Shown: one piece after another, positions 1 to 64,000 of the stretch
How the letters are laid out: each line of letters begins with the position of its first letter
How positions within the stretch are numbered: position 1 is the first letter of the stretch
DNA from: Bhargavaea sp. CC-171006
GTDB lineage: Bacteria; Bacillota; Bacilli; Bacillales_A; Planococcaceae
DNA length: 64,000 nt
Direction: 5' to 3'
NCBI RefSeq assembly: GCF_009761675.1
Contig: NZ_QUZH01000013.1
Location: 1 to 64,000 of the forward strand
The notes under the pieces: generated by a model
What the model was told of the DNA's origin: nothing
Databases searched by the model: none
What the model saw: the letters and a program-made list of their open reading frames with translations, nothing else
Position numbers and translations under genes: made by a program

Positions 1-120
1 CTGTGCGCATCGCGAAGCGTTGCGCAACATCCGGGGTCTTCGGCTAACGCTATTCCCGCAGGACAGGGAAGCTTCCTCGAACAAGCCTCGCACGAAGGAA
101 ATGCGAAGCATTTTCGAGGA
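1..120. repeat. GC-rich intergenic palindromic repeat remnant (tentative)
   Basis: No gene is supported in the first 254 bases. Positions 75-119 hold nested inverted repeats: CCTCGA (75-80) pairs with TCGAGG (114-119), and AAATGC (99-104) pairs with GCATTT (108-113) around GAA. The style (repeated GCGAAGC, cctcg...cgagg) resembles mobile intergenic repeats common in Bacillaceae genomes. Other copies cannot be checked from this window, so the family assignment is a guess. Confidence 0.3.
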
Positions 121-254
121 GTCTCCCGGCGCCACTGCTGTTTACTATAGATACAAGAATTTAATTACTTATTGGACAGCCCCTGTTGGATCATCTTGAA
201 CTTCTTAAAGTCGTTCTCCGCAGCTAATCACAACTTGGCCGATGAGCTATTCAT

Positions 255-1313
255 CTACTGTTTCACCTTATCCGCCAGCTCCCTGATCAGGGTGCGGTTC
301 CGCTCTTTAAAGCGCTCATTGTGCGAAGAAACCATGCCGCGGTCGTGGGCACCGGGGTCGACGAAAGCTTTGGCACGGTTGACAGCATTCACTGCATCCT
401 GGAACGCACCGACCAGCAGGTTCACCTTACCTGCATAAGACAGGCAGTCTCCAGCAGCAAAAATGCCCGGGACGGACGTGGCTGCATCCGCACTGCCTTC
501 AAAGAAATGTCCGTCCTTGCGGAGCGGTTCCAAATCGGCCTCGAACCCGAGTTCCGCATCCCGCTCGTATCCGTGGCTGACGACGACATGATCGGCTCCG
601 ACACGGGTAAGGGCGCCGGTTTCCGTGTCCTTCAGCTCCACCATCTCGATCCGGGTCTTCGTCTTATCCGCAAGCAGCCGGTGAATGGCCACATTCAGCA
701 GGATGTCCGCACCGCTCCGCTTCACCTTCTCCACTTGCGCCTCATGTGCACAGAAATTGTCCCTGCGGTGGACGAGGATCACTTTCTCCGCTATACCGGA
801 CAGTTCTTCCGCCCAGTCGACCGCAGCATCTCCCCCTCCCGAGATCAGTACGGTTTTGCCCGTGAATGTCGCCAGCGAAGGCATCGTATAATGAAGATTG
901 TCCATCTCCGCCACGGCAGCTCCCTGCAGCCGGAGCTTTTGGGGCGTGACGATTCCGCCGCCATTCGCCATGATGATGCTCTTGGACAAATGGACTTGGC
1001 CACGGTGGTCCTCAGCCTCGAACAGTCCTTGGCCGTTTTTCCGGATTGCGGCAATCTTCGTCCCTGTCAGAACTTCAGGATCGAATGTCTTCCCCTGTTC
1101 AACCAGTTGCTTCCGGAACGTCTCTCCCTGAAGCGGCGGCTGGCCGCCCGCGTCCCAGATCATCTTCTCCCGGAACAGGCATAACTTCCCTCCCAGTTCC
1201 TCCCTCGCCTCGACCAGCCTCGCGTCCATGCCCCGGAGTCCGGCGTAAAACGCTGAATAGAGGCCGGCCGGTCCCCCTCCAATAATCGTCACATCCCGGA
1301 TTGGTTCTGCCAC
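255..1313 (-). CDS. Ferredoxin/flavodoxin--NADP(+) reductase, thioredoxin-reductase-like (YumC type)
   Basis: A 352-residue flavoprotein expected to transfer electrons between NADPH and ferredoxin or flavodoxin. The N-terminal FAD-binding motif GGGPAGLYSAFYAG is near residue 12, a second Rossmann motif for NADPH (SGGGDAAVDWAEEL) lies mid-protein, and the C-terminal FAD motif AAGDCLSYAGK is present. The CxxC redox pair of true thioredoxin reductases is absent, which fits the type-2 ferredoxin-NADP reductase family of Bacillales. Start is GTG preceded by GGGAGGAAATCGAC. The gene diverges from a siderophore-uptake operon across a region with two Fur boxes, so a role in reductive iron release or iron-responsive electron supply is plausible but inferred. 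Confidence 0.85.
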   Translation of the reverse strand: MAEPIRDVTIIGGGPAGLYSAFYAGLRGMDARLVEAREELGGKLCLFREKMIWDAGGQPPLQGETFRKQLVEQGKTFDPEVLTGTKIAAIRKNGQGLFEAEDHRGQVHLSKSIIMANGGGIVTPQKLRLQGAAVAEMDNLHYTMPSLATFTGKTVLISGGGDAAVDWAEELSGIAEKVILVHRRDNFCAHEAQVEKVKRSGADILLNVAIHRLLADKTKTRIEMVELKDTETGALTRVGADHVVVSHGYERDAELGFEADLEPLRKDGHFFEGSADAATSVPGIFAAGDCLSYAGKVNLLVGAFQDAVNAVNRAKAFVDPGAHDRGMVSSHNERFKERNRTLIRELADKVKQ

Positions 1314-1347
1314 GTCGATTTCCTCCCTCTCCTGCTTCAGAAAATAG

Positions 1348-1376
1348 TTGACACCTTTAAGCTTTGGCTATATCAT
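1348..1376 (+). promoter_or_regulatory. Sigma-A promoter of the siderophore-uptake operon
   Basis: TTGACA at 1348-1353 and TATCAT at 1371-1376 are separated by exactly 17 bases. The expected transcription start, near 1383, falls at the edge of the Fur boxes and about 75 bases before the first gene. Confidence 0.8.
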
Positions 1377-1383
1377 CTGAAAT

Positions 1384-1414
1384 TGAAAATCATTCTCATT
1401 GATAATCATTTTCA
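1384..1414 (+). promoter_or_regulatory. Two tandem Fur boxes
   Basis: TGAAAATCATTCTCA (1384-1398) and TGATAATCATTTTCA (1400-1414) each match the Bacillus 7-1-7 Fur consensus TGATAATNATTATCA closely. They sit at the predicted transcription start of the siderophore operon and between divergent genes, so iron-replete repression of the operon, and perhaps of the divergent reductase, is expected. Confidence 0.85.
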
Positions 1415-1459
1415 TCGAGAATAACACGATACACTCAAAAAAGAAAGGAGAAATCCGCT

Positions 1460-2242
1460 TTGCAACTGCTCGCCGAACAAATCCGGATCGGCTACGGGGA
1501 GACCCCCATCGTCCACGGGATGGACATTTCGTTTCCGCAAGGCAAAATCACGACCATCATCGGGGCGAACGGATGCGGTAAATCGACGCTCCTGAAGGCG
1601 CTCACCCGCATCATCCCCCATCAGGGCGGCGCCGTCCTTCTTGATGGTGCCAATATCCGGTCGATGGATACAAAAGCGCTGGCGAGGAAGATGGCGATCC
1701 TCCCCCAGACGCAGGACAGCGCGAACGGACTCCTCGTCGGGGAACTCGTCGCCTACGGCCGCTTCCCCCACCAGAAAGGGTTTGGGCGCTTAAGCGCGGA
1801 AGACCGCCGCATGGTCGACTGGGCGCTGGAGGCGACTCGCATGGACGAATTCCGTGACCGGCCGGTGGATGCCCTGTCCGGCGGGCAGCGGCAGCGAGCC
1901 TGGATCGCCATGGCCCTCGCACAAGATACCGGAATCATCTTCCTGGATGAGCCGACCACCTATCTGGACATGGCCCACCAGCTCGAGGTCTTGGAGCTTC
2001 TCCGTAAGCTGAACCGGGAAGAGGGCCGGACGATTGTCATGGTGCTCCATGACCTTAACCAGGCCGCACGTTTTTCCGACCACCTGATCGCCCTTTCGTC
2101 GGGGCGGCTCATCAAGAGCGGACCGCCCGAAGATGTGCTCGTCCCTGAGGTGCTGAAAGACGTGTTCCGAATCGACGCCGTCATCGGAAAGGACCCGAGA
2201 ACCGGGACCCCCTTCTGCATGACCTATGATCTGATCAAATAA
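1460..2242 (+). CDS. Iron-siderophore ABC transporter ATP-binding protein (FecE/YusV family)
   Basis: A 260-residue cytoplasmic ATPase that would energise ferric-siderophore import. It has Walker A (GANGCGKST), the ABC signature (LSGGQRQRA), Walker B with catalytic Glu (IIFLDEPTTYLD) and the H-loop (VLHDLNQAARF), in normal order and spacing. Start is TTG, set by AAAGGAG nine bases upstream. It is the first gene of a four-gene operon with a binding lipoprotein and two permeases, downstream of a sigma-A promoter and Fur boxes. The exact siderophore cannot be read from the sequence. Confidence 0.92.
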   Translation: MQLLAEQIRIGYGETPIVHGMDISFPQGKITTIIGANGCGKSTLLKALTRIIPHQGGAVLLDGANIRSMDTKALARKMAILPQTQDSANGLLVGELVAYGRFPHQKGFGRLSAEDRRMVDWALEATRMDEFRDRPVDALSGGQRQRAWIAMALAQDTGIIFLDEPTTYLDMAHQLEVLELLRKLNREEGRTIVMVLHDLNQAARFSDHLIALSSGRLIKSGPPEDVLVPEVLKDVFRIDAVIGKDPRTGTPFCMTYDLIK

Positions 2243-2268
2243 ACGACCTTATCCGAAGGAGAATCCAC

Positions 2269-3198
2269 ATGAACAAGAAACTGCTCTTGATCCTCACCCT
2301 TTTCATGACACTTGCGCTTGCCGCATGCGGTTCAAGTTCCACGGATGACAGCAAGGGAAAAGCGGAAGACAACGCTTCCTCTGACACCATCGTCTACGAA
2401 TCCGAAACCGGGCCCGTCGAAGTGCCGGCAGATCCTCAGCGCGTCGTTGTGCTGTCTTCCTACGCAGGTGACCTGATCAAACTCGGTGTGCCGATTGTCG
2501 GCGTCGACTCCTGGTCGGCAGCCAACCCGAGCTTTGACGAAGCGCTGAAAGATGCTGAAGTCGTTTCCAACGAAGACATCGAAAAAATCATCGAACTGGA
2601 GCCGGACCTCATCATCGGCCTGAACAACATCCAGAACGCAGACAAGCTGGAGAAGATCGCGCCGACCGTCCTCTTCACCTATGGCAAGAATGACTATCTC
2701 CAGCAGCACATCGAAATCGCCAAAGTCGTCAATAAAGAAAAAGAAGCTACCGAGTGGGCCGAAGATTTCAAGATGCGCTCAGAAGAGCTCGGCTCGCGCA
2801 TCAAGGAGAAGATCGGTGAAGATGCCACGGTTACCGTCGCGGAGAACTTTGAGAAGCAACTGTACCTGTTCGGCGACAACTGGGGACGCGGCACCGAAAT
2901 CCTCTACCAGGCAATGGGCCTGAAGATGCCGAAGCAAGTCCAGGACGTCGCTCTTGAGCCAGGCTACTTCGCCATCTCCCAGGAAGTGCTCGGGGACTAT
3001 ACGGGCGATTACCTGGTCTTGAGCCTGACGGAAGAGCAGGACACCTCGTTCATGGATGCTGCTTGGTTCAAGGAAATCCCGGCTGTGAAAAACGGCAACC
3101 TGATCATTGCCGATGCCCGTAAGGCCTATTTCAATGATGCCTTGACGCTTGATGACCAGCTGGACTTCTTTGAACAGGAATTTCTCGGGAACGAATAA
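2269..3198 (+). CDS. Iron-siderophore ABC transporter substrate-binding lipoprotein
   Basis: A 309-residue FhuD/FepB-type periplasmic-binding protein, lipid-anchored outside the membrane. A signal peptide ends in the lipobox LALAAC (Cys about residue 20), followed by a Ser/Asp/Lys linker. The body carries the family pattern RVVVLSSYAGDLIKLGVPIVG and IEKIIELEPDLIIGL typical of class III metal-siderophore receptors. The ribosome site GAAGGAG precedes ATG, 26 bases after the ATPase. A terminator-like hairpin directly follows the gene and may favour expression of this gene over the permeases. Confidence 0.9.
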   Translation: MNKKLLLILTLFMTLALAACGSSSTDDSKGKAEDNASSDTIVYESETGPVEVPADPQRVVVLSSYAGDLIKLGVPIVGVDSWSAANPSFDEALKDAEVVSNEDIEKIIELEPDLIIGLNNIQNADKLEKIAPTVLFTYGKNDYLQQHIEIAKVVNKEKEATEWAEDFKMRSEELGSRIKEKIGEDATVTVAENFEKQLYLFGDNWGRGTEILYQAMGLKMPKQVQDVALEPGYFAISQEVLGDYTGDYLVLSLTEEQDTSFMDAAWFKEIPAVKNGNLIIADARKAYFNDALTLDDQLDFFEQEFLGNE

Positions 3199-3204
3199 CT
3201 GGAG

Positions 3205-3235
3205 AAAAGCGGTCCGGTTCGCGGGCCGCTTTTCC
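3205..3235 (+). terminator. Intra-operon terminator/attenuator hairpin
   Basis: AAAAGCGGTCCG (3205-3216) pairs with CGGGCCGCTTTT (3222-3233), with one wobble, and a short T-run overlaps the second arm. It lies between the binding-protein and permease genes of one operon, so partial termination is the likely role. Confidence 0.65.
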
Positions 3236-3260
3236 GTTGATATGAGGAAAGTGTGACGAT

Positions 3261-4259
3261 ATGACCACCAAACGACTATTACCATTTCCGATACAGCTCG
3301 CACTCGGCAGCCTGCTTGTGGCAGGTTCCTTTGTTGCGGCACTGACGCTCGGAGCGGCGGATACTGGCATCCGTGACGTCTGGCAGGCGCTCTCTTCCGC
3401 TTCTGGCGAGCATGCGGCCATCCTCCGCGAACTGCGAATTCCGCGTGTAGTGGCTGCCATCTTCACCGGAGCGGCACTCGGCGTCGCCGGCGCGATCATG
3501 CAGGGGGTGACCCGCAACCCGCTCGCGGATCCCGGCCTTCTCGGACTCACCTCCGGAGCGAATGCCGCACTCGCCCTTTCGCTTGCCCTGATGCCTGGCA
3601 TCCCCTACCTGGGTATTCTTGCCGCCTGCTTTATCGGTGCCGCTCTTGGCATGATTCTCGTCTTCGGCATCGGGGCCTCCAGCCGTGGCGGCATGTCCGC
3701 GATGCGTCTCGTTGTCGCAGGCGCTGCGGTTTCGGCTTTCCTGCAGGCGGTCGCGGACGGGACGGGAATCGTCTTCCAGATTTCCAAGGATGTTTCGCTC
3801 TGGACGGCAGGTGGCCTCATGGGTACGACCCCCAAGGCACTCATCATCGTTCCGTTTATCGCAATCGGACTGATCGGCGCAATCGCCGTCAGCCGCCAGC
3901 TTACCATCCTCAGCCTTCAGGAAGACGTGGCAGCCGGTCTCGGCCAGCGGGTGTTCCTGATGAAGGCCATCATGATGGGCATCACCGCCCTTCTCGCAGG
4001 CGCTGCGGTCGCCCTCGTCGGCAACCTGGCATTTGTCGGCCTCATCATCCCGCACGTCGTGAGAACCTTCAGCGGTTCGGACTATACTCGGATCATCCCG
4101 ATGAGCGCCCTTCTTGGCGCCGCCTTCATGACTCTGGCCGATCTTGCGGGCCGGACCTTGAATGCACCTTTCGAAACGCCTGTCGTTGCCATCACCGCAC
4201 TGATCGGACTGCCGTTCTTCCTGATGATCGTCCGGAAAGGAGGGCTCCGTGATGCATGA
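3261..4259 (+). CDS. Iron-siderophore ABC transporter permease (FecCD family), subunit 1
   Basis: A 332-residue integral membrane protein with about nine or ten hydrophobic segments. FecCD landmarks are present: LRIPRVVAAIFTGAALGVAG, the GVTRNPLADPGLLGLTSGAN loop, and FVGLIIPHVVRTFSG near the C-terminus. The ribosome site GAGGAAAG precedes ATG. It would form the membrane channel with the next gene product, with which its 3' end overlaps. Confidence 0.9.
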   Translation: MTTKRLLPFPIQLALGSLLVAGSFVAALTLGAADTGIRDVWQALSSASGEHAAILRELRIPRVVAAIFTGAALGVAGAIMQGVTRNPLADPGLLGLTSGANAALALSLALMPGIPYLGILAACFIGAALGMILVFGIGASSRGGMSAMRLVVAGAAVSAFLQAVADGTGIVFQISKDVSLWTAGGLMGTTPKALIIVPFIAIGLIGAIAVSRQLTILSLQEDVAAGLGQRVFLMKAIMMGITALLAGAAVALVGNLAFVGLIIPHVVRTFSGSDYTRIIPMSALLGAAFMTLADLAGRTLNAPFETPVVAITALIGLPFFLMIVRKGGLRDA

Positions 4260-5256
4260 AGTGAAACGTCGCCGGCCGCTCCGCCGGACACTTTTGCTCG
4301 CCGGTCTGTTCCTCATCGTGCTCGTTTTTGCCCTTTCGGCTGGTGCATCCGCCGTGACGATCGACCGGCTCATCCCCGTCCTCACCGGAAACGGCACATT
4401 CAAGGAAGCGTTCATCCTGCTTGAGGTGCGGCTTCCGAGACTTGCAGTGCTTGTCCTTGCCGGGGTGGCACTCGCAGTGTCCGGTTCCATCCTGCAGACT
4501 GTCACTCGAAATGATTTGGCGGACCCTGGCATCATCGGAATCCATTCCGGGGCAGGTTTCGCCATCACCGTGTTTTACCTGTTTGCCGGGGGCGGCATCC
4601 CTTATTACGCCTATGTGCTTCCGGCGGTGGGGTTTGCCGGGGCCATCGTGACGGCCGCGCTGATTTACCTGTTCTCGACCGAAAAGGGACGCGGCCTCCG
4701 CCCGATGCGCCTGCTCCTGGTGGGAATCGGATTTGCATCCGCATTGTCCGGCGGCATGATGCTCCTCATCTCCGGCGCCGAGCGCCAGGAGGCGGCCTTT
4801 GTCGCGGAGTGGCTTGCAGGTAGCGTCTGGGGAGCCGACTGGCCGTTTGTGCTCGCCCTTCTTCCATGGGTCGTCCTGCTCGTCCCGTTTGTCCTGTGCC
4901 GGGCGAACACGCTCAATATCCTGGCGCTCAGTGAACCTTCCGCAATCGGACTCGGATTGCGATTGTCCCGGTTCCGGATCGTTTTTATCGCAATCGCAGT
5001 TGCTCTTGCTGCGGCCGCCGTATCGGTCACGGGCTACATCGCCTTTATCGGACTGATGGCCCCACATATCGCCAGGGGCATAGCGGGACCTCGCCATCAG
5101 CATTACCTGCCGGCAGCGATGCTGATCGGCGCCGGTCTCCTTGTCACGGCAGACACGATCGGCCACTTGCTCCCCGCCTTCTCCATTCCTGCCGGCATCA
5201 TCGCCGCCTTAATCGGTGCCCCGTACTTTCTTTATCTGATGAGGAAGAGCGGATAA
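4252..5256 (+). CDS. Iron-siderophore ABC transporter permease (FecCD family), subunit 2
   Basis: A 334-residue polytopic permease paralogous to its upstream neighbour. Visible motifs are EVRLPRLAVLVLAGVALAVS, TVTRNDLADPGIIGIHSGAG and FIGLMAPHIARGIAG. An in-frame GTG lies three bases upstream, but the ATG at 4252 has the better spacing (eight bases) from AAAGGAGG. It overlaps the preceding gene by eight bases, indicating translational coupling. It is the last gene of the operon and is followed by a 21-bp tandem repeat array. Confidence 0.9.
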   Translation: MHEVKRRRPLRRTLLLAGLFLIVLVFALSAGASAVTIDRLIPVLTGNGTFKEAFILLEVRLPRLAVLVLAGVALAVSGSILQTVTRNDLADPGIIGIHSGAGFAITVFYLFAGGGIPYYAYVLPAVGFAGAIVTAALIYLFSTEKGRGLRPMRLLLVGIGFASALSGGMMLLISGAERQEAAFVAEWLAGSVWGADWPFVLALLPWVVLLVPFVLCRANTLNILALSEPSAIGLGLRLSRFRIVFIAIAVALAAAAVSVTGYIAFIGLMAPHIARGIAGPRHQHYLPAAMLIGAGLLVTADTIGHLLPAFSIPAGIIAALIGAPYFLYLMRKSG

Positions 5257-5278
5257 TCGGAAACGTTGATTATCTTGG

Positions 5279-5383
5279 GTGAGACGTTGACGTACTGAGG
5301 TAAGACGTTCACATACTGAGGTGAGACGTTCACATACTAGGGTGAAACGTTCACATACTAGGGTGAAACGTTTACAATCTCAT
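5279..5383. repeat. Tandem array of five 21-bp units
   Basis: Five abutting 21-base units run 5279-5299, 5300-5320, 5321-5341, 5342-5362 and 5363-5383. The shared core is GTGARACGTTCACATACT; the first and last units are the most diverged. The array lies between the permease stop codon and a terminator hairpin, in noncoding DNA at a convergent gene junction. Each unit contains the palindrome AACGTT or a one-base variant. Confidence 0.9.
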
Positions 5384-5392
5384 TGAAAGCCC

Positions 5393-5430
5393 AAAATAAA
5401 ACCAGCAGCCGTCCGCCGGCTGCTGGTTTC
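5393..5430 (-). terminator. Rho-independent terminator of the YciI-like gene
   Basis: AAACCAGCAGCC (about 5398-5410) pairs with GGCTGCTGGTTT (5418-5429). Read on the minus strand it is followed by TTTTATTTT. It may also stop transcripts leaving the siderophore operon on the plus strand, though the T-run there is weaker. Confidence 0.8.
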
Positions 5431-5435
5431 CTGAT

Positions 5436-5699
5436 TCACGCGAAAGTCGCGATCCATTCTTTGATTTCCATTCCGCGCGCGCCTTTTTCGACGTACGGGT
5501 CTTGCTTGGCGATTTTCTCTGCCGCTTCCAGTGACTCGGCCTGATAGATCACCATACCACCGGAACCGTCGGCAAACTTTCCTTTTGCCTTTACATTGCC
5601 TTTTTCAATCTGTTCGTCCACGAACGCCAGATGATCCGGACGGTAGGTTTGACTCAGTTCCTCGTCCTTCATCGGCAGATAGACCACATAATAGGACAT
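5436..5699 (-). CDS. YciI-like family protein
   Basis: An 87-residue small ferredoxin-like-fold protein of the YciI/YCII family. The sequence begins MSYYVVYLPMKDEE and contains the family HLAFVDEQIEKG segment and a GGMVIYQAESLEAAEKIAKQDPYV stretch that includes the usual DP(Y/F). A longer reading frame starts 12 codons upstream, but the chosen ATG has the site GGGGGAAA at good spacing. The biochemical role of this family is poorly defined. It is a single gene with its own terminator. Confidence 0.8.
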   Translation of the reverse strand: MSYYVVYLPMKDEELSQTYRPDHLAFVDEQIEKGNVKAKGKFADGSGGMVIYQAESLEAAEKIAKQDPYVEKGARGMEIKEWIATFA

Positions 5700-5774
5700 C
5701 CCGTTTCCCCCATTTCCGTTAGTTGTCCGTTCCATTATATAGCTTTCCGGACACCAGGGGAATGGGGCCGCGGC

Positions 5775-6965
5775 TCAGGACTGGACAGGCGCTTTCCGGG
5801 CAACCCCTGTCCGGATAGCCGCTTCGGCGACCGCTTTTGCCACCTCGTCCGCGACCCGCACGTCAAACGGATCCGGGATGATGCGATCATCGGTGAGCGC
5901 GGTGCGGCCAATCAGATCCGCAATGGCATAGGCGGCCGCCCGCTTCATCTCCTCGTTCACTTCGCTCGCGCGGACGTTTAGCGCGCCCTTGAAGATTCCC
6001 GGGAAAGCGAGGATATTGTTGACCTGGTTCGGGAAGTCGGAGCGCCCTGTGCCGACAATCCGGGCACCGGCCGCTTTGGCTTCATCCGGCATGATTTCCG
6101 GAACCGGATTGGCCATCGCGAAGATGATCGGCTCACCGGCCATCGAACGGACCATATCCTGAGTGAGCGCGCCTGCCGCGGACACCCCGATAAAGACATC
6201 CGCGCCGATGATGACATCCGCCAGGCTGCCGCTCCTGCGCTCAGGATTGGTCATTTGCGCGATCGATTCCTTCATCGGATTCATCCGCTCCGTCCGGCCT
6301 TCGTAGATGGCACCGGCCGTATCACACATGATGATCTGTTCCACGCCGAATCCGAGCAACAGCTTGGCGATTGCCACACCCGCAGCCCCTGCGCCGTTCA
6401 TGACGACTTTCATGTCACGAAGCTCGCGCCCGGTCAGGCGGGATGCATTCAGAAGGCCCGCCGCGACAACGATTGCCGTCCCGTGCTGGTCATCGTGGAA
6501 CACCGGGATATCCAATTCCTCTTTCAGACGGTCTTCGATTTCAAAGCATGCGGGTGCCGCGATGTCTTCGAGATTAATGCCGCCAAATACACCTGCCATC
6601 AGCTTGACCGCATTCACGAACTCATCCGGATCTTCCGTATCCAGGACGATCGGAAAGGCGTCCACACCGCCGAACCGCTTGAACAGCGCCGCTTTTCCTT
6701 CCATGACCGGGATCGATGCCGCAGCGCCTATATTGCCAAGACCGAGCACCGCCGTGCCGTTGCTGATGACACCGACCGTGTGGCCCTTGATTGTATAGTC
6801 ATAGATGCTTTCCGGATCCTGCTCGATCTCCAGGCAGGGACCGGCGACACCCGGTGAATACACCAGGCTCAGGTCACGCTTCGACTCGATCGGTGCCTTT
6901 AACGTCACTTCCAGCTTTCCTTCCAGCTCACGATGCAAATCAAGCGCTTCTTCGTACTTTTTCAC
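5775..6965 (-). CDS. NAD(P)-dependent malic enzyme
   Basis: A 396-residue oxidative decarboxylase of malate to pyruvate of the short bacterial type, full length for that type. Motifs are LVYSPGVAGPCLEI near the N-terminus, NGTAVLGLGNIGAAA, the metal/catalytic block FEIEDRL and FHDDQHGTAIVVAAGLLNA, and the nucleotide site NGAGAAGVAIAKLLL. An upstream in-frame TTG would add ten residues, but the GTG at 6965 is favoured because AAAGGAG sits nine bases before it. It links C4 acids from the TCA cycle to pyruvate, which would suit growth on amino acids. Confidence 0.9.
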   Translation of the reverse strand: MKKYEEALDLHRELEGKLEVTLKAPIESKRDLSLVYSPGVAGPCLEIEQDPESIYDYTIKGHTVGVISNGTAVLGLGNIGAAASIPVMEGKAALFKRFGGVDAFPIVLDTEDPDEFVNAVKLMAGVFGGINLEDIAAPACFEIEDRLKEELDIPVFHDDQHGTAIVVAAGLLNASRLTGRELRDMKVVMNGAGAAGVAIAKLLLGFGVEQIIMCDTAGAIYEGRTERMNPMKESIAQMTNPERRSGSLADVIIGADVFIGVSAAGALTQDMVRSMAGEPIIFAMANPVPEIMPDEAKAAGARIVGTGRSDFPNQVNNILAFPGIFKGALNVRASEVNEEMKRAAAYAIADLIGRTALTDDRIIPDPFDVRVADEVAKAVAEAAIRTGVARKAPVQS

Positions 6966-7240
6966 CGGTCTCCACTCCTTTAGCTTGTTAACCAAGCAAA
7001 TTAAAAAATATACATCCCATTGTATAGGCGTAATATTTTTAAATCAACTGAATCAGAATAATTTTGGATGAAAGACGCAAAATCAGAGACAAGACGAAGA
7101 ATTGACGGTTTGTCGAATCAGAAATAAGTTCTTGTATATCCACTATTGTGTGCAGGACCGGCAAAAGAATACAGCCGGTGGAGCCATGACGAGCCCTCCC
7201 GAATCTGATAGCATGAAACCAAGACTGGGAGGCGGAGCGC

Positions 7241-7726
7241 ATGGATACAACCAAGCTTGAAACCATCACACAGCAGCTGATTGAAAAAATTATCGAATCG
7301 GTCCCCACGGATTGGGACAAAGTGATGTTCTACGGAGAAAACCGCGGTGATCATGCCGAATACTTCTATTACTTTTTCCGGAAAGACAGCCCGGAATTCC
7401 TGCCGGATGCGGAGATGCACTACATCCTCGACCTGGAGCCCACGGATTTTTACCATGAACAGAAGGACGAGATTAATAACCTGATCCTTAAGCTTGCCGG
7501 AGAGTTCAAAGCACTGGGACGTGAACCGTTCACGACGATGAAACTCATGATCGATGACGCCGGCGGCCTGGATCTCATTTATGGGTATGATGGTTTGCGG
7601 TATGACCGTGCGGCAGATTACGAGCTGAAGTTCACGAATAAGTTTGTGGTACCCGAATGGAAGGCGCGCGGAGGACGTCCGGAAAAAAGCGCTATGAGAA
7701 GGGTTTTCGAACTCTTCTTCAAATGA
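7241..7726 (+). CDS. YezG/DUF600-family immunity-like protein
   Basis: A 161-residue cytoplasmic acidic protein. The order LIEKIIESVPTDWDKVMFYGE, then YYFF, then GREPFTTMKLMID and a C-terminal WKARGGRP matches the YezG-like (DUF600) family. In Bacillus, members of this family neutralise LXG toxins such as YeeF. No LXG toxin gene is next to it, so it appears to be an orphan immunity gene. ATG follows GGGAGGCGGAGCGC. A convergent terminator separates it from the nucleoside hydrolase gene. Confidence 0.75.
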   Translation: MDTTKLETITQQLIEKIIESVPTDWDKVMFYGENRGDHAEYFYYFFRKDSPEFLPDAEMHYILDLEPTDFYHEQKDEINNLILKLAGEFKALGREPFTTMKLMIDDAGGLDLIYGYDGLRYDRAADYELKFTNKFVVPEWKARGGRPEKSAMRRVFELFFK

Positions 7727-7730
7727 AACC

Positions 7731-7768
7731 AAAGCCCGTGTTGCCTGGTTGGCATCACGGGCTTTTCC
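7731..7768. terminator. Bidirectional terminator
   Basis: AAAGCCCGTG (7731-7740) pairs with CACGGGCTTT (7756-7765) and is followed by TTTTCC on the plus strand. It lies between two convergent genes. Confidence 0.75.
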
Positions 7769-7770
7769 TG

Positions 7771-8685
7771 TTAGCGGACCATGCTTTGGATCAGATAGCG
7801 GATGAACCGATCCCCATCGACCCCGAGGCAGACGTCCATATTCGGCTCATGGCCTGTCACTTTATTAAAGTCACACACCGTCTGGCCGTCGCACAGGGAA
7901 CTGTCTGCCTCCACATCGACATAGAACCGCTCGGTCCGGACAAACGACCGGTCGAGCGCCACCCCGACCGCCAGCGGATCGTGCATCGAGCACGCACGGC
8001 TGCCGGTCATCTCCTCGTAACGGTTCATATACTGGACGGTCGCTTCGCGGATAAACTCCCCTTCCGCATTCCCCGCCATCTCCCGGACATGCGGCTCGTC
8101 AAGAAGCGTCTTTTCTGTGACGTCCAGCCCGACTAGCGTGATCGGAAGGCCTGCCTGGAAGACAATCTTTGCGGCCTCCGGATCGACAAAGATATTGAAC
8201 TCGGCCTTTGGAGTGATGTTCCCCGGTGTATCCACCGCGCCGCCCATAATGATGACTTCCTTCAGCCAGTCCCTGAGGCGGGGCTCCTTACGGACGGCGA
8301 GCGCCATGTTCGTAAGCGGGGCGAGCAGGACAAGCGTCAGCTCCCCCTTGTGTTTTTCTGCCTGTTCAATGATAAAGTCCGGTGCGAACCCTTCAGCCGG
8401 TGTTCCCGGGTCCATTTTTCCAAGTGCACCGCCGATTCCGTCATCACCGTGCACCCTCGCCTCGAAATGAGGCTCACGCAGGAGCGGACGGTCCGCACCG
8501 CGGACGACTGGAATATCATCCCGCCCGATCAGGTCGAGGACTTTAAGTGTATTGACCGTCGCATTCTCCAGCGACGTATTCCCGTTCACCGTCGTCACGC
8601 CGATCAGTTCGGATTCCTTGGCCGCGAGCAAAAGCGCAATCGCATCATCGATTCCAGTATCGACATCCAATAATAGTTTCTTCAT
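7771..8685 (-). CDS. Nucleoside hydrolase (IUNH family)
   Basis: A 304-residue N-ribohydrolase that would split nucleosides into base and ribose. The calcium-binding signature LLDVDTGIDDAIALLLAA is at the N-terminus, with NGNTSLENA, VIIMGGAVDTPGN, AEFNIFVDPEAAKIVF and the late MHDPLAVGVALD motif all in family order. Length is normal. Substrate preference (purine, pyrimidine or broad) cannot be told. Endonuclease V lies 87 bases upstream on the same strand, so the two may be co-transcribed. Confidence 0.9.
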   Translation of the reverse strand: MKKLLLDVDTGIDDAIALLLAAKESELIGVTTVNGNTSLENATVNTLKVLDLIGRDDIPVVRGADRPLLREPHFEARVHGDDGIGGALGKMDPGTPAEGFAPDFIIEQAEKHKGELTLVLLAPLTNMALAVRKEPRLRDWLKEVIIMGGAVDTPGNITPKAEFNIFVDPEAAKIVFQAGLPITLVGLDVTEKTLLDEPHVREMAGNAEGEFIREATVQYMNRYEEMTGSRACSMHDPLAVGVALDRSFVRTERFYVDVEADSSLCDGQTVCDFNKVTGHEPNMDVCLGVDGDRFIRYLIQSMVR

Positions 8686-8772
8686 ATAATATTCCGCCTT
8701 TCTCCATTTCCCATTTATTACAGCAGTCCCGAAATGGCCTGAACGAACGAGCCCGTGACTACACCTACGGAA

Positions 8773-9495
8773 TCACGGGTCCAAACGTTGTTCTTCTTCC
8801 CAACTGCGGCGCATCCTGCGAGTCGAGATATCCGCTTCCCTCACCGGTACAGGCAGGCGACTTTCTGAGCCGGTTAGCGACAGGACAAGTTTAGTCGATG
8901 AATCCAAATCGATTCCGTTTCCGGGCGACACGAACACAGACTTTACGCCGGAGGAGGTCCGGACAGCGCGCCCCAGCGTCTCGCCGTCAATTGTGATTTC
9001 CGTGTAACTGCCCTTTTCCTGTTCCGGTTCCTTGTACTCCGTCTCCGCTATTTTGAAATAGGTTTTTGCGACACCGACAGTCGGTTTCCCAAGAAAGAAT
9101 GAGGCGTGCGCGGCAATTCCCATCCTGCGGGGATGGAGGATGCCATTCCCGTCGAACAGGAACAGGTCCGGCACCGTCTCCAGCTTTCCGGCTGCCTCCA
9201 CGACCAGCGGCAGCTCCCGGAATGTCAGGAGACCGGGGATATACGGCACTTCAATCTTCCCGACCGCCTCGGCGCGCTCCACAACCTGCATCGTGGCCGC
9301 ATCGAAGACGGCGATATGGCAGAAGCCGGTCTCGGATTCGCCTTCACCGGCATAAGCCAGGTCGACTCCGGCCACTGTGCGAAGATCTTTACACCGGAAC
9401 GGCCGGCTCACGTCGATCTGCTTGGCCAGCCGCTCCTGGATTTGGATGAACTCCCCCGGATCTGGCAGGAGGGGATGGATGTCATTCACCTGCAC
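8773..9495 (-). CDS. nfi: Endonuclease V (deoxyinosine-specific)
   Basis: A repair nuclease of about 240 residues that nicks DNA 3' to deoxyinosine. Conserved elements are the catalytic Asp in VAGVDLAYAGEG, the Glu/Leu-rich YIPGLLTFRELP segment, and LFDGNGILHPRRMGIAAHASF with the second catalytic Asp. GKPTVGVAKTYF follows. Several GTG codons could start translation; 9495 gives the best spacing from AAAGGAA. The gene may be transcribed together with the downstream nucleoside hydrolase and the upstream YwqK-like gene. Confidence 0.9.
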   Translation of the reverse strand: MQVNDIHPLLPDPGEFIQIQERLAKQIDVSRPFRCKDLRTVAGVDLAYAGEGESETGFCHIAVFDAATMQVVERAEAVGKIEVPYIPGLLTFRELPLVVEAAGKLETVPDLFLFDGNGILHPRRMGIAAHASFFLGKPTVGVAKTYFKIAETEYKEPEQEKGSYTEITIDGETLGRAVRTSSGVKSVFVSPGNGIDLDSSTKLVLSLTGSESRLPVPVREADISTRRMRRSWEEEQRLDP

Positions 9496-9545
9496 ACTTT
9501 CCACTTCCTTTGCTTACTGCGTTTCTCATGGAGTTTTACTTGGAT

Positions 9546-10043
9546 TCAATCAATTCCATCATTTTTGGGATCTGCTCCGTAATGCCTTCTATAAAAATCA
9601 CGGGTTTGCCTGATCATCGTCAATCGGCTTTCATCCGGCTCTGTTTTCTCCTCAACCAGGTTTCCGGACTCGTCCCATCTTTTATATCTCAGCTCATGTC
9701 CGTACTCGTACTCTCCCCAGAAAACGAGCCGGCCTTCCCTGTCCCACTGACGATGTTCGCCATGGATCGGCCTGTGGAAATGTCTATGGACCTGTTGAAC
9801 TTGTCCATTCGGATGGAAATCAACCGAGATGCCATGGGGCAGGCCGTCCGCATACTCTCCATAGTTCAGGACTGATCCGTCTTGCTCGCTCAGCTCATAG
9901 ACCAATCCGTTAACCGGCACCAGATTGTCCTCTTCCTCGCCGGTCCTCACAAACAGCCGGTCGTCCGGCGGATCCATCTCCAGTTGGTCATAATCGTAAC
10001 CGTTACCAGTCAGCTCTTCTTTGGTCAGCAGTTGATCTTCCAT
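9546..10043 (-). CDS. YwqK-like MORN-variant repeat protein
   Basis: A 165-residue acidic protein with short repeats of the form G.Y..G..HG....Y..(N/E)G.L: YADGLPHGISVDFHPNGQ, IHGEHRQWDREGRL and YGHELRYKRWDESGNL. This matches the MORN-variant/YwqK group, whose Bacillus member is the antitoxin of the LXG toxin YwqJ. No toxin lies nearby. ATG follows AAGGGGTGTAGT. It lies 50 bases upstream of endonuclease V on the same strand. A simple repeat-scaffold role is the alternative. Confidence 0.6.
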   Translation of the reverse strand: MEDQLLTKEELTGNGYDYDQLEMDPPDDRLFVRTGEEEDNLVPVNGLVYELSEQDGSVLNYGEYADGLPHGISVDFHPNGQVQQVHRHFHRPIHGEHRQWDREGRLVFWGEYEYGHELRYKRWDESGNLVEEKTEPDESRLTMIRQTRDFYRRHYGADPKNDGID

Positions 10044-10218
10044 ACTACACCCCTTATCAATTGCCTATAGTGCCAGGCACTAAGCGTATTCACCATACAC
10101 CACTCTATTAATTTTCCCATTTGAATAACTATTAAGTATAATGGATAGGAGTTTGGACATAATGCTTGTGTCTGAACTCAGCACGGATTACATGACGCAC
10201 TGAACAAGGAGGCCGGGC

Positions 10219-10656
10219 ATGAGACCCATCGATGAACTCTCGGAAATAATCAATCAGATCAACATTCGGCTGATGGATAAAGGCGGCAAGCCGCATGCTC
10301 CTGCACCGGCAACACAGGTCGCAAAAGTCACGGAATGGATCCGCAGCCAGACCAAAAAAACCGATTGGCTGGCGGAATACGAGTGTTTCCTTGGCCTGTC
10401 CGACGGGCTCGTATTGGATGATGTTGTCTTCTACAATACTGACCCGAACGACCCTCTAAACCATATTGTACATGCAAACCGGATCTGGCAGGAAGAAGAC
10501 TGGGACGGAGTTTACCTGTTTCTCGGCGACTCTGAGAAGGCCTGGTACGCCTACGACATCAAACAGGATCGCTTTGCCGAGCTCGAAAAATTGTACGGTG
10601 ACCAGAAAATGCACTTCTCTTCTTTCACGGCAATGCTGCGCAATGCGGTTGGCTGA
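10219..10656 (+). CDS. YrhA/SMI1-KNR4-like immunity-type protein
   Basis: A 145-residue soluble protein with a SMI1/KNR4-like pattern: a helix-rich N-terminus, ECFLGLSDGLVLDDVVFYNT, NRIWQEEDWDGVYLFLGDSEKAWYAYD, and a short C-terminal FSSFTAML helix. Proteins of this superfamily often act as immunity factors against polymorphic toxins. Start ATG follows AAGGAGGCCGGGC. It is the third orphan immunity-like gene within 3.5 kb. A perfect-arm terminator follows. Confidence 0.6.
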   Translation: MRPIDELSEIINQINIRLMDKGGKPHAPAPATQVAKVTEWIRSQTKKTDWLAEYECFLGLSDGLVLDDVVFYNTDPNDPLNHIVHANRIWQEEDWDGVYLFLGDSEKAWYAYDIKQDRFAELEKLYGDQKMHFSSFTAMLRNAVG

Positions 10657-10673
10657 CGCTACCCATACATATG

Positions 10674-10712
10674 AAAAATCCCGTGATCCTTCCCAAGGAT
10701 CACGGGATTTTT
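10674..10712. terminator. Bidirectional terminator
   Basis: AAAAATCCCGTGATCC (10674-10689) and GGATCACGGGATTTTT (10697-10712) are perfect arms around TTCCCAA. A/T runs on both sides fit termination of both convergent genes. Confidence 0.9.
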
Positions 10713-10713
10713 A

Positions 10714-12324
10714 TTAATTCACAAACCGCCCTGCGGCGGTTGCCCCTTTATGGGATTCCCAGTAGTCATTCCTCAGATGCACTTTCTGGATCTTTCCGGA
10801 GGCGGTCTTTGGCAGTTCATCCACGAATGTCACACTGGTAACAGCTTTGAAGTGCGCGAGTTTCGAGCGGGAGAAATCGATGACATCCTCTTCGCTCAGG
10901 CTTATCCCTTCCCGGAGGACGACGTAGGCATGCGGGGTCTCGCCCCACTTTTCGTGGGGAACCGCGATGACGGCGGCTTCCACGATGTCCGGGTGCTCAT
11001 AGAGCGCGCCTTCCACTTCAATTGAGGAAATGTTTTCTCCGCCGGATATGATGATGTCTTTTTTCCGGTCGGTGATGTCGATGTGTCCGAATTCGTCAAT
11101 GGTGCCCATATCCCCCGTATGGAGCCAGCCATTCCGTAGTGCTTCCGCTGTCGCTTCTTCGTTTTTCCAGTAGCCTTTCATGACGCCATGGCTCCGGACG
11201 ACCACTTCGCCGACTGACTTGCCGTCATGCGGAACCTCTTCCCCGAAGTCGTTGACAACCCGGACGTCGTTGCCGACCATCGGGTAGCCCGCCTTCGCTT
11301 TCAGGCGGACCTTCTGCTCATCAGACAAATGCGCTTCCGTTGAACGGCTCGAAGACGTGAGGCTGAGCGGTGATGATTCGGTCATGCCGTACACCTGGAT
11401 GAATTCCCAGCCCAGCTCGTCTTCGACGCGGCGGATAAAGGCCGGCGGCGGAGCGGAGCCCGCGATGATGATGCGGAGGTCGGCTGTCCCTGTCTGCGGC
11501 TTTTCGGAATCATAATACTGCAGCAACGAGTTGAGGACAGTCGGCGCCATATGCACCGATGTCACGCCGTGGGAATTGATGGCGTCATAGATTGTCTCCG
11601 GACGCGCCTTGCGGAGGCAGACATGGGTCGCCCCGTTTGCTGTGTAGTAGAAAGGCGCGCCCCAACCGTTAACGTGGAACATAGGCAGAACATGAAGATA
11701 TGTGTCCGTGTCATATACACGAAGGTGATGCATCAGCGACATGGCGTGCAGGTAGTTGTTCCGGTGAGTCAGCATGACACCTTTCGGATTGCCGGTCGTC
11801 CCGCTTGTATAAAGCAGGCTCGCGACATCGTTCTCATCGAGCTCTGCCCGACCAAACGGTTCTTCCGGAAACCCTGACAGCCACTCGTCATAAGCCGTTT
11901 CTTCGGTTCCACCGTCATGATAATGGACAACGATCCGTTCAATCGTTTCAAACTTGTGCTTTACCGGCTCGATCAGATGAATCAGGTCTTGATCGATGAA
12001 CAGCACCCTGGATTCGCTATGGTTAAGGATAAACAGATAATCCTCCGGCTTGAGCCGGATATTGAGCGGCACCATGACTGCGCCGGTCTGATAGATTCCG
12101 TAGAACCCCTCCAGCATCTCCAGTGTATTCGGAGCGAGGTAAGCGACACGGTCGCCCTTTTCCACACCAAGTGATTGCAAGCCGTGTGATAGTTGATTCA
12201 CCCGTCCACCCAGCTCGGTATAAGTCAGCCTGCGGCCCTCATCATGGTCGATTACGGCCGTCTTCTCCCCGTACAGACGGACTGCACGGTCCAGGAAGTC
12301 AGTCAATATCAGCGGTACATTCAT
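10714..12324 (-). CDS. Acyl-CoA synthetase (AMP-binding, long-chain fatty-acid--CoA ligase type)
   Basis: A 536-residue adenylate-forming enzyme that would activate a fatty or other carboxylic acid to its CoA ester. Motifs are the P-loop LLYTSGTTGNPKGVMLTH, the A4 region GWGAPFYY, VYGMTESSP, the TGDMGTIDEFGHIDITDRKKDIIISGGENISS block, and the C-terminal catalytic Lys in LPKTASGKIQK. Length is full. The extended -10 TGGTATAAT lies upstream on the minus strand (12370-12375). It stands alone between convergent and divergent neighbours. The chain length of the substrate is not determinable. Confidence 0.88.
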   Translation of the reverse strand: MNVPLILTDFLDRAVRLYGEKTAVIDHDEGRRLTYTELGGRVNQLSHGLQSLGVEKGDRVAYLAPNTLEMLEGFYGIYQTGAVMVPLNIRLKPEDYLFILNHSESRVLFIDQDLIHLIEPVKHKFETIERIVVHYHDGGTEETAYDEWLSGFPEEPFGRAELDENDVASLLYTSGTTGNPKGVMLTHRNNYLHAMSLMHHLRVYDTDTYLHVLPMFHVNGWGAPFYYTANGATHVCLRKARPETIYDAINSHGVTSVHMAPTVLNSLLQYYDSEKPQTGTADLRIIIAGSAPPPAFIRRVEDELGWEFIQVYGMTESSPLSLTSSSRSTEAHLSDEQKVRLKAKAGYPMVGNDVRVVNDFGEEVPHDGKSVGEVVVRSHGVMKGYWKNEEATAEALRNGWLHTGDMGTIDEFGHIDITDRKKDIIISGGENISSIEVEGALYEHPDIVEAAVIAVPHEKWGETPHAYVVLREGISLSEEDVIDFSRSKLAHFKAVTSVTFVDELPKTASGKIQKVHLRNDYWESHKGATAAGRFVN

Positions 12325-12519
12325 GTCTGCTCACCTCTTGTGGGAATAATGAAATTTCTGATAAGTAAAATTATACCACCTGTTGTATATCAACCTTCCT
12401 TTAGTTGCCAAGATAGCGTTTTCTTGATTAAGTGACTGCTTGAACTGTATGAATACAGAGTTTCCAGAAAACTCTCCTTTCTTTTCACGCTTTTCGGCCT
12501 AATCTACAATTATTCACTT

Positions 12520-12540
12520 TATTTCCTGGGAAATATGTCA
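12520..12540. promoter_or_regulatory. Palindrome TATTTCCTGGGAAATA, candidate activator site
   Basis: A 16-base near-perfect palindrome at 12520-12535, continued by TGTC, lies 38 bases upstream of a sigma-54 promoter. Almost the same 20 bases (one base different) recur upstream of the second Xaa-Pro peptidase gene at 35669-35688. The shared, promoter-proximal position suggests a binding site for a regulator of both peptidase genes. Confidence 0.55.
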
Positions 12541-12552
12541 TCAAAACTCGAA

Positions 12553-12566
12553 TGAAAACGATTTGT
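12553..12566 (+). promoter_or_regulatory. Possible CcpA cre site (weak)
   Basis: TGAAAACGATTTGT agrees with 12 of 14 positions of the Bacillus cre consensus TGNAARCGNWWWCA. It lies just upstream of the sigma-54 promoter of the prolyl oligopeptidase gene, where carbon catabolite repression would make sense. The match is imperfect at the last two bases. Confidence 0.3.
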
Positions 12567-12572
12567 TTCAAA

Positions 12573-12588
12573 TGGCATGTAACTTGCA
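12573..12588 (+). promoter_or_regulatory. Sigma-54 (-24/-12) promoter of prolyl oligopeptidase
   Basis: TGGCATGTAACTTGCA has the invariant GG and GC exactly 12 bases apart and an excellent TGGCA-N6-TTGCA fit. It lies 35 bases before the start codon. Confidence 0.85.
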
Positions 12589-12622
12589 ACATCTTCGATG
12601 ATTGAAAAAGGGAGGAATTGAA

Positions 12623-14665
12623 ATGACCATACCAGTAGAAAAATCAAAAGTCATTGAGCTTTATCATGGACATGAAGTTCAAGACGCCTATCGCTGGCTA
12701 GAAAGTTCTGAGCATCCTGAAACGAAAACTTGGGCAGATTCTCAGAATCAAAACACCCGCTCTTATTTTGAAAAACTTCCCGTGCGGAATATGCTTCAAA
12801 AGAAACTTGCCGGACGTTGGAACACCGCCAAATTCTTTACACCTGAAAAAGTGAACGGCGAATATTTCTATCAGAAAAATAACGGTCTGCAGAACCAGCC
12901 GGTGCTCTACCGTTCACACAACCTCTCAGATTCAACGCCTGACAAGGTGATTGACCCGAACGAGATAAATCCGGAAGGCACGACTGCACTGACCGCACTT
13001 TCATTCAGCGGAAAAGGATCATGGCTCGCATATGCCCTGTCGGAAAACGGAAGCGACTGGCAGACCATCCGGATCCGTAACCTTGAAACCGGCAATGACC
13101 TCCCGGAAATCATCCGATGGGCCAAGTTTACAGACATCGCATGGACAGAGAATGAGACTGGCTTTTACTATAGCCGTTACCCCGAACCGGGCACTGTGCC
13201 GGATGAGGATGGAAGCAACTACAACCGGCTTTATTTCCACCGGCTGAATACCCCTCAATCTGAAGACCGCCTGATTCATGAACGGCCTGATGACAAGGAA
13301 CTGTCGTTCAGTGCTACCTTCACCGATGTTCATCGTCACCTTATTCTCCAATCATGGAAAGGCACTGAAAACAAGAGCCGCCTCTACTACCGGGAGGCAA
13401 CTTCCGATGGGGACTTCCTCCCCCTCGCCCCTGATGACGACGGCTACTACTCGTTCCTGGGGAATTCGGAAGGCCGGTTCATCCTCTACACCACTGCCGG
13501 TGCCCCAAATGGGAGGATCATCTCGGTTGATCCGGAACACCCGGAAAAAGAGCACTGGCAGGAAATCATTCCTGAGCAGGAAAGTGTTCTCTACTTCCCG
13601 AAACTCGCCGGGAACCACCTGATTGCGGCTTATATGGAACATGCCTGGCACCGTGTTGAACTATACAGGACGGATGGAACTCATGTCAGAAGACTCGGCT
13701 TGCCCGAAATGATCTCGGTATCGAACATTCAGGTATCCAAAAAAGAAGGTGAAGTGCTGATCGGCTATACGTCCTATCTCACTCCCACGACGATTGCCCG
13801 ATACACGATTGAATCGGATGAATTGGTCACCGTTCTGGTGCCGGAAGGCGGATTGGATCCTGACCTCTACACCACCCGGCAGGTTTTCTATCCTTCTACT
13901 GACGGCACACAGATTCCGATGTTCATCACCAGCCGGAAAGACCTGTCGCCCGACGGCTCCCATCCGGTCCTGCTCTATGGTTACGGTGGCTTCAATATCA
14001 GTATGACGCCGGCTTTCAACGCCTCGAACGCCATGTTCATCGAGGACGGCGGCATCTATGCCGTGGCGAATATCAGGGGCGGCGGGGAATACGGCGAAGA
14101 ATGGCACCAGGGCGGTACATTCGGCAACAAGCCACAAGTGTTTGACGACTTCATTTCGGCTGCGGAATGGCTGATTTCGGAACAGTGGACGAAGCCCGAA
14201 AAGATCGCCATCATGGGCGGAAGCAATGGCGGCCTGCTTGTGGCAGCCTGTCTGAACCGAAGACCCGATCTGTACGGCGCGGTCATCTGCCAGGTTCCGG
14301 TGACCGATATGCTCAGGTACCATAAGTTCACGGTCGGCCGATTCTGGACCTCGGAGTTCGGCCATCCAGAGGAAAATGAAGAAGATTTCCGGAATATCAT
14401 TGCATATTCCCCGCTGCACAACATTAAAGAACGTGAACATCCTCCCGTTCTGATCACAACCGCGGATACTGATGACCGTGTCGTCCCTCTTCACGCGATG
14501 AAGTACGCGGCTGCGATGCAGGAAGCCCAAAAGGGGGATGCCCCCATCCTGCTACGGATCGAGAAGGATGCAGGACATGGGCTCGGCAAACCGGTGTCAA
14601 AAATCATTGACGAACATGCGGACATCTATTCGTTCCTTTATACACACCTGGATATGGATGCCTGA
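12623..14665 (+). CDS. Prolyl oligopeptidase (S9A family)
   Basis: A 680-residue cytoplasmic serine peptidase that cuts short peptides after proline. The N-terminal HGHEVQDAYRWLE signature and beta-propeller region precede an alpha/beta-hydrolase domain. Catalytic residues visible are Ser534 in MGGSNGGLL, Asp617/618 in DTDDRVVP and His652 in DAGHG. ANIRGGGEYGEEWHQ is also typical. No signal peptide is seen. The start is the ATG after GGGAGGAATTGAA, not the in-frame TTG seven codons upstream. It is driven by a sigma-54 promoter and belongs with the peptide transporter and hydroxyproline genes downstream, supplying proline/hydroxyproline from imported peptides. Confidence 0.92.
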   Translation: MTIPVEKSKVIELYHGHEVQDAYRWLESSEHPETKTWADSQNQNTRSYFEKLPVRNMLQKKLAGRWNTAKFFTPEKVNGEYFYQKNNGLQNQPVLYRSHNLSDSTPDKVIDPNEINPEGTTALTALSFSGKGSWLAYALSENGSDWQTIRIRNLETGNDLPEIIRWAKFTDIAWTENETGFYYSRYPEPGTVPDEDGSNYNRLYFHRLNTPQSEDRLIHERPDDKELSFSATFTDVHRHLILQSWKGTENKSRLYYREATSDGDFLPLAPDDDGYYSFLGNSEGRFILYTTAGAPNGRIISVDPEHPEKEHWQEIIPEQESVLYFPKLAGNHLIAAYMEHAWHRVELYRTDGTHVRRLGLPEMISVSNIQVSKKEGEVLIGYTSYLTPTTIARYTIESDELVTVLVPEGGLDPDLYTTRQVFYPSTDGTQIPMFITSRKDLSPDGSHPVLLYGYGGFNISMTPAFNASNAMFIEDGGIYAVANIRGGGEYGEEWHQGGTFGNKPQVFDDFISAAEWLISEQWTKPEKIAIMGGSNGGLLVAACLNRRPDLYGAVICQVPVTDMLRYHKFTVGRFWTSEFGHPEENEEDFRNIIAYSPLHNIKEREHPPVLITTADTDDRVVPLHAMKYAAAMQEAQKGDAPILLRIEKDAGHGLGKPVSKIIDEHADIYSFLYTHLDMDA

Positions 14666-14670
14666 ACAGC

Positions 14671-14710
14671 AGAGGCCGCTCTCCCGATGGAGAACGGCCT
14701 CTTATCTTTT
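14671..14710 (+). terminator. Terminator after prolyl oligopeptidase
   Basis: AGAGGCCGCTCTCC (from 14671) pairs with GGAGAACGGCCTCT (to 14702) with one mismatch, then TTATCTTTT. It lies between convergent genes; the minus-strand side lacks a T-run. Confidence 0.75.
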
Positions 14711-15627
14711 CAGTCATCAATTTTAGGATCAAATGCATCACGGAGTCCGTCGCCGACAAAGTTGAACGCCAGGACCGTGATCAGGATCATGAACCCCGGG
14801 AATAGCGGATACCACCAGGCGCCCAGCATGATTTGAGGATTCTGTGCACTCTGCAGCATATTCCCCCAGCTCGGGGTTGGCGGCTGGATGCCGAGCCCGA
14901 GATAACTCAGACCGGCCTCAGCGAGAATGACCCCTCCCACTCCCAGCGTCGCCGATACGATAATCGGCCCCAGCGCATTTGGCAGGATATGAGAAAATAT
15001 AATGCGGGTGTTGCTAATTCCCAGTGTTCTCGCCGCCAGTACAAATTCTGACTTCCTGAGTGAGAGGAACTCACCCCGAACGAGGCGGGCGGTACCTGTC
15101 CATCCAAATACCGCAAAGATTGCAATCAGCGTAAAAATGCTTGGCTCAAAAATGGTCACGAGGGTAATAAGCAGGAACAGTGATGGAAACGAAATGATTG
15201 CATCCACAATCCGCATTAGCACAGCATCCAATATTCCCCCAAAGTACCCGGCAATCGCACCGATGACCGTACCAATGAATATCGAACCGGCAACCGAGGC
15301 AAAGCCAACCAGCAGGGAGATTCTGGCCCCGTACAGGAGACGGCTCAGCGTATCCCTGCCGAGATTATCCGCTCCCAACGGGTAGTCCTTCCCCGGCGGC
15401 GCCAACTTGTCGAGAAGAACCTGCTGGCTCGGATCTTTAGGGGCCAACATAGGTGCAAAGATGGCAGCCCCGACGATCATAATCAGCAGAACCGCCCCGA
15501 TTACCGCAAGTTTGTTTTTCATGAATTTCCTGAGCATCACTTTCCAAATGGCCTCATGCCCTATCAAGCTATGGTCTTCTGCTGAGACGGGTTTTTTCGG
15601 TATCCGCCTCTCATTGGTCAGTGTCAC
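14710..15627 (-). CDS. Dipeptide/oligopeptide ABC transporter permease (DppC/OppC type)
   Basis: A 305-residue membrane subunit. The N-terminal OppC_N-type segment ([23 protein letters not shown]) is followed by [29 protein letters not shown] and the EAA loop [20 protein letters not shown]. About six membrane helices fit the family. GTG start after GGAGAGGAGACC. It is the last gene of a five-gene transporter operon transcribed from a sigma-54 promoter near 20.47 kb. Confidence 0.9.
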
Positions 15628-15648
15628 GGTCTCCTCTCCTTTCCTCCA

Positions 15649-16599
15649 TCAATACTCGATCCTCGGATCAAAGACTGCATATAGAATATCTGCCAGCAGA
15701 TTTCCGATCACGACCAGTGTCGCCGCAATGACCACAACCGCCATGATGACCGGATAATCGCGCTGGAAGGCCGCCTCCATGAAAAGCAATCCGATGCCCG
15801 GCCATGCAAAGACGCTCTCGATGATGACCGATCCGCCGATGAACGACGGCAGCATGAGCCCGAAAATCGTAATGATCGGGATCAGCGCGTTTCTTAGTCC
15901 GTGTTTGAAAATGACGGTCTTCTGCCTGAAGCCGTTCGCTTTTGCCGTCCGGATATAGTCCTGCCGCAGCACATCGAGCATGCTGGACCTCGAATAGCGC
16001 GTCAGACCCGCCATGTCGGCTGTTGCGAGAACAAAGGCAGGCAGAACCAGGTGATGAAGACGGTCCCATATACTGAACGGTTCACCGTATGTCGCGACAC
16101 CGCCAATCGGGAACCAGCCGAGATGAACAGACAGCACCATGATAAGGACCAATCCGATCCAGAAGTTCGGAGTGGCGACACCCAGGAAGGAGACGACGGT
16201 GATTGCATAATCCTGTAATGAATTTCTTTTTGTTGCAGACCAGACCCCAAGGGGAATGGAGATGATGAACGCAATGAATGTAGAAACGAGCATCAGCAAC
16301 AGCGTGTTCGGCAGCCTCGCGGTGATGAGTTCACTTACCGGCACGCCCTGGCGGATAAACGACTCACCAAAGTTTCCCTGAACCATATTCCCGAGCCATC
16401 GCCCATATTGGACGACGATGCTGTCATTGAGACCGTAAGATTCCTTGTAAGCCTCCAGGTTCTCCTGCTTGATCATCGGATCCATCATCAGAGCCGTGGG
16501 ATCGCCTGGAGCCATTTTCATGATTCCGAAGGAGATGACGCTGATGAGGAATAACAGAGGAATGGCCATCAGGCACCGACGGATGATATAAGTTGTCAT
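15649..16599 (-). CDS. Dipeptide/oligopeptide ABC transporter permease (DppB/OppB type)
   Basis: A 316-residue membrane subunit beginning MTTYIIRRCLMAIPLL. Landmarks are ISFGIMKMAPGDP, LIMVLSVHLGWFPIGG, and the EAA loop TAKANGFRQKTVIFKHGLRNALIPI, ending with the ADILYAVFDPRIEY tail common to DppB. The start was set at the ATG preceded by AAGGAAG at eight bases; an upstream reading would add nine unlikely residues. It pairs with the DppC-type subunit 21 bases downstream. Confidence 0.9.
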   Translation of the reverse strand: MTTYIIRRCLMAIPLLFLISVISFGIMKMAPGDPTALMMDPMIKQENLEAYKESYGLNDSIVVQYGRWLGNMVQGNFGESFIRQGVPVSELITARLPNTLLLMLVSTFIAFIISIPLGVWSATKRNSLQDYAITVVSFLGVATPNFWIGLVLIMVLSVHLGWFPIGGVATYGEPFSIWDRLHHLVLPAFVLATADMAGLTRYSRSSMLDVLRQDYIRTAKANGFRQKTVIFKHGLRNALIPIITIFGLMLPSFIGGSVIIESVFAWPGIGLLFMEAAFQRDYPVIMAVVVIAATLVVIGNLLADILYAVFDPRIEY

Positions 16600-16691
16600 A
16601 TCGATCACTTCCTTCCCGTCAAACATCTAAAGTAATAACACCGGGCATCACCCGATTGGGAGATGCCCGCCATGAGTCATTGGGAACAGTT

Positions 16692-18320
16692 TTATTGCTC
16701 AAAGTACCATTCATGGATCTTGTAATACGTATTGGCGGCATTGTACGATGGTCCGACCAGTTTAGGCGAGATCGCCAGATAACCTTCAGGATAGTACAGG
16801 AAGGTGTTTGGCTGATCCTCGGTGACAATGGCATCAGCCTCAGCAATGACAGCCTTTCTTTCTTCAAGATCCGCAATTTGTGTATTCTTGGAGAGAAGCT
16901 CATCGACTTCAGAATTCGAATAGCCGTTATAGTTCAGGCCGGCTTCAATTTCGGACGTGTGCCAGAACCATGTCGGATCCGGATCGCTGCCGATCGACCA
17001 ACCTGCCACAATCGCATCAAAGTTCCAGTTTGGAGGGCTTGTCTGCTCGACATAGGCACTCCACTCAAGCACTTCAATCGACGTCTTGATGCCGATTTCC
17101 GCCCACTGCTGCTGGGCAACTTCGGCAATCTGCTGGCGGATCTCGTTGGCGGACGTTGTTTTTAAAGCAAACTCAAACTTTTTGCCGTCCTTCTCAAGGA
17201 TGCCATCAGGACCCGGTTCCCAGCCGGCTTCTTTCAGGAGTTGCTTTGCTTTTTCAGGGTCATACTCGAACTTTGGAACATCCGGGTTAAACGCCCAGTT
17301 TGCAGGGCTTCCCGGTCCGTGTGCCACTGTACCGGCATCGCCGAGAATGGCCTGGATGATGGCTTCCCTATCAATGGCATGCGTCAATGCGTGGCGGACC
17401 TTCTTGTCCTGGAACAGTTCATTTCTGAGGTTGTATCCGATGTATTCGAATGCATTGGATGGACCGGATTCGAGCTTCACCATGCCCTTGGCCTCAAGAT
17501 CCTGTGCCATCCCCACATACTCCGGCGAAATACCGGCCATGCTGATCTCACCGACCTGTAGCTGTGCCATCGACGTATTCGTGTCAGGAACAATCTTATA
17601 AAGCAGTCCATCCAGCTTTGGCGCGCCAAGATGGTAGTCCTCGTGCGCCTCAAGTGCAATGTATTCTCCTTCTTTCCATTCCTTGAATTTGAACGGACCG
17701 GTTCCGATCGGCTCTTTCGTATTGAACGGATGCTTACCCAGTTCCGCTATTGGCACTTCACCAAGAATATGTTTCGGCAGAACTTCAAATTGCGCCGTGA
17801 TCGTGATAAATGGTGCGTATGGCTCCGATAGGACGAATTCCACCGTGTAGTCATCAATTTTATTGACCTCTTCGATGATCTCGAACGGCAGGCCCCTTGG
17901 TCCGACATAATCCGGGTCTTTCGGGATGGTGTAGGAGAAGACGACGTCGTCAGCCGTCATCGGTTCTCCGTCATGCCACTTCACGTTTTCCCGAAGATGG
18001 AACGTCCATCGCAGGCCGTCATCCGTGAAGTCCCAGCTTTCTGCAAGGTCACCTTCCGGGTTAAAGTCCTGGTCAACGGTAACGAGGCCGCTGAAGATAA
18101 ACCCTTCAATCGTCGAACTGGATGTATCAGTGGAGTAGTACGGATTGAACAAAGTCGGCGCGGCAGTCGTGGCCAGTACGAGATTGCCCCCCTCAGCTTC
18201 CGCACCTTCCTTTTCCGCCGCATTTGCATCAATATTTCCTGCTTCTTCAGGCTGTGAGCAGGCAGCAATCATCAAGACCATTGCCAGTGCCGCCACCTTC
18301 CATAGTGGTTTTCTGAACAT
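16692..18320 (-). CDS. Peptide ABC transporter substrate-binding lipoprotein (SBP family 5)
   Basis: A 542-residue extracytoplasmic peptide-binding protein. The signal peptide ends in a lipobox ending AAC-SQ (Cys about residue 21). Family 5 features are LRWTFHLRENVKWHDGEPMTADDVVFSY, the region around KEPIGTGPFKFKEW, VRHALTHAIDREAII and DPEKAKQLLKEAGW. Start ATG follows AAAGGGGG. It is the middle gene of the transporter operon. The genetic context of proline-specific peptidases suggests proline-rich or collagen-type peptides as cargo, which is an inference. Confidence 0.9.
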   Translation of the reverse strand: MFRKPLWKVAALAMVLMIAACSQPEEAGNIDANAAEKEGAEAEGGNLVLATTAAPTLFNPYYSTDTSSSTIEGFIFSGLVTVDQDFNPEGDLAESWDFTDDGLRWTFHLRENVKWHDGEPMTADDVVFSYTIPKDPDYVGPRGLPFEIIEEVNKIDDYTVEFVLSEPYAPFITITAQFEVLPKHILGEVPIAELGKHPFNTKEPIGTGPFKFKEWKEGEYIALEAHEDYHLGAPKLDGLLYKIVPDTNTSMAQLQVGEISMAGISPEYVGMAQDLEAKGMVKLESGPSNAFEYIGYNLRNELFQDKKVRHALTHAIDREAIIQAILGDAGTVAHGPGSPANWAFNPDVPKFEYDPEKAKQLLKEAGWEPGPDGILEKDGKKFEFALKTTSANEIRQQIAEVAQQQWAEIGIKTSIEVLEWSAYVEQTSPPNWNFDAIVAGWSIGSDPDPTWFWHTSEIEAGLNYNGYSNSEVDELLSKNTQIADLEERKAVIAEADAIVTEDQPNTFLYYPEGYLAISPKLVGPSYNAANTYYKIHEWYFEQ

Positions 18321-18418
18321 ATAAATCCCCCTTTTTTATTCATTGCTGATTCATCGTTATTAACGAATGCAAAGTTATTGGCAGGCGAACCGGACCACCC
18401 CCTTTCCTGGAACCGCTT

Positions 18419-19450
18419 TCAATTGAACAAGTGGCAGGCGACATGGCGTCCGGGAACTACTTCACGGAACACAGGCGCTTCAGATCCGCACTGTGGCATC
18501 GCATATGGGCAGCGGGTATGAAAAACGCAACCCCTGGGAGGATTTGCAGGACTCGGCAGATCTCCCTTTAAGATGATGCGATCGCGCTTCACAACGCCTC
18601 CCTTCCGGATCACCGGAACCGCCGAAAGAAGGGACTGTGTATACGGATGAAGCGGTTCATCGTACAAACTTTTCTTATCTGACAGCTCCATGAGCTTCCC
18701 AAGATACATCACGCCGACTCTATCCGAAATATGGCGGACAACACTCAGGTCATGGGAGATAAAGATGTAGGTCAGGTTAAATTTCTCCTGCAGATCCTCC
18801 AGCAGGTTGACGATCTGGGCCTGAATGGACACATCCAGGGCGGAAACTGCTTCGTCCGCTATAATCAGCTCTGGATTCAGGATGAGGGCGCGGGCTATGC
18901 CGATCCTTTGGCGCTGGCCTCCCGAAAACTCATGCGGATAATTGTTGATGACCGTAGGGTGAAGTCCGACCGTCTGCAGAATCTCCGTGATATGGTCCAT
19001 TCGCTCTTCCCTGCTATTCAGAATCCCATGTACACGGAGAGGTTCCATAAGAATGCTGCCAAGTGACTTTCTCGGGTTAAGCGAAGCGTTCGGATCCTGG
19101 AATACCATCTGCATGTTTCGCCGCAGGACCGGGCCTAAATCCCGCTCTTTTAACTTGGTGACGTCGTTGCCGCCAAACAGGATCTTGCCGTCTGTCGGCT
19201 CATACAGGCGGATCAGGGCGCGTCCCAGCGTTGATTTTCCACACCCCGACTCTCCCACGATGCCAAGAGTTTCCCCTTTCTTCACTGTAAAACTGACGTC
19301 GTCGACCGCTTTGACAGATCCGGTCGTCCGCTGAAGAATGCCCGTCTTGATTGGAAAATGCATTTTCAGGTTCTGTACGTCAAGCAGGTTCTCATGGAAT
19401 CTCTCATTGGCTTTCTCTCTTTGGGAGAGCAGTATATTGGCCGTACTCAT
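18419..19450 (-). CDS. Oligopeptide ABC transporter ATP-binding protein (DppF/OppF type)
   Basis: A 343-residue ATPase with Walker A (GESGCGKST), signature (FSGGQRQRIGIARAL), Walker B (LIIADEAVSALD) and H-loop (FISHDLSVVRHI). The C-terminal oligopeptide/dipeptide extension carries the Cys-rich iron-sulfur-like motif PRGCVFHTRCPYAMPQC typical of OppF/DppF. It starts within the last codons of the upstream DppD-like gene (four-base overlap), and GGAGGTGGTCGA precedes ATG. Confidence 0.92.
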   Translation of the reverse strand: MSTANILLSQREKANERFHENLLDVQNLKMHFPIKTGILQRTTGSVKAVDDVSFTVKKGETLGIVGESGCGKSTLGRALIRLYEPTDGKILFGGNDVTKLKERDLGPVLRRNMQMVFQDPNASLNPRKSLGSILMEPLRVHGILNSREERMDHITEILQTVGLHPTVINNYPHEFSGGQRQRIGIARALILNPELIIADEAVSALDVSIQAQIVNLLEDLQEKFNLTYIFISHDLSVVRHISDRVGVMYLGKLMELSDKKSLYDEPLHPYTQSLLSAVPVIRKGGVVKRDRIILKGDLPSPANPPRGCVFHTRCPYAMPQCGSEAPVFREVVPGRHVACHLFN

Positions 19451-20427
19451 TCGACCACCTCCCCATCATAGAGAAAGCAGCGCACGCACCGGCCGTCTTC
19501 ACGAACGTACATCCCCGGAACTTCCTCCGTACATCTTGCAAATGCTTTGCTGCATCGCGGAGCAAACTTACATCCCGGCAACACTGTACCCGGAGCAGGC
19601 ACGTTTCCTTTGATGGATTGCAGACGGGTGATCTCGCCTTCAATGGCTGGAATGGAATGAATCAGGCCCTCTGTATACGGGTGGAGAGGCTCCTCAAACA
19701 GATCATCGACATCGCTGATTTCAACAATCTGTCCGGCGTACATGACAATCACCCGTTCCGCCAGCTCGGATACGACACCGAGGTCGTGTGTGATCAGCAG
19801 AATGGAGGTTGAGAACTTCTTGCTCAAATCCTTCATAAGCTCCAACACTTGTGCCTGTATCGTCACATCCAATGCAGTCGTCGGTTCATCCGCAATCAGC
19901 AGCTTCGGGTTGCATGACATCGCCATTGCGATCATGACACGCTGCCGCATACCGCCGGACAGCCGGTGGGGATAGTCTTTTAATGTCTTTAGAGGATCGG
20001 AAAACCCTACAATTCCGAGCATTTCCGCCGCCTTTTCCGTCGCTGTTTTCTTGTTTACTTTCAGGTGGTGCATGATGACGCCCGTCAGCTGATCGCCAAT
20101 CGTCAGCACCGGATTCAGCGAAGTCATCGGTTCCTGAAAAATCATGGCGACTTCCTTGCCGCGGATGTCATACATTTTCTTCTCGGGCATCTGAACCAGA
20201 TCGACACCGTTCAGTTTGATGGAACCATCCACGACCTTGCCGGCAGGAGCCGGCACTAATCCCATGATGGAAAGGGACGTCATGCTTTTACCGCAACCTG
20301 ATTCCCCAACAAGTGCCACGGTCTCTCCTTTGCCGATCTCAAAATCGATGCCGTCTACTGCACGGATGGTCTTTTTATTTTTTTGGAAATACGTTTTTAG
20401 ATTGGAAACCTCCAAAACAGCGTTCAT
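19447..20427 (-). CDS. Oligopeptide ABC transporter ATP-binding protein (DppD/OppD type)
   Basis: A 326-residue ATPase beginning MNAVLEVSNLKTYF. Walker A GESGCGKSM, signature LSGGMRQRVMIAMAM, Walker B LLIADEPTTALD and H-loop LITHDLGVVSEL are intact. The C-terminal motif LPGCKFAPRCSKAFARC is that of OppD/DppD. The start after GAGGGGG was chosen over an in-frame start 15 codons upstream. It is the first gene of the transporter operon; a sigma-54 promoter lies 40 bases upstream. Confidence 0.92.
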   Translation of the reverse strand: MNAVLEVSNLKTYFQKNKKTIRAVDGIDFEIGKGETVALVGESGCGKSMTSLSIMGLVPAPAGKVVDGSIKLNGVDLVQMPEKKMYDIRGKEVAMIFQEPMTSLNPVLTIGDQLTGVIMHHLKVNKKTATEKAAEMLGIVGFSDPLKTLKDYPHRLSGGMRQRVMIAMAMSCNPKLLIADEPTTALDVTIQAQVLELMKDLSKKFSTSILLITHDLGVVSELAERVIVMYAGQIVEISDVDDLFEEPLHPYTEGLIHSIPAIEGEITRLQSIKGNVPAPGTVLPGCKFAPRCSKAFARCTEEVPGMYVREDGRCVRCFLYDGEVVE

Positions 20428-20467
20428 TTTCCCCCTCCTCATGCTTCTATTGCCTGTTAAATTTAAC

Positions 20468-20483
20468 TGCAATTTCTATGCCA
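20468..20483 (-). promoter_or_regulatory. Sigma-54 (-24/-12) promoter of the peptide transporter operon
   Basis: Read on the minus strand: TGGCATAGAAATTGCA, with GG and GC 12 bases apart. It lies 40 bases before the DppD-type start codon. Confidence 0.82.
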
Positions 20484-20572
20484 ACTTTGAACTCTTGTAT
20501 CGCGTACATACACCGGCACTATTTATCCTTATGCTCCCGTAAACCGTCGGGGATTTAGACACTATTTTATAA

Positions 20573-20592
20573 ATGTCAAAATGTTTTGACAT
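20573..20592. promoter_or_regulatory. 20-bp inverted repeat between two divergent sigma-54 promoters
   Basis: ATGTCAAAA and TTTTGACAT are perfect 9-base arms around TG. The site lies 30 bases upstream of the rightward -24 element and about 90 bases upstream of the leftward one, a normal position for an enhancer-binding activator. A related 20-base palindrome (14 of 20 identical) is at 30777-30796 next to the activator gene. Confidence 0.65.
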
Positions 20593-20621
20593 AATAATTT
20601 AAGGGTTAGTCCGTGAAAGAG

Positions 20622-20637
20622 AGGAACAAAACTTGCA
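20622..20637 (+). promoter_or_regulatory. Sigma-54 (-24/-12) promoter of the first Xaa-Pro peptidase
   Basis: AGGAACAAAACTTGCA has GG and GC 12 bases apart and a perfect TTGCA -12 box; the -24 box is degenerate. It lies 30 bases before the start codon. Confidence 0.65.
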
Positions 20638-20666
20638 TAATGAACTTTAATAAGGAGGTCATGAAG

Positions 20667-21773
20667 ATGAATCAATATACAGCCAGACAAGTACGTTTAA
20701 TAGAATCACTTAAGGATCACGGCATGGATGGATCCCTGATCCTTTCACCGGCCAGTATTTTTTATTACACCGGGTTTCTTTCGGACCCCCATGAGCGGTT
20801 TATGGCTTTGGCAATCTCCCCGGAAACCGGGCGGGCTATCCTGTTTATTCCGGCACTGGACTATGAAGCTGCCTCCGGTATCGCGGCAGTGGACCGAATC
20901 ATTCCCATTTCGGATGATCAGATGCCGATGGAGGTTGTTAAAGAAGCCATCCCAAAACTGTCGGGCCCCATCGGAATCGAACCGAAAGCTTTAAATTACG
21001 AACGATATGTATGGCTGACCCAAACATTCCCTGACATATCCATTAGGGACATTGAAGAACTTATCAGCAAGCAGCGCCTTTGCAAATCGGCCGAAGAAGT
21101 GGCGTCCATCAAAGAAGCCATCCGCATCATCGAGCAGGTCATGGAGGACGGTGTCCGAAAAGTGAGGCCGGGTATGACGGAAGCCGAGCTCACGGCAGAG
21201 CTGGAGTACCTGATGAGAATGCATGGTGCGGACGGTCCGTCGTTTTCCACCATTGTTTTGTCAGGCGAGAAGGCCGCCCTTCCCCACGGTTCCCCGGGCG
21301 GCCGAAAAATCGGCGCCGGTGACTTTCTCCTGATTGATATGGGCGTGACCAAGGACGGCTACTGCTCGGATATCACCAGAACCTTCATTATTGGGGAGCC
21401 TACTGAAAAGCAGAGAAAAATCTATGACATCGTCCTACGGTCCAATGAAGCGGGCATCGCGGCTTCACGGGGCGGTGTTCCGCTTGGCAGCATCGACGAA
21501 GCCTCCCGGAAAGTGATTGAAGACGAAGGGTACGGAAAATTCTTTAACAATCGGGTCGGACATGGGGTAGGCATTGAAGTGCATGAGGCCCCTTCCGTGC
21601 ATGGGAAAAATACATCCCTTGCGGATCCTGGCAACGTATTCACCATTGAGCCCGGCATCTATATTCCCGGCTATGGCGGTGTCAGAATTGAGGACATTGT
21701 CCATATCCGTGAAGACGGTCAGGCAGAAGTGCTCACCGCCTTCCCCAAAACAATCCGAATCATTGAAGCGTAA
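20667..21773 (+). CDS. Xaa-Pro aminopeptidase/prolidase-like peptidase (M24 family)
   Basis: A 368-residue dimetal 'pita-bread' peptidase expected to release the residue before proline. Metal ligands are seen in order: Asp in LLIDMGVTKDGY, Asp in CSDITRTF, His in GHGVGIEVHE, Glu in TIEPGIYIPG and Glu in VRIEDIV. ATG at 20667 has AAGGAGG eight bases upstream; two earlier in-frame starts lack this. It diverges from the peptide transporter and is under a sigma-54 promoter. A paralogue lies at 34.4-35.5 kb in the same regulon. Confidence 0.9.
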   Translation: MNQYTARQVRLIESLKDHGMDGSLILSPASIFYYTGFLSDPHERFMALAISPETGRAILFIPALDYEAASGIAAVDRIIPISDDQMPMEVVKEAIPKLSGPIGIEPKALNYERYVWLTQTFPDISIRDIEELISKQRLCKSAEEVASIKEAIRIIEQVMEDGVRKVRPGMTEAELTAELEYLMRMHGADGPSFSTIVLSGEKAALPHGSPGGRKIGAGDFLLIDMGVTKDGYCSDITRTFIIGEPTEKQRKIYDIVLRSNEAGIAASRGGVPLGSIDEASRKVIEDEGYGKFFNNRVGHGVGIEVHEAPSVHGKNTSLADPGNVFTIEPGIYIPGYGGVRIEDIVHIREDGQAEVLTAFPKTIRIIEA

Positions 21774-21777
21774 AAAG

Positions 21778-21820
21778 GCCCGGCAGCATAGGCGAACGAT
21801 GCTGCCGGGCGTATTTCTTT
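21778..21820 (+). terminator. Rho-independent terminator
   Basis: GCCCGGCAGCAT (21778-21789) pairs perfectly with ATGCTGCCGGGC (21799-21810), followed by GTATTTCTTT. It ends the Xaa-Pro peptidase transcript before sigL. Confidence 0.8.
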
Positions 21821-21907
21821 GAATCCGATATCGAACTAGTCTGTCAAATGTGGTAAGCTGTCCCTAAGTAACCGCTTTCAAAACATGCTGCAAGGGGGAT
21901 GAATTAG

Positions 21908-23191
21908 GTGCAGCTTACTATGACGCAACGCCAGGAACTCAAACTCATCATGACGATGGAACTCAGGCAAGCCATTGAGCTTCTGCAGTATTCCACCTTT
22001 GAATTGGAACAGTTTATCAGGGAGCAGGAAGCCGAGAATCCGCTCATTGAGCTGAAAGAACGCGATGATACCGGTTCCTACGATTCACCTTTTCCAAAGG
22101 TTTCGGGAGGAGAAGGGTTAAAGACCGACTGGATAAAGGCCCCCGATGCCCTTTATCGGGACGACCTGGTCTCCATGGTGCGACTCACCTATTCGGATGA
22201 AGATTCCATTCGTTTGCTATCTTACCTGATACAAAATCTGGACGACAACGGGTATCTAATCCTTCCTGAAGACTGCAAAATTGGAGAAGATCTCCTGACT
22301 TTAGGCATCCGAATGCTCCAGGAAATCGGGCCGTCCGGCATCGGGGCCCGCAATTTGCAGGAGTGTCTTCTCCTGCAATTGGACGAGGAGTCGGATTCGT
22401 TGGCACGGCAGATCGTCAGTCATTGCTTCTCTCTCCTCGCATCGCGTAAGTGGAAAGAGATCGCCCAAGCTTTACAAATCACACTGGCTGACGTGAAATC
22501 AGCTGTCGACCAGATCCAGACACTTAATCCTAAGCCATGTTCACTGATAAATGACCAACAGACCGACTATACCTTTCCGGATGTCATTGTGACTGAACGG
22601 GAGGGCAATCTGGAGTTCCTCCTGAATGATGGCCATCTGCCCGAAGTGAAGTTGAACTCGGATTATCTTCCCTACCTGAACGCAAAAGATGAGGTGGGCA
22701 GCTACCTGGCCGAACGGCACAAGCAGTATCGCTGGCTCCTCAACAGCCTTGAACAGCGCCGCGAAACCCTCATCAAGATCGTCCGGGTTCTGGCTGAAAA
22801 GCAGCAAGCCTTTTTCATCAAAGGTCCGGAAGCGCTGAACCCCCTCACGATGCGGGAGGTTGCGGAGGAAATCGGCATGCATGAATCTACGATCAGCCGG
22901 GCCACGGCCAATAAAATCATCAAAACTCCTTCTGGAACGTTTGAGATGAAGTCACTCTTCACTTCAAAGCTGGAGTCTGCCGACGGACTGTCTGTCTCGC
23001 AAAGCAAGGTGAAAAGCTTGCTTAGGAAATACATCGATCAGGAAAACAAGAGCAGGCCGCTGTCCGATCAGAAGCTTGCAGAGCGCTTAAAAGATGAACA
23101 AGGGATTACGGTTTCCCGCCGGACGATCAGCAAGTATCGCGAGGAAATGAACATCCCTTCATCTGCACAAAGGAAAGATATTGTCGTCTGA
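21908..23191 (+). CDS. sigL: RNA polymerase sigma-54 factor
   Basis: A 427-residue sigma factor of the RpoN/SigL family. The N-terminal activator-interacting, Gln/Leu-rich region (MTQRQELKLIMTMELRQAIELLQYSTFEL) is followed by the core-binding domain. Then come the helix-turn-helix LTMREVAEEIGMHESTISRA and the RpoN box in VSRRTISKYREEMNIPSS that reads the -24 element. Start is GTG after AAGGGGG. It sits in the middle of a locus in which every transcription unit has a -24/-12 promoter and which also encodes a sigma-54 activator, so it probably serves this regulon at least. Confidence 0.95.
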   Translation: MQLTMTQRQELKLIMTMELRQAIELLQYSTFELEQFIREQEAENPLIELKERDDTGSYDSPFPKVSGGEGLKTDWIKAPDALYRDDLVSMVRLTYSDEDSIRLLSYLIQNLDDNGYLILPEDCKIGEDLLTLGIRMLQEIGPSGIGARNLQECLLLQLDEESDSLARQIVSHCFSLLASRKWKEIAQALQITLADVKSAVDQIQTLNPKPCSLINDQQTDYTFPDVIVTEREGNLEFLLNDGHLPEVKLNSDYLPYLNAKDEVGSYLAERHKQYRWLLNSLEQRRETLIKIVRVLAEKQQAFFIKGPEALNPLTMREVAEEIGMHESTISRATANKIIKTPSGTFEMKSLFTSKLESADGLSVSQSKVKSLLRKYIDQENKSRPLSDQKLAERLKDEQGITVSRRTISKYREEMNIPSSAQRKDIVV

Positions 23192-23196
23192 ACCCA

Positions 23197-23236
23197 AACA
23201 AGACCGGGAGGGATTTCTCCCCACCGGTCTTGTTAT
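23197..23236. terminator. Terminator after sigL
   Basis: AACAAGACCGG (23197-23207) pairs with CCGGTCTTGTT (23224-23234). It lies between convergent genes; T-runs are short on both sides. Confidence 0.7.
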
Positions 23237-23241
23237 TTGCG

Positions 23242-23514
23242 TTATTTTCCAGAAAAGTGCCCCAGCCAATAGCGGTTCAGCAGAATGATAAATCCCCCGA
23301 GCAAGACTGCCTTAAAAACCAAGAGTTGGCCCATGCCGTACGCAGATATACCCGAAATCAGCAGGGCTCCCCCCAGGCAGGCCGTAATTCGGACACACCT
23401 GTGGAAGCGACCTTCAGACGCGCGTTGAACAGCACGCTCCATAGCCCACATCAGAACCAGAAGGAGCAATATAGATCCCAACGCAATCCCCAAAAACTCA
23501 AATACTGTGAGCAT
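23242..23514 (-). CDS. Small membrane protein of unknown function
   Basis: A 90-residue protein with three likely membrane helices: residues about 5-24 (VFEFLGIALGSILLLLVLMW), 43-61 (ITACLGGALLISGISAYGM) and 67-82. A basic loop (RAVQRASEGRFHRCVR) lies between the first two. I do not recognise the family. The start ATG has AAAGGGGG eight bases upstream, supporting a real gene. It lies 75 bases downstream of the hydroxyproline operon on the same strand with no clear terminator between, so it could be the operon's last gene. Confidence 0.6.
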   Translation of the reverse strand: MLTVFEFLGIALGSILLLLVLMWAMERAVQRASEGRFHRCVRITACLGGALLISGISAYGMGQLLVFKAVLLGGFIILLNRYWLGHFSGK

Positions 23515-23588
23515 TTCTTCATCCCCCTTTAGAGAAACTCAATCCCCCCTCTACTATACAATTTTTAAAAACAGAAAAAATATTTAGC

Positions 23589-25088
23589 TTATTTATTAGG
23601 ATCTTTAATGTTTACGAATACACTCTTCACTTCTGTATAGTTGGCGAGCCCATAGTCGCCACCCATTTCCCTGCCGACACCTGATTGCTTGTAACCGCCG
23701 AATGGCATGGTCTCCCACTCAAGACCGAAGTCATTAATCCAGACTGTCCCGGACTGAAGCTTGCCTGCAATATAGTGGCCAGACTTGATATTGGTCGTCC
23801 AGACACTTGCAGCCAGCCCATAATCACTGTCATTTGCCCGCTTGATGACTTCATCGACCGTATCAAACGGGAAAACTGCCATAACCGGCCCGAAGATTTC
23901 TTCACGCGCAATCGTCATGTCATCCTCTACATCCGCAAAGATCGTCGGGCGGACGAAGTACCCTTTTTCTCCGGCTTTTGTGCCTCCGGAAACTAGACGG
24001 GCCCCCTCTTCCTTCCCCTTTTCGATGTATTCAAGGACTGTTTTCTGTTGCTTTGCGGAAACGAGCGGACCCATATCGGTTTCGGGGTCCAGACCCGGAC
24101 CGATCTTGAGGGCATCTGCACGTTTTGCAAGTTTATCAACTACCTGGTCATAGAGGCTTCGGTGTACGTAGACTCGTGTGCAGGCGCTGCAGTTCTGCCC
24201 ATGGTTATACATCGTTCCGCTGAAGACCCCTTCAATCGTTTCTTCGAGATCAGCGTCAGCCAGCACAATGGCTGGCGATTTGCCGCCAAGTTCGAGCGTA
24301 ACGCCCTTGATCTGATCCGCAGCCTTTTTCATGACTTCTTTGCCAACAGCGGTGGATCCGGTAAATGCCACTTTGTCCACATCCGGATGAGTCAGGATCG
24401 CTTCTCCCGCCACGCGTCCGGCGCCCGGTACCACGTTTACGACACCATCCGGGAATCCTGCCTCCTTAAAGAGCCGGGCTGCATAAAGCAGAGACAGCGG
24501 CGTCTCACTGGCCGGCTTGATGACCACAGTGCAGCCGACCGCCAGCGCCGAACCCAGCTTCCAGGCGGCCATTGCAAGCGGGAAGTTCCATGGAATGATC
24601 TGCCCGACCACACCGACCGGCTCATGGACGGTATAAGTGACATAATCAGGGGAGACCTGCGTGGTCTTACCGAAGATCTTAGTTGCCCACCCGGAATAGT
24701 AACGGAAATGCTGGACCGTGCCGTACACGTCATCCGCCAGTGCTGTTTCATAAGGTTTACCGTTGTCGAGTGATTCGAGCTGAGCGAGCTCCTCACGGTG
24801 TTCCTCCAGAAGATCAGCAAACTTATAGATCAGATGCGCCCGTTCAGCCGCCTCCATTTTCGTCCACTCACCTTCATCAAAGGCCTTTCGGGCAGCGGCT
24901 ACCGCCTTGTCAATATCCTCTTTTTGGGCTTCGCTTACCTCCGCAATGACATCTTCCGTCGCGGGGTCAAGAACCTGAAAAGTTTTCTCGCTTTCAGACA
25001 GGACATATTCTCCGTTGATATAAAGGCCTTTGATCCCCTCAAGGAATTCCTTCACCCTCGGTTTCAGTTCGTAATTGACTGCTTGCAT
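23589..25088 (-). CDS. Aldehyde dehydrogenase, probable 2-oxoglutarate-semialdehyde (2,5-dioxovalerate) dehydrogenase
   Basis: A 499-residue NAD(P)-dependent aldehyde dehydrogenase. The Asn/Pro motif IIPWNFPLAMAAWK, catalytic Glu in TLELGGKSPAIV and catalytic Cys in GQNCSACTRVYV are intact, and EIFGPVMAVFPF follows. By itself the sequence fits general ALDH family members. The operon with a deaminase, epimerase and D-hydroxyproline oxidase points to the last step of hydroxyproline breakdown, oxidising 2-oxoglutarate semialdehyde to 2-oxoglutarate. ATG follows GGGGGAGAGAAC. Confidence 0.88.
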   Translation of the reverse strand: MQAVNYELKPRVKEFLEGIKGLYINGEYVLSESEKTFQVLDPATEDVIAEVSEAQKEDIDKAVAAARKAFDEGEWTKMEAAERAHLIYKFADLLEEHREELAQLESLDNGKPYETALADDVYGTVQHFRYYSGWATKIFGKTTQVSPDYVTYTVHEPVGVVGQIIPWNFPLAMAAWKLGSALAVGCTVVIKPASETPLSLLYAARLFKEAGFPDGVVNVVPGAGRVAGEAILTHPDVDKVAFTGSTAVGKEVMKKAADQIKGVTLELGGKSPAIVLADADLEETIEGVFSGTMYNHGQNCSACTRVYVHRSLYDQVVDKLAKRADALKIGPGLDPETDMGPLVSAKQQKTVLEYIEKGKEEGARLVSGGTKAGEKGYFVRPTIFADVEDDMTIAREEIFGPVMAVFPFDTVDEVIKRANDSDYGLAASVWTTNIKSGHYIAGKLQSGTVWINDFGLEWETMPFGGYKQSGVGREMGGDYGLANYTEVKSVFVNIKDPNK

Positions 25089-25104
25089 GTTCTCTCCCCC
25101 TTAA

Positions 25105-25998
25105 TTATTGATTTACTGTTTCAAGGTTTGCCATCAGTTCTTTCAGCCGTGCGTCTTCTTCATCGGTCAGCGGCATCCTTGGCTTACGGCAAGGTCCGCC
25201 TGCCCACCCTTTGAGCTCCATTGACCGCTTTGCGATCTGTACGTACTTGCCGGAACCCTCTAGGAATTCGCAGAGAGGAAGTAAGCGATCATACAGGCTC
25301 CATGCTTTTTCAATGTCCCCAGCCTGGTAGGATTCATAAATATCTGTTGCGAGTCGAGGAACGATGTTTCCTGCGACCGAAATCCAGCCGGTTGCCCCGA
25401 TAAAGAAGGATTCAAGGATGAGTTCCTCAGAACCGCAGAAGACTTGTATATCGCCTGCACCTTGACGCGCGATATCACGCGCTTTCCTGATGTCCCCGCT
25501 TGATTCTTTAATATGGGTAATGTTTGGCACATCCCGGCCGACTTTCAGCAGAGTTTCTGTGCTGATATCAACACCGGTTGTGGACGGATTGTTATAAATC
25601 ATAATCGGCAACTCGACCGATTCCGCAACCGCTTTGAAATGGGCGTAAATCTCTTCTTCTGTGGGATGCGAATAATACGAGTTAATGAGAAGTGCAGCAT
25701 CGGCCCCAGCCTTTTCTGCCTGTTGAGTGTATTCTATGGCGTCTGCAGTTGTTTCTGCAGCTGTTCCCACGATAAGCGGTATGCGGCCATTGATTTGTTC
25801 CACAGCGATTTCAACCGCCTTAAAACGTTCTTCTTTAGTCAGGCTGACAAATTCTCCGGTACTGCCATTGATACATAGGCCGGCCACACCTTCTTGGATG
25901 AACTTTTCGATGTTCTGAGCCAGTCCTTCGTAGTTGACCGATTCATCTTCGTGCATTGGTGTAACAAGAACAGGAAACGCGCCTTTGATTTCTTTCAT
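25105..25998 (-). CDS. DapA-family lyase, probable 1-pyrroline-4-hydroxy-2-carboxylate deaminase
   Basis: A 297-residue class I aldolase-fold enzyme. Typical residues are FPVLVTPMHEDESVN, GSTGEFVSLT, the Tyr in IMIYNNPSTTG and the Schiff-base Lys in NITHIKESSGD. True dihydrodipicolinate synthase shares this fold, but the operon with a hydroxyproline epimerase, an FAD oxidase and an aldehyde dehydrogenase makes deamination of 1-pyrroline-4-hydroxy-2-carboxylate to 2-oxoglutarate semialdehyde the likelier reaction. ATG at 25998 follows GGAGGAATCAATT; an in-frame TTG five codons earlier is not preferred. Confidence 0.85.
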   Translation of the reverse strand: MKEIKGAFPVLVTPMHEDESVNYEGLAQNIEKFIQEGVAGLCINGSTGEFVSLTKEERFKAVEIAVEQINGRIPLIVGTAAETTADAIEYTQQAEKAGADAALLINSYYSHPTEEEIYAHFKAVAESVELPIMIYNNPSTTGVDISTETLLKVGRDVPNITHIKESSGDIRKARDIARQGAGDIQVFCGSEELILESFFIGATGWISVAGNIVPRLATDIYESYQAGDIEKAWSLYDRLLPLCEFLEGSGKYVQIAKRSMELKGWAGGPCRKPRMPLTDEEDARLKELMANLETVNQ

Positions 25999-26034
25999 AA
26001 TTGATTCCTCCAATATTGTTTTGTCTAAATTCTC

Positions 26035-27471
26035 TCAGGAAAGATTGAGTTTCTTTCCGGACATCGTCCGCTTTTCAGCCGGGACCGCTTCAGAACCGGT
26101 ATACCAGATGAACTTATTTCGATAGCCGTAAATCAGGCAGATGATAATGGCGATAAAGTTAAACCAGAGAAACGGTAGATAGCTTAGTGTTGAGACGCCC
26201 AGTGCGGCTGCCATGAAGACGCCTCCGTCAGACCATGGAACCATCGGAGTCGTCAAAGTTCCTCCAGCCTCCGTATTCCGTGAAAGGACCCGCCGGTCAA
26301 TCCGGAGCCGGTCGTAATTGTCTCCGGTGATCTTGCTTGCCGTGATTAGCGATACATACGCCGCACCGCCAAAGAAGTTGCCAAAAAATCCGGAGATGAC
26401 GGTCGCGAGTGTTGCATTCCCTGCATTCGTCGCCCATTTGGCAAGGTAATGGCCAATTGCGCGCAAGATGCCGATCCGTTCCATCAGCCCGCCCACACCG
26501 AGGGCGAAAATGATAAGGACGATGACATCCAGCATGAACACGATGCCTCCACGATTCAGCAAGTTGTCGATAAACGGCACGCCGGACTCGATCGCATTAC
26601 CCGTGTACATGATATTCACCGAATCGAGAACAGACTTGCCTTGGAAAAGAAACGCCCACAATGCTCCCATGACTGCTCCGAACAAGATCACTGGAATAGA
26701 CGGTTTCTTCAACGCCAGAAGTGCAATCACGAGAACCGCCGGAACAAGCATGTACCAGCCAATATTAAAATATTGTTCGAGAGAAGCCATCGTCTGCGTG
26801 GCGCTGCTCATGTCCCCTTCACCCCTGTAGAAGAACCCGACTCCCAGGAATAGAAGCGCCGTGATGACCCATGCCGGCGCACTGGCGGTCAGCATCGACT
26901 TGATATGCTCGATCAGGTCCACCTTGGACAAGGATGCAGTCATAACGGTCGTGTCGGATAGCGGTGAAAGCTTGTCGCCGACGTAGCAGCCGGAAATGAC
27001 GGCACCTGCGACAAGCGGAAGCGGAAAGCCGAAACTTGCCCCGATTCCCATCATCGCAATGCCGGCTGTTCCGGCCGATCCGAATGACGTACCGGTCGCA
27101 ATGGAAGTCACTGAACAGATGATGAATGCGGCCAGAAGGAATATGCTCGGGTTGATGACGGACAGTCCGTAATAGATGATTGACGGCACAATTCCGCCTG
27201 CAATCCACGTCCCAATCAGCGCGCCGACTGAGATCAGGATCAACACCGCTTCCAGCCCGTCATTGATTCCTTTCAGCAGACCATCCTGCATCTGCTTGTA
27301 GTTGTAGCCGATCTTCAAGCCGACGACCATGATCAATCCCCAGGTGGTCAGCAACGCAAGTTGAATGGATATCCCGAATTGGACGATGAAAAAATACATG
27401 ACGAGCGTAAACCCGATCAGGACAAACAGAATTTCCGGTAGTGTGGGAAGCCGTTTCGTATCCTCTCTCAT
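26035..27471 (-). CDS. NhaC-family Na+/H+ antiporter-like carrier, candidate hydroxyproline/proline transporter
   Basis: A 478-residue polytopic membrane protein with roughly 11-12 helices. NhaC-like stretches include MTASLSKVDLIEHIKSM, SVTSIATGTSFGSAGTAGIAMMGIG, GAVISGCYVGDKLSPLSDTT and LSRNTEAGGTLTTPMVPWSDGG. The family includes Na+/H+ and substrate antiporters such as MleN. Its place between the deaminase and racemase-like genes suggests it moves hydroxyproline, a metabolite or counter-ions. ATG at 27471 is chosen because AAGGAGGGGTTCT precedes it. Confidence 0.85.
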   Translation of the reverse strand: MREDTKRLPTLPEILFVLIGFTLVMYFFIVQFGISIQLALLTTWGLIMVVGLKIGYNYKQMQDGLLKGINDGLEAVLILISVGALIGTWIAGGIVPSIIYYGLSVINPSIFLLAAFIICSVTSIATGTSFGSAGTAGIAMMGIGASFGFPLPLVAGAVISGCYVGDKLSPLSDTTVMTASLSKVDLIEHIKSMLTASAPAWVITALLFLGVGFFYRGEGDMSSATQTMASLEQYFNIGWYMLVPAVLVIALLALKKPSIPVILFGAVMGALWAFLFQGKSVLDSVNIMYTGNAIESGVPFIDNLLNRGGIVFMLDVIVLIIFALGVGGLMERIGILRAIGHYLAKWATNAGNATLATVISGFFGNFFGGAAYVSLITASKITGDNYDRLRIDRRVLSRNTEAGGTLTTPMVPWSDGGVFMAAALGVSTLSYLPFLWFNFIAIIICLIYGYRNKFIWYTGSEAVPAEKRTMSGKKLNLS

Positions 27472-27504
27472 AGAACCCCTCCTTGTAGTGGGCGTAAGGG
27501 ACAA

Positions 27505-28416
27505 TCAGACAATCAGGAAGCCTTGGTCAAGCGGGTCTTCACGGTCAAGGACAAACTGGTGGGCGCCCGTGACAAATGGCTCTGCCTGAACCTTGGCCTG
27601 CCCCCCTTCCCCATCCGTGGCTTCCGCTTTGAGCGTACTGCCGAAAATGCTCGTGTTGGAAACAGAAGCTGCATTCCCATTCCGTTTCTCTTTAAGGGCC
27701 AACAATGCGAAGGTCGTGTCGATCCCGGGCGAACGCAGAATATATCCGTCTTTTTCAAACGTCACGCTTCTGAACCCTCCTCCCGGAAGCTCTTCGGCCA
27801 GCACGATGCCAGTGACGCCATGCTCTTCACCGGCATATTCCGCCGCCTTTCCAGCCCCCCACTCACTGATCACAGATAAATTGGCAAGGTCAATTTCCGG
27901 AATGGCCGGCGGCAACGGGTAGATGAGGTATTTCCGCTTTCCATCAAGCACCACTGTGGATGACTGAGAAGTTTGGCTCATAGACGCGGACTTGTTCTGC
28001 ACATGGACTTGCGTGACTTCATCACCCTCGAAATCGGCACTGATTTCAATTACGCCTTCTGTGGTTTCCGCCGTATACCGGCCATTTCTCCGGCGCTCCA
28101 GCCCTCCGGTTTCAAGCAGGGCACCAACAGCAGCCAGGACACCTTCATACTTGAATGCGCTTACTTGCTGATGGGAGAAAAAGAGCAGACCGATATCCGC
28201 GCATTCAGAGCCTGTCGGGATGACGCCGTGCATCCCCCGGTGGCCTCTGGGCTCATTTAAAAGTAGTTTCTTCTCATTCGAGAAGCTCTTTGCCAGTTGT
28301 TCGGATTGGGCTTTCAGGCCCGCTCCACTAAGGCGGATCGGCGATTGGCTGACGATGCGGTATGCCTCTCCAGCCACATGGGCATCCAACGAACTGAACA
28401 TTTTTCCGAATTCCAT
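27505..28416 (-). CDS. Proline-racemase-fold protein lacking both catalytic cysteines
   Basis: A 303-residue member of the proline racemase superfamily by overall layout: N-terminal FSSLDAHVAGEAYRIV, then LLLNEPRGHRGMHGVI, and C-terminal VTGAHQFVLDREDPLDQGFLIV. The two catalytic cysteines are missing. Where the neighbour has MCGHD this protein reads FKYEG, and where the neighbour has RSPCGTGTS it reads RSPGIDTTF. It is about 47 residues shorter than its partner. It abuts the active-type paralogue (TAA then ATG) and has its own site GGAGCGTGTTTAA. It is therefore unlikely to be a racemase or epimerase. A regulatory, binding or heteromeric role, or a different lyase activity, is possible. Confidence 0.8.
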   Translation of the reverse strand: MEFGKMFSSLDAHVAGEAYRIVSQSPIRLSGAGLKAQSEQLAKSFSNEKKLLLNEPRGHRGMHGVIPTGSECADIGLLFFSHQQVSAFKYEGVLAAVGALLETGGLERRRNGRYTAETTEGVIEISADFEGDEVTQVHVQNKSASMSQTSQSSTVVLDGKRKYLIYPLPPAIPEIDLANLSVISEWGAGKAAEYAGEEHGVTGIVLAEELPGGGFRSVTFEKDGYILRSPGIDTTFALLALKEKRNGNAASVSNTSIFGSTLKAEATDGEGGQAKVQAEPFVTGAHQFVLDREDPLDQGFLIV

Positions 28417-29469
28417 TTAAACACGCTCCTTTGCCGTCTCGCATGCCGGCTCATGATCCATCGGAGGGATCAGCAAATAGCCTTCTCGGAGAGGGTCGCG
28501 TTCGTTATAGAAGAACTTGTGCATCCCCATCACCCAGGCGGAGCCCGTCACTTCCGTTACGACGGCATCCAATGTCCCGGCGGTTGCCGTATCGATCACC
28601 CTTGCCTTGAACAGCGTTCCGACAATACTTTCGTGTACAAAGCGTTCCTTCTTCCGAATCTGGCCGTGTGAGTAAAGGGTTGCAAGTTTGGCGGAAGTTC
28701 CGGTTCCGCAGGGAGAACGGTCAATCCCGCCGGGCGGGACAACAACGGTATTTTTCACGTCAGCATCAGGATGGACAGGCTTCGTAAAAAATTCGATGTG
28801 TGTGAGCCCGCGGATAAACGGAAACTCAGGATGAACAATTTCTTCGCGTTCATTGATCGTATTCCGGATCAGGATCGCTTTGCTGATGATTTCCGCGGCA
28901 TGTTCCTCGGTCAGTTCAATTCCGAGCGTGTCTGCGTCGATGATGGCGTAAAAGTTCCCGCCATAGGCGATATCCGCCTGAACGTTTCCGATGCCTTCCA
29001 CATCAATCGAGATAGACCGCAGCAGGAACGCTGGGACATTCTCGAACGTCACTTCCTTCGCTTTCCCGTCCTCCACAAGGACCTGTACATCGATCAACCC
29101 GGCTGGGGTATCGATTTTGAGATTGGTGAACGGCTCCTGCACTTCGACCAGGCCCGCCTCGATCAGCGCCGTGCAAAAACCGATCGTGTCATGGCCGCAC
29201 ATCGGCAAATAGCCCCCGGTTTCGATATAGATCACGCCGACATCCGCCACCGGATCGCACGGGTCAGTAAGGAGTGCACCTGACATGACGCTGTGGCCGC
29301 GGGGCTCGTTCATCAGGTGTTTGCGGATCCAGTCATAATGCTCCTGCATATAGAGCATTTTCTCTCCCATCGTCTCCCCTTCCAATGGCGGAAGACCACT
29401 GATCAGCGTCCTTGTAGGGTTTCCCCCTGTATGTGTATCGATTGTCGTAAACAGCCGCTCGTACTTCAC
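28417..29469 (-). CDS. 4-Hydroxyproline 2-epimerase / proline racemase family
   Basis: A 350-residue cofactor-independent epimerase. Both catalytic cysteines are present, in GGYLPMCGHDTIGF and DRSPCGTGTSAKLA, as in proline racemase and hydroxyproline 2-epimerase (3-hydroxyproline dehydratases have Thr at the second site). FIRGLTHIEFFTKP and VTGSAWVMGMHKFFYNERDPLREGYLL complete the family pattern. GTG start overlaps the upstream oxidase gene by four bases and has GGAGGTGGGAATCAA before it. In this operon it should convert trans-4-hydroxy-L-proline to cis-4-hydroxy-D-proline. Confidence 0.9.
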   Translation of the reverse strand: MKYERLFTTIDTHTGGNPTRTLISGLPPLEGETMGEKMLYMQEHYDWIRKHLMNEPRGHSVMSGALLTDPCDPVADVGVIYIETGGYLPMCGHDTIGFCTALIEAGLVEVQEPFTNLKIDTPAGLIDVQVLVEDGKAKEVTFENVPAFLLRSISIDVEGIGNVQADIAYGGNFYAIIDADTLGIELTEEHAAEIISKAILIRNTINEREEIVHPEFPFIRGLTHIEFFTKPVHPDADVKNTVVVPPGGIDRSPCGTGTSAKLATLYSHGQIRKKERFVHESIVGTLFKARVIDTATAGTLDAVVTEVTGSAWVMGMHKFFYNERDPLREGYLLIPPMDHEPACETAKERV

Positions 29470-30659
29470 TTGATTCCCACCTCCACTTTCTTTTCATTGA
29501 ACCGGCTGATCCGCAGCGGCTCGGTCGGAATGCATGTCTCCTTGCCGCTCAGCATTTCTTCCATCACTTTACCGGTGACGGCGGCGAGGCTGATTCCGTC
29601 CCCCTCATGTCCTGCCGCGACATAGAAACCCGGTACCTCCTTTACTTCCGAAACGATTGGCAGATGATCTTCCGTCCACGGCCTGAGCCCCGCGTATGTG
29701 CGGATCACGGTCATATCCGCCATCTTCGGATAAAATCGGACTGCCCGCTTTGCAATATAGCGGGTCACTTCGTGGTTCACCCGTGTATCGTAGCCGGCAA
29801 ACTGCCGGCTGCTGCCGATCAGGAAATTCTGGCTTTCCGTCGGTTCAAACACGAGTGCAACCCCGTACTTTTCCGTCATCTCATCGACCACACGCTCTCC
29901 TCCGAATTTGGAGATCAGATAACCGAACTCCATCACTTTACGGAGACCGACCGGCTGCTGGCGTGATGCAACAATCAGTTGGCCTTTCCTTGGATAAATC
30001 GGCACATCCACATCGAGCATCTTGCCGATATACGGCGCCCATACACCTGCTGCGTTCACCACCTTGTTCGCTGTAAGTGTTGCCCCGTCCGTTTCAATCA
30101 TGAAATGGCCATCCGGACCCTTCGAGAGATTCTTCACCTCCGTATTCGTGTGGATTTTTGCCCCCTGCTTTTCTGCAGAATGGAACATCGAAAACGTCAG
30201 CATATACGGATTAACGGTCGAGTCCGTCTTGCACTCCAGCCCGCCGTATAGGTCATCAGCAAAAAACTTCGATTCATTTCTCAGATCTTCACGGTCCAAC
30301 ATCCGGAAGTCGAGACCGGCGTCGCATTGCTGCCGGACCCATTTTTCCGCAGCTTCCATCTCGGCATCGTTTTCACAAACGAGGATGCTTCCAGGATTGC
30401 GGTATTCGAATTTTACTTCTAATTCCTGATCAAGCTCATGGACCAGTTTCTGGCTGACCAGTGACATCTGGCTGTCGAAGCCCGGATCTTTGTCTATGGC
30501 CAAGATATTGCCATCGCAGCGTGAGGAAGTCCCGCTGGCGAGTGTGCTTTTTTCAAGGACAGTGATGTCGAGTCCGGCCTTTGACCCGTAGTAGGCTATG
30601 GCCGCTCCTATGATGCCGCCGCCGATGACGACGATATCACGATGCTCTCGGGATAACAT
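29466..30659 (-). CDS. FAD-dependent D-amino-acid oxidoreductase, probable cis-4-hydroxy-D-proline oxidase/dehydrogenase subunit
   Basis: A 397-residue DAO-family flavoprotein. The dinucleotide motif IVVIGGGIIGAAIAYYGSKAG is near residue 9; LEKSTLASGTSSRCDGNILA, VVNAAGVWAPYIGKM, IRTYAGLRPWTEDHLPIV and VAAGHEGDGISLAA follow in family order. It is the first gene of the hydroxyproline operon, 40 bases after a sigma-54 promoter, with AAAGGGGG before ATG. Partner [2Fe-2S] and pyridine-nucleotide-type subunits are encoded in a separate rightward operon at 32.5-34.3 kb, suggesting a multi-subunit dehydrogenase. Confidence 0.88.
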   Translation of the reverse strand: MLSREHRDIVVIGGGIIGAAIAYYGSKAGLDITVLEKSTLASGTSSRCDGNILAIDKDPGFDSQMSLVSQKLVHELDQELEVKFEYRNPGSILVCENDAEMEAAEKWVRQQCDAGLDFRMLDREDLRNESKFFADDLYGGLECKTDSTVNPYMLTFSMFHSAEKQGAKIHTNTEVKNLSKGPDGHFMIETDGATLTANKVVNAAGVWAPYIGKMLDVDVPIYPRKGQLIVASRQQPVGLRKVMEFGYLISKFGGERVVDEMTEKYGVALVFEPTESQNFLIGSSRQFAGYDTRVNHEVTRYIAKRAVRFYPKMADMTVIRTYAGLRPWTEDHLPIVSEVKEVPGFYVAAGHEGDGISLAAVTGKVMEEMLSGKETCIPTEPLRISRFNEKKVEVGIK

Positions 30660-30699
30660 TAAGAATCCCCCTTTCTAAATTCAGTCTCATGAATGTTGT

Positions 30700-30715
30700 T
30701 GCAAGAGGCATGCCA
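30700..30715 (-). promoter_or_regulatory. Sigma-54 (-24/-12) promoter of the hydroxyproline operon
   Basis: Minus strand: TGGCATGCCTCTTGCA, with GG/GC spacing of 12 and near-consensus boxes, 40 bases before the oxidase start codon. Confidence 0.88.
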
Positions 30716-30757
30716 ACTTTCCAAAAGGCGGATCAATCACTTATTTTCTTTTCTGTA

Positions 30758-30785
30758 TTGAATTTTTGTATTATTCATGTAAAAT
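30758..30785 (+). promoter_or_regulatory. Sigma-A promoter of the activator gene (probable)
   Basis: TTGAAT (30758-30763) and TAAAAT (30780-30785) are 16 bases apart. The -10 overlaps the palindrome at 30778-30795, which would allow autorepression by the bound regulator. Confidence 0.55.
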
Positions 30786-30795
30786 CCTTTTTACA
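30778..30795. promoter_or_regulatory. Palindrome TGTAAAA-N4-TTTTACA, candidate activator binding site
   Basis: Perfect 7-base arms around TCCT lie 63 bases upstream of the -24 element of the hydroxyproline operon and across the -10 of the activator gene. It resembles the 20-bp palindrome at 20573-20592 (ATGT-N-AAA...TTT-N-ACA layout). Confidence 0.6.
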
Positions 30796-30826
30796 CTGAC
30801 AAATTATTTGGACAGGAGAGAAACGA

Positions 30827-32422
30827 ATGCCGCGAGAACTGCAGCTTAAAGATGTCATCATGCCCGGTTTGCCTGCCGTCGGAGCCGAAGGGCTACCCGC
30901 CTTCCCTGTAGACACCGTATTGGACAATATCCTCCCTCTGCTAAAGAGATCTGGAACGGTCATTGCTCTAAATGAAAGCGGCTCTCCTATCGGACATATC
31001 GACTTAAAGACGGCTCTGGACGAAATCGTGTTGGCCTATAAAAAGGAAAAGGCTTACCTTGATACCATCCTTCAGACCATAAACGATTCCTGCACAGTGA
31101 TTGATTCTGAGAAAAGAGTCGTCCATTGGACTGAAGGGGCCGAACGAATTTTCTCTGTCAAGGAAGAGGAGATTCTCGGGAATCCGATCACGGATTTTTT
31201 CGAAGCGGAACATCTTGAAATCCTAAACACGCTGAAGACCGGTTCTTCCGTCAGAAACCAGCAGCACCATGCCAGGGAAGACCTCGTTGTCCTCATCAAC
31301 TCCAATCCGGTCATGCTGGAAGACCGTGTGATTGGCGCGGTCGTTTCCGAAACGGACATCACCAGCCAAATCCGGCTGAACAACGAACTGCACAACACCT
31401 CGGAAAAACTGTTCCGGCTCGAGGAGCAATTGCGGAAAGCCTCCCCGACGGACAACCCGTTTTCCTATATAAAAGGCAACAGCCGGGCACTCAAGCGCAC
31501 ATTGGAACTGACCCGAAAAGCGGCCAGAACAGACGCGAACATCCTGATCAACGGGGAGAGCGGCGTCGGCAAAGAACTGTTTGCAAAAGCCGTCCATCAC
31601 TTGCGTGAGACAGACACCGCCCCCTTTATCGCGCTTAACTGCGGGGCCATCTCGGAAAGCCTGTTTGAGAGCGAAATCTTCGGATATGAAAAAGGCGCAT
31701 TCTCTGGCGCTGACGCAAAAGGCAAAAAAGGCAAAGTGGAGCTAGCTAGAGGCGGCACCCTATTCCTCGACGAAGTCGGTGAGATGCCTCTTGAGATGCA
31801 GGTGAAATTCCTGCGTGTGCTTCAGGAAAAGCGGTTTTTCCGAGTTGGCGGCACAAAAGAACTTGATGTCGACTTCCGGATCATCGCTGCGACGAACCGC
31901 GATCTCAAAGAACTTGTGGATGAAGGAAAGTTCCGTGAAGACCTTTATTACCGACTGAATGTTGTCAACATCAAGGTTCCTCCTCTCCGCGAAAGAATCG
32001 AAGACATCATCGAACTGACCCATTACTTCCTTTATGAAATTTCAATGAAGTATAACCGGCCGATCCACGGCATCTCCCAGGAAGTGATGCAGTCGCTCAT
32101 GAACCACAGCTGGCCAGGAAATGTCAGGGAGCTGCATAATGTCATCGAGCGGCTCGTCATCTTTTCCGACCACGGAGAAATCAAGATAGATGATCTTCCT
32201 CCTGAAATCGATCAGATTCATACTTCCGCCCAATCCCCTCCTGACTTGCTACAGGAAAAGGGAAGCGGAACACTGAATGAACAACTTGGCGAATATGAAA
32301 AAAACATTATCCTCAAAGAATTAAAAGCGGCCGGCGGCAATAAACAACAATGCGCCGCCAACCTTGGAATCACAAGGGCGACGCTCTACAACCGGATGAA
32401 TAAGCTCGGCATCGAACTCTGA
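30827..32422 (+). CDS. Sigma-54-dependent transcriptional activator (CBS-like/PAS/AAA+/Fis)
   Basis: A 531-residue enhancer-binding protein. Residues about 1-65 look like half a CBS pair (VIMPGLPAVGAEGLPAFP...GSPIGHIDL). About 75-190 is a PAS domain (TINDSCTVIDSEKRVVHWTEGAERIF). The AAA+ domain has Walker A (GESGVGKE, near residue 243), a sigma-54 contact loop reading GAFSGA rather than GAFTGA, Walker B (GGTLFLDEVGEM) and the Arg finger region FREDLYYRL. The C-terminus is a Fis-type helix-turn-helix (NKQQCAANLGITRATLYNRM). There is no receiver domain, so a small-molecule or redox signal is likely. It diverges from the hydroxyproline operon it presumably activates. Confidence 0.92.
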   Translation: MPRELQLKDVIMPGLPAVGAEGLPAFPVDTVLDNILPLLKRSGTVIALNESGSPIGHIDLKTALDEIVLAYKKEKAYLDTILQTINDSCTVIDSEKRVVHWTEGAERIFSVKEEEILGNPITDFFEAEHLEILNTLKTGSSVRNQQHHAREDLVVLINSNPVMLEDRVIGAVVSETDITSQIRLNNELHNTSEKLFRLEEQLRKASPTDNPFSYIKGNSRALKRTLELTRKAARTDANILINGESGVGKELFAKAVHHLRETDTAPFIALNCGAISESLFESEIFGYEKGAFSGADAKGKKGKVELARGGTLFLDEVGEMPLEMQVKFLRVLQEKRFFRVGGTKELDVDFRIIAATNRDLKELVDEGKFREDLYYRLNVVNIKVPPLRERIEDIIELTHYFLYEISMKYNRPIHGISQEVMQSLMNHSWPGNVRELHNVIERLVIFSDHGEIKIDDLPPEIDQIHTSAQSPPDLLQEKGSGTLNEQLGEYEKNIILKELKAAGGNKQQCAANLGITRATLYNRMNKLGIEL

Positions 32423-32445
32423 TCCGTCCAGGGCCGAATTCACCT

Positions 32446-32461
32446 TGGCAAGGAACTTGCA
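32446..32461 (+). promoter_or_regulatory. Sigma-54 (-24/-12) promoter of the iron-sulfur/flavoprotein operon
   Basis: TGGCAAGGAACTTGCA, with GG and GC 12 bases apart, lies 43 bases before the first start codon and just after the activator gene. Confidence 0.87.
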
Positions 32462-32503
32462 TGTAGTTGGTTAGCAGCAAAACTACAGCAAGAGGTGATT
32501 CGG

Positions 32504-32776
32504 ATGACTGATCGAGACATGATTGTATGCAGATGCGAAGAAGTGACATATGGGGAACTGGTGGACACTGCCGGACAGTTTGCCTGTAACTCCCGTGAGC
32601 TAAAGCTCCGTACAAGAGCCGGCATGGGATATTGCGGAGGCAGGACCTGCCGCTCTTTAGTGGACGCCATCGCGCTGGCAGCCACCGAACGTGACGTGAC
32701 GCAGATTACGCTGAAATACCAGCCGCCTGTCCGGCCGGTTCATTTCGGAGATTTGGGGGCGATTCCAAATGACTGA
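32504..32776 (+). CDS. BFD-like [2Fe-2S]-binding protein, hydroxyproline dehydrogenase-associated
   Basis: A 90-residue small iron-sulfur protein. Four cysteines follow the BFD pattern: CRC near residue 6-8 and CGGRTC mid-protein (C-x-C ... C-x4-C). In D-hydroxyproline and related dehydrogenases such domains occur as a separate or fused subunit passing electrons. ATG at 32504 follows AGAGGTGATTCGG. It is the first gene of a three-gene overlapping operon (ATGACTGA overlap with the next gene). Confidence 0.85.
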   Translation: MTDRDMIVCRCEEVTYGELVDTAGQFACNSRELKLRTRAGMGYCGGRTCRSLVDAIALAATERDVTQITLKYQPPVRPVHFGDLGAIPND

Positions 32777-33107
32777 GCGAATCCTTGATCATCCTGTACT
32801 CGGCGTACTGGAACCGGATCAAACGGTCACATTTACTTTCAACGGCATGAAGTACGAAGGCCGTTGCGGCGAACCGATTGCGGCTGCCCTCCTCGCTGCG
32901 GGTATCCGGACTCTCAGGCATCATGAAGAGAGCGGAACACCCAGGGGAATTTACTGCAACATTGGTCACTGTTTTGAATGCCGTGTGGAAGTTGACGGCC
33001 ATCAGGGAGTCCGTGCCTGCCTCACCCCTGTCCGGGAAGGCATGGTGATTAACGGGGGTGGCGCACTGCCCTCTCCGGTACGTGATTGGAGGAAGGATAA
33101 TGCGTGA
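32769..33107 (+). CDS. [2Fe-2S] ferredoxin-like subunit (HcnA/SoxA-type)
   Basis: A 112-residue ferredoxin-like subunit of the kind found in hydrogen-cyanide synthase, opine and D-hydroxyproline dehydrogenases. It has FNGMKYEGRCGEPIAAALLAAGIRTLRHH and the cluster motif YCNIGHCFECRVEVDGHQGVRACLT. The gene overlaps its upstream neighbour by eight bases and its downstream neighbour by eight, so the three products are probably made in equal amounts for one complex. Confidence 0.88.
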   Translation: MTERILDHPVLGVLEPDQTVTFTFNGMKYEGRCGEPIAAALLAAGIRTLRHHEESGTPRGIYCNIGHCFECRVEVDGHQGVRACLTPVREGMVINGGGALPSPVRDWRKDNA

Positions 33108-34323
33108 CCTGATTATTATCGGAAGTGGCCCTGCGGGGCTGACTGCCGCCATCACCGCAGCAGAGCACGGACTGGACATTCTCGTCATCGACGAATATCT
33201 GAAGCCCGGCGGCAGACTCCTTGGGCAACTTTACGAAGAACCGGGAGGCAACTGGTGGAATGGTATTGAGGAAAGCAGAAAGCTTGCCGGACGCGCCAGT
33301 TCACTCGGCCTGGATATCCGTCTTGGAATTTCGGTCCACAACATCGAACAGATTGACGGTTCCTGGCTGGTCCACGCGGATTGTGAAACTTTTGAAACCA
33401 AGTCTCTTCTCTTGGCAACCGGGGCGGCAGAAGCACCGGTTGCCATCCCAGGCTGGACCCTCCCCGGTGTCATGTCGGTCGGTGCCGCACAGGTGATGAC
33501 CAATGTGCATCGGGTAAAACCTGGCCAGAGAGGAGTCATTATCGGTGTGAACGTTCTTTCTTCAGCCATCGCCATGGAGCTGAAAATCGCGGATGTCGAA
33601 GTCGCCGCTATCGCATTACCAAAGACCAATCAGGTTAATGGTAAGGCCGCCAACCCATCAGAAGTGATGAACGCTCTTCTTCATGTGTCCCATATGGCAC
33701 CGTCTCCTCTTGTGAAAATGGGCAGTAAACTAATGACCAACGATTTCATGAAGAGGATGGGCATCACTCTCTATCCGAAAAATGGCGTCCGCATGTGGGA
33801 CATCCCGGTTATGTTACGCAAGGCGGTCATTCGGATCGAGGGAACCGATCAGGTGGAAGGTGTCACCCTTGCTACAGTGACCGCTGAAGGAAAGATTATA
33901 CCGGGAACGGAGGAAGTGATCGGCTGTGACTTTGTCTGCATAGCGGGGGGACTCTACCCGCTTGCTGAGCTTGCTGCACTGACAGGTTGTCCGTTTTATC
34001 ATATTGATGAACTTGGCGGCTTTGTCCCGCTTCATTCGGAAGACATGCGCACACCGCTAGACGGTCTCTACGTTGCCGGTAACATTACCGGCATCGAGGG
34101 TGCAAAAGTTGCCATGAGCCAGGGAAAAACGGCAGCCCTGGCGATCGCAAAAGATCATGGGCAAGACATTGCTGATACATCCCTTTCCGAAGCCGTCCGG
34201 CAGATTTCCTCAACACGGTCGGATGCGCATATTCAATTCCACTCGGAAGTCGAGGCTGGGCGGAGAAAGCTTCAGGAATACTGGGAGCAACATGCTGCGG
34301 GAATGCGGAATGTTATGGTTTAA
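33100..34323 (+). CDS. FAD/NAD(P)-dependent oxidoreductase subunit (HcnB/SoxA-like)
   Basis: A 407-residue flavoprotein with GSGPAGLTAAITAAEHG at the N-terminus, LLLATGAAEAPVAIPGWTLPGVMS mid-protein, and a C-terminal GLYVAGNITGIEGAKVAMSQGKTAA FAD-binding stretch. This is the pattern of the alpha subunit of heteromeric D-hydroxyproline/opine dehydrogenases. ATG at 33100 follows GGAGGAAGGATA and overlaps the previous stop codon; a longer frame is not supported. With the two iron-sulfur subunits it probably completes the oxidase encoded in the divergent operon. Confidence 0.88.
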   Translation: MRDLIIIGSGPAGLTAAITAAEHGLDILVIDEYLKPGGRLLGQLYEEPGGNWWNGIEESRKLAGRASSLGLDIRLGISVHNIEQIDGSWLVHADCETFETKSLLLATGAAEAPVAIPGWTLPGVMSVGAAQVMTNVHRVKPGQRGVIIGVNVLSSAIAMELKIADVEVAAIALPKTNQVNGKAANPSEVMNALLHVSHMAPSPLVKMGSKLMTNDFMKRMGITLYPKNGVRMWDIPVMLRKAVIRIEGTDQVEGVTLATVTAEGKIIPGTEEVIGCDFVCIAGGLYPLAELAALTGCPFYHIDELGGFVPLHSEDMRTPLDGLYVAGNITGIEGAKVAMSQGKTAALAIAKDHGQDIADTSLSEAVRQISSTRSDAHIQFHSEVEAGRRKLQEYWEQHAAGMRNVMV

Positions 34324-34329
34324 CGACAA

Positions 34330-34368
34330 GAGACCGGGTAGGCCCAAGGCCCCCCGGTCCCTTTTTTG
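34330..34368 (+). terminator. Rho-independent terminator
   Basis: GACCGGG (34332-34338) pairs with CCCGGTC (34353-34359), followed by CCTTTTTT. It ends the three-gene dehydrogenase operon. Confidence 0.8.
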
Positions 34369-34370
34369 GT

Positions 34371-35462
34371 TCAGGCTTCCACCACTTCAATGACAACTAA
34401 TTCCTTCGTCGATGGAGTGAGCGTTTTGCAACCATCCTCCGTGACCAGCAGCACGTCCTCCACCCGCGCTCCCCCTACGCCTGGAAGGTAGATACCCGGC
34501 TCGATCGTGATCACCATGCCCGGTTCCAGAGTCTTCTCTGTATCCACTGAGAAGAGTGGTTTTTCATGGACTTCAAGGCCGATTCCGTGTCCGGTGCCCG
34601 TTCCGGAACGATCATTATAACCGCTCTCGATCAATGCTTTTCTCATCAGGGCATCCACATCACTGTCTTTCATTCCCGGCCGAATGTTGTGGAAGCAATC
34701 CATGAAGGAACGGTAGACAACTTCCTGTATCTCACGCATCTGTGCATCAGGTTCTCCGACAGCGACCGTACGGGAGATATCTGACCAGTAGCCGTCATAG
34801 TTAGCACCAAAGTCGATGGTAATCATCTCACCCTTTTCGATGACCTTATCGCTTGCCCGGCCGTGGGGAAGCGATGAGCGGACACCCGACGCCACAATCG
34901 GATAAAACCCGACGGCATGACCACCGCGGCTCTCGATGAATCGCACCAGTTCATCCGCGACTTCCCGCTCTTTCTGCCCAGGCCGGATATAGCCCAGGAT
35001 ATGGGTGTACGCGTCATCCGTAATTTTTGAGGCCATCCGCATCTTCTCGAGCTCATCCGGTCGCTTGATCATCCGGATGTTTTCAACAAAATCAAAAGTC
35101 GGAACAAGTTTTGCTGTTACTCTGCTCTTTAGCCTTTCGTAATTCCCATAGCTCAGATGCTGCTGTTCAAAGCCAACACTTTTTAGTCCATGTTTGGTAA
35201 TCTCACGCGCAGCTTCATCAAAAATCTTCTGCTTGTGCCCGGTATGTTCAGCATGAAGAACAACCGGCAAGCCGGTCTGCTGGGCAGCCTGCTCATAGTA
35301 CCGGTAATCAACAATCATCTTCGCCGTCTCCTGTGTGATCAGGACGAGTCCATGGCTTCCCGTGAATCCCGTCACATACCGCCGGTTCCATTCCCCATTG
35401 ATGACCAGGCCATCCAGCCCCTGTTGCTTCAGTTCCTCACGGATCATTTGGATCGTTTTCAT
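34371..35462 (-). CDS. Xaa-Pro dipeptidase/aminopeptidase (M24 family), second copy
   Basis: A 363-residue metallopeptidase. Metal ligands are present: Asp in TIDFGANYDGY, Asp in WSDISRTV, His in GTGHGIGLEVHE, Glu in TIEPGIYLPG and Glu in ARVEDVLLV. ATG at 35462 has AGGGGAG nine bases upstream; an earlier in-frame start is less likely. It is transcribed leftward from a candidate sigma-54 promoter 125 bases upstream through a leader that can fold. It duplicates the function of the peptidase at 20.7-21.8 kb, perhaps with a different peptide preference. Confidence 0.9.
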   Translation of the reverse strand: MKTIQMIREELKQQGLDGLVINGEWNRRYVTGFTGSHGLVLITQETAKMIVDYRYYEQAAQQTGLPVVLHAEHTGHKQKIFDEAAREITKHGLKSVGFEQQHLSYGNYERLKSRVTAKLVPTFDFVENIRMIKRPDELEKMRMASKITDDAYTHILGYIRPGQKEREVADELVRFIESRGGHAVGFYPIVASGVRSSLPHGRASDKVIEKGEMITIDFGANYDGYWSDISRTVAVGEPDAQMREIQEVVYRSFMDCFHNIRPGMKDSDVDALMRKALIESGYNDRSGTGTGHGIGLEVHEKPLFSVDTEKTLEPGMVITIEPGIYLPGVGGARVEDVLLVTEDGCKTLTPSTKELVVIEVVEA

Positions 35463-35515
35463 TCTTCTTCTCTCCCCTTTAGTAGATGTACGCACCGCTC
35501 AGGCCGGTTCCGGCA

Positions 35516-35573
35516 ATGAGAAGGGCCTAATTATGCTACGCAAAAAGACTCCCTCTTTCGCTCCCCTTCTCAT
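35516..35573 (-). promoter_or_regulatory. Inverted repeat at the 5' end of the peptidase leader
   Basis: ATGAGAAGGG (35516-35525) is the exact complement of CCCTTCTCAT (35564-35573), with 38 bases between. Both arms fall within the first 60 bases of the transcript predicted from the sigma-54 promoter. It could form a 5' stem; no known riboswitch class was recognised. Confidence 0.4.
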
Positions 35574-35586
35574 TCCCATTTCTACT

Positions 35587-35602
35587 TGCATGTTTCATGC
35601 CA
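35587..35602 (-). promoter_or_regulatory. Sigma-54 (-24/-12) promoter of the second Xaa-Pro peptidase
   Basis: Minus strand: TGGCATGAAACATGCA, with GG/GC spacing of 12; the -12 box has ATGC instead of TTGC. It lies 125 bases upstream of the start codon. Confidence 0.65.
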
Positions 35603-35668
35603 CCCCTAAGATGGAGAATGTTTTAACTATTTTTTCCGCAAAACCAGCCCCATACCGCAATAATCTGC

Positions 35669-35688
35669 TATTTCCCGGGAAATATGTC
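35669..35688. promoter_or_regulatory. Perfect palindrome TATTTCCCGGGAAATA, candidate activator site
   Basis: A perfect 16-base palindrome (35669-35684) continued by TGTC, 67 bases upstream of the sigma-54 promoter. It is the same 20-base sequence, bar one base, as that upstream of prolyl oligopeptidase (12520-12539). Confidence 0.6.
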
Positions 35689-35712
35689 GGCTGATGCAAC
35701 TTGAGGTCAATT

Positions 35713-35740
35713 AAAAAAGACTCCCCTCAATTGGGAAGTC
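35713..35740 (-). terminator. Terminator of the DUF5362-like gene
   Basis: On the minus strand GACTTCCC and GGGGAGTC form a stem with one wobble pair, followed by TTTTTTAATT. Confidence 0.7.
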
Positions 35741-35754
35741 CTTGATGACCTTTA

Positions 35755-36141
35755 TTAATAATAGCCGTCAAACATGAAGCCGCTGAAGATCGCGACACCA
35801 AACAGCACCAGCATGAGAATCGTAATTCCTACACCTACCGCAAACATAATAAAGGTGATCAGCAGGTAAAGACCGTAATTGTGGAACAGATCACTTAATG
35901 CGCGGGTGTCCCCGCCATCGCGGATCTGCGCCGCGGCCGTGCCTGTTTTGTAGATGAGGTACCCCAGAAATAGCGTGATTGCACCCGGAATGGCCCCGAC
36001 AATAAAGTTAAACAGGCCGAGCACTCCGGTGATCCCGCCGGTGATCATCATGGCGATGCCTGTCACCTTGCCCCATAGTGCAATGCGCTGAAGGCCCTTT
36101 TGCGCCACCGCTTCTTCAAACGATTGTGCTTGCATTTCCAT
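35755..36141 (-). CDS. Small membrane protein, DUF5362-like
   Basis: A protein of about 128 residues with three or four hydrophobic segments: residues near 25-55 (GKVTGIAMMITGGITGVLGLFNFIVGA), 58-75 (AITLFLGYLIYKTG) and a C-terminal LLITFIMFAVGVGITILMLVLFG pair. It resembles DUF5362-type proteins by general layout; the function is unknown. Two ATG codons (36141 and 36135) both have AAGGAG-type sites. It diverges from the amidase gene. Confidence 0.65.
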   Translation of the reverse strand: MEMQAQSFEEAVAQKGLQRIALWGKVTGIAMMITGGITGVLGLFNFIVGAIPGAITLFLGYLIYKTGTAAAQIRDGGDTRALSDLFHNYGLYLLITFIMFAVGVGITILMLVLFGVAIFSGFMFDGYY

Positions 36142-36255
36142 TCTCTCCTTCTCCTTTACTCTTCTTCCATTCTGACCGAACGGACTGCGCGTGTCACCAG
36201 ATATTTGCAAAACCTCCGAAGATTCGACTACCCTTTAGGAAAAGGGGGGATTGCC

Positions 36256-37617
36256 TTGGACATGATGGAAGCCATCCGCTTGATCCGGGAGCGTGAGCGC
36301 TCACCGGTAGAGCTGGTCAAAGACATGCTTGAGACCATCCGGAAAAAGAACGGTGAACTGAATGCCTATATCACGGTATGCGAGGAAGAGGCTGTCCGAG
36401 AAGCGGAGCAGCTCACCCGTGAATGGGAGTCGGGCATTCTGCGCGGCCCGCTCCACAGTATTCCGGTGGCAGTGAAAGATCTGGTCTTCACAGAGGGAAT
36501 CCGGACGACGATGGGTTCTGTGATCCATCAGGATTTCATTCCTGCTGAAGACGCGACAATCATCGAGAAGCTGAAGGACTCGGGTGCCATCATCATCGGA
36601 AAGACAAATACGCATGAGTTCGCCTATGGGCCGACGGGAGACGTCTCCCACTACGGCCCCGTACGCAACCCGTATGACCCATCCAGGATCTCGGGCGGGT
36701 CCAGCAGCGGATCGGCCGCGGCGGTTGCTTCGGGCATGGCGTTTGCAGGCATCGGGACGGACACAGGCGGATCGGTCCGTATCCCTGCAAGTGCCTGCAA
36801 CCTGGTCGGCATGAAGCCGACATTCGGACGAATCAGCAAAAACAACATCTTCCCGCTCGCTTATACGCTGGACCATCCGGGACCGATTACGGCAGGTGTG
36901 GAAGAAAACGCAATCCTGCTCAACATTCTGGCCGGCCCGGATCCGGCTGACCGTTATTCCCTCCTGGAGTCTCCGCCCGACTTCACGTCGGAGCTCGGGG
37001 ACGGCGTGGAGGGAAAGGTCATCGGTCTCCCCAGCCATTATTTCCGGCTGCTTGACCCGGAGGTCCGGGCAGCAGCGAAACGGTCTGTCCGCAAATTTGA
37101 ATCGCTCGGCGCAAAAGTGGTGGAGGTCGACATCCCGGTCATGCCGAAAATCAATGAAGCACAGATTGTGACCATCCAGTGCGAAGCGGCTGCCATTCAC
37201 AGGGAGACTATGGAGAGCCGGCCAGGCGACTATGCACCGGAAGTGCTCGCACGGCTGGAAGCAAGCGTCAAACGGGCCGGATGGGAATATGTCCGTGCCC
37301 AGCAGGAACGCCCCGGCCTGATTGAAGCGTTCAATGATGTATTCTCAAAGGTCGATGTCCTGCTTACGCCGACGCTCCCGATTCTCCCGACTCCCATCGG
37401 AGAGCGGAAAACCGTTGTCGATGGCAAAGAGATCGACGTCATTCCTGCCCTCCTCAGCCTCACGTCGCCGACCAACTTCACCGGCAATCCGAGCCTGAGC
37501 GTGCCCGCCGGATTCTCGCAAGGAGGGCTTCCGATCGGCATCCAGCTGATCGGAAATCACGGGGATGAAGCGAAGCTGTATCGTTTCGGCTATGCGTTCG
37601 AGCAGGCTCACCGATAA
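36256..37617 (+). CDS. Amidase (amidase-signature family)
   Basis: A 453-residue hydrolase with a Ser-cisSer-Lys triad: Lys in HSIPVAVKDLVFTEG, and the Gly/Ser signature GGSSSGSAAAVASGMAFAGIGTDTGGSVRIPAS. The C-terminal NPSLSVPAGFSQGGLPIGIQLIG is also typical. Start is the TTG after AAAGGGGGG, six bases before it; the ATG two codons later is the alternative. It resembles GatA-like amidases but has no gatB/gatC beside it, so a free amide substrate is more likely than tRNA-linked glutamate. Confidence 0.88.
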   Translation: MDMMEAIRLIRERERSPVELVKDMLETIRKKNGELNAYITVCEEEAVREAEQLTREWESGILRGPLHSIPVAVKDLVFTEGIRTTMGSVIHQDFIPAEDATIIEKLKDSGAIIIGKTNTHEFAYGPTGDVSHYGPVRNPYDPSRISGGSSSGSAAAVASGMAFAGIGTDTGGSVRIPASACNLVGMKPTFGRISKNNIFPLAYTLDHPGPITAGVEENAILLNILAGPDPADRYSLLESPPDFTSELGDGVEGKVIGLPSHYFRLLDPEVRAAAKRSVRKFESLGAKVVEVDIPVMPKINEAQIVTIQCEAAAIHRETMESRPGDYAPEVLARLEASVKRAGWEYVRAQQERPGLIEAFNDVFSKVDVLLTPTLPILPTPIGERKTVVDGKEIDVIPALLSLTSPTNFTGNPSLSVPAGFSQGGLPIGIQLIGNHGDEAKLYRFGYAFEQAHR

Positions 37618-37649
37618 ATTGGCGCTCACAATTCATCCGATAACCCGAA

Positions 37650-37692
37650 AAGGCCTTTCCGGATCCACCCGGAAAGGCCCTTTCTTTTTTTC
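37650..37692 (+). terminator. Rho-independent terminator of the amidase gene
   Basis: AGGCCTTTCCGG and CCGGAAAGGCC form a strong stem, followed by CTTTCTTTTTTTC, ending at the convergent neighbour. Confidence 0.85.
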
Positions 37693-38326
37693 AGTCCCGT
37701 TCATCCAGAAAATCAGGACGCACGCCTCTCGCGTTTTCAATCTCCCGTTCATGGTTCTCAATTTTTGCCGAGACGAGTCCAAGGGCACCGCCAAAGATGG
37801 CTCCTGCCAAAACTTCAAGCGGCTGGTGGCCGAGGAGTTCCTTCAGATCTTTTTCCCGTTCCTCGTATTCAAGACTCGGGAATTCACCCGACAGCTTGAC
37901 AAAATTGTCTTCAAGATCATTCACGAGCTTGGCGATCTCGCCGGTATGCCGCCGGATTCCCTGAGCGTCATACATGACGATCGTGGCAAGGACCACCGCT
38001 ACTGCTGTTTCGGTATGGCGGGCGCCACGGTTTGAAGCCACATAGGTCGCCAGCGCAGAAACGCCTGCGGAGTGCGAGCTCGGCATGCCGCCTGTTGTGA
38101 AGAGCGGCCGCCAGTCCCATTTGCCCGTCACCGCCTTGTGGGTCACCAGCTTAAGTGCCTGCGCGATGCCGATGGCACCGAATGCCGTCACGATTCCCCT
38201 ATTCATTTTCCTCATCTGTTTCACGGCTGCCGTGTCCGCTATCTGCGGCATCCGCTTTTCTGCTGTTGGCCGTGTGGCCCGGACCGGCATGGCCGGGTTC
38301 ATCGGTAGTACGGAATGTCTCTCCAT
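37691..38326 (-). CDS. Divergent PAP2 family protein (YuiD-like)
   Basis: A 211-residue membrane protein. The conserved part starts near residue 41: GIVTAFGAIGIAQALKLVTH, TTGGMPSSHSAGVSALATYVA with the acid-phosphatase-like PSSHS motif, then VMYDAQGIRRHTGEIAKLVND. The family (DUF212) resembles type 2 phosphatidic acid phosphatases. Compared with YuiD (about 158 residues) it has an N-terminal extension of some 40 polar residues, yet the site TAGGAGGG seven bases before the first ATG supports the long form. Confidence 0.82.
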   Translation of the reverse strand: MERHSVLPMNPAMPVRATRPTAEKRMPQIADTAAVKQMRKMNRGIVTAFGAIGIAQALKLVTHKAVTGKWDWRPLFTTGGMPSSHSAGVSALATYVASNRGARHTETAVAVVLATIVMYDAQGIRRHTGEIAKLVNDLEDNFVKLSGEFPSLEYEEREKDLKELLGHQPLEVLAGAIFGGALGLVSAKIENHEREIENARGVRPDFLDERD

Positions 38327-38417
38327 GAATCGCCCTCCTATGTATCATCGTCTTTATCCATACCCATCGGTGATTCGATTCATGTATCGAAAGAGGGAAC
38401 AAAAACTGAAAATAAGA

Positions 38418-38445
38418 AGGCTTGCCTCCAAATCGGCAAGCCTCC
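38418..38445 (-). terminator. Terminator of the M20 gene
   Basis: AGGCTTGCC and GGCAAGCCT are perfect 9-base arms, followed by TCTTATTTT on the minus strand. Confidence 0.75.
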
Positions 38446-38458
38446 CAAAGAGTTGTCC

Positions 38459-39658
38459 TTATTCGTTTACACTTCCGTCGCTATAAGACAGCACAGCTGC
38501 CGCCATCGACTTTGCGCTGATGATCAGGCTTTTCTCATCAATGTTGAACTTTGGATGGTGATGCGGATAGGCTTCCCCGGTCTCCGGCGCCGCTCCGACA
38601 TAGAAAAAGCATCCCGGTACTTTTTCCAGATAATAAGCGAAATCTTCGGAAGGCGGTTGCGGAGGGGTTTCCAGAACCGCGTCTACTTCCGGAATCTGTG
38701 CCTGATCTATTGACTGCCTGACCTGTTCAGTGACCTCGGGATCATTATAAAGAACAGGGTAATCGTTCTTGTATTCCAGGTCGCAGGTGACATGGAATGA
38801 CCGCTCCAGTCCTTCCGTAAACGCCCGGACTTCCCCTTCGACGATCTCTCGGGTTTCAGCAGACATCGCCCGGACATCCCCTTCTATCGTCACCGCATCT
38901 TTGATGACATTGAACGTCCCTTTCCCATCAAAGTTTCCGATGGTAACTGTTGCAGCATCAAACGGATTAATCCGCCGGCTCACAATCGTCTGCAAGTTCA
39001 TGACGAATGAGCTTGCCGCAACGATTGCATCATTTGCGAGATGCGGCGAAGATCCATGTCCGCCTTTGCCCTGGACAATCAGCTTAAAGTAAGAACGACC
39101 GGTTTGCGTGTTCCCGCTCCGGTAAAACACCTTGCCGGTTTCCATATTCGTCATGACATGGATCCCAAGGATGGCTTCCACCCCGTCAAGGACACCCGCA
39201 TTGATCATGCCGATCGCGCCTCCGGGCGGCATTTCCTCTGCCGGCTGGTGAATCACACGGATCGTGCCCTGAAGCTGGTCCTTGAACTCAGCCAGCGTCT
39301 CGGCCAGCACCAGCATGTAAGCGGTATGCCCGTCATGTCCACAGGCATGCATGACTCCCTCATTTTTCGAAGCAAACGGAAGTCCCGTTTCCTCTTTGAT
39401 CGGCAACGCATCAAAATCCGCGCGAATGGCAATGGTCTTTCCAGGCTTCGCGCCCTTGATGGTCACCACGACGCCCCGCTGGCCTCCAAAGTTGGTCTCC
39501 ACGTTATCCACGGGCACTTCGGCATAAAAATCACTGATATACTTGGCTGTTTCCTCTTCATGGAACGACAATTCCGGATGTTCATGAAGATAGCGTCGGA
39601 TCTCGATGATCCGGTCCTTTTTTTCATCCAGTTTATTCATCACTTCATTCAAAAGCAT
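38459..39658 (-). CDS. M20-family amidohydrolase (N-acyl-amino-acid deacetylase / aminoacylase type)
   Basis: A 399-residue metallohydrolase. Features are RRYLHEHPELSFHEEETA, ADFDALPIKEETGLPFAS, metal-binding HACGHDGHTAYML, the acidic pair in HQPAEEMPPGGA, and late GGEDFAY-like PPSEDFAYYLEKVPG. It would hydrolyse N-acyl, indole-acetyl or dipeptide amides. ATG at 39658 has GGAGG seven bases upstream; a frame starting 39 codons earlier is unlikely. The gene is a single transcription unit. Confidence 0.88.
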   Translation of the reverse strand: MLLNEVMNKLDEKKDRIIEIRRYLHEHPELSFHEEETAKYISDFYAEVPVDNVETNFGGQRGVVVTIKGAKPGKTIAIRADFDALPIKEETGLPFASKNEGVMHACGHDGHTAYMLVLAETLAEFKDQLQGTIRVIHQPAEEMPPGGAIGMINAGVLDGVEAILGIHVMTNMETGKVFYRSGNTQTGRSYFKLIVQGKGGHGSSPHLANDAIVAASSFVMNLQTIVSRRINPFDAATVTIGNFDGKGTFNVIKDAVTIEGDVRAMSAETREIVEGEVRAFTEGLERSFHVTCDLEYKNDYPVLYNDPEVTEQVRQSIDQAQIPEVDAVLETPPQPPSEDFAYYLEKVPGCFFYVGAAPETGEAYPHHHPKFNIDEKSLIISAKSMAAAVLSYSDGSVNE

Positions 39659-39854
39659 TTGATCGCCTCCGTGCTGTAACTGTCTTCGCTTTAAGTCCCC
39701 GGGCGCTGTAATTACCCTGTCTTCTATCTTCCCCATAATTGTCAGAAAAAAACGTTGAGCAAGCGCCTGGCACACCTCTGAGGAGGAAATAGAGGATGTT
39801 AAGCGGAATTTGTAGTTAGAATTATTTTTTCATACGTTTTCGAGGGGTGAATCG

Positions 39855-40325
39855 GTGAAAAGGCTTATTATCACATCTCTTTTATTATTTTCTTTTATAG
39901 TGAACGGTTGCAGCAATATGAACACAAGTTTATCCGGGGACGGCCCTCCTGATGTATCCTTGGATATTCATGACGAAATGTATGGAACTATTCTTGGTTC
40001 ATACTGTTGGAGTTCTGTCAGGGTGGCAGAGTGTGTTGACACAGTCGGACCAGTAGAATTAATGGAAGACAAAGAGCCTATTAAAGTACAGGCCGGGGAG
40101 CAAATTTTATTGGTCATGGACTTTGAACCTAAACCAAATGAAATTCACTTGTCGAGGATAGAGAACAGTAATGAAACTGAGGTGAAAATAAGAAACCAGA
40201 CGTTCACGGCTCCAATAGATAAAGGCATTTATTATTACGTTTACAGTGTGAAATGGCTGGATGAGAAAGAAGAAAATTTATCACATGGCGATGCTTTTTA
40301 TGCCTTCGCTTTCGAGGTTCAATAA
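39855..40325 (+). CDS. AT-rich putative lipoprotein of unknown function
   Basis: A 156-residue protein beginning MKRLIITSLLLFSFIVNGC, a signal peptide with a lipobox (VNGC), so an extracellular lipoprotein is predicted. The mature part is acidic, contains the line FEPKPNEIHLSRIENSNETEVKIRNQTF and looks all-beta. I do not recognise the family. Start is GTG after GAGGGGTGAATCG. Its coding sequence is visibly richer in A/T than the flanking genes, which may indicate recent acquisition. Confidence 0.65.
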   Translation: MKRLIITSLLLFSFIVNGCSNMNTSLSGDGPPDVSLDIHDEMYGTILGSYCWSSVRVAECVDTVGPVELMEDKEPIKVQAGEQILLVMDFEPKPNEIHLSRIENSNETEVKIRNQTFTAPIDKGIYYYVYSVKWLDEKEENLSHGDAFYAFAFEVQ

Positions 40326-40397
40326 CTTTCATTGCCCTGTCGGACCGTTTAATAATACAAATCCCAAAGCGCGTCTTGAGATGATTTATTATAAAAG

Positions 40398-40425
40398 AAA
40401 GCACCCAAAATGGGTGCAGAAAACG
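40398..40425. terminator. Small hairpin, possible bidirectional terminator
   Basis: GCACCC and GGGTGC flank an AAAAT loop, with A/T runs on both sides, between convergent genes. The rest of 40326-40525 shows nothing recognisable. Confidence 0.5.
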
Positions 40426-40525
40426 ATGTGAATGTCATGCTAAGACCTCTGCATGGTGCAGTGCCAGTTCGCCTGTTTGCACGATTCAACTCGACTCAGC
40501 GGGTCAACCTAATGCGCGGGCCTCT

Positions 40526-40936
40526 TCAGCTTTTCCTAACTTCTATTTCCGGATTCACTTCCTGAAGCGCCAAGATCAGTTGGTCCCGGTCTTCCGGGCC
40601 GACAGACACCACTCCGTGTGTACCAAACTGGATTTCCAGCTTCCGCATGGTAAGCGAGGGTGAAGAGAACGGGTTCGATGTCTTGCGGACCGAAGTGATC
40701 CGATCGATGGGAATCGACTTGTAATAAGGGCCGGACGTGATGAAAAAGCGGCCGTCTTTGATTTCGTAGTATGTCCGGAACCAGATTGAAAGCAGCAAAA
40801 GAACGATGCCCGAAACGATGATCGCACCGACCGGATCTCCTCCCGCAACCATCCGGACAACGCTCCAGATCATGAGGGCGATGCTTCCCCAGATCACACT
40901 TCCGAGCCACAGGTCCCGTCCGGCACGGAATTTCAA
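40526..40936 (-). CDS. PH-domain (bacterial) membrane protein
   Basis: A 136-residue protein with two N-terminal membrane helices (LGSVIWGSIALMIWSVVRMV and AIIVSGIVLLLLSIWF) followed by a small bacterial PH-like domain (YYEIKDGRFFITSGPYYKSIPIDRITSVRKTSNP). Function unknown. The probable TTG start overlaps the stop codon of the HAD gene by four bases, so it is translationally coupled to it. Confidence 0.72.
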   Translation of the reverse strand: MKFRAGRDLWLGSVIWGSIALMIWSVVRMVAGGDPVGAIIVSGIVLLLLSIWFRTYYEIKDGRFFITSGPYYKSIPIDRITSVRKTSNPFSSPSLTMRKLEIQFGTHGVVSVGPEDRDQLILALQEVNPEIEVRKS

Positions 40937-41565
40937 AGACCCTCCACCAGCCCCGGGAGTTCTGCGAGTGAACCGATCCGGAAGTCCGGGGCATCCGTCT
41001 GCCCGAATCCGTAGGCTGCCCAGATGAACGGAACGCCTGCGCCCCGCGCCGCGTCCTCATCACCTTTCGTGTCACCAACATAAATCGCGTTTTTCAAGTT
41101 GTTCCGTTCGATGACAAGCTTAATATTGCCGCTTTTCGGCAGACCCGTGCGACCGGGATTCTCGTAATCCTTGAAATACTTGCCGAGCCCATGAGCTTCG
41201 AAAAATGCCTCAATGTAGCCGTCCTGGCAGTTGCTGACGATATACAGCGGATAGGTTTGGGTCAACTGCTCCAGCACTTCTTCCAGTCCTGGGTACAGCG
41301 TGCCGCCTTTTTCCGCGACATAGTCGTTCTCATATACACAGCACTCGTCCATCAGCTCTTTGCGCTCATCCGCGTCCAGTTCCGGGAACAGCCGGTCGCC
41401 GATTTCAGGCAACTGCAGTCCCATCAGCCCCGTCAGATCATCCGCTGTCACCTCGCGCGCTGCGTCATGCCGGTCCTGCACAACTTTCGTCCAAGATTCC
41501 GCAACCTCTTTGCGTGAATCCCACAGCGTTCCGTCCAAATCGAAAATAATTCCATCCACTGCCAT
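40933..41565 (-). CDS. HAD-superfamily hydrolase (phosphoglycolate-phosphatase-like)
   Basis: A 210-residue phosphatase with motif I GIIFDLDGTLWDSR, motif II IVSNCQDGY (Ser/Asn), motif III Lys in GLPKSGNIKLVIERN and motif IV YVGDTKGDEDAARGAGVPFIWAAYGFG. A helical cap lies between motifs I and II. ATG at 41565 follows GGAG at eight bases, just past the MATE stop codon; an upstream GTG is less likely. It is in an operon MATE - HAD - PH protein. The substrate is unknown. Confidence 0.85.
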   Translation of the reverse strand: MAVDGIIFDLDGTLWDSRKEVAESWTKVVQDRHDAAREVTADDLTGLMGLQLPEIGDRLFPELDADERKELMDECCVYENDYVAEKGGTLYPGLEEVLEQLTQTYPLYIVSNCQDGYIEAFFEAHGLGKYFKDYENPGRTGLPKSGNIKLVIERNNLKNAIYVGDTKGDEDAARGAGVPFIWAAYGFGQTDAPDFRIGSLAELPGLVEGL

Positions 41566-41570
41566 TTCGC

Positions 41571-42911
41571 TCACTCCTCAGAAATTGCCTTGATTTCTCT
41601 CCACTTCCCGTACCGGTAATAAAGAAACGCAAACCCACTGCTGATGATAAAGCCCGTCCCCATGCCAAGCGCGATTCCCTCGCGGCCCAGCCATCCGGAA
41701 AACAGCCAGACGAGCGGATATCTGAGCACCCAGAACGAAATGATGTTCAGGACGAGCACCTGGAACATCGCTCCTGCCGCACGCACAGCCCCGTTCAGGA
41801 TAAAGTTGATGCCGAGGAACGGATAAAAGAACGCGATCGTCTTCAGATAGTTCGTGCCGAATTCAACCGCCTCAGGCTCTTTGATAAACAGTTTGACTGC
41901 CGGTTCCGCAAGCAAGAACAAAAGTGCCGCCATAAAAAGCATCGCGCCCAGATTAAAGAAGAAGCCATATTTCGTTATGCGCCCGACCCGCTCCCATTTG
42001 GCTGCGCCGATATTCTGGCCCGCCATCGAGTTGACGGCTGTCCCGAGCGCCTGCGCCGGCAGCATAATGAGACTGTCGAGCCGCCATGCAGCGCCGTATC
42101 CGGCGACGACCGCCGGGCCGAACGACGCGACGACGCTCATGATTGCCATGACACCGGCCGAAATGACACTCATCTGGAGCCCCGCAGGAATGCCGAGCTT
42201 CAGGATATCTTTGACTTCCCGGGACTTTGGAACCGTCGGCTTCGTGAAGGGCACGAGCTGCTTCCTGAGAATGTAGATGAGGCCTCCCAGGAACGACAGC
42301 CCCTGCGAGAGCACCGTCGCATACGCCGCACCCTCAATCCCCCAGCCGAATAATGAAATAAATACGGGATCGAGAACGGCATTCAGAGCAACCGCTGTTG
42401 CAACAAAATACAGCGGCGTCCTGGAGTCCCCGACCGACCGCATGACGGTCGTGATGAAATTGTAACCAAACAAAAACAGCATCCCTGTAAAGTTGATCTG
42501 CAGGTACGCCGTCGCCATCGGCAGCATCACTTCCGGAGTGCCGAGCAGCCGGAGCACCGGTTCGGCGATGAAGATTCCCACGATGCCAAGTACGACCGAC
42601 ATGATCGACATCAGCACGACGAACGCATTCAAATAGCGCTTCAGCCCATCCTCGCTCTTGCGGCCCTTTTGCTGGGACAGAATCGTGAGCGCCGCGTTGT
42701 TCAGCCCGAGCACGAACGACAGCACCGTGAACAGCACTGTCGACGAAATCGACACTGCGCCGAGCGCGTCCGCCCCGATCAGGTTCCCCACCCACAGCGA
42801 ATCGATCAGCTGATACGACACCTGAAGCAGGTTCGCCAACAGGAGTGGCCAGGCAAAGGAAAACATCTGCCGGGCAAGCGGCCCCTGTGTAAAGTCCTGT
42901 TGAGTCGCCAT
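41571..42911 (-). CDS. MATE family multidrug/Na+ efflux transporter
   Basis: A 446-residue polytopic protein with about twelve helices in two homologous halves. It has FAWPLLLANLLQVSYQLIDSLWVGNLIGADALGAVSIS at the N-terminus and the second-half equivalent PAQALGTAVNSMAGQNIGAAKWERVGRI, typical of MATE exporters. ATG follows AAAAGGGGGCAGCGGG. First gene of a three-gene unit. Substrate not predictable. Confidence 0.9.
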   Translation of the reverse strand: MATQQDFTQGPLARQMFSFAWPLLLANLLQVSYQLIDSLWVGNLIGADALGAVSISSTVLFTVLSFVLGLNNAALTILSQQKGRKSEDGLKRYLNAFVVLMSIMSVVLGIVGIFIAEPVLRLLGTPEVMLPMATAYLQINFTGMLFLFGYNFITTVMRSVGDSRTPLYFVATAVALNAVLDPVFISLFGWGIEGAAYATVLSQGLSFLGGLIYILRKQLVPFTKPTVPKSREVKDILKLGIPAGLQMSVISAGVMAIMSVVASFGPAVVAGYGAAWRLDSLIMLPAQALGTAVNSMAGQNIGAAKWERVGRITKYGFFFNLGAMLFMAALLFLLAEPAVKLFIKEPEAVEFGTNYLKTIAFFYPFLGINFILNGAVRAAGAMFQVLVLNIISFWVLRYPLVWLFSGWLGREGIALGMGTGFIISSGFAFLYYRYGKWREIKAISEE

Positions 42912-42987
42912 CCCGCTGCCCCCTTTTAAGACATATTGATGCTATCCATTATAGCGGAATTGGCCGGGTGGGGCTCAGCGGCCTGCC

Positions 42988-43050
42988 CGTAAGTATATGA
43001 AGGAGTTTTGAAAATACACGAAATGGCCCCCAAAATACACTTTCCCTCAT
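42988..43050. repeat. Degenerate 21-bp repeat remnant
   Basis: AAAATACAC recurs exactly 21 bases apart (43011 and 43032), inside units 43009-43029 and 43030-43050. A weaker third unit precedes them (42988-43008). The period matches the arrays at 5279-5383 and 51252-51335, but the sequence differs. Confidence 0.4.
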
Positions 43051-43565
43051 CGCCGGCCCTCCCTGCCGGAATCGGTTCCGCTTTTCTTCAACAAACGGAA
43101 AAGGGTTTCGATCACGAGCAGCATCACTGCCAGGCCGGCTGCGATCTGAAACGCGGTTCCCTCTTGCGCACCAATGATTAAGCCAATGACGTAAAAAGCG
43201 ACCACACGCGTGAACAGCAGCACCAGCTTGCCCGTCACAGACTTGCCCATTACGGATTTCAGGAAAAGCTCGACCAGGCTGTCGATGCTGAACAGGTAGA
43301 CGAGAACGGCGATAACGAAAATCCCGACTTTTCCGGGGCTCATCTCCAGATCAAACAGCCAGCCGACCACCTGCACCGACCCGGCCAAAGCAAACAAGAT
43401 CCCGCCCATCATCGCCGCAACCGGCAAGGCAAGCAGCACCGATGTGATGGCGATGATGCCCGTGCCTTTCCCCTGCGGATCCTGCCGCTCACTTCTCCGG
43501 ATAAATGCGAAGATGGAAAGGGTTGCGATGATCCAGATTCCGAGTGTCGCGAAGATGATGCTCAT
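43047..43565 (-). CDS. Membrane protein of unknown function
   Basis: A protein of about 172 residues with four or five membrane helices, including MSIIFATLGIWIIATLSIFAFI, IAITSVLLALPVAAMMGGILFAL, VGIFVIAVLVYLFSIDSLVELFL and FYVIGLIIGAQEGTAFQIAAGLAVMLLVI, and a basic C-terminus. No family recognised. The start is uncertain: the ATG at 43565 has only a weak ribosome site, and the open frame runs 47 codons further with unlikely residues. Confidence 0.6.
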   Translation of the reverse strand: MSIIFATLGIWIIATLSIFAFIRRSERQDPQGKGTGIIAITSVLLALPVAAMMGGILFALAGSVQVVGWLFDLEMSPGKVGIFVIAVLVYLFSIDSLVELFLKSVMGKSVTGKLVLLFTRVVAFYVIGLIIGAQEGTAFQIAAGLAVMLLVIETLFRLLKKSGTDSGREGRR

Positions 43566-43719
43566 GTGCTCACGTCCAATCCTGTTGTAGGTCTTTAATG
43601 AATTGTACGGCTGCGGGTTGGCGGAGGTTTCAAACGGGAGTCGCTCGACTTTTTGTATGCGAACTTCTTGGGTTCGCCCGTAAACCCCGGGGACTCCATC
43701 CCGCACTCAGCCACCCACT

Positions 43720-43750
43720 AAAAAAACCCGCCGCATCAAACGGCAGGCTC
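43720..43750 (-). terminator. Terminator of the carbamoylase-M20 operon
   Basis: On the minus strand CCTGCCG and CGGCGGG form a stem with one wobble pair, then TTTTTTT. Confidence 0.75.
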
Positions 43751-43760
43751 ATTCATTCCA

Positions 43761-45005
43761 TTATTCAAACTTACTCGGTTCCATCGCCGTCAGCCGGTTC
43801 GTCAGTTCGATGAATGTCGCGATTCCGTACAGGAATGCGTCTTCGTCGACGTCGAAGCGGTTGTTGTGGTTGGCGTAGGCGGTGCGGTCGTCTTCCCCAT
43901 GGGTCCCCAGCCGGAAGAAGACGGACGGGACCTGTTCCGAGAAGAAGGAGAAATCTTCCCCGCCCATTGCCGGGATGACTTTCTTCAGCGCATCCGGGCC
44001 AAATAGTGAGTTTACAGTTTCCTCGAACACTTGAGCCGGAACATCCGCGATCTTCACTGATGGGACACCGTAATGGTAGGTGAGATTGCAGGTGCCGCCG
44101 AGCCCTCCGGCCACTCCTTCCGCAATGGCTCGCATGCGCTCCTCCATCCGGTTGCGCGTTTCCGGCAACACTGTGCGGACGGTCCCTTCCACACGGACCG
44201 TGTCCGGGATGATGTTGTTTTTCGTGCCGCCCTCGATCTTGCCGAAGCTGAGCACGACGGAGTCAAGCGGGTCGGTCTGCCGGCTGACGATCTGCTGCAT
44301 CGTGACGAGTGTCTGCGCGGCGATCATGATCGGGTCGACCGTCTGATGCGGGTAGGCTGCGTGTCCGCCTTCCCCCTTAAACTCCAATTCAAAGAAGTCT
44401 CCTGCGGCCGTAGCAAATCCTGTCGTGGAAAGCGAAAACTCGCCTGTCCGGACGCTCGGGTGCACGTGGAGCCCCGCCATGACGTCCACTTTCGGATTGT
44501 CCAGCGCCCCGTCGCGGATCATCGCTTCCGCGCCTTTCCCGATTTCCTCGGCAGGCTGGAAGACAAGTTTGAGTGTGCCCCGCTGGAGTCCGTTTTCGGA
44601 AAATGCCCGGGCGACCCCCAAAAGAATCGCCGTATGTGCATCATGCCCGCATGTATGCGCCTTGCCGTCCCTTGTGCTCCGGTAAATCTGATCGATTTCA
44701 TCCTGCATCGGCAGGGCGTCCATGTCCGCACGGAGTCCGACGACCGGTCCCGGTGCCGCACCTTCCAGGATACCGATCACACCGGTTCCGCCGACGTCTT
44801 CGCGGACATCATAGCCCCAGCTCCGGAGCTTGTCCGCGACCAGCCTGGCTGTTTCCGTTTCCTCGAATGAAAGTTCCGGGTTTATATGAAGATGCCGGCG
44901 GGTCGCCACCGTTTCTTCAAACACACTCCGGACCGTCGCATACAGCTCGGGCCGGCTTTCATTCAGCGCTTCAAAACGTCCGATTCCATCCAATGTCTGC
45001 ACCAT
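43761..45005 (-). CDS. M20-family metallopeptidase/amidohydrolase
   Basis: A 414-residue enzyme with RRHLHINPELSFEETETA, GLRADMDALPMQDE, metal site HTCGHDAHTAILLGVA, QPAEEIGKGAEAMI and late AMGGEDFSFFSEQVP. It belongs with amidohydrolases that act on N-acyl amino acids or dipeptides. ATG at 45005 follows AGGAGAGATCAAT. It is the last gene of a five-gene leftward operon. It is paralogous to the enzyme at 38.5-39.7 kb. Confidence 0.88.
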   Translation of the reverse strand: MVQTLDGIGRFEALNESRPELYATVRSVFEETVATRRHLHINPELSFEETETARLVADKLRSWGYDVREDVGGTGVIGILEGAAPGPVVGLRADMDALPMQDEIDQIYRSTRDGKAHTCGHDAHTAILLGVARAFSENGLQRGTLKLVFQPAEEIGKGAEAMIRDGALDNPKVDVMAGLHVHPSVRTGEFSLSTTGFATAAGDFFELEFKGEGGHAAYPHQTVDPIMIAAQTLVTMQQIVSRQTDPLDSVVLSFGKIEGGTKNNIIPDTVRVEGTVRTVLPETRNRMEERMRAIAEGVAGGLGGTCNLTYHYGVPSVKIADVPAQVFEETVNSLFGPDALKKVIPAMGGEDFSFFSEQVPSVFFRLGTHGEDDRTAYANHNNRFDVDEDAFLYGIATFIELTNRLTAMEPSKFE

Positions 45006-45022
45006 ATTGATCTCTCCTGTCA

Positions 45023-45805
45023 TCAAATCACACCCAGTTGTTCACTTTTCAGATCCGTCACGAACATATGACCCGGCGCATGGGTAATCATGAGCGAAGG
45101 CTTTGTATGCATTGCAACGGACTGCGGGGTGACGCCGCACGCCCAAAATACAGGCGTTTCCCCTTCTCGGACCGGGACCGCGTCACCAAAGTCCGGGCTG
45201 GCAAGATTACGGATTCCGATTTCCTCCGGATTTCCGATATGGACCGGCGCCCCGTGGACCGACGGGAAGCGGCTCGTCACCTGGACGGCCCGGACCACAT
45301 CGCCTGCACCCATCGGCCGCATCGACACGACCATAGGGCCCGAAAACTTCCCTGCAGGAATCGTATCAAACGAGGTCCGATACATCGGTACATTGACGCC
45401 CTCTTCATGGTGCCGCATCGGGATGCCGTTGCGGATCAGAGCTTCCTCGAACGTGAAGCTGCAGCCGATCAGGAAAGCGACCATGTCCTCCGTCCAATAC
45501 TCGTTCAGGTCGGTCGGCTCATCTGTCAGTTCCCCGTTCCGGTACACCCGGTATTTCGGCAAGTCCGTCCGCAGATCGGCAGTCGGCGCCGACGCCCTCG
45601 GCACAGGTGAACCGAGGTCGGTCACGTCGATCAGCGGGCACGACTTCGGATTGCGCTGGCAGAACAATAGAAACTCGAATGCATCCTCCTTCGGCAAAAT
45701 CGCCAGGTTCGCCTGAACAAATCCATCGCACACCCCTGCGGTCGGCCCTGTGAAGACCCCGTTCCGCACCTGTTCCCGAAACTGTTCCGGTGTCAGATTC
45801 CTCAT
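45023..45805 (-). CDS. Putative hydro-lyase, DUF1445 / YcsI (D-glutamate cyclase-like) family
   Basis: A 260-residue protein with the YcsI/DUF1445 signatures [64 protein letters not shown], and [13 protein letters not shown] with [11 protein letters not shown] at the end. Members are annotated as putative hydro-lyases, and the family includes mammalian D-glutamate cyclase. ATG follows AGAGGGTGAGACA and overlaps the previous gene by four bases. Position between amidohydrolases suggests a step in amino-acid derivative breakdown. Confidence 0.87.
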
Positions 45806-46017
45806 TGTCTCACCCTCTTACGTTTGGATTTGTCTATCAGGAGATAAAATCCCGTCACGAATAATGCCGAAATGCCGAGGCGTACCCACATGGCCATCTC
45901 AACTGTGTTGCCGCCAGGCACATAGGCTGCCGTCAACAGCAAGCCCTGGATCCATTCGGCTGCAAGAAGCGCGGCGGCCATTCCAAAAAATATGATGAAT
46001 AATCGCTTCAATGTCAT
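45802..46017 (-). CDS. Two-helix small membrane protein
   Basis: A 71-residue protein with helices at about residues 6-32 ([27 protein letters not shown]) and 43-61 ([19 protein letters not shown]), ending KSKRKRVRQ. No family recognised. It is embedded in the operon by four-base overlaps on both sides, which supports it being real. AAGGAGG is very close to the ATG, so the TTG two codons later may be the real start. Confidence 0.6.
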
Positions 46018-46487
46018 TCCTCCTTGAGTCCCGGCTTGTCCAATTCCCTCTCAAACATGACCATATCTAGCGCCTGGATCCCGTTTTCCCAGATCGGTTC
46101 CGGATAGGATAAAAAGAAATCCTTTCGGATCCCACACATGCGAAACCCGCATTTCTGGTAGAAGGCAAAGTTCCCGATGCTTGAGTTGGCCGTGCCCACA
46201 ATCATCCTTCTGAAACCCATCTCCGTATACCGGGAAATGCCGACTTCGATCAGGGCACGACCGGTTCCTATTCCTCGGGCCTTTTCATACAGTGCGATGT
46301 TCTTCAGCTCCACCGTTACACCGTCTATGGGTACATAAAGCGCCGCTCCCTGAATCTCGTTCCCTGACTTCGCCGCGAAGAGCCGGCCGTCATGAAGATA
46401 CTTCCGGACAGCCGCCTCCCCTTCATCCGCCAGCATCAGCAGTGGCAGATAGGCTTCACGCGGACCGGTGACCTCCTCAACCCTCAT
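46014..46487 (-). CDS. GNAT-family N-acetyltransferase
   Basis: A 157-residue acetyl-CoA-dependent transferase. The acetyl-CoA-binding motif reads EKARGIGTGRALIEVGISRYTEMGF, preceded by the beta-4 strand VTVELKNIALYE and followed by NFAFYQKCGFRMCGIRKDFF. Its start overlaps the carbamoylase gene by eleven bases. The substrate is unknown; in this operon an amino-acid derivative is possible. Confidence 0.85.
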   Translation of the reverse strand: MRVEEVTGPREAYLPLLMLADEGEAAVRKYLHDGRLFAAKSGNEIQGAALYVPIDGVTVELKNIALYEKARGIGTGRALIEVGISRYTEMGFRRMIVGTANSSIGNFAFYQKCGFRMCGIRKDFFLSYPEPIWENGIQALDMVMFERELDKPGLKEE

Positions 46488-47784
46488 GGGCGGCCATCTT
46501 CACCATCCGCTGTTCCGCAAATTGCTTCAGCAGATGGACAGCAGTGATGCAGTCGCCCAGATCGGACCATTCCGCCGGGTTGTGGCTGATGCCTTCGATG
46601 CTTTTCACAAAGATCATCGCCATCGGGACATGCCCTCCGAGGATCATGGCGTCATGCCCCGCACCGCTCATCAGTTCCATCGGCCGGATGCCCGCTTCCT
46701 CGAACACCTGACCCAGCTCTTCCCGCACTTCATCCGGCACCGGGACGGGGTCGATCGAGGAAGCCAGATCCAAGCTGACCTCGACTCCCCCTTCAACTGC
46801 GCATCGCTTTGCAGTCTCACGAACCTTTTCGACCAGGCCATCGCGCGCTGTCTTGTCGAGGTCACGGATATCGACGGTGAGCGCAACCTCCTCCGGAATG
46901 ACATTGGCGCCGTTCGGAGAGACGTTCAGCTTGCCGACTGTAGCCACGGCAGTGTCGCTGAACTGGGCGGGAAGCGAACTCACTTCATGCAAAAAGCGGC
47001 CCGCCGCAACGAGCGGATCCCTTCGCCCGATCATCGGCGTGTTGCCGGCGTGTCCCGCGGTGCCGCGGAAGACCACATTCAGCCAGGCAGGGCCTGCGAT
47101 GCCCTTGACGATACCTGCCGGAAGGCCCGCCTGCTCAAGCAGTTTCCCCTGCTCGATATGGATTTCCGCATAGAAGCCAATTTCCTTTAGGTCTCTTGCC
47201 GCTCCCAGGAATTCATCCACAGTTGTGCCGTAGGCGCTGATGACCTCTTCAAATGAGTTACCTTCGGAATCCGAAAGCACCGACAGCGCCTCATGACCCA
47301 TGTCGCCCGTCATCGCCTGGCTGCCCATGATGCCAGCGCCGAATCGCGATCCTTCCTCTTCCGAAAAAATGATCACTTCCACCGGCACCGGCGGCTCGTA
47401 ACCCGTCTCTTTCCATGCCTCGACCACTTCAAGCGCCGACAGCACGCCGAGCGGACCGTCGAAGTTGCCGCCGTTCGGTACGGAGTCGACGTGTGAGCCT
47501 GCGGCGAACGCAGGCCCGTCCGACTTTCCATCAAGCCGTCCGATCACGTTCCCTGCTCCGTCCATCCTGACATCCAGTCCCGCTTCGCGCATCCATTCCA
47601 TGACCTGTTCCTTTGCCCGCTTTTCTTCCGCCGAGAAGCCCGGTCGGTTGACGCCGCCGTCCTCTGTCTCGCCGATCAAAGCAAGCGTTGCCAGCCTTTC
47701 GGCGAGCCGCTTTCCGCTTACGCCGTCCCGGTCCGCCGTCCCGTCATATCCGGCGAGCAGCCGGTCCCTCACCGATTCTCTCAT
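46477..47784 (-). CDS. Zn-dependent amidase/hydantoinase family: N-carbamoyl-L-amino-acid hydrolase or allantoate amidohydrolase
   Basis: A 435-residue M20-type enzyme. It has GSHVDSVPNGGNFDGPLGVLSALEVVEAW with the metal His/Asp, SEEEGSRFGAGIMGSQAMTGDM, HIEQGKLLEQAGLPAGIVKGIAG, GTAGHAGNTPM and SGAGHDAMILGGHVPMAMIFV. This is the pattern of beta-ureidopropionase, carbamoylase and allantoate amidohydrolase. First gene of the leftward operon with GNAT, a small membrane protein, DUF1445 and M20 genes. Confidence 0.9.
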   Translation of the reverse strand: MRESVRDRLLAGYDGTADRDGVSGKRLAERLATLALIGETEDGGVNRPGFSAEEKRAKEQVMEWMREAGLDVRMDGAGNVIGRLDGKSDGPAFAAGSHVDSVPNGGNFDGPLGVLSALEVVEAWKETGYEPPVPVEVIIFSEEEGSRFGAGIMGSQAMTGDMGHEALSVLSDSEGNSFEEVISAYGTTVDEFLGAARDLKEIGFYAEIHIEQGKLLEQAGLPAGIVKGIAGPAWLNVVFRGTAGHAGNTPMIGRRDPLVAAGRFLHEVSSLPAQFSDTAVATVGKLNVSPNGANVIPEEVALTVDIRDLDKTARDGLVEKVRETAKRCAVEGGVEVSLDLASSIDPVPVPDEVREELGQVFEEAGIRPMELMSGAGHDAMILGGHVPMAMIFVKSIEGISHNPAEWSDLGDCITAVHLLKQFAEQRMVKMAAHEG

Positions 47785-47899
47785 CTTATAAAATCCCCTT
47801 TCTCTCTGTCCGAAAAGACGGATTAACTAGAATCTTACGTCATCCGCCCGCTTCTTCTATGATAAACTCTTCAATATATGAAAGAAAGGGGAGGGCATC

Positions 47900-48811
47900 A
47901 TGAGCGACATCCGGACTGCGACGCTGATCGGCCTCGGAGCCATCGGAGCAGCGTACGCCGAGCGCCTGCAGGCACATCTGAAAGAGAGGTTCCATGTTCT
48001 GGCCGATGAAGGCCGCATCACACGTTACACGGATCACGGCATCCGCATCAACGGACGCGAGACACGGTTCCGCTACAAGTCGCTGAACGGGGATGCAGAC
48101 CAGGTTGACCTGATTTTGTTCGGCGTAAAAAACGACCAGTTGGATGAAGCGATTGACTGCGTCCGTCCGTTTGTCGGACCCGAGACGATCCTTCTCCCTC
48201 TCCTGAACGGCATCTCGAGCGAAGAAGACCTGAAAGCGGCATTCCCGGCCAATCCGGTCCTCTACGCCATGTGTGTCGGGATCGACGCGCAGCGCAAAGA
48301 CCGAGACATCCGCTATTCCAGCCTCGGCCAGATCACATTCGGCACACGTGCCGGAGAGTATCCGGATGCGGAAGCCGCTGTCGAACGGCTCTTCCGCGAC
48401 GCGGACGTCCCTTACGAAATCCCGGACGACATCTGGCGGGAGATGTGGTGGAAGTTCATGATTAACGTCGGTGTGAACCAGTCCTCCTCGGTGCTCCGTG
48501 CCCCGTACGGCATCTTCCAGACGATCCACAGCGCAAGAAGTTGGATGGAAGAAGTCATGCAGGAAGTCGTCCAAGTGTCCCAAGCAGCAGGCGTGGGACT
48601 GAACGACCGCGACATCGCCCGCTTCCGACCGGTTCTGAATAGCCTTTCGCCGGAAGGCAGAACAAGCATGCTGCAGGACATCGAAAACGGCCGAAAGACG
48701 GAAGTCGAATTCCTGGCCGGCAAGATGGTCGAGCTTGGTGAAAAATATGGCGTGCCGGTGCCGGAGAACGAGCATCTCCTGAAAGTCATCCGGATCCTGG
48801 AGAAGATGTGA
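47900..48811 (+). CDS. Ketopantoate-reductase-like NADPH dehydrogenase
   Basis: A 303-residue protein of the ApbA/PanE family. The NADPH-binding motif ATLIGLGAIGAAYAERL is at the N-terminus; FGVKNDQLDEAI, LLNGISSEEDLKAAF, and the C-terminal catalytic region WWKFMINVGVNQSSSV and ARFRPVLNSLSPEGRTSMLQDIENGRKTEVEFLAGKMVELG are present. Several paralogues per genome are common, so a role in pantothenate synthesis is not certain. ATG follows GAAAGGGGAGGGCATC. One base separates it from the NUDIX gene. Confidence 0.87.
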   Translation: MSDIRTATLIGLGAIGAAYAERLQAHLKERFHVLADEGRITRYTDHGIRINGRETRFRYKSLNGDADQVDLILFGVKNDQLDEAIDCVRPFVGPETILLPLLNGISSEEDLKAAFPANPVLYAMCVGIDAQRKDRDIRYSSLGQITFGTRAGEYPDAEAAVERLFRDADVPYEIPDDIWREMWWKFMINVGVNQSSSVLRAPYGIFQTIHSARSWMEEVMQEVVQVSQAAGVGLNDRDIARFRPVLNSLSPEGRTSMLQDIENGRKTEVEFLAGKMVELGEKYGVPVPENEHLLKVIRILEKM

Positions 48812-48812
48812 C

Positions 48813-49253
48813 ATGACCAAACCGGTACAGCCACAATCCTCGGCCCCTCCAAAACACATCGTCTCCGCTGCCGCGATCCTCGTGAATGAGCGGAATGAGC
48901 TGCTCCTGATCCGCGGCCCGCGACGCGGATGGGAAATGCCCGGCGGCCAGGTCGAGGAAGGTGAATCCATACGTGACGCCGCCATCCGGGAAACCCTTGA
49001 AGAATCCGGCATCGAGATTGAGATCACCGGCTTCTGCGGCATCTACCAGAATGTCTCCCGCGACATCTGCAACACTCTCTTTACAGGAAAGCCTGTCGGC
49101 GGGACGCCCACTCCGTGCGAGGAAGCACTCGAAGTCGGCTTTTATCCGCTGCCGGATGCACTTGATATGGTCACCAATGGAAACTTCCGGGAACGGATCG
49201 AGAAGTGTCTGGATCCGGATGCGCAGCCGTTTTATGTGGAGTTTAATATCTGA
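48813..49253 (+). CDS. NUDIX hydrolase
   Basis: A 146-residue pyrophosphohydrolase. The Nudix box is complete: GGQVEEGESIRDAAIRETLEESGI. The N-terminal strand VSAAAILVNERNELLLIRGPR and C-terminal EVGFYPLPDALDMV fit the fold. It starts one base after the ketopantoate-reductase-like stop codon and so is co-transcribed. The nucleotide or cofactor substrate is unknown. Confidence 0.9.
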   Translation: MTKPVQPQSSAPPKHIVSAAAILVNERNELLLIRGPRRGWEMPGGQVEEGESIRDAAIRETLEESGIEIEITGFCGIYQNVSRDICNTLFTGKPVGGTPTPCEEALEVGFYPLPDALDMVTNGNFRERIEKCLDPDAQPFYVEFNI

Positions 49254-49259
49254 CAAACC

Positions 49260-49292
49260 AAAGACGCGCCCCTCACAGGAGCGCGTCTTTCC
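49260..49292. terminator. Bidirectional terminator
   Basis: AAAGACGCGC (49260-49269) pairs with GCGCGTCTTT (49281-49290) between convergent genes. Confidence 0.75.
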
Positions 49293-49301
49293 AATCATTC
49301 A

Positions 49302-49976
49302 TTAACTGTAATTCCATTTCACCGTCACATTGTCGACTTTATCGGCTCCTGCCGGAAATTCAAAGAATACCTCATAATCGCCCTTGGAATACCAGAGATA
49401 ATCAAATTCCATCCCTTCTGCGCCTGCCGATTCTTCTGCAGATCCCATAAAGTGACGGACTTCATCTACTGTCGGCTTTTCTTTGAAATGGTAGGTCACG
49501 GTTGTCACAGGTTTTTCTTCCTTTTCATCCTCTACATACGGAACGCCATAGTGGTAGTTCCCGTAGACATGCCGGATGCCGCCCTCAAAGTCATACTCAT
49601 CTTCCGGCTTCCCTTCCTTCGCTTTCAAGTCGGACAGTGCGGAGCCAATCTGGACCGAGGCACCCGGCACCTTGCCCTGTTCCAATTCTGAATAGAAAGA
49701 GGCCGGCATGACTGATTTTTCTTCGTTCGATGCTTGTTCTGAGGCGGGTGATGCCGCAAGCTGTCCACCGAGCGTTATGGCGAGCATATTGTAGGCATCG
49801 TTAAACATTCCGTCTTTTTGTCCCAACATCATGACGGTTCCATTTGCCACGGCAAGATGATCTGACATCAACCTTTCCGAATGACCGGATGCGGAAGAAG
49901 GCGTGGCCAAACCGACGAGCATCCCTGCCGTTGCGGCTGATATTGCCAGCTTTCTGAGTTGCTTTTGTTTCATCAT
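49302..49976 (-). CDS. YjgB-family (DUF4309) secreted protein
   Basis: A 224-residue protein with an N-terminal signal peptide (basic KQKQLRK then ISAATAGMLVGLATPSSASG). The later part (VQIGSALSDLKAKEGKPEDEYDFEGGIRHVYGNYHYGVPYV, VTYHFKEKPTVDEVRHFMG, VKWNYS) matches the YjgB/DUF4309 layout. Function unknown; secreted or wall-associated. AAAGGAGG precedes two adjacent ATG codons, either of which could start. Confidence 0.82.
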   Translation of the reverse strand: MMKQKQLRKLAISAATAGMLVGLATPSSASGHSERLMSDHLAVANGTVMMLGQKDGMFNDAYNMLAITLGGQLAASPASEQASNEEKSVMPASFYSELEQGKVPGASVQIGSALSDLKAKEGKPEDEYDFEGGIRHVYGNYHYGVPYVEDEKEEKPVTTVTYHFKEKPTVDEVRHFMGSAEESAGAEGMEFDYLWYSKGDYEVFFEFPAGADKVDNVTVKWNYS

Positions 49977-50228
49977 GCAAACCTCCTTTAAGTCATTACC
50001 GGGAAAGAAAATTCGGATATAATTTCACATCTTGAATAGTCTCTATCGAAATGAATTGAAGGAGCTGAAAGTACCTTTGACTCCTTCGTTATTATGTGCA
50101 TTCCTCTTTATATAGAAAATAAACTCACGGGATGGTTTGGTAAATCCCACTTTCACCCCTTTACTTTTCTCCGATCTTCATCTATAAATAGTCTTGGAAT
50201 ATTTACCAAGAAAGAAGGAAGCCACCCC

Positions 50229-51203
50229 ATGGGTTTACGTTTTAGAAAACAGATGAAGGCAAAGTCCGCTCCTGCGGTCCTCCTCATCGGTCTCGTCCTC
50301 TTCCTCACCGGTTGTGCCGAAACAGTTGCCGATGAGCAAGTTGCAGAAGAAGAGACAAAGCAGGTCCAAACAGAAGAGCCGTCCGAAGCAGAGAAAGAAA
50401 CAGATGAAATCACTCCGGAAAAACCTGCCGAGGAAAAGAAGGAAAATAAACCGCAAGAGCAGATGACAAAAAAGGAGATACAGCCAGTCAAGAAACCGAC
50501 CGAAACCGGCGGCACGACTGCCCATATCCCGGTCGAGCTCGTCAAGACGATCGACGGCGATACAATTAAGGTCCGCTACAATGGTCAAGAAGAAAATGTG
50601 CGGTATCTCTTGATTGACACTCCGGAAACGAACCACCCCCGCCTCGGCAAGCAGCCGTTCGGCGATCAGGCGAAGGAGCGCAACCGCGAACTTGTGAACA
50701 GCGGTGAACTCTCGATTGAATTTGACATAGGTGACCGGACCGATAAATACGGCCGGCTGCTCGCTTACGTCTATGTAAACGACAAAAGCGTCCAGGAAAC
50801 CCTGCTCCGGGAAGGCCTCGCCCGCGTAGGCTATGTCTATCCGCCGAGCACACGCCATCTGACGCCATTTGAAGCCGCCGAAGCGGAAGCCAAGGCGAAG
50901 AAAGTCGGCATTTGGTCGATCGAGGACTATGCGACCGACTCCGGATTTGATCCGGAAGCTTCCGGCCAGCAAAGTGCAGCTGCGAGTGCACCCGCTTCAA
51001 CAAGCCAAGCTTCTTCCGGCGGAGGAGGGACATCCGGGGGCTCGAACTACGACGGTGACCCGAACGCACAAAGCGGCTCGACCACCGAATGGTTCAAAAA
51101 CTGCACAGAGCTCCGTACGAAATACCCGGAAGGCGTCCCCGCCGGCCACCCGGCCTACCAGTCGAAGATGGACCGTGACAAAGACAACTATGCGTGTGAA
51201 TAA
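50229..51203 (+). CDS. Secreted thermonuclease-like (SNase) lipoprotein with excalibur domain
   Basis: A 324-residue extracellular protein. The signal peptide ends in lipobox LTGC (about residue 27); a Glu/Lys-rich linker covers about 30-95. The staphylococcal-nuclease domain follows: VKTIDGDTIKVRY, VRYLLIDTPETNHP, GDQAKERNRELV, DRTDKYGRLLAYVYV, LLREGLARVGYVYPP. A Ser/Gly-rich spacer leads to a C-terminal excalibur calcium-binding motif (NCTELRTKYPEGVPAGHPAY...DRDKDNYACE). ATG at 50229 follows AAGAAGGAAGC; a longer frame begins 45 codons upstream without support. It probably degrades external DNA or RNA. Confidence 0.88.
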   Translation: MGLRFRKQMKAKSAPAVLLIGLVLFLTGCAETVADEQVAEEETKQVQTEEPSEAEKETDEITPEKPAEEKKENKPQEQMTKKEIQPVKKPTETGGTTAHIPVELVKTIDGDTIKVRYNGQEENVRYLLIDTPETNHPRLGKQPFGDQAKERNRELVNSGELSIEFDIGDRTDKYGRLLAYVYVNDKSVQETLLREGLARVGYVYPPSTRHLTPFEAAEAEAKAKKVGIWSIEDYATDSGFDPEASGQQSAAASAPASTSQASSGGGGTSGGSNYDGDPNAQSGSTTEWFKNCTELRTKYPEGVPAGHPAYQSKMDRDKDNYACE

Positions 51204-51213
51204 TGGAATGAGA

Positions 51214-51251
51214 AAGTCCCCTGCGGCTGTACGCCTGCAGGGGACTTTTTG
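51214..51251 (+). terminator. Rho-independent terminator
   Basis: AAAGTCCCCTGC (51214-51225) pairs with GCAGGGGACTTT, then TTT. It is directly followed by the 21-bp array. Confidence 0.88.
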
Positions 51252-51335
51252 TGAATGACGAAATCGAAACCGTGAATGACGAAATCGGATGCTCGAATGA
51301 CGAAATTGAGCCTACGAATGACGAGACCGGACGCT
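51252..51335. repeat. Tandem array of four 21-bp units
   Basis: Units run 51252-51272, 51273-51293, 51294-51314 and 51315-51335, sharing GAATGACGAAATCG or close variants; a fifth, degenerate unit may follow. The array abuts a terminator hairpin at the end of the nuclease gene and precedes the convergent SEC-C gene. One frame would read as heptads of the form V-N-D-E-I, but this is not credible as a gene. Confidence 0.85.
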
Positions 51336-51362
51336 TGAACGGCTTAACCGCCACCTATCGCT

Positions 51363-52721
51363 TCACTTCCCGCAACACTTCTTATATTTCTTCCCGCTCC
51401 CGCACGGACACGGGTCGTTTCGGCCGACGACTTTTTCGGAAACTGCAGGTTGTCTTGCGGCCGCTCCGCCCGACAGTACTTTCAGCGCCCCGTTCCCCCT
51501 CAGTTCGTTCGGTGTGTGCCCTCGGTTTTCCCACATTCTTGTGGCGTTCACCATGTCGAAGAACAGGCCGATGAGTTCGTTCGCCTGCTTGTCGTCATCA
51601 AACACGATGCCTTCGTCATCCAGCAGCAGGCCCATCGCCTGCGCCGGCGGCGTGTTTGATGCGGCGAGATACTGGGCGTAGTCGACCCAGTTGATGGCAC
51701 GGGTTTCCTCGCCCCTGAACAGCTTTCGCTCCGCAAATCTTCGGAACTTCTCCAGTTCCGGAGTTTCCTCGTAGTGATCGGCATCTGCGTACTGCATCAG
51801 TTGCTCCCTTTCCGGCACGTAATACGGCTTGCCGTTCGCCTGCTTCGAGTAATAATCGTAGTTCCCGGGTTCCAGCAGTTCCTCATGGATGAACCGGTCG
51901 CCCTTTACATGGACGAACCCCCGGTCCAGCCATTCTGCGGCGGACGGATCCTTCAGCACCGCTGCAAAATCTGAGTCCGCAAGCGACGTTCCGTTTTGCT
52001 CGTTGAAGACTTCCCTTATTTTCGTGACCGGTGCGATTCCCCAAAGATGGGTCAAAGCGAGGATATAGTCGACTTTCTCCTGCATATCCCCGTCCAATTC
52101 AGGCCTCGGCATGCCCAGGAGAATCTCTTCTCCCATCTCATACGGCGTATGGCCGTGGTGCGCCCAGCTGCGAACATGGTTGTACATATGGGCAGCATAG
52201 CGGATCAGATCCTCAAAGTCGTCGGGATCCATCTTTTCCACGTAACCACCTGTCCTCAGAACAGCAATCAGATTTTGGAATGCATCGCCCTCCGCTTCAT
52301 TTGCGGCAGACCGGATCCATCCCAGCAGATCCGACACTTCTCCGTCATTAAATCCAAGCCGCGCTCTCACGAAAGTCTCCAAAGCCTTTGCCTGAGCCGT
52401 CATTTCCACATAGTTTCCACTCCGATAGCGGAGCAGTTCCTCCGCCTCCGGTACATAATTTGTCTTCCCTTTGCCTGTCTCAAGGTACAGCTCCGGATTG
52501 TTTTCCTGCATCACCGCATCTTGAGCAAGGAATTCCGGCTCTGCCCAGACGAACATCCTGCCAAGCTCGTCTTCGGAATCCCCGGACAGTTTCCGCACTT
52601 CTTCTGCGGTTATCCGGTCGCCCGTCTGCTCTGTATAGATCTCAGCCACTTTTTCGTAAGGTACCACTCCGTACAAATTTGTTGCCGATACGATATAGTT
52701 CATCACCAGTTGCCTGTCCAT
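51363..52721 (-). CDS. SEC-C metal-binding-domain protein of unknown function
   Basis: A 452-residue soluble protein. The C-terminus is a SEC-C zinc-binding motif, [19 protein letters not shown], as in SecA. The rest is helical and acidic, with two similar segments: [28 protein letters not shown] near the start and [27 protein letters not shown] near residue 228. This suggests an internal duplication of an HTH-like or protein-binding module. Function unknown. Confidence 0.8.
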
Positions 52722-52847
52722 TCCGGCACACCCCTTCCGTCCATTTCGTGATTCCCCATTATAACTTGAGAGAGCGGGGCTGCATCAACCATTCCCTCCC
52801 TGCTCCTTCTGTGAGAAGATAGAAGAAACATATGACGGAGGATGATG

Positions 52848-53018
52848 ATGCCCATGGACAAACTCAAACATTCCCGCGCTTCCGCCATCCTTCTCGGTGT
52901 CCTGCTCGGCATGGTGCTCGGTATCGCCCTTAAAAACACGGCCACCGGCATAGCACTCGCCATCATCTTCGCCCTGGTGTTTGTCAGCGGCCATGATGAT
53001 GACGATGATGACGAATAA
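52848..53018 (+). CDS. 56-residue membrane protein with acidic tail
   Basis: A short gene starting at ATG 52848, with GGAGG six bases upstream, ending at TAA 53016-53018. It begins MPMDKLKHSRASAILLGVLL, carries two hydrophobic helices separated by KNTATG, and ends in GHDDDDDDE. An excellent ribosome site and a perfect terminator 24 bases after the stop support it. The family is unknown; a metal-binding or membrane-protein-associated role for the Asp-rich tail is conceivable. Confidence 0.7.
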   Translation: MPMDKLKHSRASAILLGVLLGMVLGIALKNTATGIALAIIFALVFVSGHDDDDDDE

Positions 53019-53041
53019 CGCAAAATTGGCTTCACCCTGAA

Positions 53042-53079
53042 AAGCGGAACCGGGTTCTCATCCGGTTCCGCTTATTTGT
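53042..53079 (+). terminator. Terminator of the small membrane protein gene
   Basis: AAGCGGAACCGG (53042-53053) pairs perfectly with CCGGTTCCGCTT (53062-53073), followed by ATTTGT. Confidence 0.78.
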
Positions 53080-53105
53080 AGGAATGATGGCTTCTGGCAG
53101 ACCCG

Positions 53106-53831
53106 TTATGAAACAGGATGATTCCAATCAAGATGCCGCAGAAACCTTCTCAAGTCTTTCGCAATTCTCTTTTCCAGCCGGGAAATATAGGATTGGGAAA
53201 TACCCAGCTTCTCCGAAAGTTCCTGCTGGGTCAGTTCCTCCCGTCCGCCGATCGCGAATCGGGATTCAACGATAAACCGCTCCCGTTCCTCTAATCTGGA
53301 CACCGCTTCCGTGACTTGGGCGCGCTCATATTCCCGCTCGAGATCTATGTCCATGTCCTCATCCATTCCCAATACTTCTGACAGAATCCGCCCGTTGCCT
53401 TCCAAATCCGGTCCAAGCGGCTGCTCCAGTGAAACTTCTAATCGGGTCTTTCCGGCTTTTCGGAGATGCATCAGGATTTCATTTTTTATGCACCGGGATG
53501 CGTAAGTGGACAATTTCACATTCCTTTCCCGATCAAATGTATCGACCGCTTTGATCAGCCCGATTGCTCCGATATTCGTCAGTTCGTCCGCGGGAATATT
53601 CGTGTGCCTGAACCTGCATACCACATAGTTCACAAGGTGAAGATTTTCTTCGATGATCCGATTTCTCTCCGGCAAATAAACAATTTGTCCAACACTTCGC
53701 ACATGGCTTTCTGCTCTGTCGGATGGCGAATCCGTTTCATCAAAATCCATATCCGCCCCTGCCTTCCCTTCCGGCAGCTCTCCTGGTACCCGCTCCATTT
53801 CCCGAGAAACCGGCATTTCTTCTCTGTCCAT
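53106..53831 (-). CDS. Sigma-70 family factor resembling sporulation sigma-E/sigma-K
   Basis: A 241-residue sigma factor. Region 2 reads NLHLVNYVVCRFRHTNIPADELTNIGAIGLIKAVDTFD and STYASRCIKNEILMHLRK. Region 4 reads RERFIVESRFAIGGREELTQQELSEKLGISQSYISRLEKRI. This is the sigma-E/sigma-K pattern. The first 45 residues are acidic and polar, unlike the hydrophobic pro-sequences of pro-sigma-E and pro-sigma-K, and no spoIIGA or sigG gene is adjacent. GAGGAGGAAAACAC precedes ATG. It may be an additional, non-canonical sporulation or stress sigma factor. Confidence 0.82.
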   Translation of the reverse strand: MDREEMPVSREMERVPGELPEGKAGADMDFDETDSPSDRAESHVRSVGQIVYLPERNRIIEENLHLVNYVVCRFRHTNIPADELTNIGAIGLIKAVDTFDRERNVKLSTYASRCIKNEILMHLRKAGKTRLEVSLEQPLGPDLEGNGRILSEVLGMDEDMDIDLEREYERAQVTEAVSRLEERERFIVESRFAIGGREELTQQELSEKLGISQSYISRLEKRIAKDLRRFLRHLDWNHPVS

Positions 53832-54065
53832 GTGTTTTCCTCCTCTGCGGCACTTATCCGCACCACCGGTACCAATGACTCAATCGATGAGGAAATAAAG
53901 AAAAAACAGATATTCAAATGCAGTACTATCGAACCTATCTTACGATTAAGATATCATATTTTTGAACTATTCGGTATATTATTTTGCTATAAAAGTTCTA
54001 TGAAGGAAGAAGACGGGAAATAGAAATAATCGGCCTTCACCTTACACGTTTCGAAGCTGGTCATG

Positions 54066-54090
54066 CGAAAAAGCCGCCCGAGGGCGGCTT
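54066..54090 (-). terminator. Terminator of the exopolysaccharide-type cluster
   Basis: On the minus strand AAGCCGCCC-TC-GGGCGGCTT is a perfect stem followed by TTTCGC. It marks the 3' end of the leftward cluster. Confidence 0.85.
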
Positions 54091-54105
54091 CTCCTGATTC
54101 TCAAT

Positions 54106-55194
54106 TTACAGCGACCATACTTCCAGCCCCAGTTTCCTGAAATCTCCCTTCGGATAAAGTGTCTTCAGGTCGAAGACGACACGTCGGCCGTCCTTCAGCA
54201 TCGACCGAATTTCCCGGACGAATCCCGATCCGCGGAATTCGTCATGTCCGACTGCTACGACTACGGCATCCAGATTACGCAGAGTGTCCTTGCCTGCAAG
54301 CTCAAGCCCATATTCCCTCCTGACCGCGACCGGATCGGCATGCGGGTCATGGATGATGACTTCAAATCCGTAACGCATCAGTTCCCGTGCGATGTCGGCG
54401 ACTTTCGTGTTTCTGCTGTCCGGACTGTTCTCCTTGAACGTAAAGCCCAAGATACCGACCCGTGTGTCCGGATCGATCCTGCCGTGGACGCGGAGAAATT
54501 CTTTGAGAATCTGATCCGCAACGAACTTCGCCATTCCCTCATTGACCGTCCGTCCGGCCGGCACAATCAGCGGTGCAAGGCCGAGCAGTTCCGCCTTGTA
54601 GACCAGGTAATGCGGATCGACACCGATGCAATGGCCGCCGACAAGCCCCGGGCTGAAGTGGAGAAAGTTCCACTTCGTCCCGGCAGCCTTCAGCACCTCG
54701 GCCGTGTCGATTCCCATCCGATTGAAGATCATCGAAAGCTCGTTCATGAACGCAATGTTCACGTCACGCTGTGCATTTTCAATCACCTTGGCGGCTTCGG
54801 CCACCTTGATGGACGGAGCCTCATAAACACCCGCTCTGACAACCGAACGGTACACGTCCCCCACTTTCTTCAATCCTGCCTCATCGGATGCAGAGACGAT
54901 CTTTACAATAGTTGATAATGTATGGGTCTTGTCACCCGGGTTGATCCGCTCCGGAGAATAGCCGACTTTGAAGTCTGTTCCAAGGGCCAGCCCCGAGGTT
55001 TCCTCCAAAATCGGGACGCAGATTTCTAGCGCAGCCCCGCCTGCTTCCCCCGTGACATCGATCCCGTTCCAGTATGCACTGACCTTCTCCTGATTCAAGT
55101 CGAAACCGACAACCTCATAGTGTTTCGCCAATTCGAGTGCAAGCGGAAGGCCGACGTAGCCCAGCCCGATCACCGCAATCTTGTTTTCTTCCAT
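54106..55194 (-). CDS. Nucleotide-sugar dehydrogenase (UDP-GlcNAc/ManNAc type) with internal in-frame deletion
   Basis: A 362-residue product; relatives (WecC/VipA-like 6-dehydrogenases) are about 420-430. The N-terminal NAD motif KIAVIGLGYVGLPLALELAKHYEVVGFDLN, VGYSPERINPGDK, AKVIENAQRDVNIAFMNE with catalytic Lys, the catalytic Cys motif GLVGGHCIGVDPHYL and ILGFTFKENSPDSRNTKV are present. After GIDVTGE (about residue 50) the sequence jumps to LEICVPILEETSGL. Roughly 65 residues that should carry the rest of the NAD-binding fold (VPTPI and the STVYPGATEE region) are missing without loss of frame. The enzyme is probably inactive. Confidence 0.85.
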   Translation of the reverse strand: MEENKIAVIGLGYVGLPLALELAKHYEVVGFDLNQEKVSAYWNGIDVTGEAGGAALEICVPILEETSGLALGTDFKVGYSPERINPGDKTHTLSTIVKIVSASDEAGLKKVGDVYRSVVRAGVYEAPSIKVAEAAKVIENAQRDVNIAFMNELSMIFNRMGIDTAEVLKAAGTKWNFLHFSPGLVGGHCIGVDPHYLVYKAELLGLAPLIVPAGRTVNEGMAKFVADQILKEFLRVHGRIDPDTRVGILGFTFKENSPDSRNTKVADIARELMRYGFEVIIHDPHADPVAVRREYGLELAGKDTLRNLDAVVVAVGHDEFRGSGFVREIRSMLKDGRRVVFDLKTLYPKGDFRKLGLEVWSL

Positions 55195-55209
55195 TCATCC
55201 CCCCTCCTC

Positions 55210-56823
55210 TCAAAACCGGTCCATCAGGGAATAAACGATGTGACCGAACCACTCGGTGACCTTGTCTTTCATTTTTTCAAATCCCGACGGAACATCCGAG
55301 TACAGAACGCTGTCATCATCTGTAATCACGAGGTTCGTGAAGACGGCATCCGTGATCGCCTCTTCTTCGCCTTCCGTGCCGGTTTCAGCCGGTACTCCTG
55401 ACAGCTGCAACCGGTATCCTTCTTTGAGATTCAAATCCTTTGTTTCAATTTTGAAGTCTTTTGCATCATTGACCCGGACATGCAGCAGATGATCGCGAAC
55501 TTCGAGCCGGATTCCTGTGCCGTCACTTTTTGCAATCTGATGGTTGGAAATGACTTTTGCATCCTGCCTTGCGACAAGATGCCCGTCTTCCACGAACAGC
55601 AGGACCGTCTTTCCAGTGCCGTCCGCGATTCCAAGAGCAGCACGGTTGCCCAATGTAACCTGCACAACAGCATCTTTCTGGAGCGGGTTCTTCAAAATGG
55701 CAGTGACTTCTTCTCCCGGTTCAGAAGTGAGGATCGCCTGCTCCCTTTGAAATTCTGCAACACCGCCCCGCATTGTCCACCGCTCCGCCTTCTCCTGATT
55801 GCCCGTTTCGAACGAAACCGGGATACCGGCGTCTTCGCGAATCTTCATGAGCAGATGATTCACCTGCCAGTCCGGTCCGACACGGAGCCGGGTGAGATCG
55901 GAGACCCTGTCATCCGAACTGTTGAACAAGCTTCCGCTCCGGTTGAAATGAAGCTTGAAATAGGTCCTGATATTCCGGTCGTTCACCTCTTCGACAGCCG
56001 GGTGCATATTCTGATAAAGGGTGTCAGGGCGAGGAATTGCATACACATCAGGCAATTCTCCGAACTCCCGGGTATACAACTTTTTCATATCCGCATATTC
56101 ACCGCTGATGCGTTCCTTCATCTCCTCAGCGTCTTCCTTGGGAATCCCGTTTTCATCCCGCAGGAAATCCATCAGCGGATGATCGGAACGCAAGATGTCC
56201 ATGTCAGGTGACACTTCCCCTGCATTCAGTTCTCCCATGTAATGCCCTTCTCTATCAAACGCATTGATGTAGGCGAGGCGGTACCCGCTTGTGCCCATCT
56301 CCCAGTAGCCGCTCTTCATCATCGTTTTCAGATGATCTGCCTTGAGGTAACTCCGGTCATCCGAGGATAGGTGATCGGCATATGTGAACAATGTCGCTCT
56401 GTAATTGAAAGTTTCAAGGGCAGGCTGGGCATAAACCACAGTGTCTCTCTGACCATCCTCGAATGACAGGAACAATGCTTTTTCCGGCAAAGGCGAGCCG
56501 GTCCTGTAAAACTCTAAAATCTGTTTTTGCGATACCGTCCCAAATCCGTTTCGTTTCAGTGCTGACAGATGGTCGGCCAGTTCATCTTTAGAGAGTCTGT
56601 TCCCATTCCCTTCCCTGGAAGCTCCGGGATAGCTGATCGCGATGAACCCGTCATCATTGACCATCGGTACGGCCGGCTGCTCATACGTCTTCATGAGGAA
56701 CACTTCCTGAACGAGGACATAACAAAGCAGGGCGATGACGGCTGCCTGGATGACCGAACGGAGTTTTTTCCGCCGGTTCTTCCGGTCGGGATCGAGCACG
56801 GCGAACCTGTGCTTCTTACTCAT
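55210..56823 (-). CDS. Membrane-anchored degenerate NodB-like protein of the polysaccharide cluster
   Basis: A 537-residue protein with a cytoplasmic basic start, one membrane helix (about 26-45: VIQAAVIALLCYVLVQEVFL) and an extracytoplasmic body. Residues about 100-310 resemble a polysaccharide deacetylase, but the metal motifs are altered: FLSFEDGQRD replaces TFDDG, and the histidine motif is replaced by MGTSGYRLAY. The last 170 residues look like a beta-sandwich. ATG at 56823 overlaps the synthase stop codon by eight bases. It is likely a partner or chaperone in polymer export or modification rather than an active deacetylase. Confidence 0.65.
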   Translation of the reverse strand: MSKKHRFAVLDPDRKNRRKKLRSVIQAAVIALLCYVLVQEVFLMKTYEQPAVPMVNDDGFIAISYPGASREGNGNRLSKDELADHLSALKRNGFGTVSQKQILEFYRTGSPLPEKALFLSFEDGQRDTVVYAQPALETFNYRATLFTYADHLSSDDRSYLKADHLKTMMKSGYWEMGTSGYRLAYINAFDREGHYMGELNAGEVSPDMDILRSDHPLMDFLRDENGIPKEDAEEMKERISGEYADMKKLYTREFGELPDVYAIPRPDTLYQNMHPAVEEVNDRNIRTYFKLHFNRSGSLFNSSDDRVSDLTRLRVGPDWQVNHLLMKIREDAGIPVSFETGNQEKAERWTMRGGVAEFQREQAILTSEPGEEVTAILKNPLQKDAVVQVTLGNRAALGIADGTGKTVLLFVEDGHLVARQDAKVISNHQIAKSDGTGIRLEVRDHLLHVRVNDAKDFKIETKDLNLKEGYRLQLSGVPAETGTEGEEEAITDAVFTNLVITDDDSVLYSDVPSGFEKMKDKVTEWFGHIVYSLMDRF

Positions 56824-58672
56824 CTCCGTCCCCTGCCTTTCCTTGCCGCGCCCATCGTTTTCCGCGCTTTTTCTTGGCAGCGACATCCTGTGGCGTATTC
56901 CTCGTTCCCCACGTTGACTTATAGAACGTCACCCATGCGACCGGCATTTGCCAAAGCAGGATGAACGTGTAGTAGAGGACGAAGATGAACCCATAGGCCC
57001 AGAGAGTGCTTTTCCTGAAAAACAGATACGCGAAGCTCATCAGCATCGCCATCAGAGCCAGCCCTACGATGAATGTGGACGGGAAAAAACCTTGGAAGAG
57101 CGGGATATAAACGAAGTTGTAGAGCACGACGATCGGGGCTGCAATCGGGACGATGAGCCCGACAAGGAAAAACAGGAACATGAGCGGTTCTTTTTTCCAC
57201 ATGAATGTCAGGGCCCGGAGCGACTCCCGGAGCCATGATCGCTTCCACCGCATCTGCTGGCGGAGGAACATCTTCCCCGTCGACGGAACTATGGTCGAAC
57301 ACACTGCACTGTCTTGGTATCCGGTCCGGTGCGTCCTCAGGATGTAGTTCGTCATGCTCCTATCGTCGCCGAATGTTGCCGGGTGTCCGAGGAAGCGCTG
57401 GTTCAGCCATGCATCCGCATACTGGAGCACCAGGTCCTTCCGGTAGCACGACAGCGGTCCCGACAGGCAGGTCACCGCGTCAAAGTATGCTTCCGCTGCT
57501 TTCATGATCCGGAAAGCGATGTAGTACCGGACGGTCTGCAATTTCGTCAGGAAATTGGTGAACGGATTGGCCACTTCAGTCCGGCCGGCCACCCCTCCAA
57601 TATCGGGATCCTGGAATGGCTGGACAAGGTTCCGGATGGCATTCGGCTCAAGGAAGCTGTCTGAGTCGACAAATACGACGAGGTCATGTTTTGCTCGCCT
57701 GACGCCGTGGACCAGCGCCTACCGCTTTCCGGAGTTCTTCTTCAGAGAGAAAAAGCGGACCCGCTGCATGGTGCCGAACCGTTCACCATATCGGTGGATT
57801 TCGTGAAGTGTCTGACGGATCTCCGCTGCCGTTCCATCCGTCGAGCAGTCATCGACAATGATGAGCTCCAATTTCCCTGCCGGATAGGTTTGGTCGAGGC
57901 AACTTGCAATCGTCCGGCCGATCCACTTTTCTTCATTGAATACCGGAATGATGATCGACACCCCCGGCTCATACCCGGGATTCAGCGGGACGTTCCGGTA
58001 CATGGTGCCGAACAGATACCGGCTTAAGAGGAAGCTTGCCGCGATGAGGCTGTACATGTACAGGAACTGATGGAACCTGAAATAGACCAGGCTCTCGGTG
58101 CGCATCAGAACAACGAGTGACACGATCAGCATCATGAGGAACCCGGCTGCCGGGACGGAGAACCGCCAGCGTCGGCGATAGTAGTGATCTTTCAGCCTCC
58201 GCTCAAAACGGACGGCGACATAAAGGTCCTCTCCGCCATCCCCTCTCTTCCTGAATGTCCTGACAACCCCGGCTCCGATGCTGATCTTCGATTCAAATCC
58301 TTCCGGCATGACCCCGCCGGGTATTGAAAACCTGAACTCCCCTTTTTTCAACTTGTCGAGATCCTCTTCATGATCACGCGGAATCCTCAAGAGCATCCCC
58401 GTTTCCGAAATCTCCACACATCTTACATTCATGAACCGGTGCTGATGGTCGTCTATGCTGAATCTGGCCCGGACCGGAAAATCAGCCTCATAGCGCATCC
58501 CGCTGTCCTTCCATTCCTGGACAGCATTCGGGTGGAGCTCTGCCGGCAATTCCTCTCCTAGAGGGAACCCACGCCGGTCAATAGCGATCCTGTTCCCTGG
58601 CGGTTCCGGGACATTGGGCAGGAGGCGCCTGTCCTCCTTCGGGCGGGCCAGTATTTCTTGGCCGGTAGCCAT
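56816..58672 (-). pseudogene. PilZ-like/GT2 glycosyltransferase (hyaluronan/cellulose-synthase-like) interrupted by an amber codon
   Basis: One reading frame of 619 codons encodes a processive family 2 glycosyltransferase, interrupted by a single in-frame TAG at 57719-57721. Before it lie an N-terminal PilZ-like domain (VEISETGMLLRIP), two membrane helices, and GVSIIIPVFNEEKWIG with VDDCSTDGTA. The TAG falls in the conserved NSGKR-x-AL segment. After it come FVDSDSFLEPNA, the GDDR motif (ATFGDDRSMTN), QQMRWKRSWLRE and four more helices. No frame change is needed, so a single base change (for example CAG or AAG to TAG) would restore it. Nonsense suppression or a sequencing error remain possible. 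Confidence 0.8.
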
Positions 58673-58702
58673 TTTTATCTCCCCACATTTCTTTTTGGTC
58701 CC

Positions 58703-60135
58703 TTAGAGCCCGGTCTCGGAGATCAGCTCTCCAACTGTCTTGAATTCGTAACCCTTTTTCTTCAAATCATCCAGAATCTTAGGAAGCACCGAAATGGTGT
58801 GTGACTCATCCTGGATATGCATCGTGATGATACTGCCCGGCTTCACATGGTCAACGACCCGGTGGTAGACTTCCTGTTCCTCGAGGTTCATGTTCCAGTC
58901 AAAGGACGAGACATCATACAGGAGGATATACTCCACGCCGGTCGCGGTGATTTTCGGGCTGCCTCATTATCGAGCTTTCCTTGCGCCGGCCTCATATAGT
59001 TGGACGGTGTCTCCCGGATCGCTTCCGCAATCACTTCGTCCGCCCGGATCAGGTCTTCCTGCAGTTTCCGGAGCGGCATCTCCGTTACCAGCTGGTGCGA
59101 ATAGGTATGGCTCGCGATCTCATGCCCTTCCTCCATGATCAGCCTGGCGAGCTGGGGATTCGTCTCCACGCCCCTGCCAATCAGGAAAAACGTCGACCTG
59201 ATATCGTATTCCTCCAGGATTTCAAGCACCCTGGAGATCGTCCGGTCGCCCGCCCAGTCATCGAATGTCAGCGCCACGACTTTTTTCTCGACAGGGAAGC
59301 TCCGGATCACCTTGGGTTTTGCTCCATCGTAGTTTTCGTTAAATGCGAGCCCGTTTGATTTGTAGTAGTCTTCTCCATATGAAGTTTCCGCCAGTTCCCC
59401 CAGGGGGGTCAGACCGTAGCCCTCCTCCCCGGCCATCCGGGCAATCATCGGTATGGCATCCACCACCGCAGGATTGGTCGTTGCATTCAGTTGGATGATC
59501 GCGCCCCTCACCATAAACCTGTCGATATAACTGGTGATCTCCACCGCTGTTTTCATCTTACTGTCCGGCCTGATCGTGTTTGTCACCAATTCTAAGCCTG
59601 CCTCAGCAGCCGCCTGTTCGAAGGCTTCCGAGGTATCTCCGTTGCGCGTCCGCACATATTTCGGTGTGATGCCAAGCCGATCGCTGTAAACCTGATTGGC
59701 CAGCTCCACTTCCCGGTAGGCCTCTTCATAGTCAAGCCCCTCGGGCACCACACTGCTCAGCGTGCCGTTTTCAACTTCGTGGCCCTGTTCAAGGATTTCC
59801 CTGGCCAAATCAGGCTCTTCCGCCACCCTCAATGCCGGAATGAAAAAGGTCGCCTTCAACCCTTCTGAGTCCAGCGCATCAAGCAGCCGCTCCGTTGACT
59901 CCCTATCCGCCAGTCCGTTGAAGGTTAGCGCCATCGACTTTTCCGTCGTCAGGATGAGGCGGAGCGGAGGCGTTGTCTGGATGCTCGGCTCAGGGACCAC
60001 AACCGCCGGCGGCAACTTCTCGTCTTCAGGATCCTTCTCTTCTGCCGGTTTTGACTGACAGCCTGCGAACAGCAAGACTGCCACGAGGCCGATGACAGTA
60101 CCCATTCTCCATCTCACGTTTGCCTCACCTCCCAT
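58703..60135 (-). pseudogene. Polysaccharide deacetylase lipoprotein with a one-base frameshift
   Basis: A two-part gene for a lipoprotein deacetylase. The first part (58888-60135) has a lipobox (LLFAGC), a degenerate first NodB-like half and a second NodB domain with VALTFDDWAGD, HEIASHTYSHQ and MRPAQGKLD. It then loses frame in the run TTTT at 58949-58952 (plus strand). The second part (to 58703) continues the homology: VEYILLYDVSSFDWN, GSIITMHIQDESHT, FKTVGELISETGL, colinear with the intact neighbour at 60179-60988. Adding one base to the A/T run restores a single frame. Confidence 0.82.
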
Positions 60136-60178
60136 GTTTTTGATAATTTGAATGGCGGATTTTCCACTGACTGTATGC

Positions 60179-60988
60179 TTATAATCCTGACTCCGAAATC
60201 ATTTCACCGACCGTCCTGAACTCATATCCCTGGGCAATCAGCCAATCCAAAATTTCCGGCAAGACCCTGACGGTATGGGCATTGTCCAGAATGTGCATCG
60301 TGATGATGCTTCCCGGTTGAACGCCGTCCATCACCCGTTCGCATACTTCCTGGTCTGTCAATGCCGGATTCCAGTCATCTGACGAGACGCCGACCTGGAT
60401 GATATAATCCACTCCGGCTGCAGTGACCTTCTGTGCCGTTTCATGATCCAGCTTCCCCCGCGGCGGTCTGACATAGTTGGCCGGGGCCTGGCCGATTGCC
60501 TCGGTCAGCACCTCATCCGTCCTGATCACCTGCTCCTGAATCTCCCGGATCGACAGCCCGGGTAGCTCAGGATGGGTATACGAATGATTGGCGATTTCAT
60601 GGCCGTTTTCCAAAATGATCCGAGCCAGCTGCGGATTTCGTTCGACGCCTTCCCCGATCAGAAAGAAAGTGGAATGGACCCCATACTCCCTCAGAATGGA
60701 AAGCACCTCACTGACCGTCTCATCGCTTGCCCAGTCATCAAAGGTAAGAGCAATCGTCTTGCCTTCAGCCGGAAACCTCTCGATGATCTTCGGATCTGCT
60801 TCCTGATAGTCTTCGTTGAATTCCAGATGATTGAATTCCGCAGTAGCGGGTTCATCGTGCACGACCTCTGGTTCTGCTTGTTCAGGGCTTTGCCGGCATC
60901 CTGTTGCCAGCAAAGCCATAGAGATGATCAACACCCAAGTGATTTTTCGTATACCCACACTCCCTTTCTCGTTCGGATGCAGAAGCAC
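60179..60988 (-). CDS. Polysaccharide deacetylase (NodB family) lipoprotein
   Basis: A 269-residue extracellular deacetylase. Signal peptide with lipobox (LLATGC), then NodB motifs: IALTFDDWASD, NHSYTHPE with the metal His pair, and VRPPRGKLDHE; a C-terminal GSIITMHILDNAHTVRVLPEIL completes the catalytic domain. It would remove acetyl groups from an amino-sugar polymer. The start is uncertain: GTG at 60988 or an in-frame GTG at 60958. It is the intact paralogue of the frameshifted gene downstream. Confidence 0.85.
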   Translation of the reverse strand: MLLHPNEKGSVGIRKITWVLIISMALLATGCRQSPEQAEPEVVHDEPATAEFNHLEFNEDYQEADPKIIERFPAEGKTIALTFDDWASDETVSEVLSILREYGVHSTFFLIGEGVERNPQLARIILENGHEIANHSYTHPELPGLSIREIQEQVIRTDEVLTEAIGQAPANYVRPPRGKLDHETAQKVTAAGVDYIIQVGVSSDDWNPALTDQEVCERVMDGVQPGSIITMHILDNAHTVRVLPEILDWLIAQGYEFRTVGEMISESGL

Positions 60989-61174
60989 CGCTGACCCTAT
61001 TTATATTCAGGACCATCTTCCCAGGCATGGACCAACGCATAGAACGGGACTGGTTCCTTCGCGGAGTAACCCCTCCTGAATGGACAAGCGCCCACAAAAA
61101 AAATAAGGCTCGGCGGCAGCCTCCGGAATTGTGGTCAAGTGCGTCATCGTCTTTAGCATCCTGATTTCTCCGGC

Positions 61175-61205
61175 AAAATAAAAACCGGCCATGGGGGCCG
61201 GTTTC
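61175..61205 (-). terminator. Rho-independent terminator of the glycosidase-like gene
   Basis: On the minus strand AACCGGCC and GGCCGGTT flank CCCAT and are followed by TTTATTTT. Confidence 0.85.
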
Positions 61206-61213
61206 CTTCTTTC

Positions 61214-64000
61214 TTATTCTTCATTAAATGTTTCTTTCATGATCTCGTATGACTGCTTGAGCCGTTCCTCTGATTCCGGGAGATCCCAGTCATCCCATGA
61301 GTATCCTTGGAGTGCTCCGATTTCTTCTTGATCAGCCTCCGGCAGCGAATCGATCACTTCTCCCTCTTCTCCGACCATCAACACACCCAAACCAATTTGA
61401 TTGATAAAGGCACTGGCTGATTCCCCTTCTTCGGCGAGATTTCCCATGAACTCTTTCTTGCTCGGGTCCTTCGACTGAAGCAGCAGCCAGGGAAGACGCA
61501 GTTCGATTACGCCGTTCCCTTCGTAATAATCAGCCAGAGAATCATAATCATGGGACTCCGGATTACCGTTGCCTTCACGCAACTTCCCTGTCTCATAAGC
61601 CGTAAAAGGAATGGTCCGGCCTTCGTTTGCAACCTGATATTCCTTGTTGAGAACGTATTCGACCGGAATGAACCGGCCACTGTCATTCACCCGCTCGACA
61701 TCCGGGATCATGCCGAGTTTTTTCCCATATAGATAGTGATGGAAATCATAGTAAGGATCGATCAGGAGCCTTGATTCTTCGCCATTCAGATTTGCGATAA
61801 ACTCCAGACCGTCTGCAAATTCCACACCCTTTATTCCTTCAATTGACGTGTTCCCCTGATCGGGAACCGTATCCAAAAGGACGATCGGGTGCCCTTCGTC
61901 CCCGGGTTCCATATCAAGCCTCAGGTATAAATACCGCTCGTCATGATCGGCGTATAAAGCACGAATCGGTCCGTCCTCTTTCTTATACAACGGGTCCCGG
62001 CTCCAGTCCGATGCCTCCCCATCAATCTTCACCTTCAAACGGTCGAAGCTCAGGAGCCCGAACTGCTGCTCATTCGTCTGGGCATTCGACCAGAATGGCC
62101 GCCTGTCGGGATTGTCGTAATCCAGCGTGTTCCAAGTCCTCTTGAACCATTCGTCCTGCCATGTAAATACGAGAGCGCCCAGCATCCCCTCATGCAGGAT
62201 GTCTTCATACAGTCGCTTCAGTATCTCGCCCTGCTCCTGTTCTGACATGAAGCCCTGATTCCAGCCGCTCGGGTTCTCATGAGCCTTTCCGCGGGAAGCG
62301 GGAATTCCGAACTCCGCAATCAGGACAGGCATCCGGTGAGCCTCATGCAGTTCTTTCAGGTAAGCGGCATAGTTGTTCTGCTCACCGCGATGGTCACGGA
62401 ACTCCAGATAGCGGCGCTCGTAGTTCAGGAAGTCCGGGTAGTATGGATAGACATGATAAGATGCGAACATTCCGGCCCTTTCCATTTCACCCTTCGCAAT
62501 AATCAGGTTCGGATCGACCGGGACAAGGTCCTCCTGCTCGGCGGATTCGGCCGGGTGATCCAGAAGATCGGTCGTCGGCCAGTTTGAAAAACTCATCGCA
62601 CGGAGTGCCCCGTATTCCTCATATTCGTAGGCAGTCAGCCACTCCATCTGCTCCGCGATCCAATATTCAAACGGCCGGGCCCCTTCTGTCCGATAATACT
62701 TCCCGTCAAATTCACCGATTCCGTCATGTTTCTCGTTCGTCCCCTGAACCATGTACGGATACCATTCAATCCCGATCATCCATGCACTGACCCACTGTGA
62801 AATGTCAGCATCATAAAAACCCGATGCATGGCCCGGCCGCTTCGGAAAATCCGCATTCCCATGAACGACATCCACGGCCCGATGCATCTCTTCACGGAAA
62901 TCCTTCAGATTTTCCTCTTCGAAAGCATCCAGAGACTCTTCCAGTTTCTCCTCGTTGATCCATACACCATGCATGACATAAATCGGCTCGTCATGCGATT
63001 CATTATAGGCTTTCAGTGCACGGTAAAAGCCCGGCGGGTGAAGCGTGTAAATACGGATGGTATTGGCGTTCATCTCTCCGATCATCTCGAACCAGCGTGC
63101 ATATTCTTCCTCTGTGATGGCAGCCTCGCCCGGGAAGTGGCCGGGCTTGCCCATGCCGATATTCACACCCTTGACCGTGAGCGGTTTCCACTTCCCGTCT
63201 TTGAATACTTCCAGACGGTCGCCGGAAATTCTCGAATACACCCCGTCGTCCCCTTCCGCTTTCGCATCCTGCACATCTTCCGTCCCCTCTTTTCCGAATC
63301 CGTCCAGCAACGCCCCGATGATCGGTATATAAGCTGACCAATAAAACGATTGATCGGAGAAGCTATTCAGCACACGATACACTTGAGGAAGCCCCTGAAT
63401 CTGATAGAAAACCGGCACCGACGGTACATCATTGTAATCTCCGGCAAAATAAATGCTTTCGGCAGCTCCCGACCTTTTCGAGACGATGGCCGCGAACTCG
63501 GTTGGAATTCCATTCTCCCGTAGCAGGCCCTGACCTTCATCAGTCAGCCCCCAGTCATATCCGGCCAGCATCTGACCACCGTCGGCAGGCGTCACAATAT
63601 CGAACCAATAGTCATACCGTGGACTTTTATCGATGCCAAACCGTTCCTTTCCCTCTTCCGTGAAAGAAAGCCGGATGCCTTCTCCAGTGAGGTGCAAGTC
63701 GCGCTCCAGGACAACCGACTCTCCGGTCAGATCATTGACCAGCAGGAAGCCCGGACCCTCGTACTTCCAATCTTCTCCAAACTGTTTCACCAGCCATGCC
63801 GGAATCTCATCATTTTTCCTGAAATCCAATTCATCAAAAAAACGTCCGGTCCATCCATCCCAGTCAACACCCAGACTTGACATGATCCGGTCCCGCACAT
63901 CTTTTCGGGTCGGCGAGGCAAACGTGTTGTATTCGGCGATCAGAAGCAGCGGATCATCGGACTGCATCCGCTGTTCCACTGCATCCCATTCCTCACCGGT
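61214..64000 (-). CDS. Large glycosidase-like (GH2/TIM-barrel type) protein, 5' end outside the window
   Basis: At least 928 residues; the frame is open to the right edge, so the start lies beyond it. A TIM-barrel-like region carries GVNIGMGKPGHFPGEAAITEEEYARWF, NANTIRIYTLHPPGFYRAL, MPVLIAEFGIPASRG (candidate nucleophile Glu) and LGALVFTWQDEWFKRTWN. A C-terminal beta-rich region has carbohydrate-binding-like features (RALYADHDERYLYLRLDME). The polysaccharide-cluster context suggests hydrolysis or processing of a surface glycan. It is not a confident match to one GH family. Confidence 0.7.
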   Translation of the reverse strand, partial: TGEEWDAVEQRMQSDDPLLLIAEYNTFASPTRKDVRDRIMSSLGVDWDGWTGRFFDELDFRKNDEIPAWLVKQFGEDWKYEGPGFLLVNDLTGESVVLERDLHLTGEGIRLSFTEEGKERFGIDKSPRYDYWFDIVTPADGGQMLAGYDWGLTDEGQGLLRENGIPTEFAAIVSKRSGAAESIYFAGDYNDVPSVPVFYQIQGLPQVYRVLNSFSDQSFYWSAYIPIIGALLDGFGKEGTEDVQDAKAEGDDGVYSRISGDRLEVFKDGKWKPLTVKGVNIGMGKPGHFPGEAAITEEEYARWFEMIGEMNANTIRIYTLHPPGFYRALKAYNESHDEPIYVMHGVWINEEKLEESLDAFEEENLKDFREEMHRAVDVVHGNADFPKRPGHASGFYDADISQWVSAWMIGIEWYPYMVQGTNEKHDGIGEFDGKYYRTEGARPFEYWIAEQMEWLTAYEYEEYGALRAMSFSNWPTTDLLDHPAESAEQEDLVPVDPNLIIAKGEMERAGMFASYHVYPYYPDFLNYERRYLEFRDHRGEQNNYAAYLKELHEAHRMPVLIAEFGIPASRGKAHENPSGWNQGFMSEQEQGEILKRLYEDILHEGMLGALVFTWQDEWFKRTWNTLDYDNPDRRPFWSNAQTNEQQFGLLSFDRLKVKIDGEASDWSRDPLYKKEDGPIRALYADHDERYLYLRLDMEPGDEGHPIVLLDTVPDQGNTSIEGIKGVEFADGLEFIANLNGEESRLLIDPYYDFHHYLYGKKLGMIPDVERVNDSGRFIPVEYVLNKEYQVANEGRTIPFTAYETGKLREGNGNPESHDYDSLADYYEGNGVIELRLPWLLLQSKDPSKKEFMGNLAEEGESASAFINQIGLGVLMVGEEGEVIDSLPEADQEEIGALQGYSWDDWDLPESEERLKQSYEIMKETFNEE

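Follow-up and report, generated by a model that had tools for sequence, protein, structure and literature searches.

The window, a stretch of 64,000 nucleotides from Bhargavaea sp. CC-171006, contains between positions 12573 and 35602 a series of genes for peptide import, peptide cleavage and catabolism that surround a sigma-54 gene and a sigma-54 activator. The features are the following (coordinates, strand, description; fractions are the genomes in which the gene has a sigma-54 site upstream):

12573..12588, +, sigma-54 site TGGCATGTAACTTGCA before the prolyl oligopeptidase gene (5/6)
12623..14665, +, prolyl oligopeptidase, S9 family (Pfam Peptidase_S9_N and Peptidase_S9)
14710..15627, -, peptide ABC permease, OppC-like (NCBIfam Opp4C 383.9 bits, cut-off 350)
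15649..16626, -, peptide ABC permease, OppB-like (NCBIfam search)
16692..18320, -, peptide-binding protein, OppA-like (NCBIfam search)
18419..19450, -, ATP-binding protein, OppF/DppF-like (NCBIfam search)
19447..20427, -, ATP-binding protein, OppD-like (ORF called from TTG 20472; the sequence points to a start at ATG 20427)
20468..20483, -, sigma-54 site TGGCATAGAAATTGCA before the peptide ABC operon (OppD gene, 7/10)
20574..20591, no strand, candidate activator-binding palindrome TGTCAAAATGTTTTGACA (TGT-N12-ACA) between two divergent promoters
20622..20637, +, sigma-54 site AGGAACAAAACTTGCA before the gene of Xaa-Pro peptidase 1 (8/8)
20667..21773, +, M24 Xaa-Pro peptidase 1 (likely start ATG 20667; Pfam Peptidase_M24 and Creatinase_N)
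21908..23191, +, sigma-54 gene (rpoN/sigL), 427 aa, 'H-type' lineage in the tree, with AID, CBD and DBD domains
23589..25088, -, aldehyde dehydrogenase (family level), candidate 2-oxoglutarate-semialdehyde dehydrogenase
25105..26013, -, DapA-family protein, candidate pyrroline-4-hydroxy-2-carboxylate deaminase
26035..27504, -, NhaC-family transporter (TIGR00931, Na+/H+ antiporter NhaC, 502.6 bits, above cut-off), candidate imino acid importer
27505..28416, -, proline-racemase-like protein with neither of the catalytic cysteine motifs
28417..29469, -, proline racemase/hydroxyproline 2-epimerase with both catalytic cysteines (Cys91 and Cys254)
29466..30659, -, FAD (DAO-family) subunit, candidate D-hydroxyproline dehydrogenase
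30700..30715, -, sigma-54 site TGGCATGCCTCTTGCA before the flavoprotein operon (28/28)
30778..30795, no strand, candidate binding site of the activator (TGT-N12-ACA), whose start lies 80 nt upstream of the preceding site
30827..32422, +, sigma-54 activator, SoxR/PrdR-like (PAS, AAA+ with GAFSGA loop, Fis-type HTH)
32446..32461, +, sigma-54 site TGGCAAGGAACTTGCA before the Fe-S/flavoprotein operon (26/28)
32504..32776, +, BFD-like [2Fe-2S] protein (ATG 32504; ORF called from GTG 32495)
32769..33107, +, [2Fe-2S] Fer2_4 protein
33058..34323, +, FAD/NAD-type flavoprotein, SoxA-like subunit
34371..35462, -, M24 Xaa-Pro peptidase 2 (likely start ATG 35462)
35587..35602, -, sigma-54-like site TGGCATGAAACATGCA before the gene of Xaa-Pro peptidase 2, a weak candidate (counterpart in 3/7)

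This gene content agrees with the original prediction, which had placed peptide import, proline-specific peptidases, a sigma factor and its activator in one locus. The prolyl oligopeptidase, called as an ORF from TTG 12602, has its start at ATG 12623 behind a ribosome-binding site, as read from the sequence. The sigma-54 gene is intact and encodes all three domains (Pfam PF00309, PF04963 and PF04552 above cut-off; TIGR02395 400.6 against 277.35). The RpoN box is ARRTVAKYRE; that of the locus protein is SRRTISKYRE, and it is preceded by one extra residue in the 29 H-type rows listed relative to the 19 listed rows of other lineages. The activator carries PF00158 and PF02954, as bacterial enhancer-binding proteins do, and the GAFSGA loop is present in 12/12 of the orthologous activators listed. 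The order of the core genes is kept across the family of the window organism and in Fictibacillus, Siminovitchia and Lysinibacillus.

All six predicted sigma-54 sites exist where the original prediction put them, each with the exact GG-N10-GC spacing. One possibility is that they are chance matches and that the units are transcribed from sigma-A promoters. The loose motif is alone close to chance, with 37 matches in the window for 27.9 +/- 5.4 expected, and the site of peptidase 2 is poorly conserved: its counterparts are restricted to G000, G007 and G190, of which only the first two represent the genus. Nevertheless, when a single threshold was applied to all genes (GG and GC exact, 10/12 consensus positions, in an interval reaching from 400 nt before the start to 60 nt after it), sites were found before the flavoprotein gene in all 28 genomes or records and before the Fe-S gene in 26 of 28, at a nearly constant distance from the start (the Fe-S site of G093, 189 nt away, is an exception), whereas the control genes rarely had one (1/20 for the sigma-54 gene, 1/28 for the activator). 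It is because of this conservation across genomes that the sites are judged real, and an origin by chance seems extremely improbable. The predicted position before six transcription units therefore stands for five of them, and Xaa-Pro peptidase 2 can be regarded as a weak candidate target.

The activator would be transcribed from a promoter without a sigma-54 site, and its PAS region may sense the signal. It would then bind the TGT-N12-ACA enhancers at 20574-20591 and 30778-30795 and open the sigma-54 promoters, which would drive peptide import, the prolyl peptidases, the epimerase, a multi-subunit flavin/Fe-S dehydrogenase, the DapA-like deaminase and the aldehyde dehydrogenase, with 2-oxoglutarate as the predicted end product. 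The candidate enhancer is partly conserved: in 15 of 28 genomes, TGT-N12-ACA occurs within the 180 nt that precede the flavoprotein-operon site, compared to 5.6% of 2000 random stretches. In two of these 15 operons the motif is found only at a distance of about 160 nt, and the exact motif is absent from the 180 nt searched in the other 13.

The predicted route from trans-4-hydroxyproline to 2-oxoglutarate is complete as far as candidate enzymes are concerned, since a two-cysteine racemase/epimerase, a flavin dehydrogenase, a DapA-like protein and an aldehyde dehydrogenase are encoded in one operon set; it is these enzyme families that point to hydroxyproline as the substrate. The epimerase falls under both NCBIfam equivalog cut-offs (4-hydroxyproline epimerase 355.5 against 376; proline racemase 397.7 against 556). 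The DapA-family protein exceeds the cut-off for true DapA (245.7 against 206.15), so its catabolic role is suggested by its neighbourhood. The Fe-S/flavoprotein operon probably has no separate function, its products resembling other subunits of the same dehydrogenase.

The core of the locus is already known. In Bacillus thuringiensis HD73, the sigma-54 and SoxR control of soxB/E/F/G/H/I and soxR/C/D/A was demonstrated by 5'-RACE, lacZ fusions and mutants, and the published phenotype and substrate is sarcosine use (PMC4941409). The core could accordingly be a sarcosine oxidase regulon for which hydroxyproline is not the physiological substrate. The soxR and soxB mutants are reported to fail on sarcosine (doubling time >60 h) and not on proline (PMC4941409), the subunits encoded in the window locus resemble heterotetrameric sarcosine oxidase, and the score of the DapA-like protein fits the lysine-pathway enzyme. 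Yet the racemase/epimerase, the DapA-family protein and the aldehyde dehydrogenase belong to the families described for the 4-hydroxyproline route (PMC4113996) and have no obvious role in sarcosine use, soxE-I were left unexplained in the published account, and prolyl peptidases are neighbours in the window locus. In addition, glycine gave no growth of B. thuringiensis (>60 h, in the table that holds the sarcosine data; PMC4941409), so that the use of sarcosine as a nitrogen source via glycine fits badly. The word 'hydroxyproline' has no occurrence in the main text of that article. Sarcosine as the physiological substrate appears unlikely, and these observations suggest that hydroxyproline may be what the published 'sarcosine' sox locus actually serves. 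The gene set in the window is real and evolutionarily conserved; it is probably sigma-54-driven, and its probable role is the breakdown of hydroxyproline and proline-rich peptides. With good confidence, we interpret it as a SoxR/PrdR-type sigma-54 regulon in extended form that acts on cyclic imino acids; the most probable one is trans-4-hydroxyproline derived from collagen-like peptides.

The original prediction also described this regulon as self-contained, which would imply a sigma-54 gene fully dedicated to the locus. The position of the gene is in line with this idea, as is the distribution of the stricter motif TGGCAYRNNNNTTGCA, which occurs without mismatch six times in the 3.27 Mb genome, three of them in the locus. 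The 18-nt enhancer motif (up to one mismatch) is likewise found only in the locus, with a pattern derived from these very sites. Nevertheless, this is the single intact sigma-54 gene found for seven activator matches above 100 bits, the locus's own included, and the genome-wide scan also revealed sigma-54-like sites beside three of the others (C14:3571, C22:23798 and C22:46465). The genome is a draft of 32 contigs (99.81% complete), and a further sigma-54 gene may therefore sit in a gap. One of the C22 activators is orthologous (92.6%) to an activator that adjoins the sole sigma-54 gene of a congener; it persists here next to a sigma-54-like site, and the adjoining sigma-54 copy has decayed, so that the regulon of this activator has probably passed to the sigma factor of the island. 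Neither the self-containment nor the claim that the locus holds the whole target set survives, as the other activators must use the same sigma-54, and a dedicated factor is very unlikely. The locus sigma-54 gene is of a distinct lineage that is often found together with the regulon, and it should serve other regulons here as well.

The view that such a locus is unusual was half right: its core is the one published in B. thuringiensis (PMC4941409), and a linked sigma-54 gene is common in the family of the window organism. The unusual feature of this family is the frequent presence of the sigma-54 gene inside the regulon; it lies at most 20 kb from the activator in 23 of the 30 activator-bearing genomes, across four genera. 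A second, unlinked sigma-54 gene is present in 7 of these 23 genomes, and a sigma-54 search at E up to 1e-10 gave no hit in 91 of the 200 family genomes covered. In the five genomes with both types, the island sites end in TTGCA (16/16) and those beside the other (C2) sigma-54 gene in TTGCT (9/9); over all loci, the corresponding counts are 22/22 and 11/11. Against this split, G000, which has only the H-type, carries a TTGCT site beside an activator. The -11 base may hint at two specialised sigma-54 systems; it is suggestive only, since B. thuringiensis SigL uses both endings and the unfiltered genome counts show no split.

It is about an even call whether the linkage is incidental, the H-type being a general sigma-54 that happens to be located there and the -11 pattern being inherited promoter sequence. 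The linkage is absent in seven of the 30 genomes with the activator, 24 H-type genomes have no activator, and the island label requires 7 changes on the tree. Moreover, SigL-dependent promoters of B. thuringiensis end in TTGCA or TTGCT, those of sox in A (PMC4428206, Table 2), and in eight genomes regarded as C2-only the unfiltered counts are higher for A sites (61) than for T sites (40). On the other hand, the linkage extends over four genera with co-occurrence in 29/30, in genomes that are phylogenetically non-independent, and the linked copy is the H-type each time in the seven genomes with two sigma-54 genes. Alternatively, in some genomes of the Lysinibacillus-containing family, the H-type copy might read TTGCA promoters and the C2-type TTGCT, the island being a portable, orthogonal sigma-54 circuit able to replace the decaying sigma-54 of its host, a replacement suggested by the remnant next to the C22 activator. 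This last scenario is tentative and rather doubtful. A global sigma factor within one catabolic island, in a family with so many genomes in which no sigma-54 gene was found, offers a natural example of sigma-54 gain, loss and replacement.

Among the closest known systems is the B. thuringiensis sox locus, with orthology judged from published gene order and names. Both have a flavoprotein, a proline racemase, an unknown protein, a DapA-like protein and an aldehyde dehydrogenase opposite the activator, two Fe-S proteins and a flavoprotein, arranged as two divergent operons that flank the activator, with a carrier gene in the first. Sigma-54 promoters precede both enzyme sets (soxB and soxC) and are reported to be absent before soxR, as before the window activator (PMC4941409, PMC4428206). 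Compared with the published sox locus, the window locus adds the sigma-54 gene, the peptide ABC transporter and the proline-specific peptidases with sigma-54 sites; its carrier is of the NhaC family and precedes the DapA and aldehyde dehydrogenase genes; and its candidate enhancer differs from the SoxR site, an 11-bp inverted repeat with a 7-bp gap. The enzyme families are identical to those of described 4-hydroxyproline catabolic neighbourhoods (epimerase, DAAO, DHDPS, ALDH; PMC4113996), from which the locus differs by its sigma-54 control and by a dehydrogenase that looks multi-subunit, with two Fe-S proteins. The best NCBIfam match of the activator is PrdR, the clostridial regulator of proline reductase, whose UAS consists of TGT and ACA separated by 10-12 bp (PMC6615313). 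However, the activator is below the PrdR cut-off (NF041552, 524.4 bits against 795), the locus is one of oxidative catabolism, and an NCBIfam scan of 20 window proteins recognised no prd gene. Finally, the several sigma-54 genes per genome recall RpoN1, RpoN2 and RpoN3 of Cereibacter (Rhodobacter) sphaeroides, which have regulon-specific activators and for which the -11 base is a reported discriminator (PMC11999139). Here the specialisation is putative, only one intact copy was found in the window genome, and the family is Gram-positive. It could serve, in Gram-positive bacteria, to test how the -11 base keeps two sigma-54s apart.

A loose sigma-54 motif returned 37 matches in the window against 27.9 expected, a near-chance result, so the GG-N10-GC spacing proves little by itself. 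The strict consensus TGGCAYRNNNNTTGCA is more selective: it occurs without mismatch at six places in the 3.27 Mb genome, three of them inside the island (12573-35602). The six predicted GG-N10-GC sites are all present at the positions given, and their conservation was scored in the regions upstream of the orthologous genes from 28 genomes or named records, using a single threshold throughout.

Island features and genomes or records with an upstream sigma-54 site
12573, site before the prolyl oligopeptidase gene: 5/6
20468, site before the peptide ABC operon (OppD): 7/10, missing in G006, G180 and G139, whose best OppD matches are just 45-50% identical
20622, site before peptidase 1: 8/8
30700, site before the flavoprotein operon: 28/28
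32446, site before the iron-sulfur operon (BFD Fe-S gene): 26/28, missing in G180 and G139
35587, site before peptidase 2: 3/7
21908-23191, sigma-54 gene: 1/20, more than 300 nt away
30827-32422, activator gene: 1/28, more than 300 nt away

These per-gene counts give good support to five of the six sigma-54-driven units initially proposed and leave the one of peptidase 2 weak. Judging from the same counts, neither the sigma-54 gene nor the activator gene looks sigma-54-dependent. The island is kept, with differences, in six of the eight genomes of the genus examined (G000, the window genome, G001, G002, G004, G006 and G007). In G006, other genes replace the peptide ABC operon at its usual place, and peptidase 1 and its sigma-54 site are still there.

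The peptide side of the island is made up of the prolyl oligopeptidase, the peptide ABC transporter and two M24 peptidases. Its enzymes are a DAO-family flavoprotein, two [2Fe-2S] proteins, a SoxA-like flavoprotein, a DapA-family protein and an aldehyde dehydrogenase, accompanied by an NhaC-family transporter and a proline racemase/epimerase in which both cysteines (91 and 254) are present. A racemase-like protein (27505-28416) without either catalytic cysteine motif adjoins the active-type epimerase in several genera. The known 4-hydroxyproline route is reported to involve the epimerase, DAAO, DHDPS and ALDH families (PMC4113996). The original prediction of a hydroxyproline route fed by peptide import and proline-specific peptidases is borne out with regard to the enzyme families, the transporter and the peptidases. 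Its substrate is less firm: family and neighbourhood point to hydroxyproline, but the epimerase does not reach the NCBIfam equivalog cut-offs; the DapA-like protein scores above the cut-off for true DapA.

The association between the island and its sigma factor was studied in 200 genomes of the Planococcaceae. A sigma-54 match (E ≤ 1e-10) was found in 109 of them and the activator (E ≤ 1e-140) in 30. In 23 of these 30 genomes, the sigma-54 gene and the activator are no more than 20 kb apart (by genus, g1 6/6, g3 5/9, g5 2/2, g14 10/10, g4 0/2 and g8 0/1), and the sigma-54 lineage of the island, hereafter H-type (E ≤ 4e-118), is present in 29 of the 30 versus 24 of the 170 genomes without activator; the genomes are related, so a Fisher value on these counts is no true probability. 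In a tree of 67 sigma-54 proteins, the H-type sequences form one group (39 rows, support 100/100), separate from a second lineage, some of whose members are linked to cggR-gapA, and from a third, C2; several branches are long, and placements other than that of the H-type group are unsure. The island label requires 7 changes on this tree versus 16.8 in shuffles. Seven linked genomes hold another, unlinked sigma-54 gene as well; in all seven, the copy near the activator is the H-type one. The possibility that the H-type is private to the family was discarded, as two genomes of another family carry copies 49% identical (398 genomes searched). One family genome that already has two full sigma-54 genes, G193, carries a third, split copy (L234, C1:23779-25036).

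The regulon had been predicted to be self-contained, which the rest of the window genome contradicts: one full sigma-54 gene was found for seven activator matches above 100 bits (the one of the island included), and sigma-54-like sites adjoin other activators. On contig C14, a site at 3571 (locus L052, 2106-7016) adjoins a related activator, about 46% identical, and is followed by a second proline racemase, a proline dehydrogenase predicted from the sequence and a BrnQ carrier. On contig C22, sites at 23798 and 46465 respectively precede a hydantoinase-type and an acyl-CoA operon, each with an activator alongside. The same contig carries at 44695-44865 (L054) the C-terminal remains of a sigma-54 gene, about 57 residues that share 81% identity with the sole sigma-54 gene of the congener G003; the intact activator beside it is 92.6% identical to the activator adjoining that G003 gene. 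A remnant next to an intact activator suggests the replacement of one sigma-54 by another. The simplest reading would be that the window lineage lost a second sigma-54 copy and that the island sigma-54 now serves the C22 activator as well.

With regard to activator binding, two 18-nt TGT-N12-ACA elements are candidates, one of them 80 nt upstream of the flavoprotein-operon site, the other between the divergent ABC and peptidase 1 promoters; a pattern derived from both, with up to one mismatch, matches only these two places in the genome. The published site of PrdR, the clostridial proline reductase activator, and of other clostridial activators likewise has TGT and ACA separated by 10-12 bp (PMC6615313). 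Of 28 genomes, 15 have TGT-N12-ACA no more than 180 nt from the flavoprotein-operon site (about 160 nt away in two of them), versus 5.6% of random stretches; the exact element is absent from that interval in the other 13, and the iron-sulfur operon of the window has none upstream. Enhancer sharing between operons of the window is plausible, since in Bacillus thuringiensis HD73 a single SoxR site upstream of soxB is reported to act on soxC from at least 1.7 kb (PMC4941409). Another palindrome, TATTTCCYRGGAAATA, was rejected as the activator site: although near two of the six sites (12520-12535 and 35669-35684), it is present, with up to one mismatch, at eight places in the genome (none in the reversed-pattern control), some between convergent-looking ORFs, and it is not conserved upstream of the prolyl oligopeptidase in G007 or G006. 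A CTGT-N6-ACAG inverted repeat upstream of the prolyl oligopeptidase (12445-12458), kept in G000, G007, G001 and G006, is possibly the operator of a second regulator.

The sites also differ in their -11 base, the promoters ending in TTGCA or TTGCT. In five genomes with both the island and a C2-type gene (G117, G138, G162, G184 and G193), sites end in A at island loci (16/16) and in T at C2 loci (9/9), or 22/22 and 11/11 when the island loci of G070 and L. sphaericus and the C2 loci of G111 and G104 are included; the scoring of these sites ignored the -11 position, and any without an ORF start at most 250 nt downstream were discarded ahead of counting. Two cggR-linked sigma-54 loci (L139 and L243) have one site apiece, ending in A. 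Across five promoters, the ending is A in 65 of 66 cases in family genomes and, in four records from other families, A six times and T and G once each. One interpretation is that H-type and C2-type proteins form two orthogonal systems respectively reading A-ending and T-ending promoters; in Cereibacter, the -11 base is reported to help tell RpoN1 from RpoN2 (PMC11999139). Genome-wide counts of both consensus forms in 49 genomes do not decide the matter, since several matches also turn up in genomes that lack sigma-54. Unfiltered, eight g1 genomes gave 30 A sites (reversed control 8) and 12 T sites (control 9), and eight g14 genomes taken as C2-only gave 61 A and 40 T, which argues against a simple split, the C2-only class of G218, G132, G197 and others deriving from genus and 33-36% identity, outside the tree. 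A promoter-like filter was applied to 75 sites from six g14 genomes of the 49, a small sample, and it loses true sites, having dropped island iron-sulfur sites backed by conservation. It passed 1/23 A and 4/9 T sites in three C2-only genomes (the lone A sequence occurs also in the sigma-54-less G062), 4/15 A, all inside the island, and 3/14 T, all outside, in two two-sigma genomes, and 3/10 A and 0/4 T in one H-only genome. On this small scale, the filtered counts agree with the A/T split. Recognition-helix residues, compared as the cause of the preference, showed no clean difference. Orthogonal systems are a possibility that we consider rather doubtful, since B. thuringiensis SigL promoters have both endings, its sox promoters ending in A (PMC4428206), a TTGCT site adjoins an activator in the window genome, which only has the H-type, the peptidase 1 promoter of G006 ends in T, and the unfiltered C2-only counts do not follow the split.

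Among the matches listed in literature searches, mostly of papers open without subscription, none dealt with a sigma-54 linkage to the island or with two sigma-54 proteins in the family. A 2025 survey lists proline racemase as one of the genes for which predominant control by sigma-54 is predicted in Bacilli (PMC12316311). The idea of a regulon unknown to science is ruled out by the reports on the B. thuringiensis HD73 sox locus (PMC4428206, PMC4941409), whose core genes (soxB/E/F/G/H/I and soxR/C/D/A) are ordered as in the island; the position of soxF in the published order matches the cysteine-less racemase-like protein. Its dependence on sigma-54 and SoxR was reported from microarrays, 5'-RACE, lacZ fusions, footprinting and mutants (PMC4941409, PMC4428206). 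Its authors assigned the locus to sarcosine use, do not mention hydroxyproline in the main text and offer no explanation for the racemase, DapA-like and ALDH genes (PMC4941409). The strain did not grow on glycine as nitrogen source (doubling time over 60 h; PMC4941409, Table 1), which fits badly with sarcosine serving as a nitrogen source via glycine. It seems more likely that the sox locus is a hydroxyproline locus with sarcosine as a side substrate.
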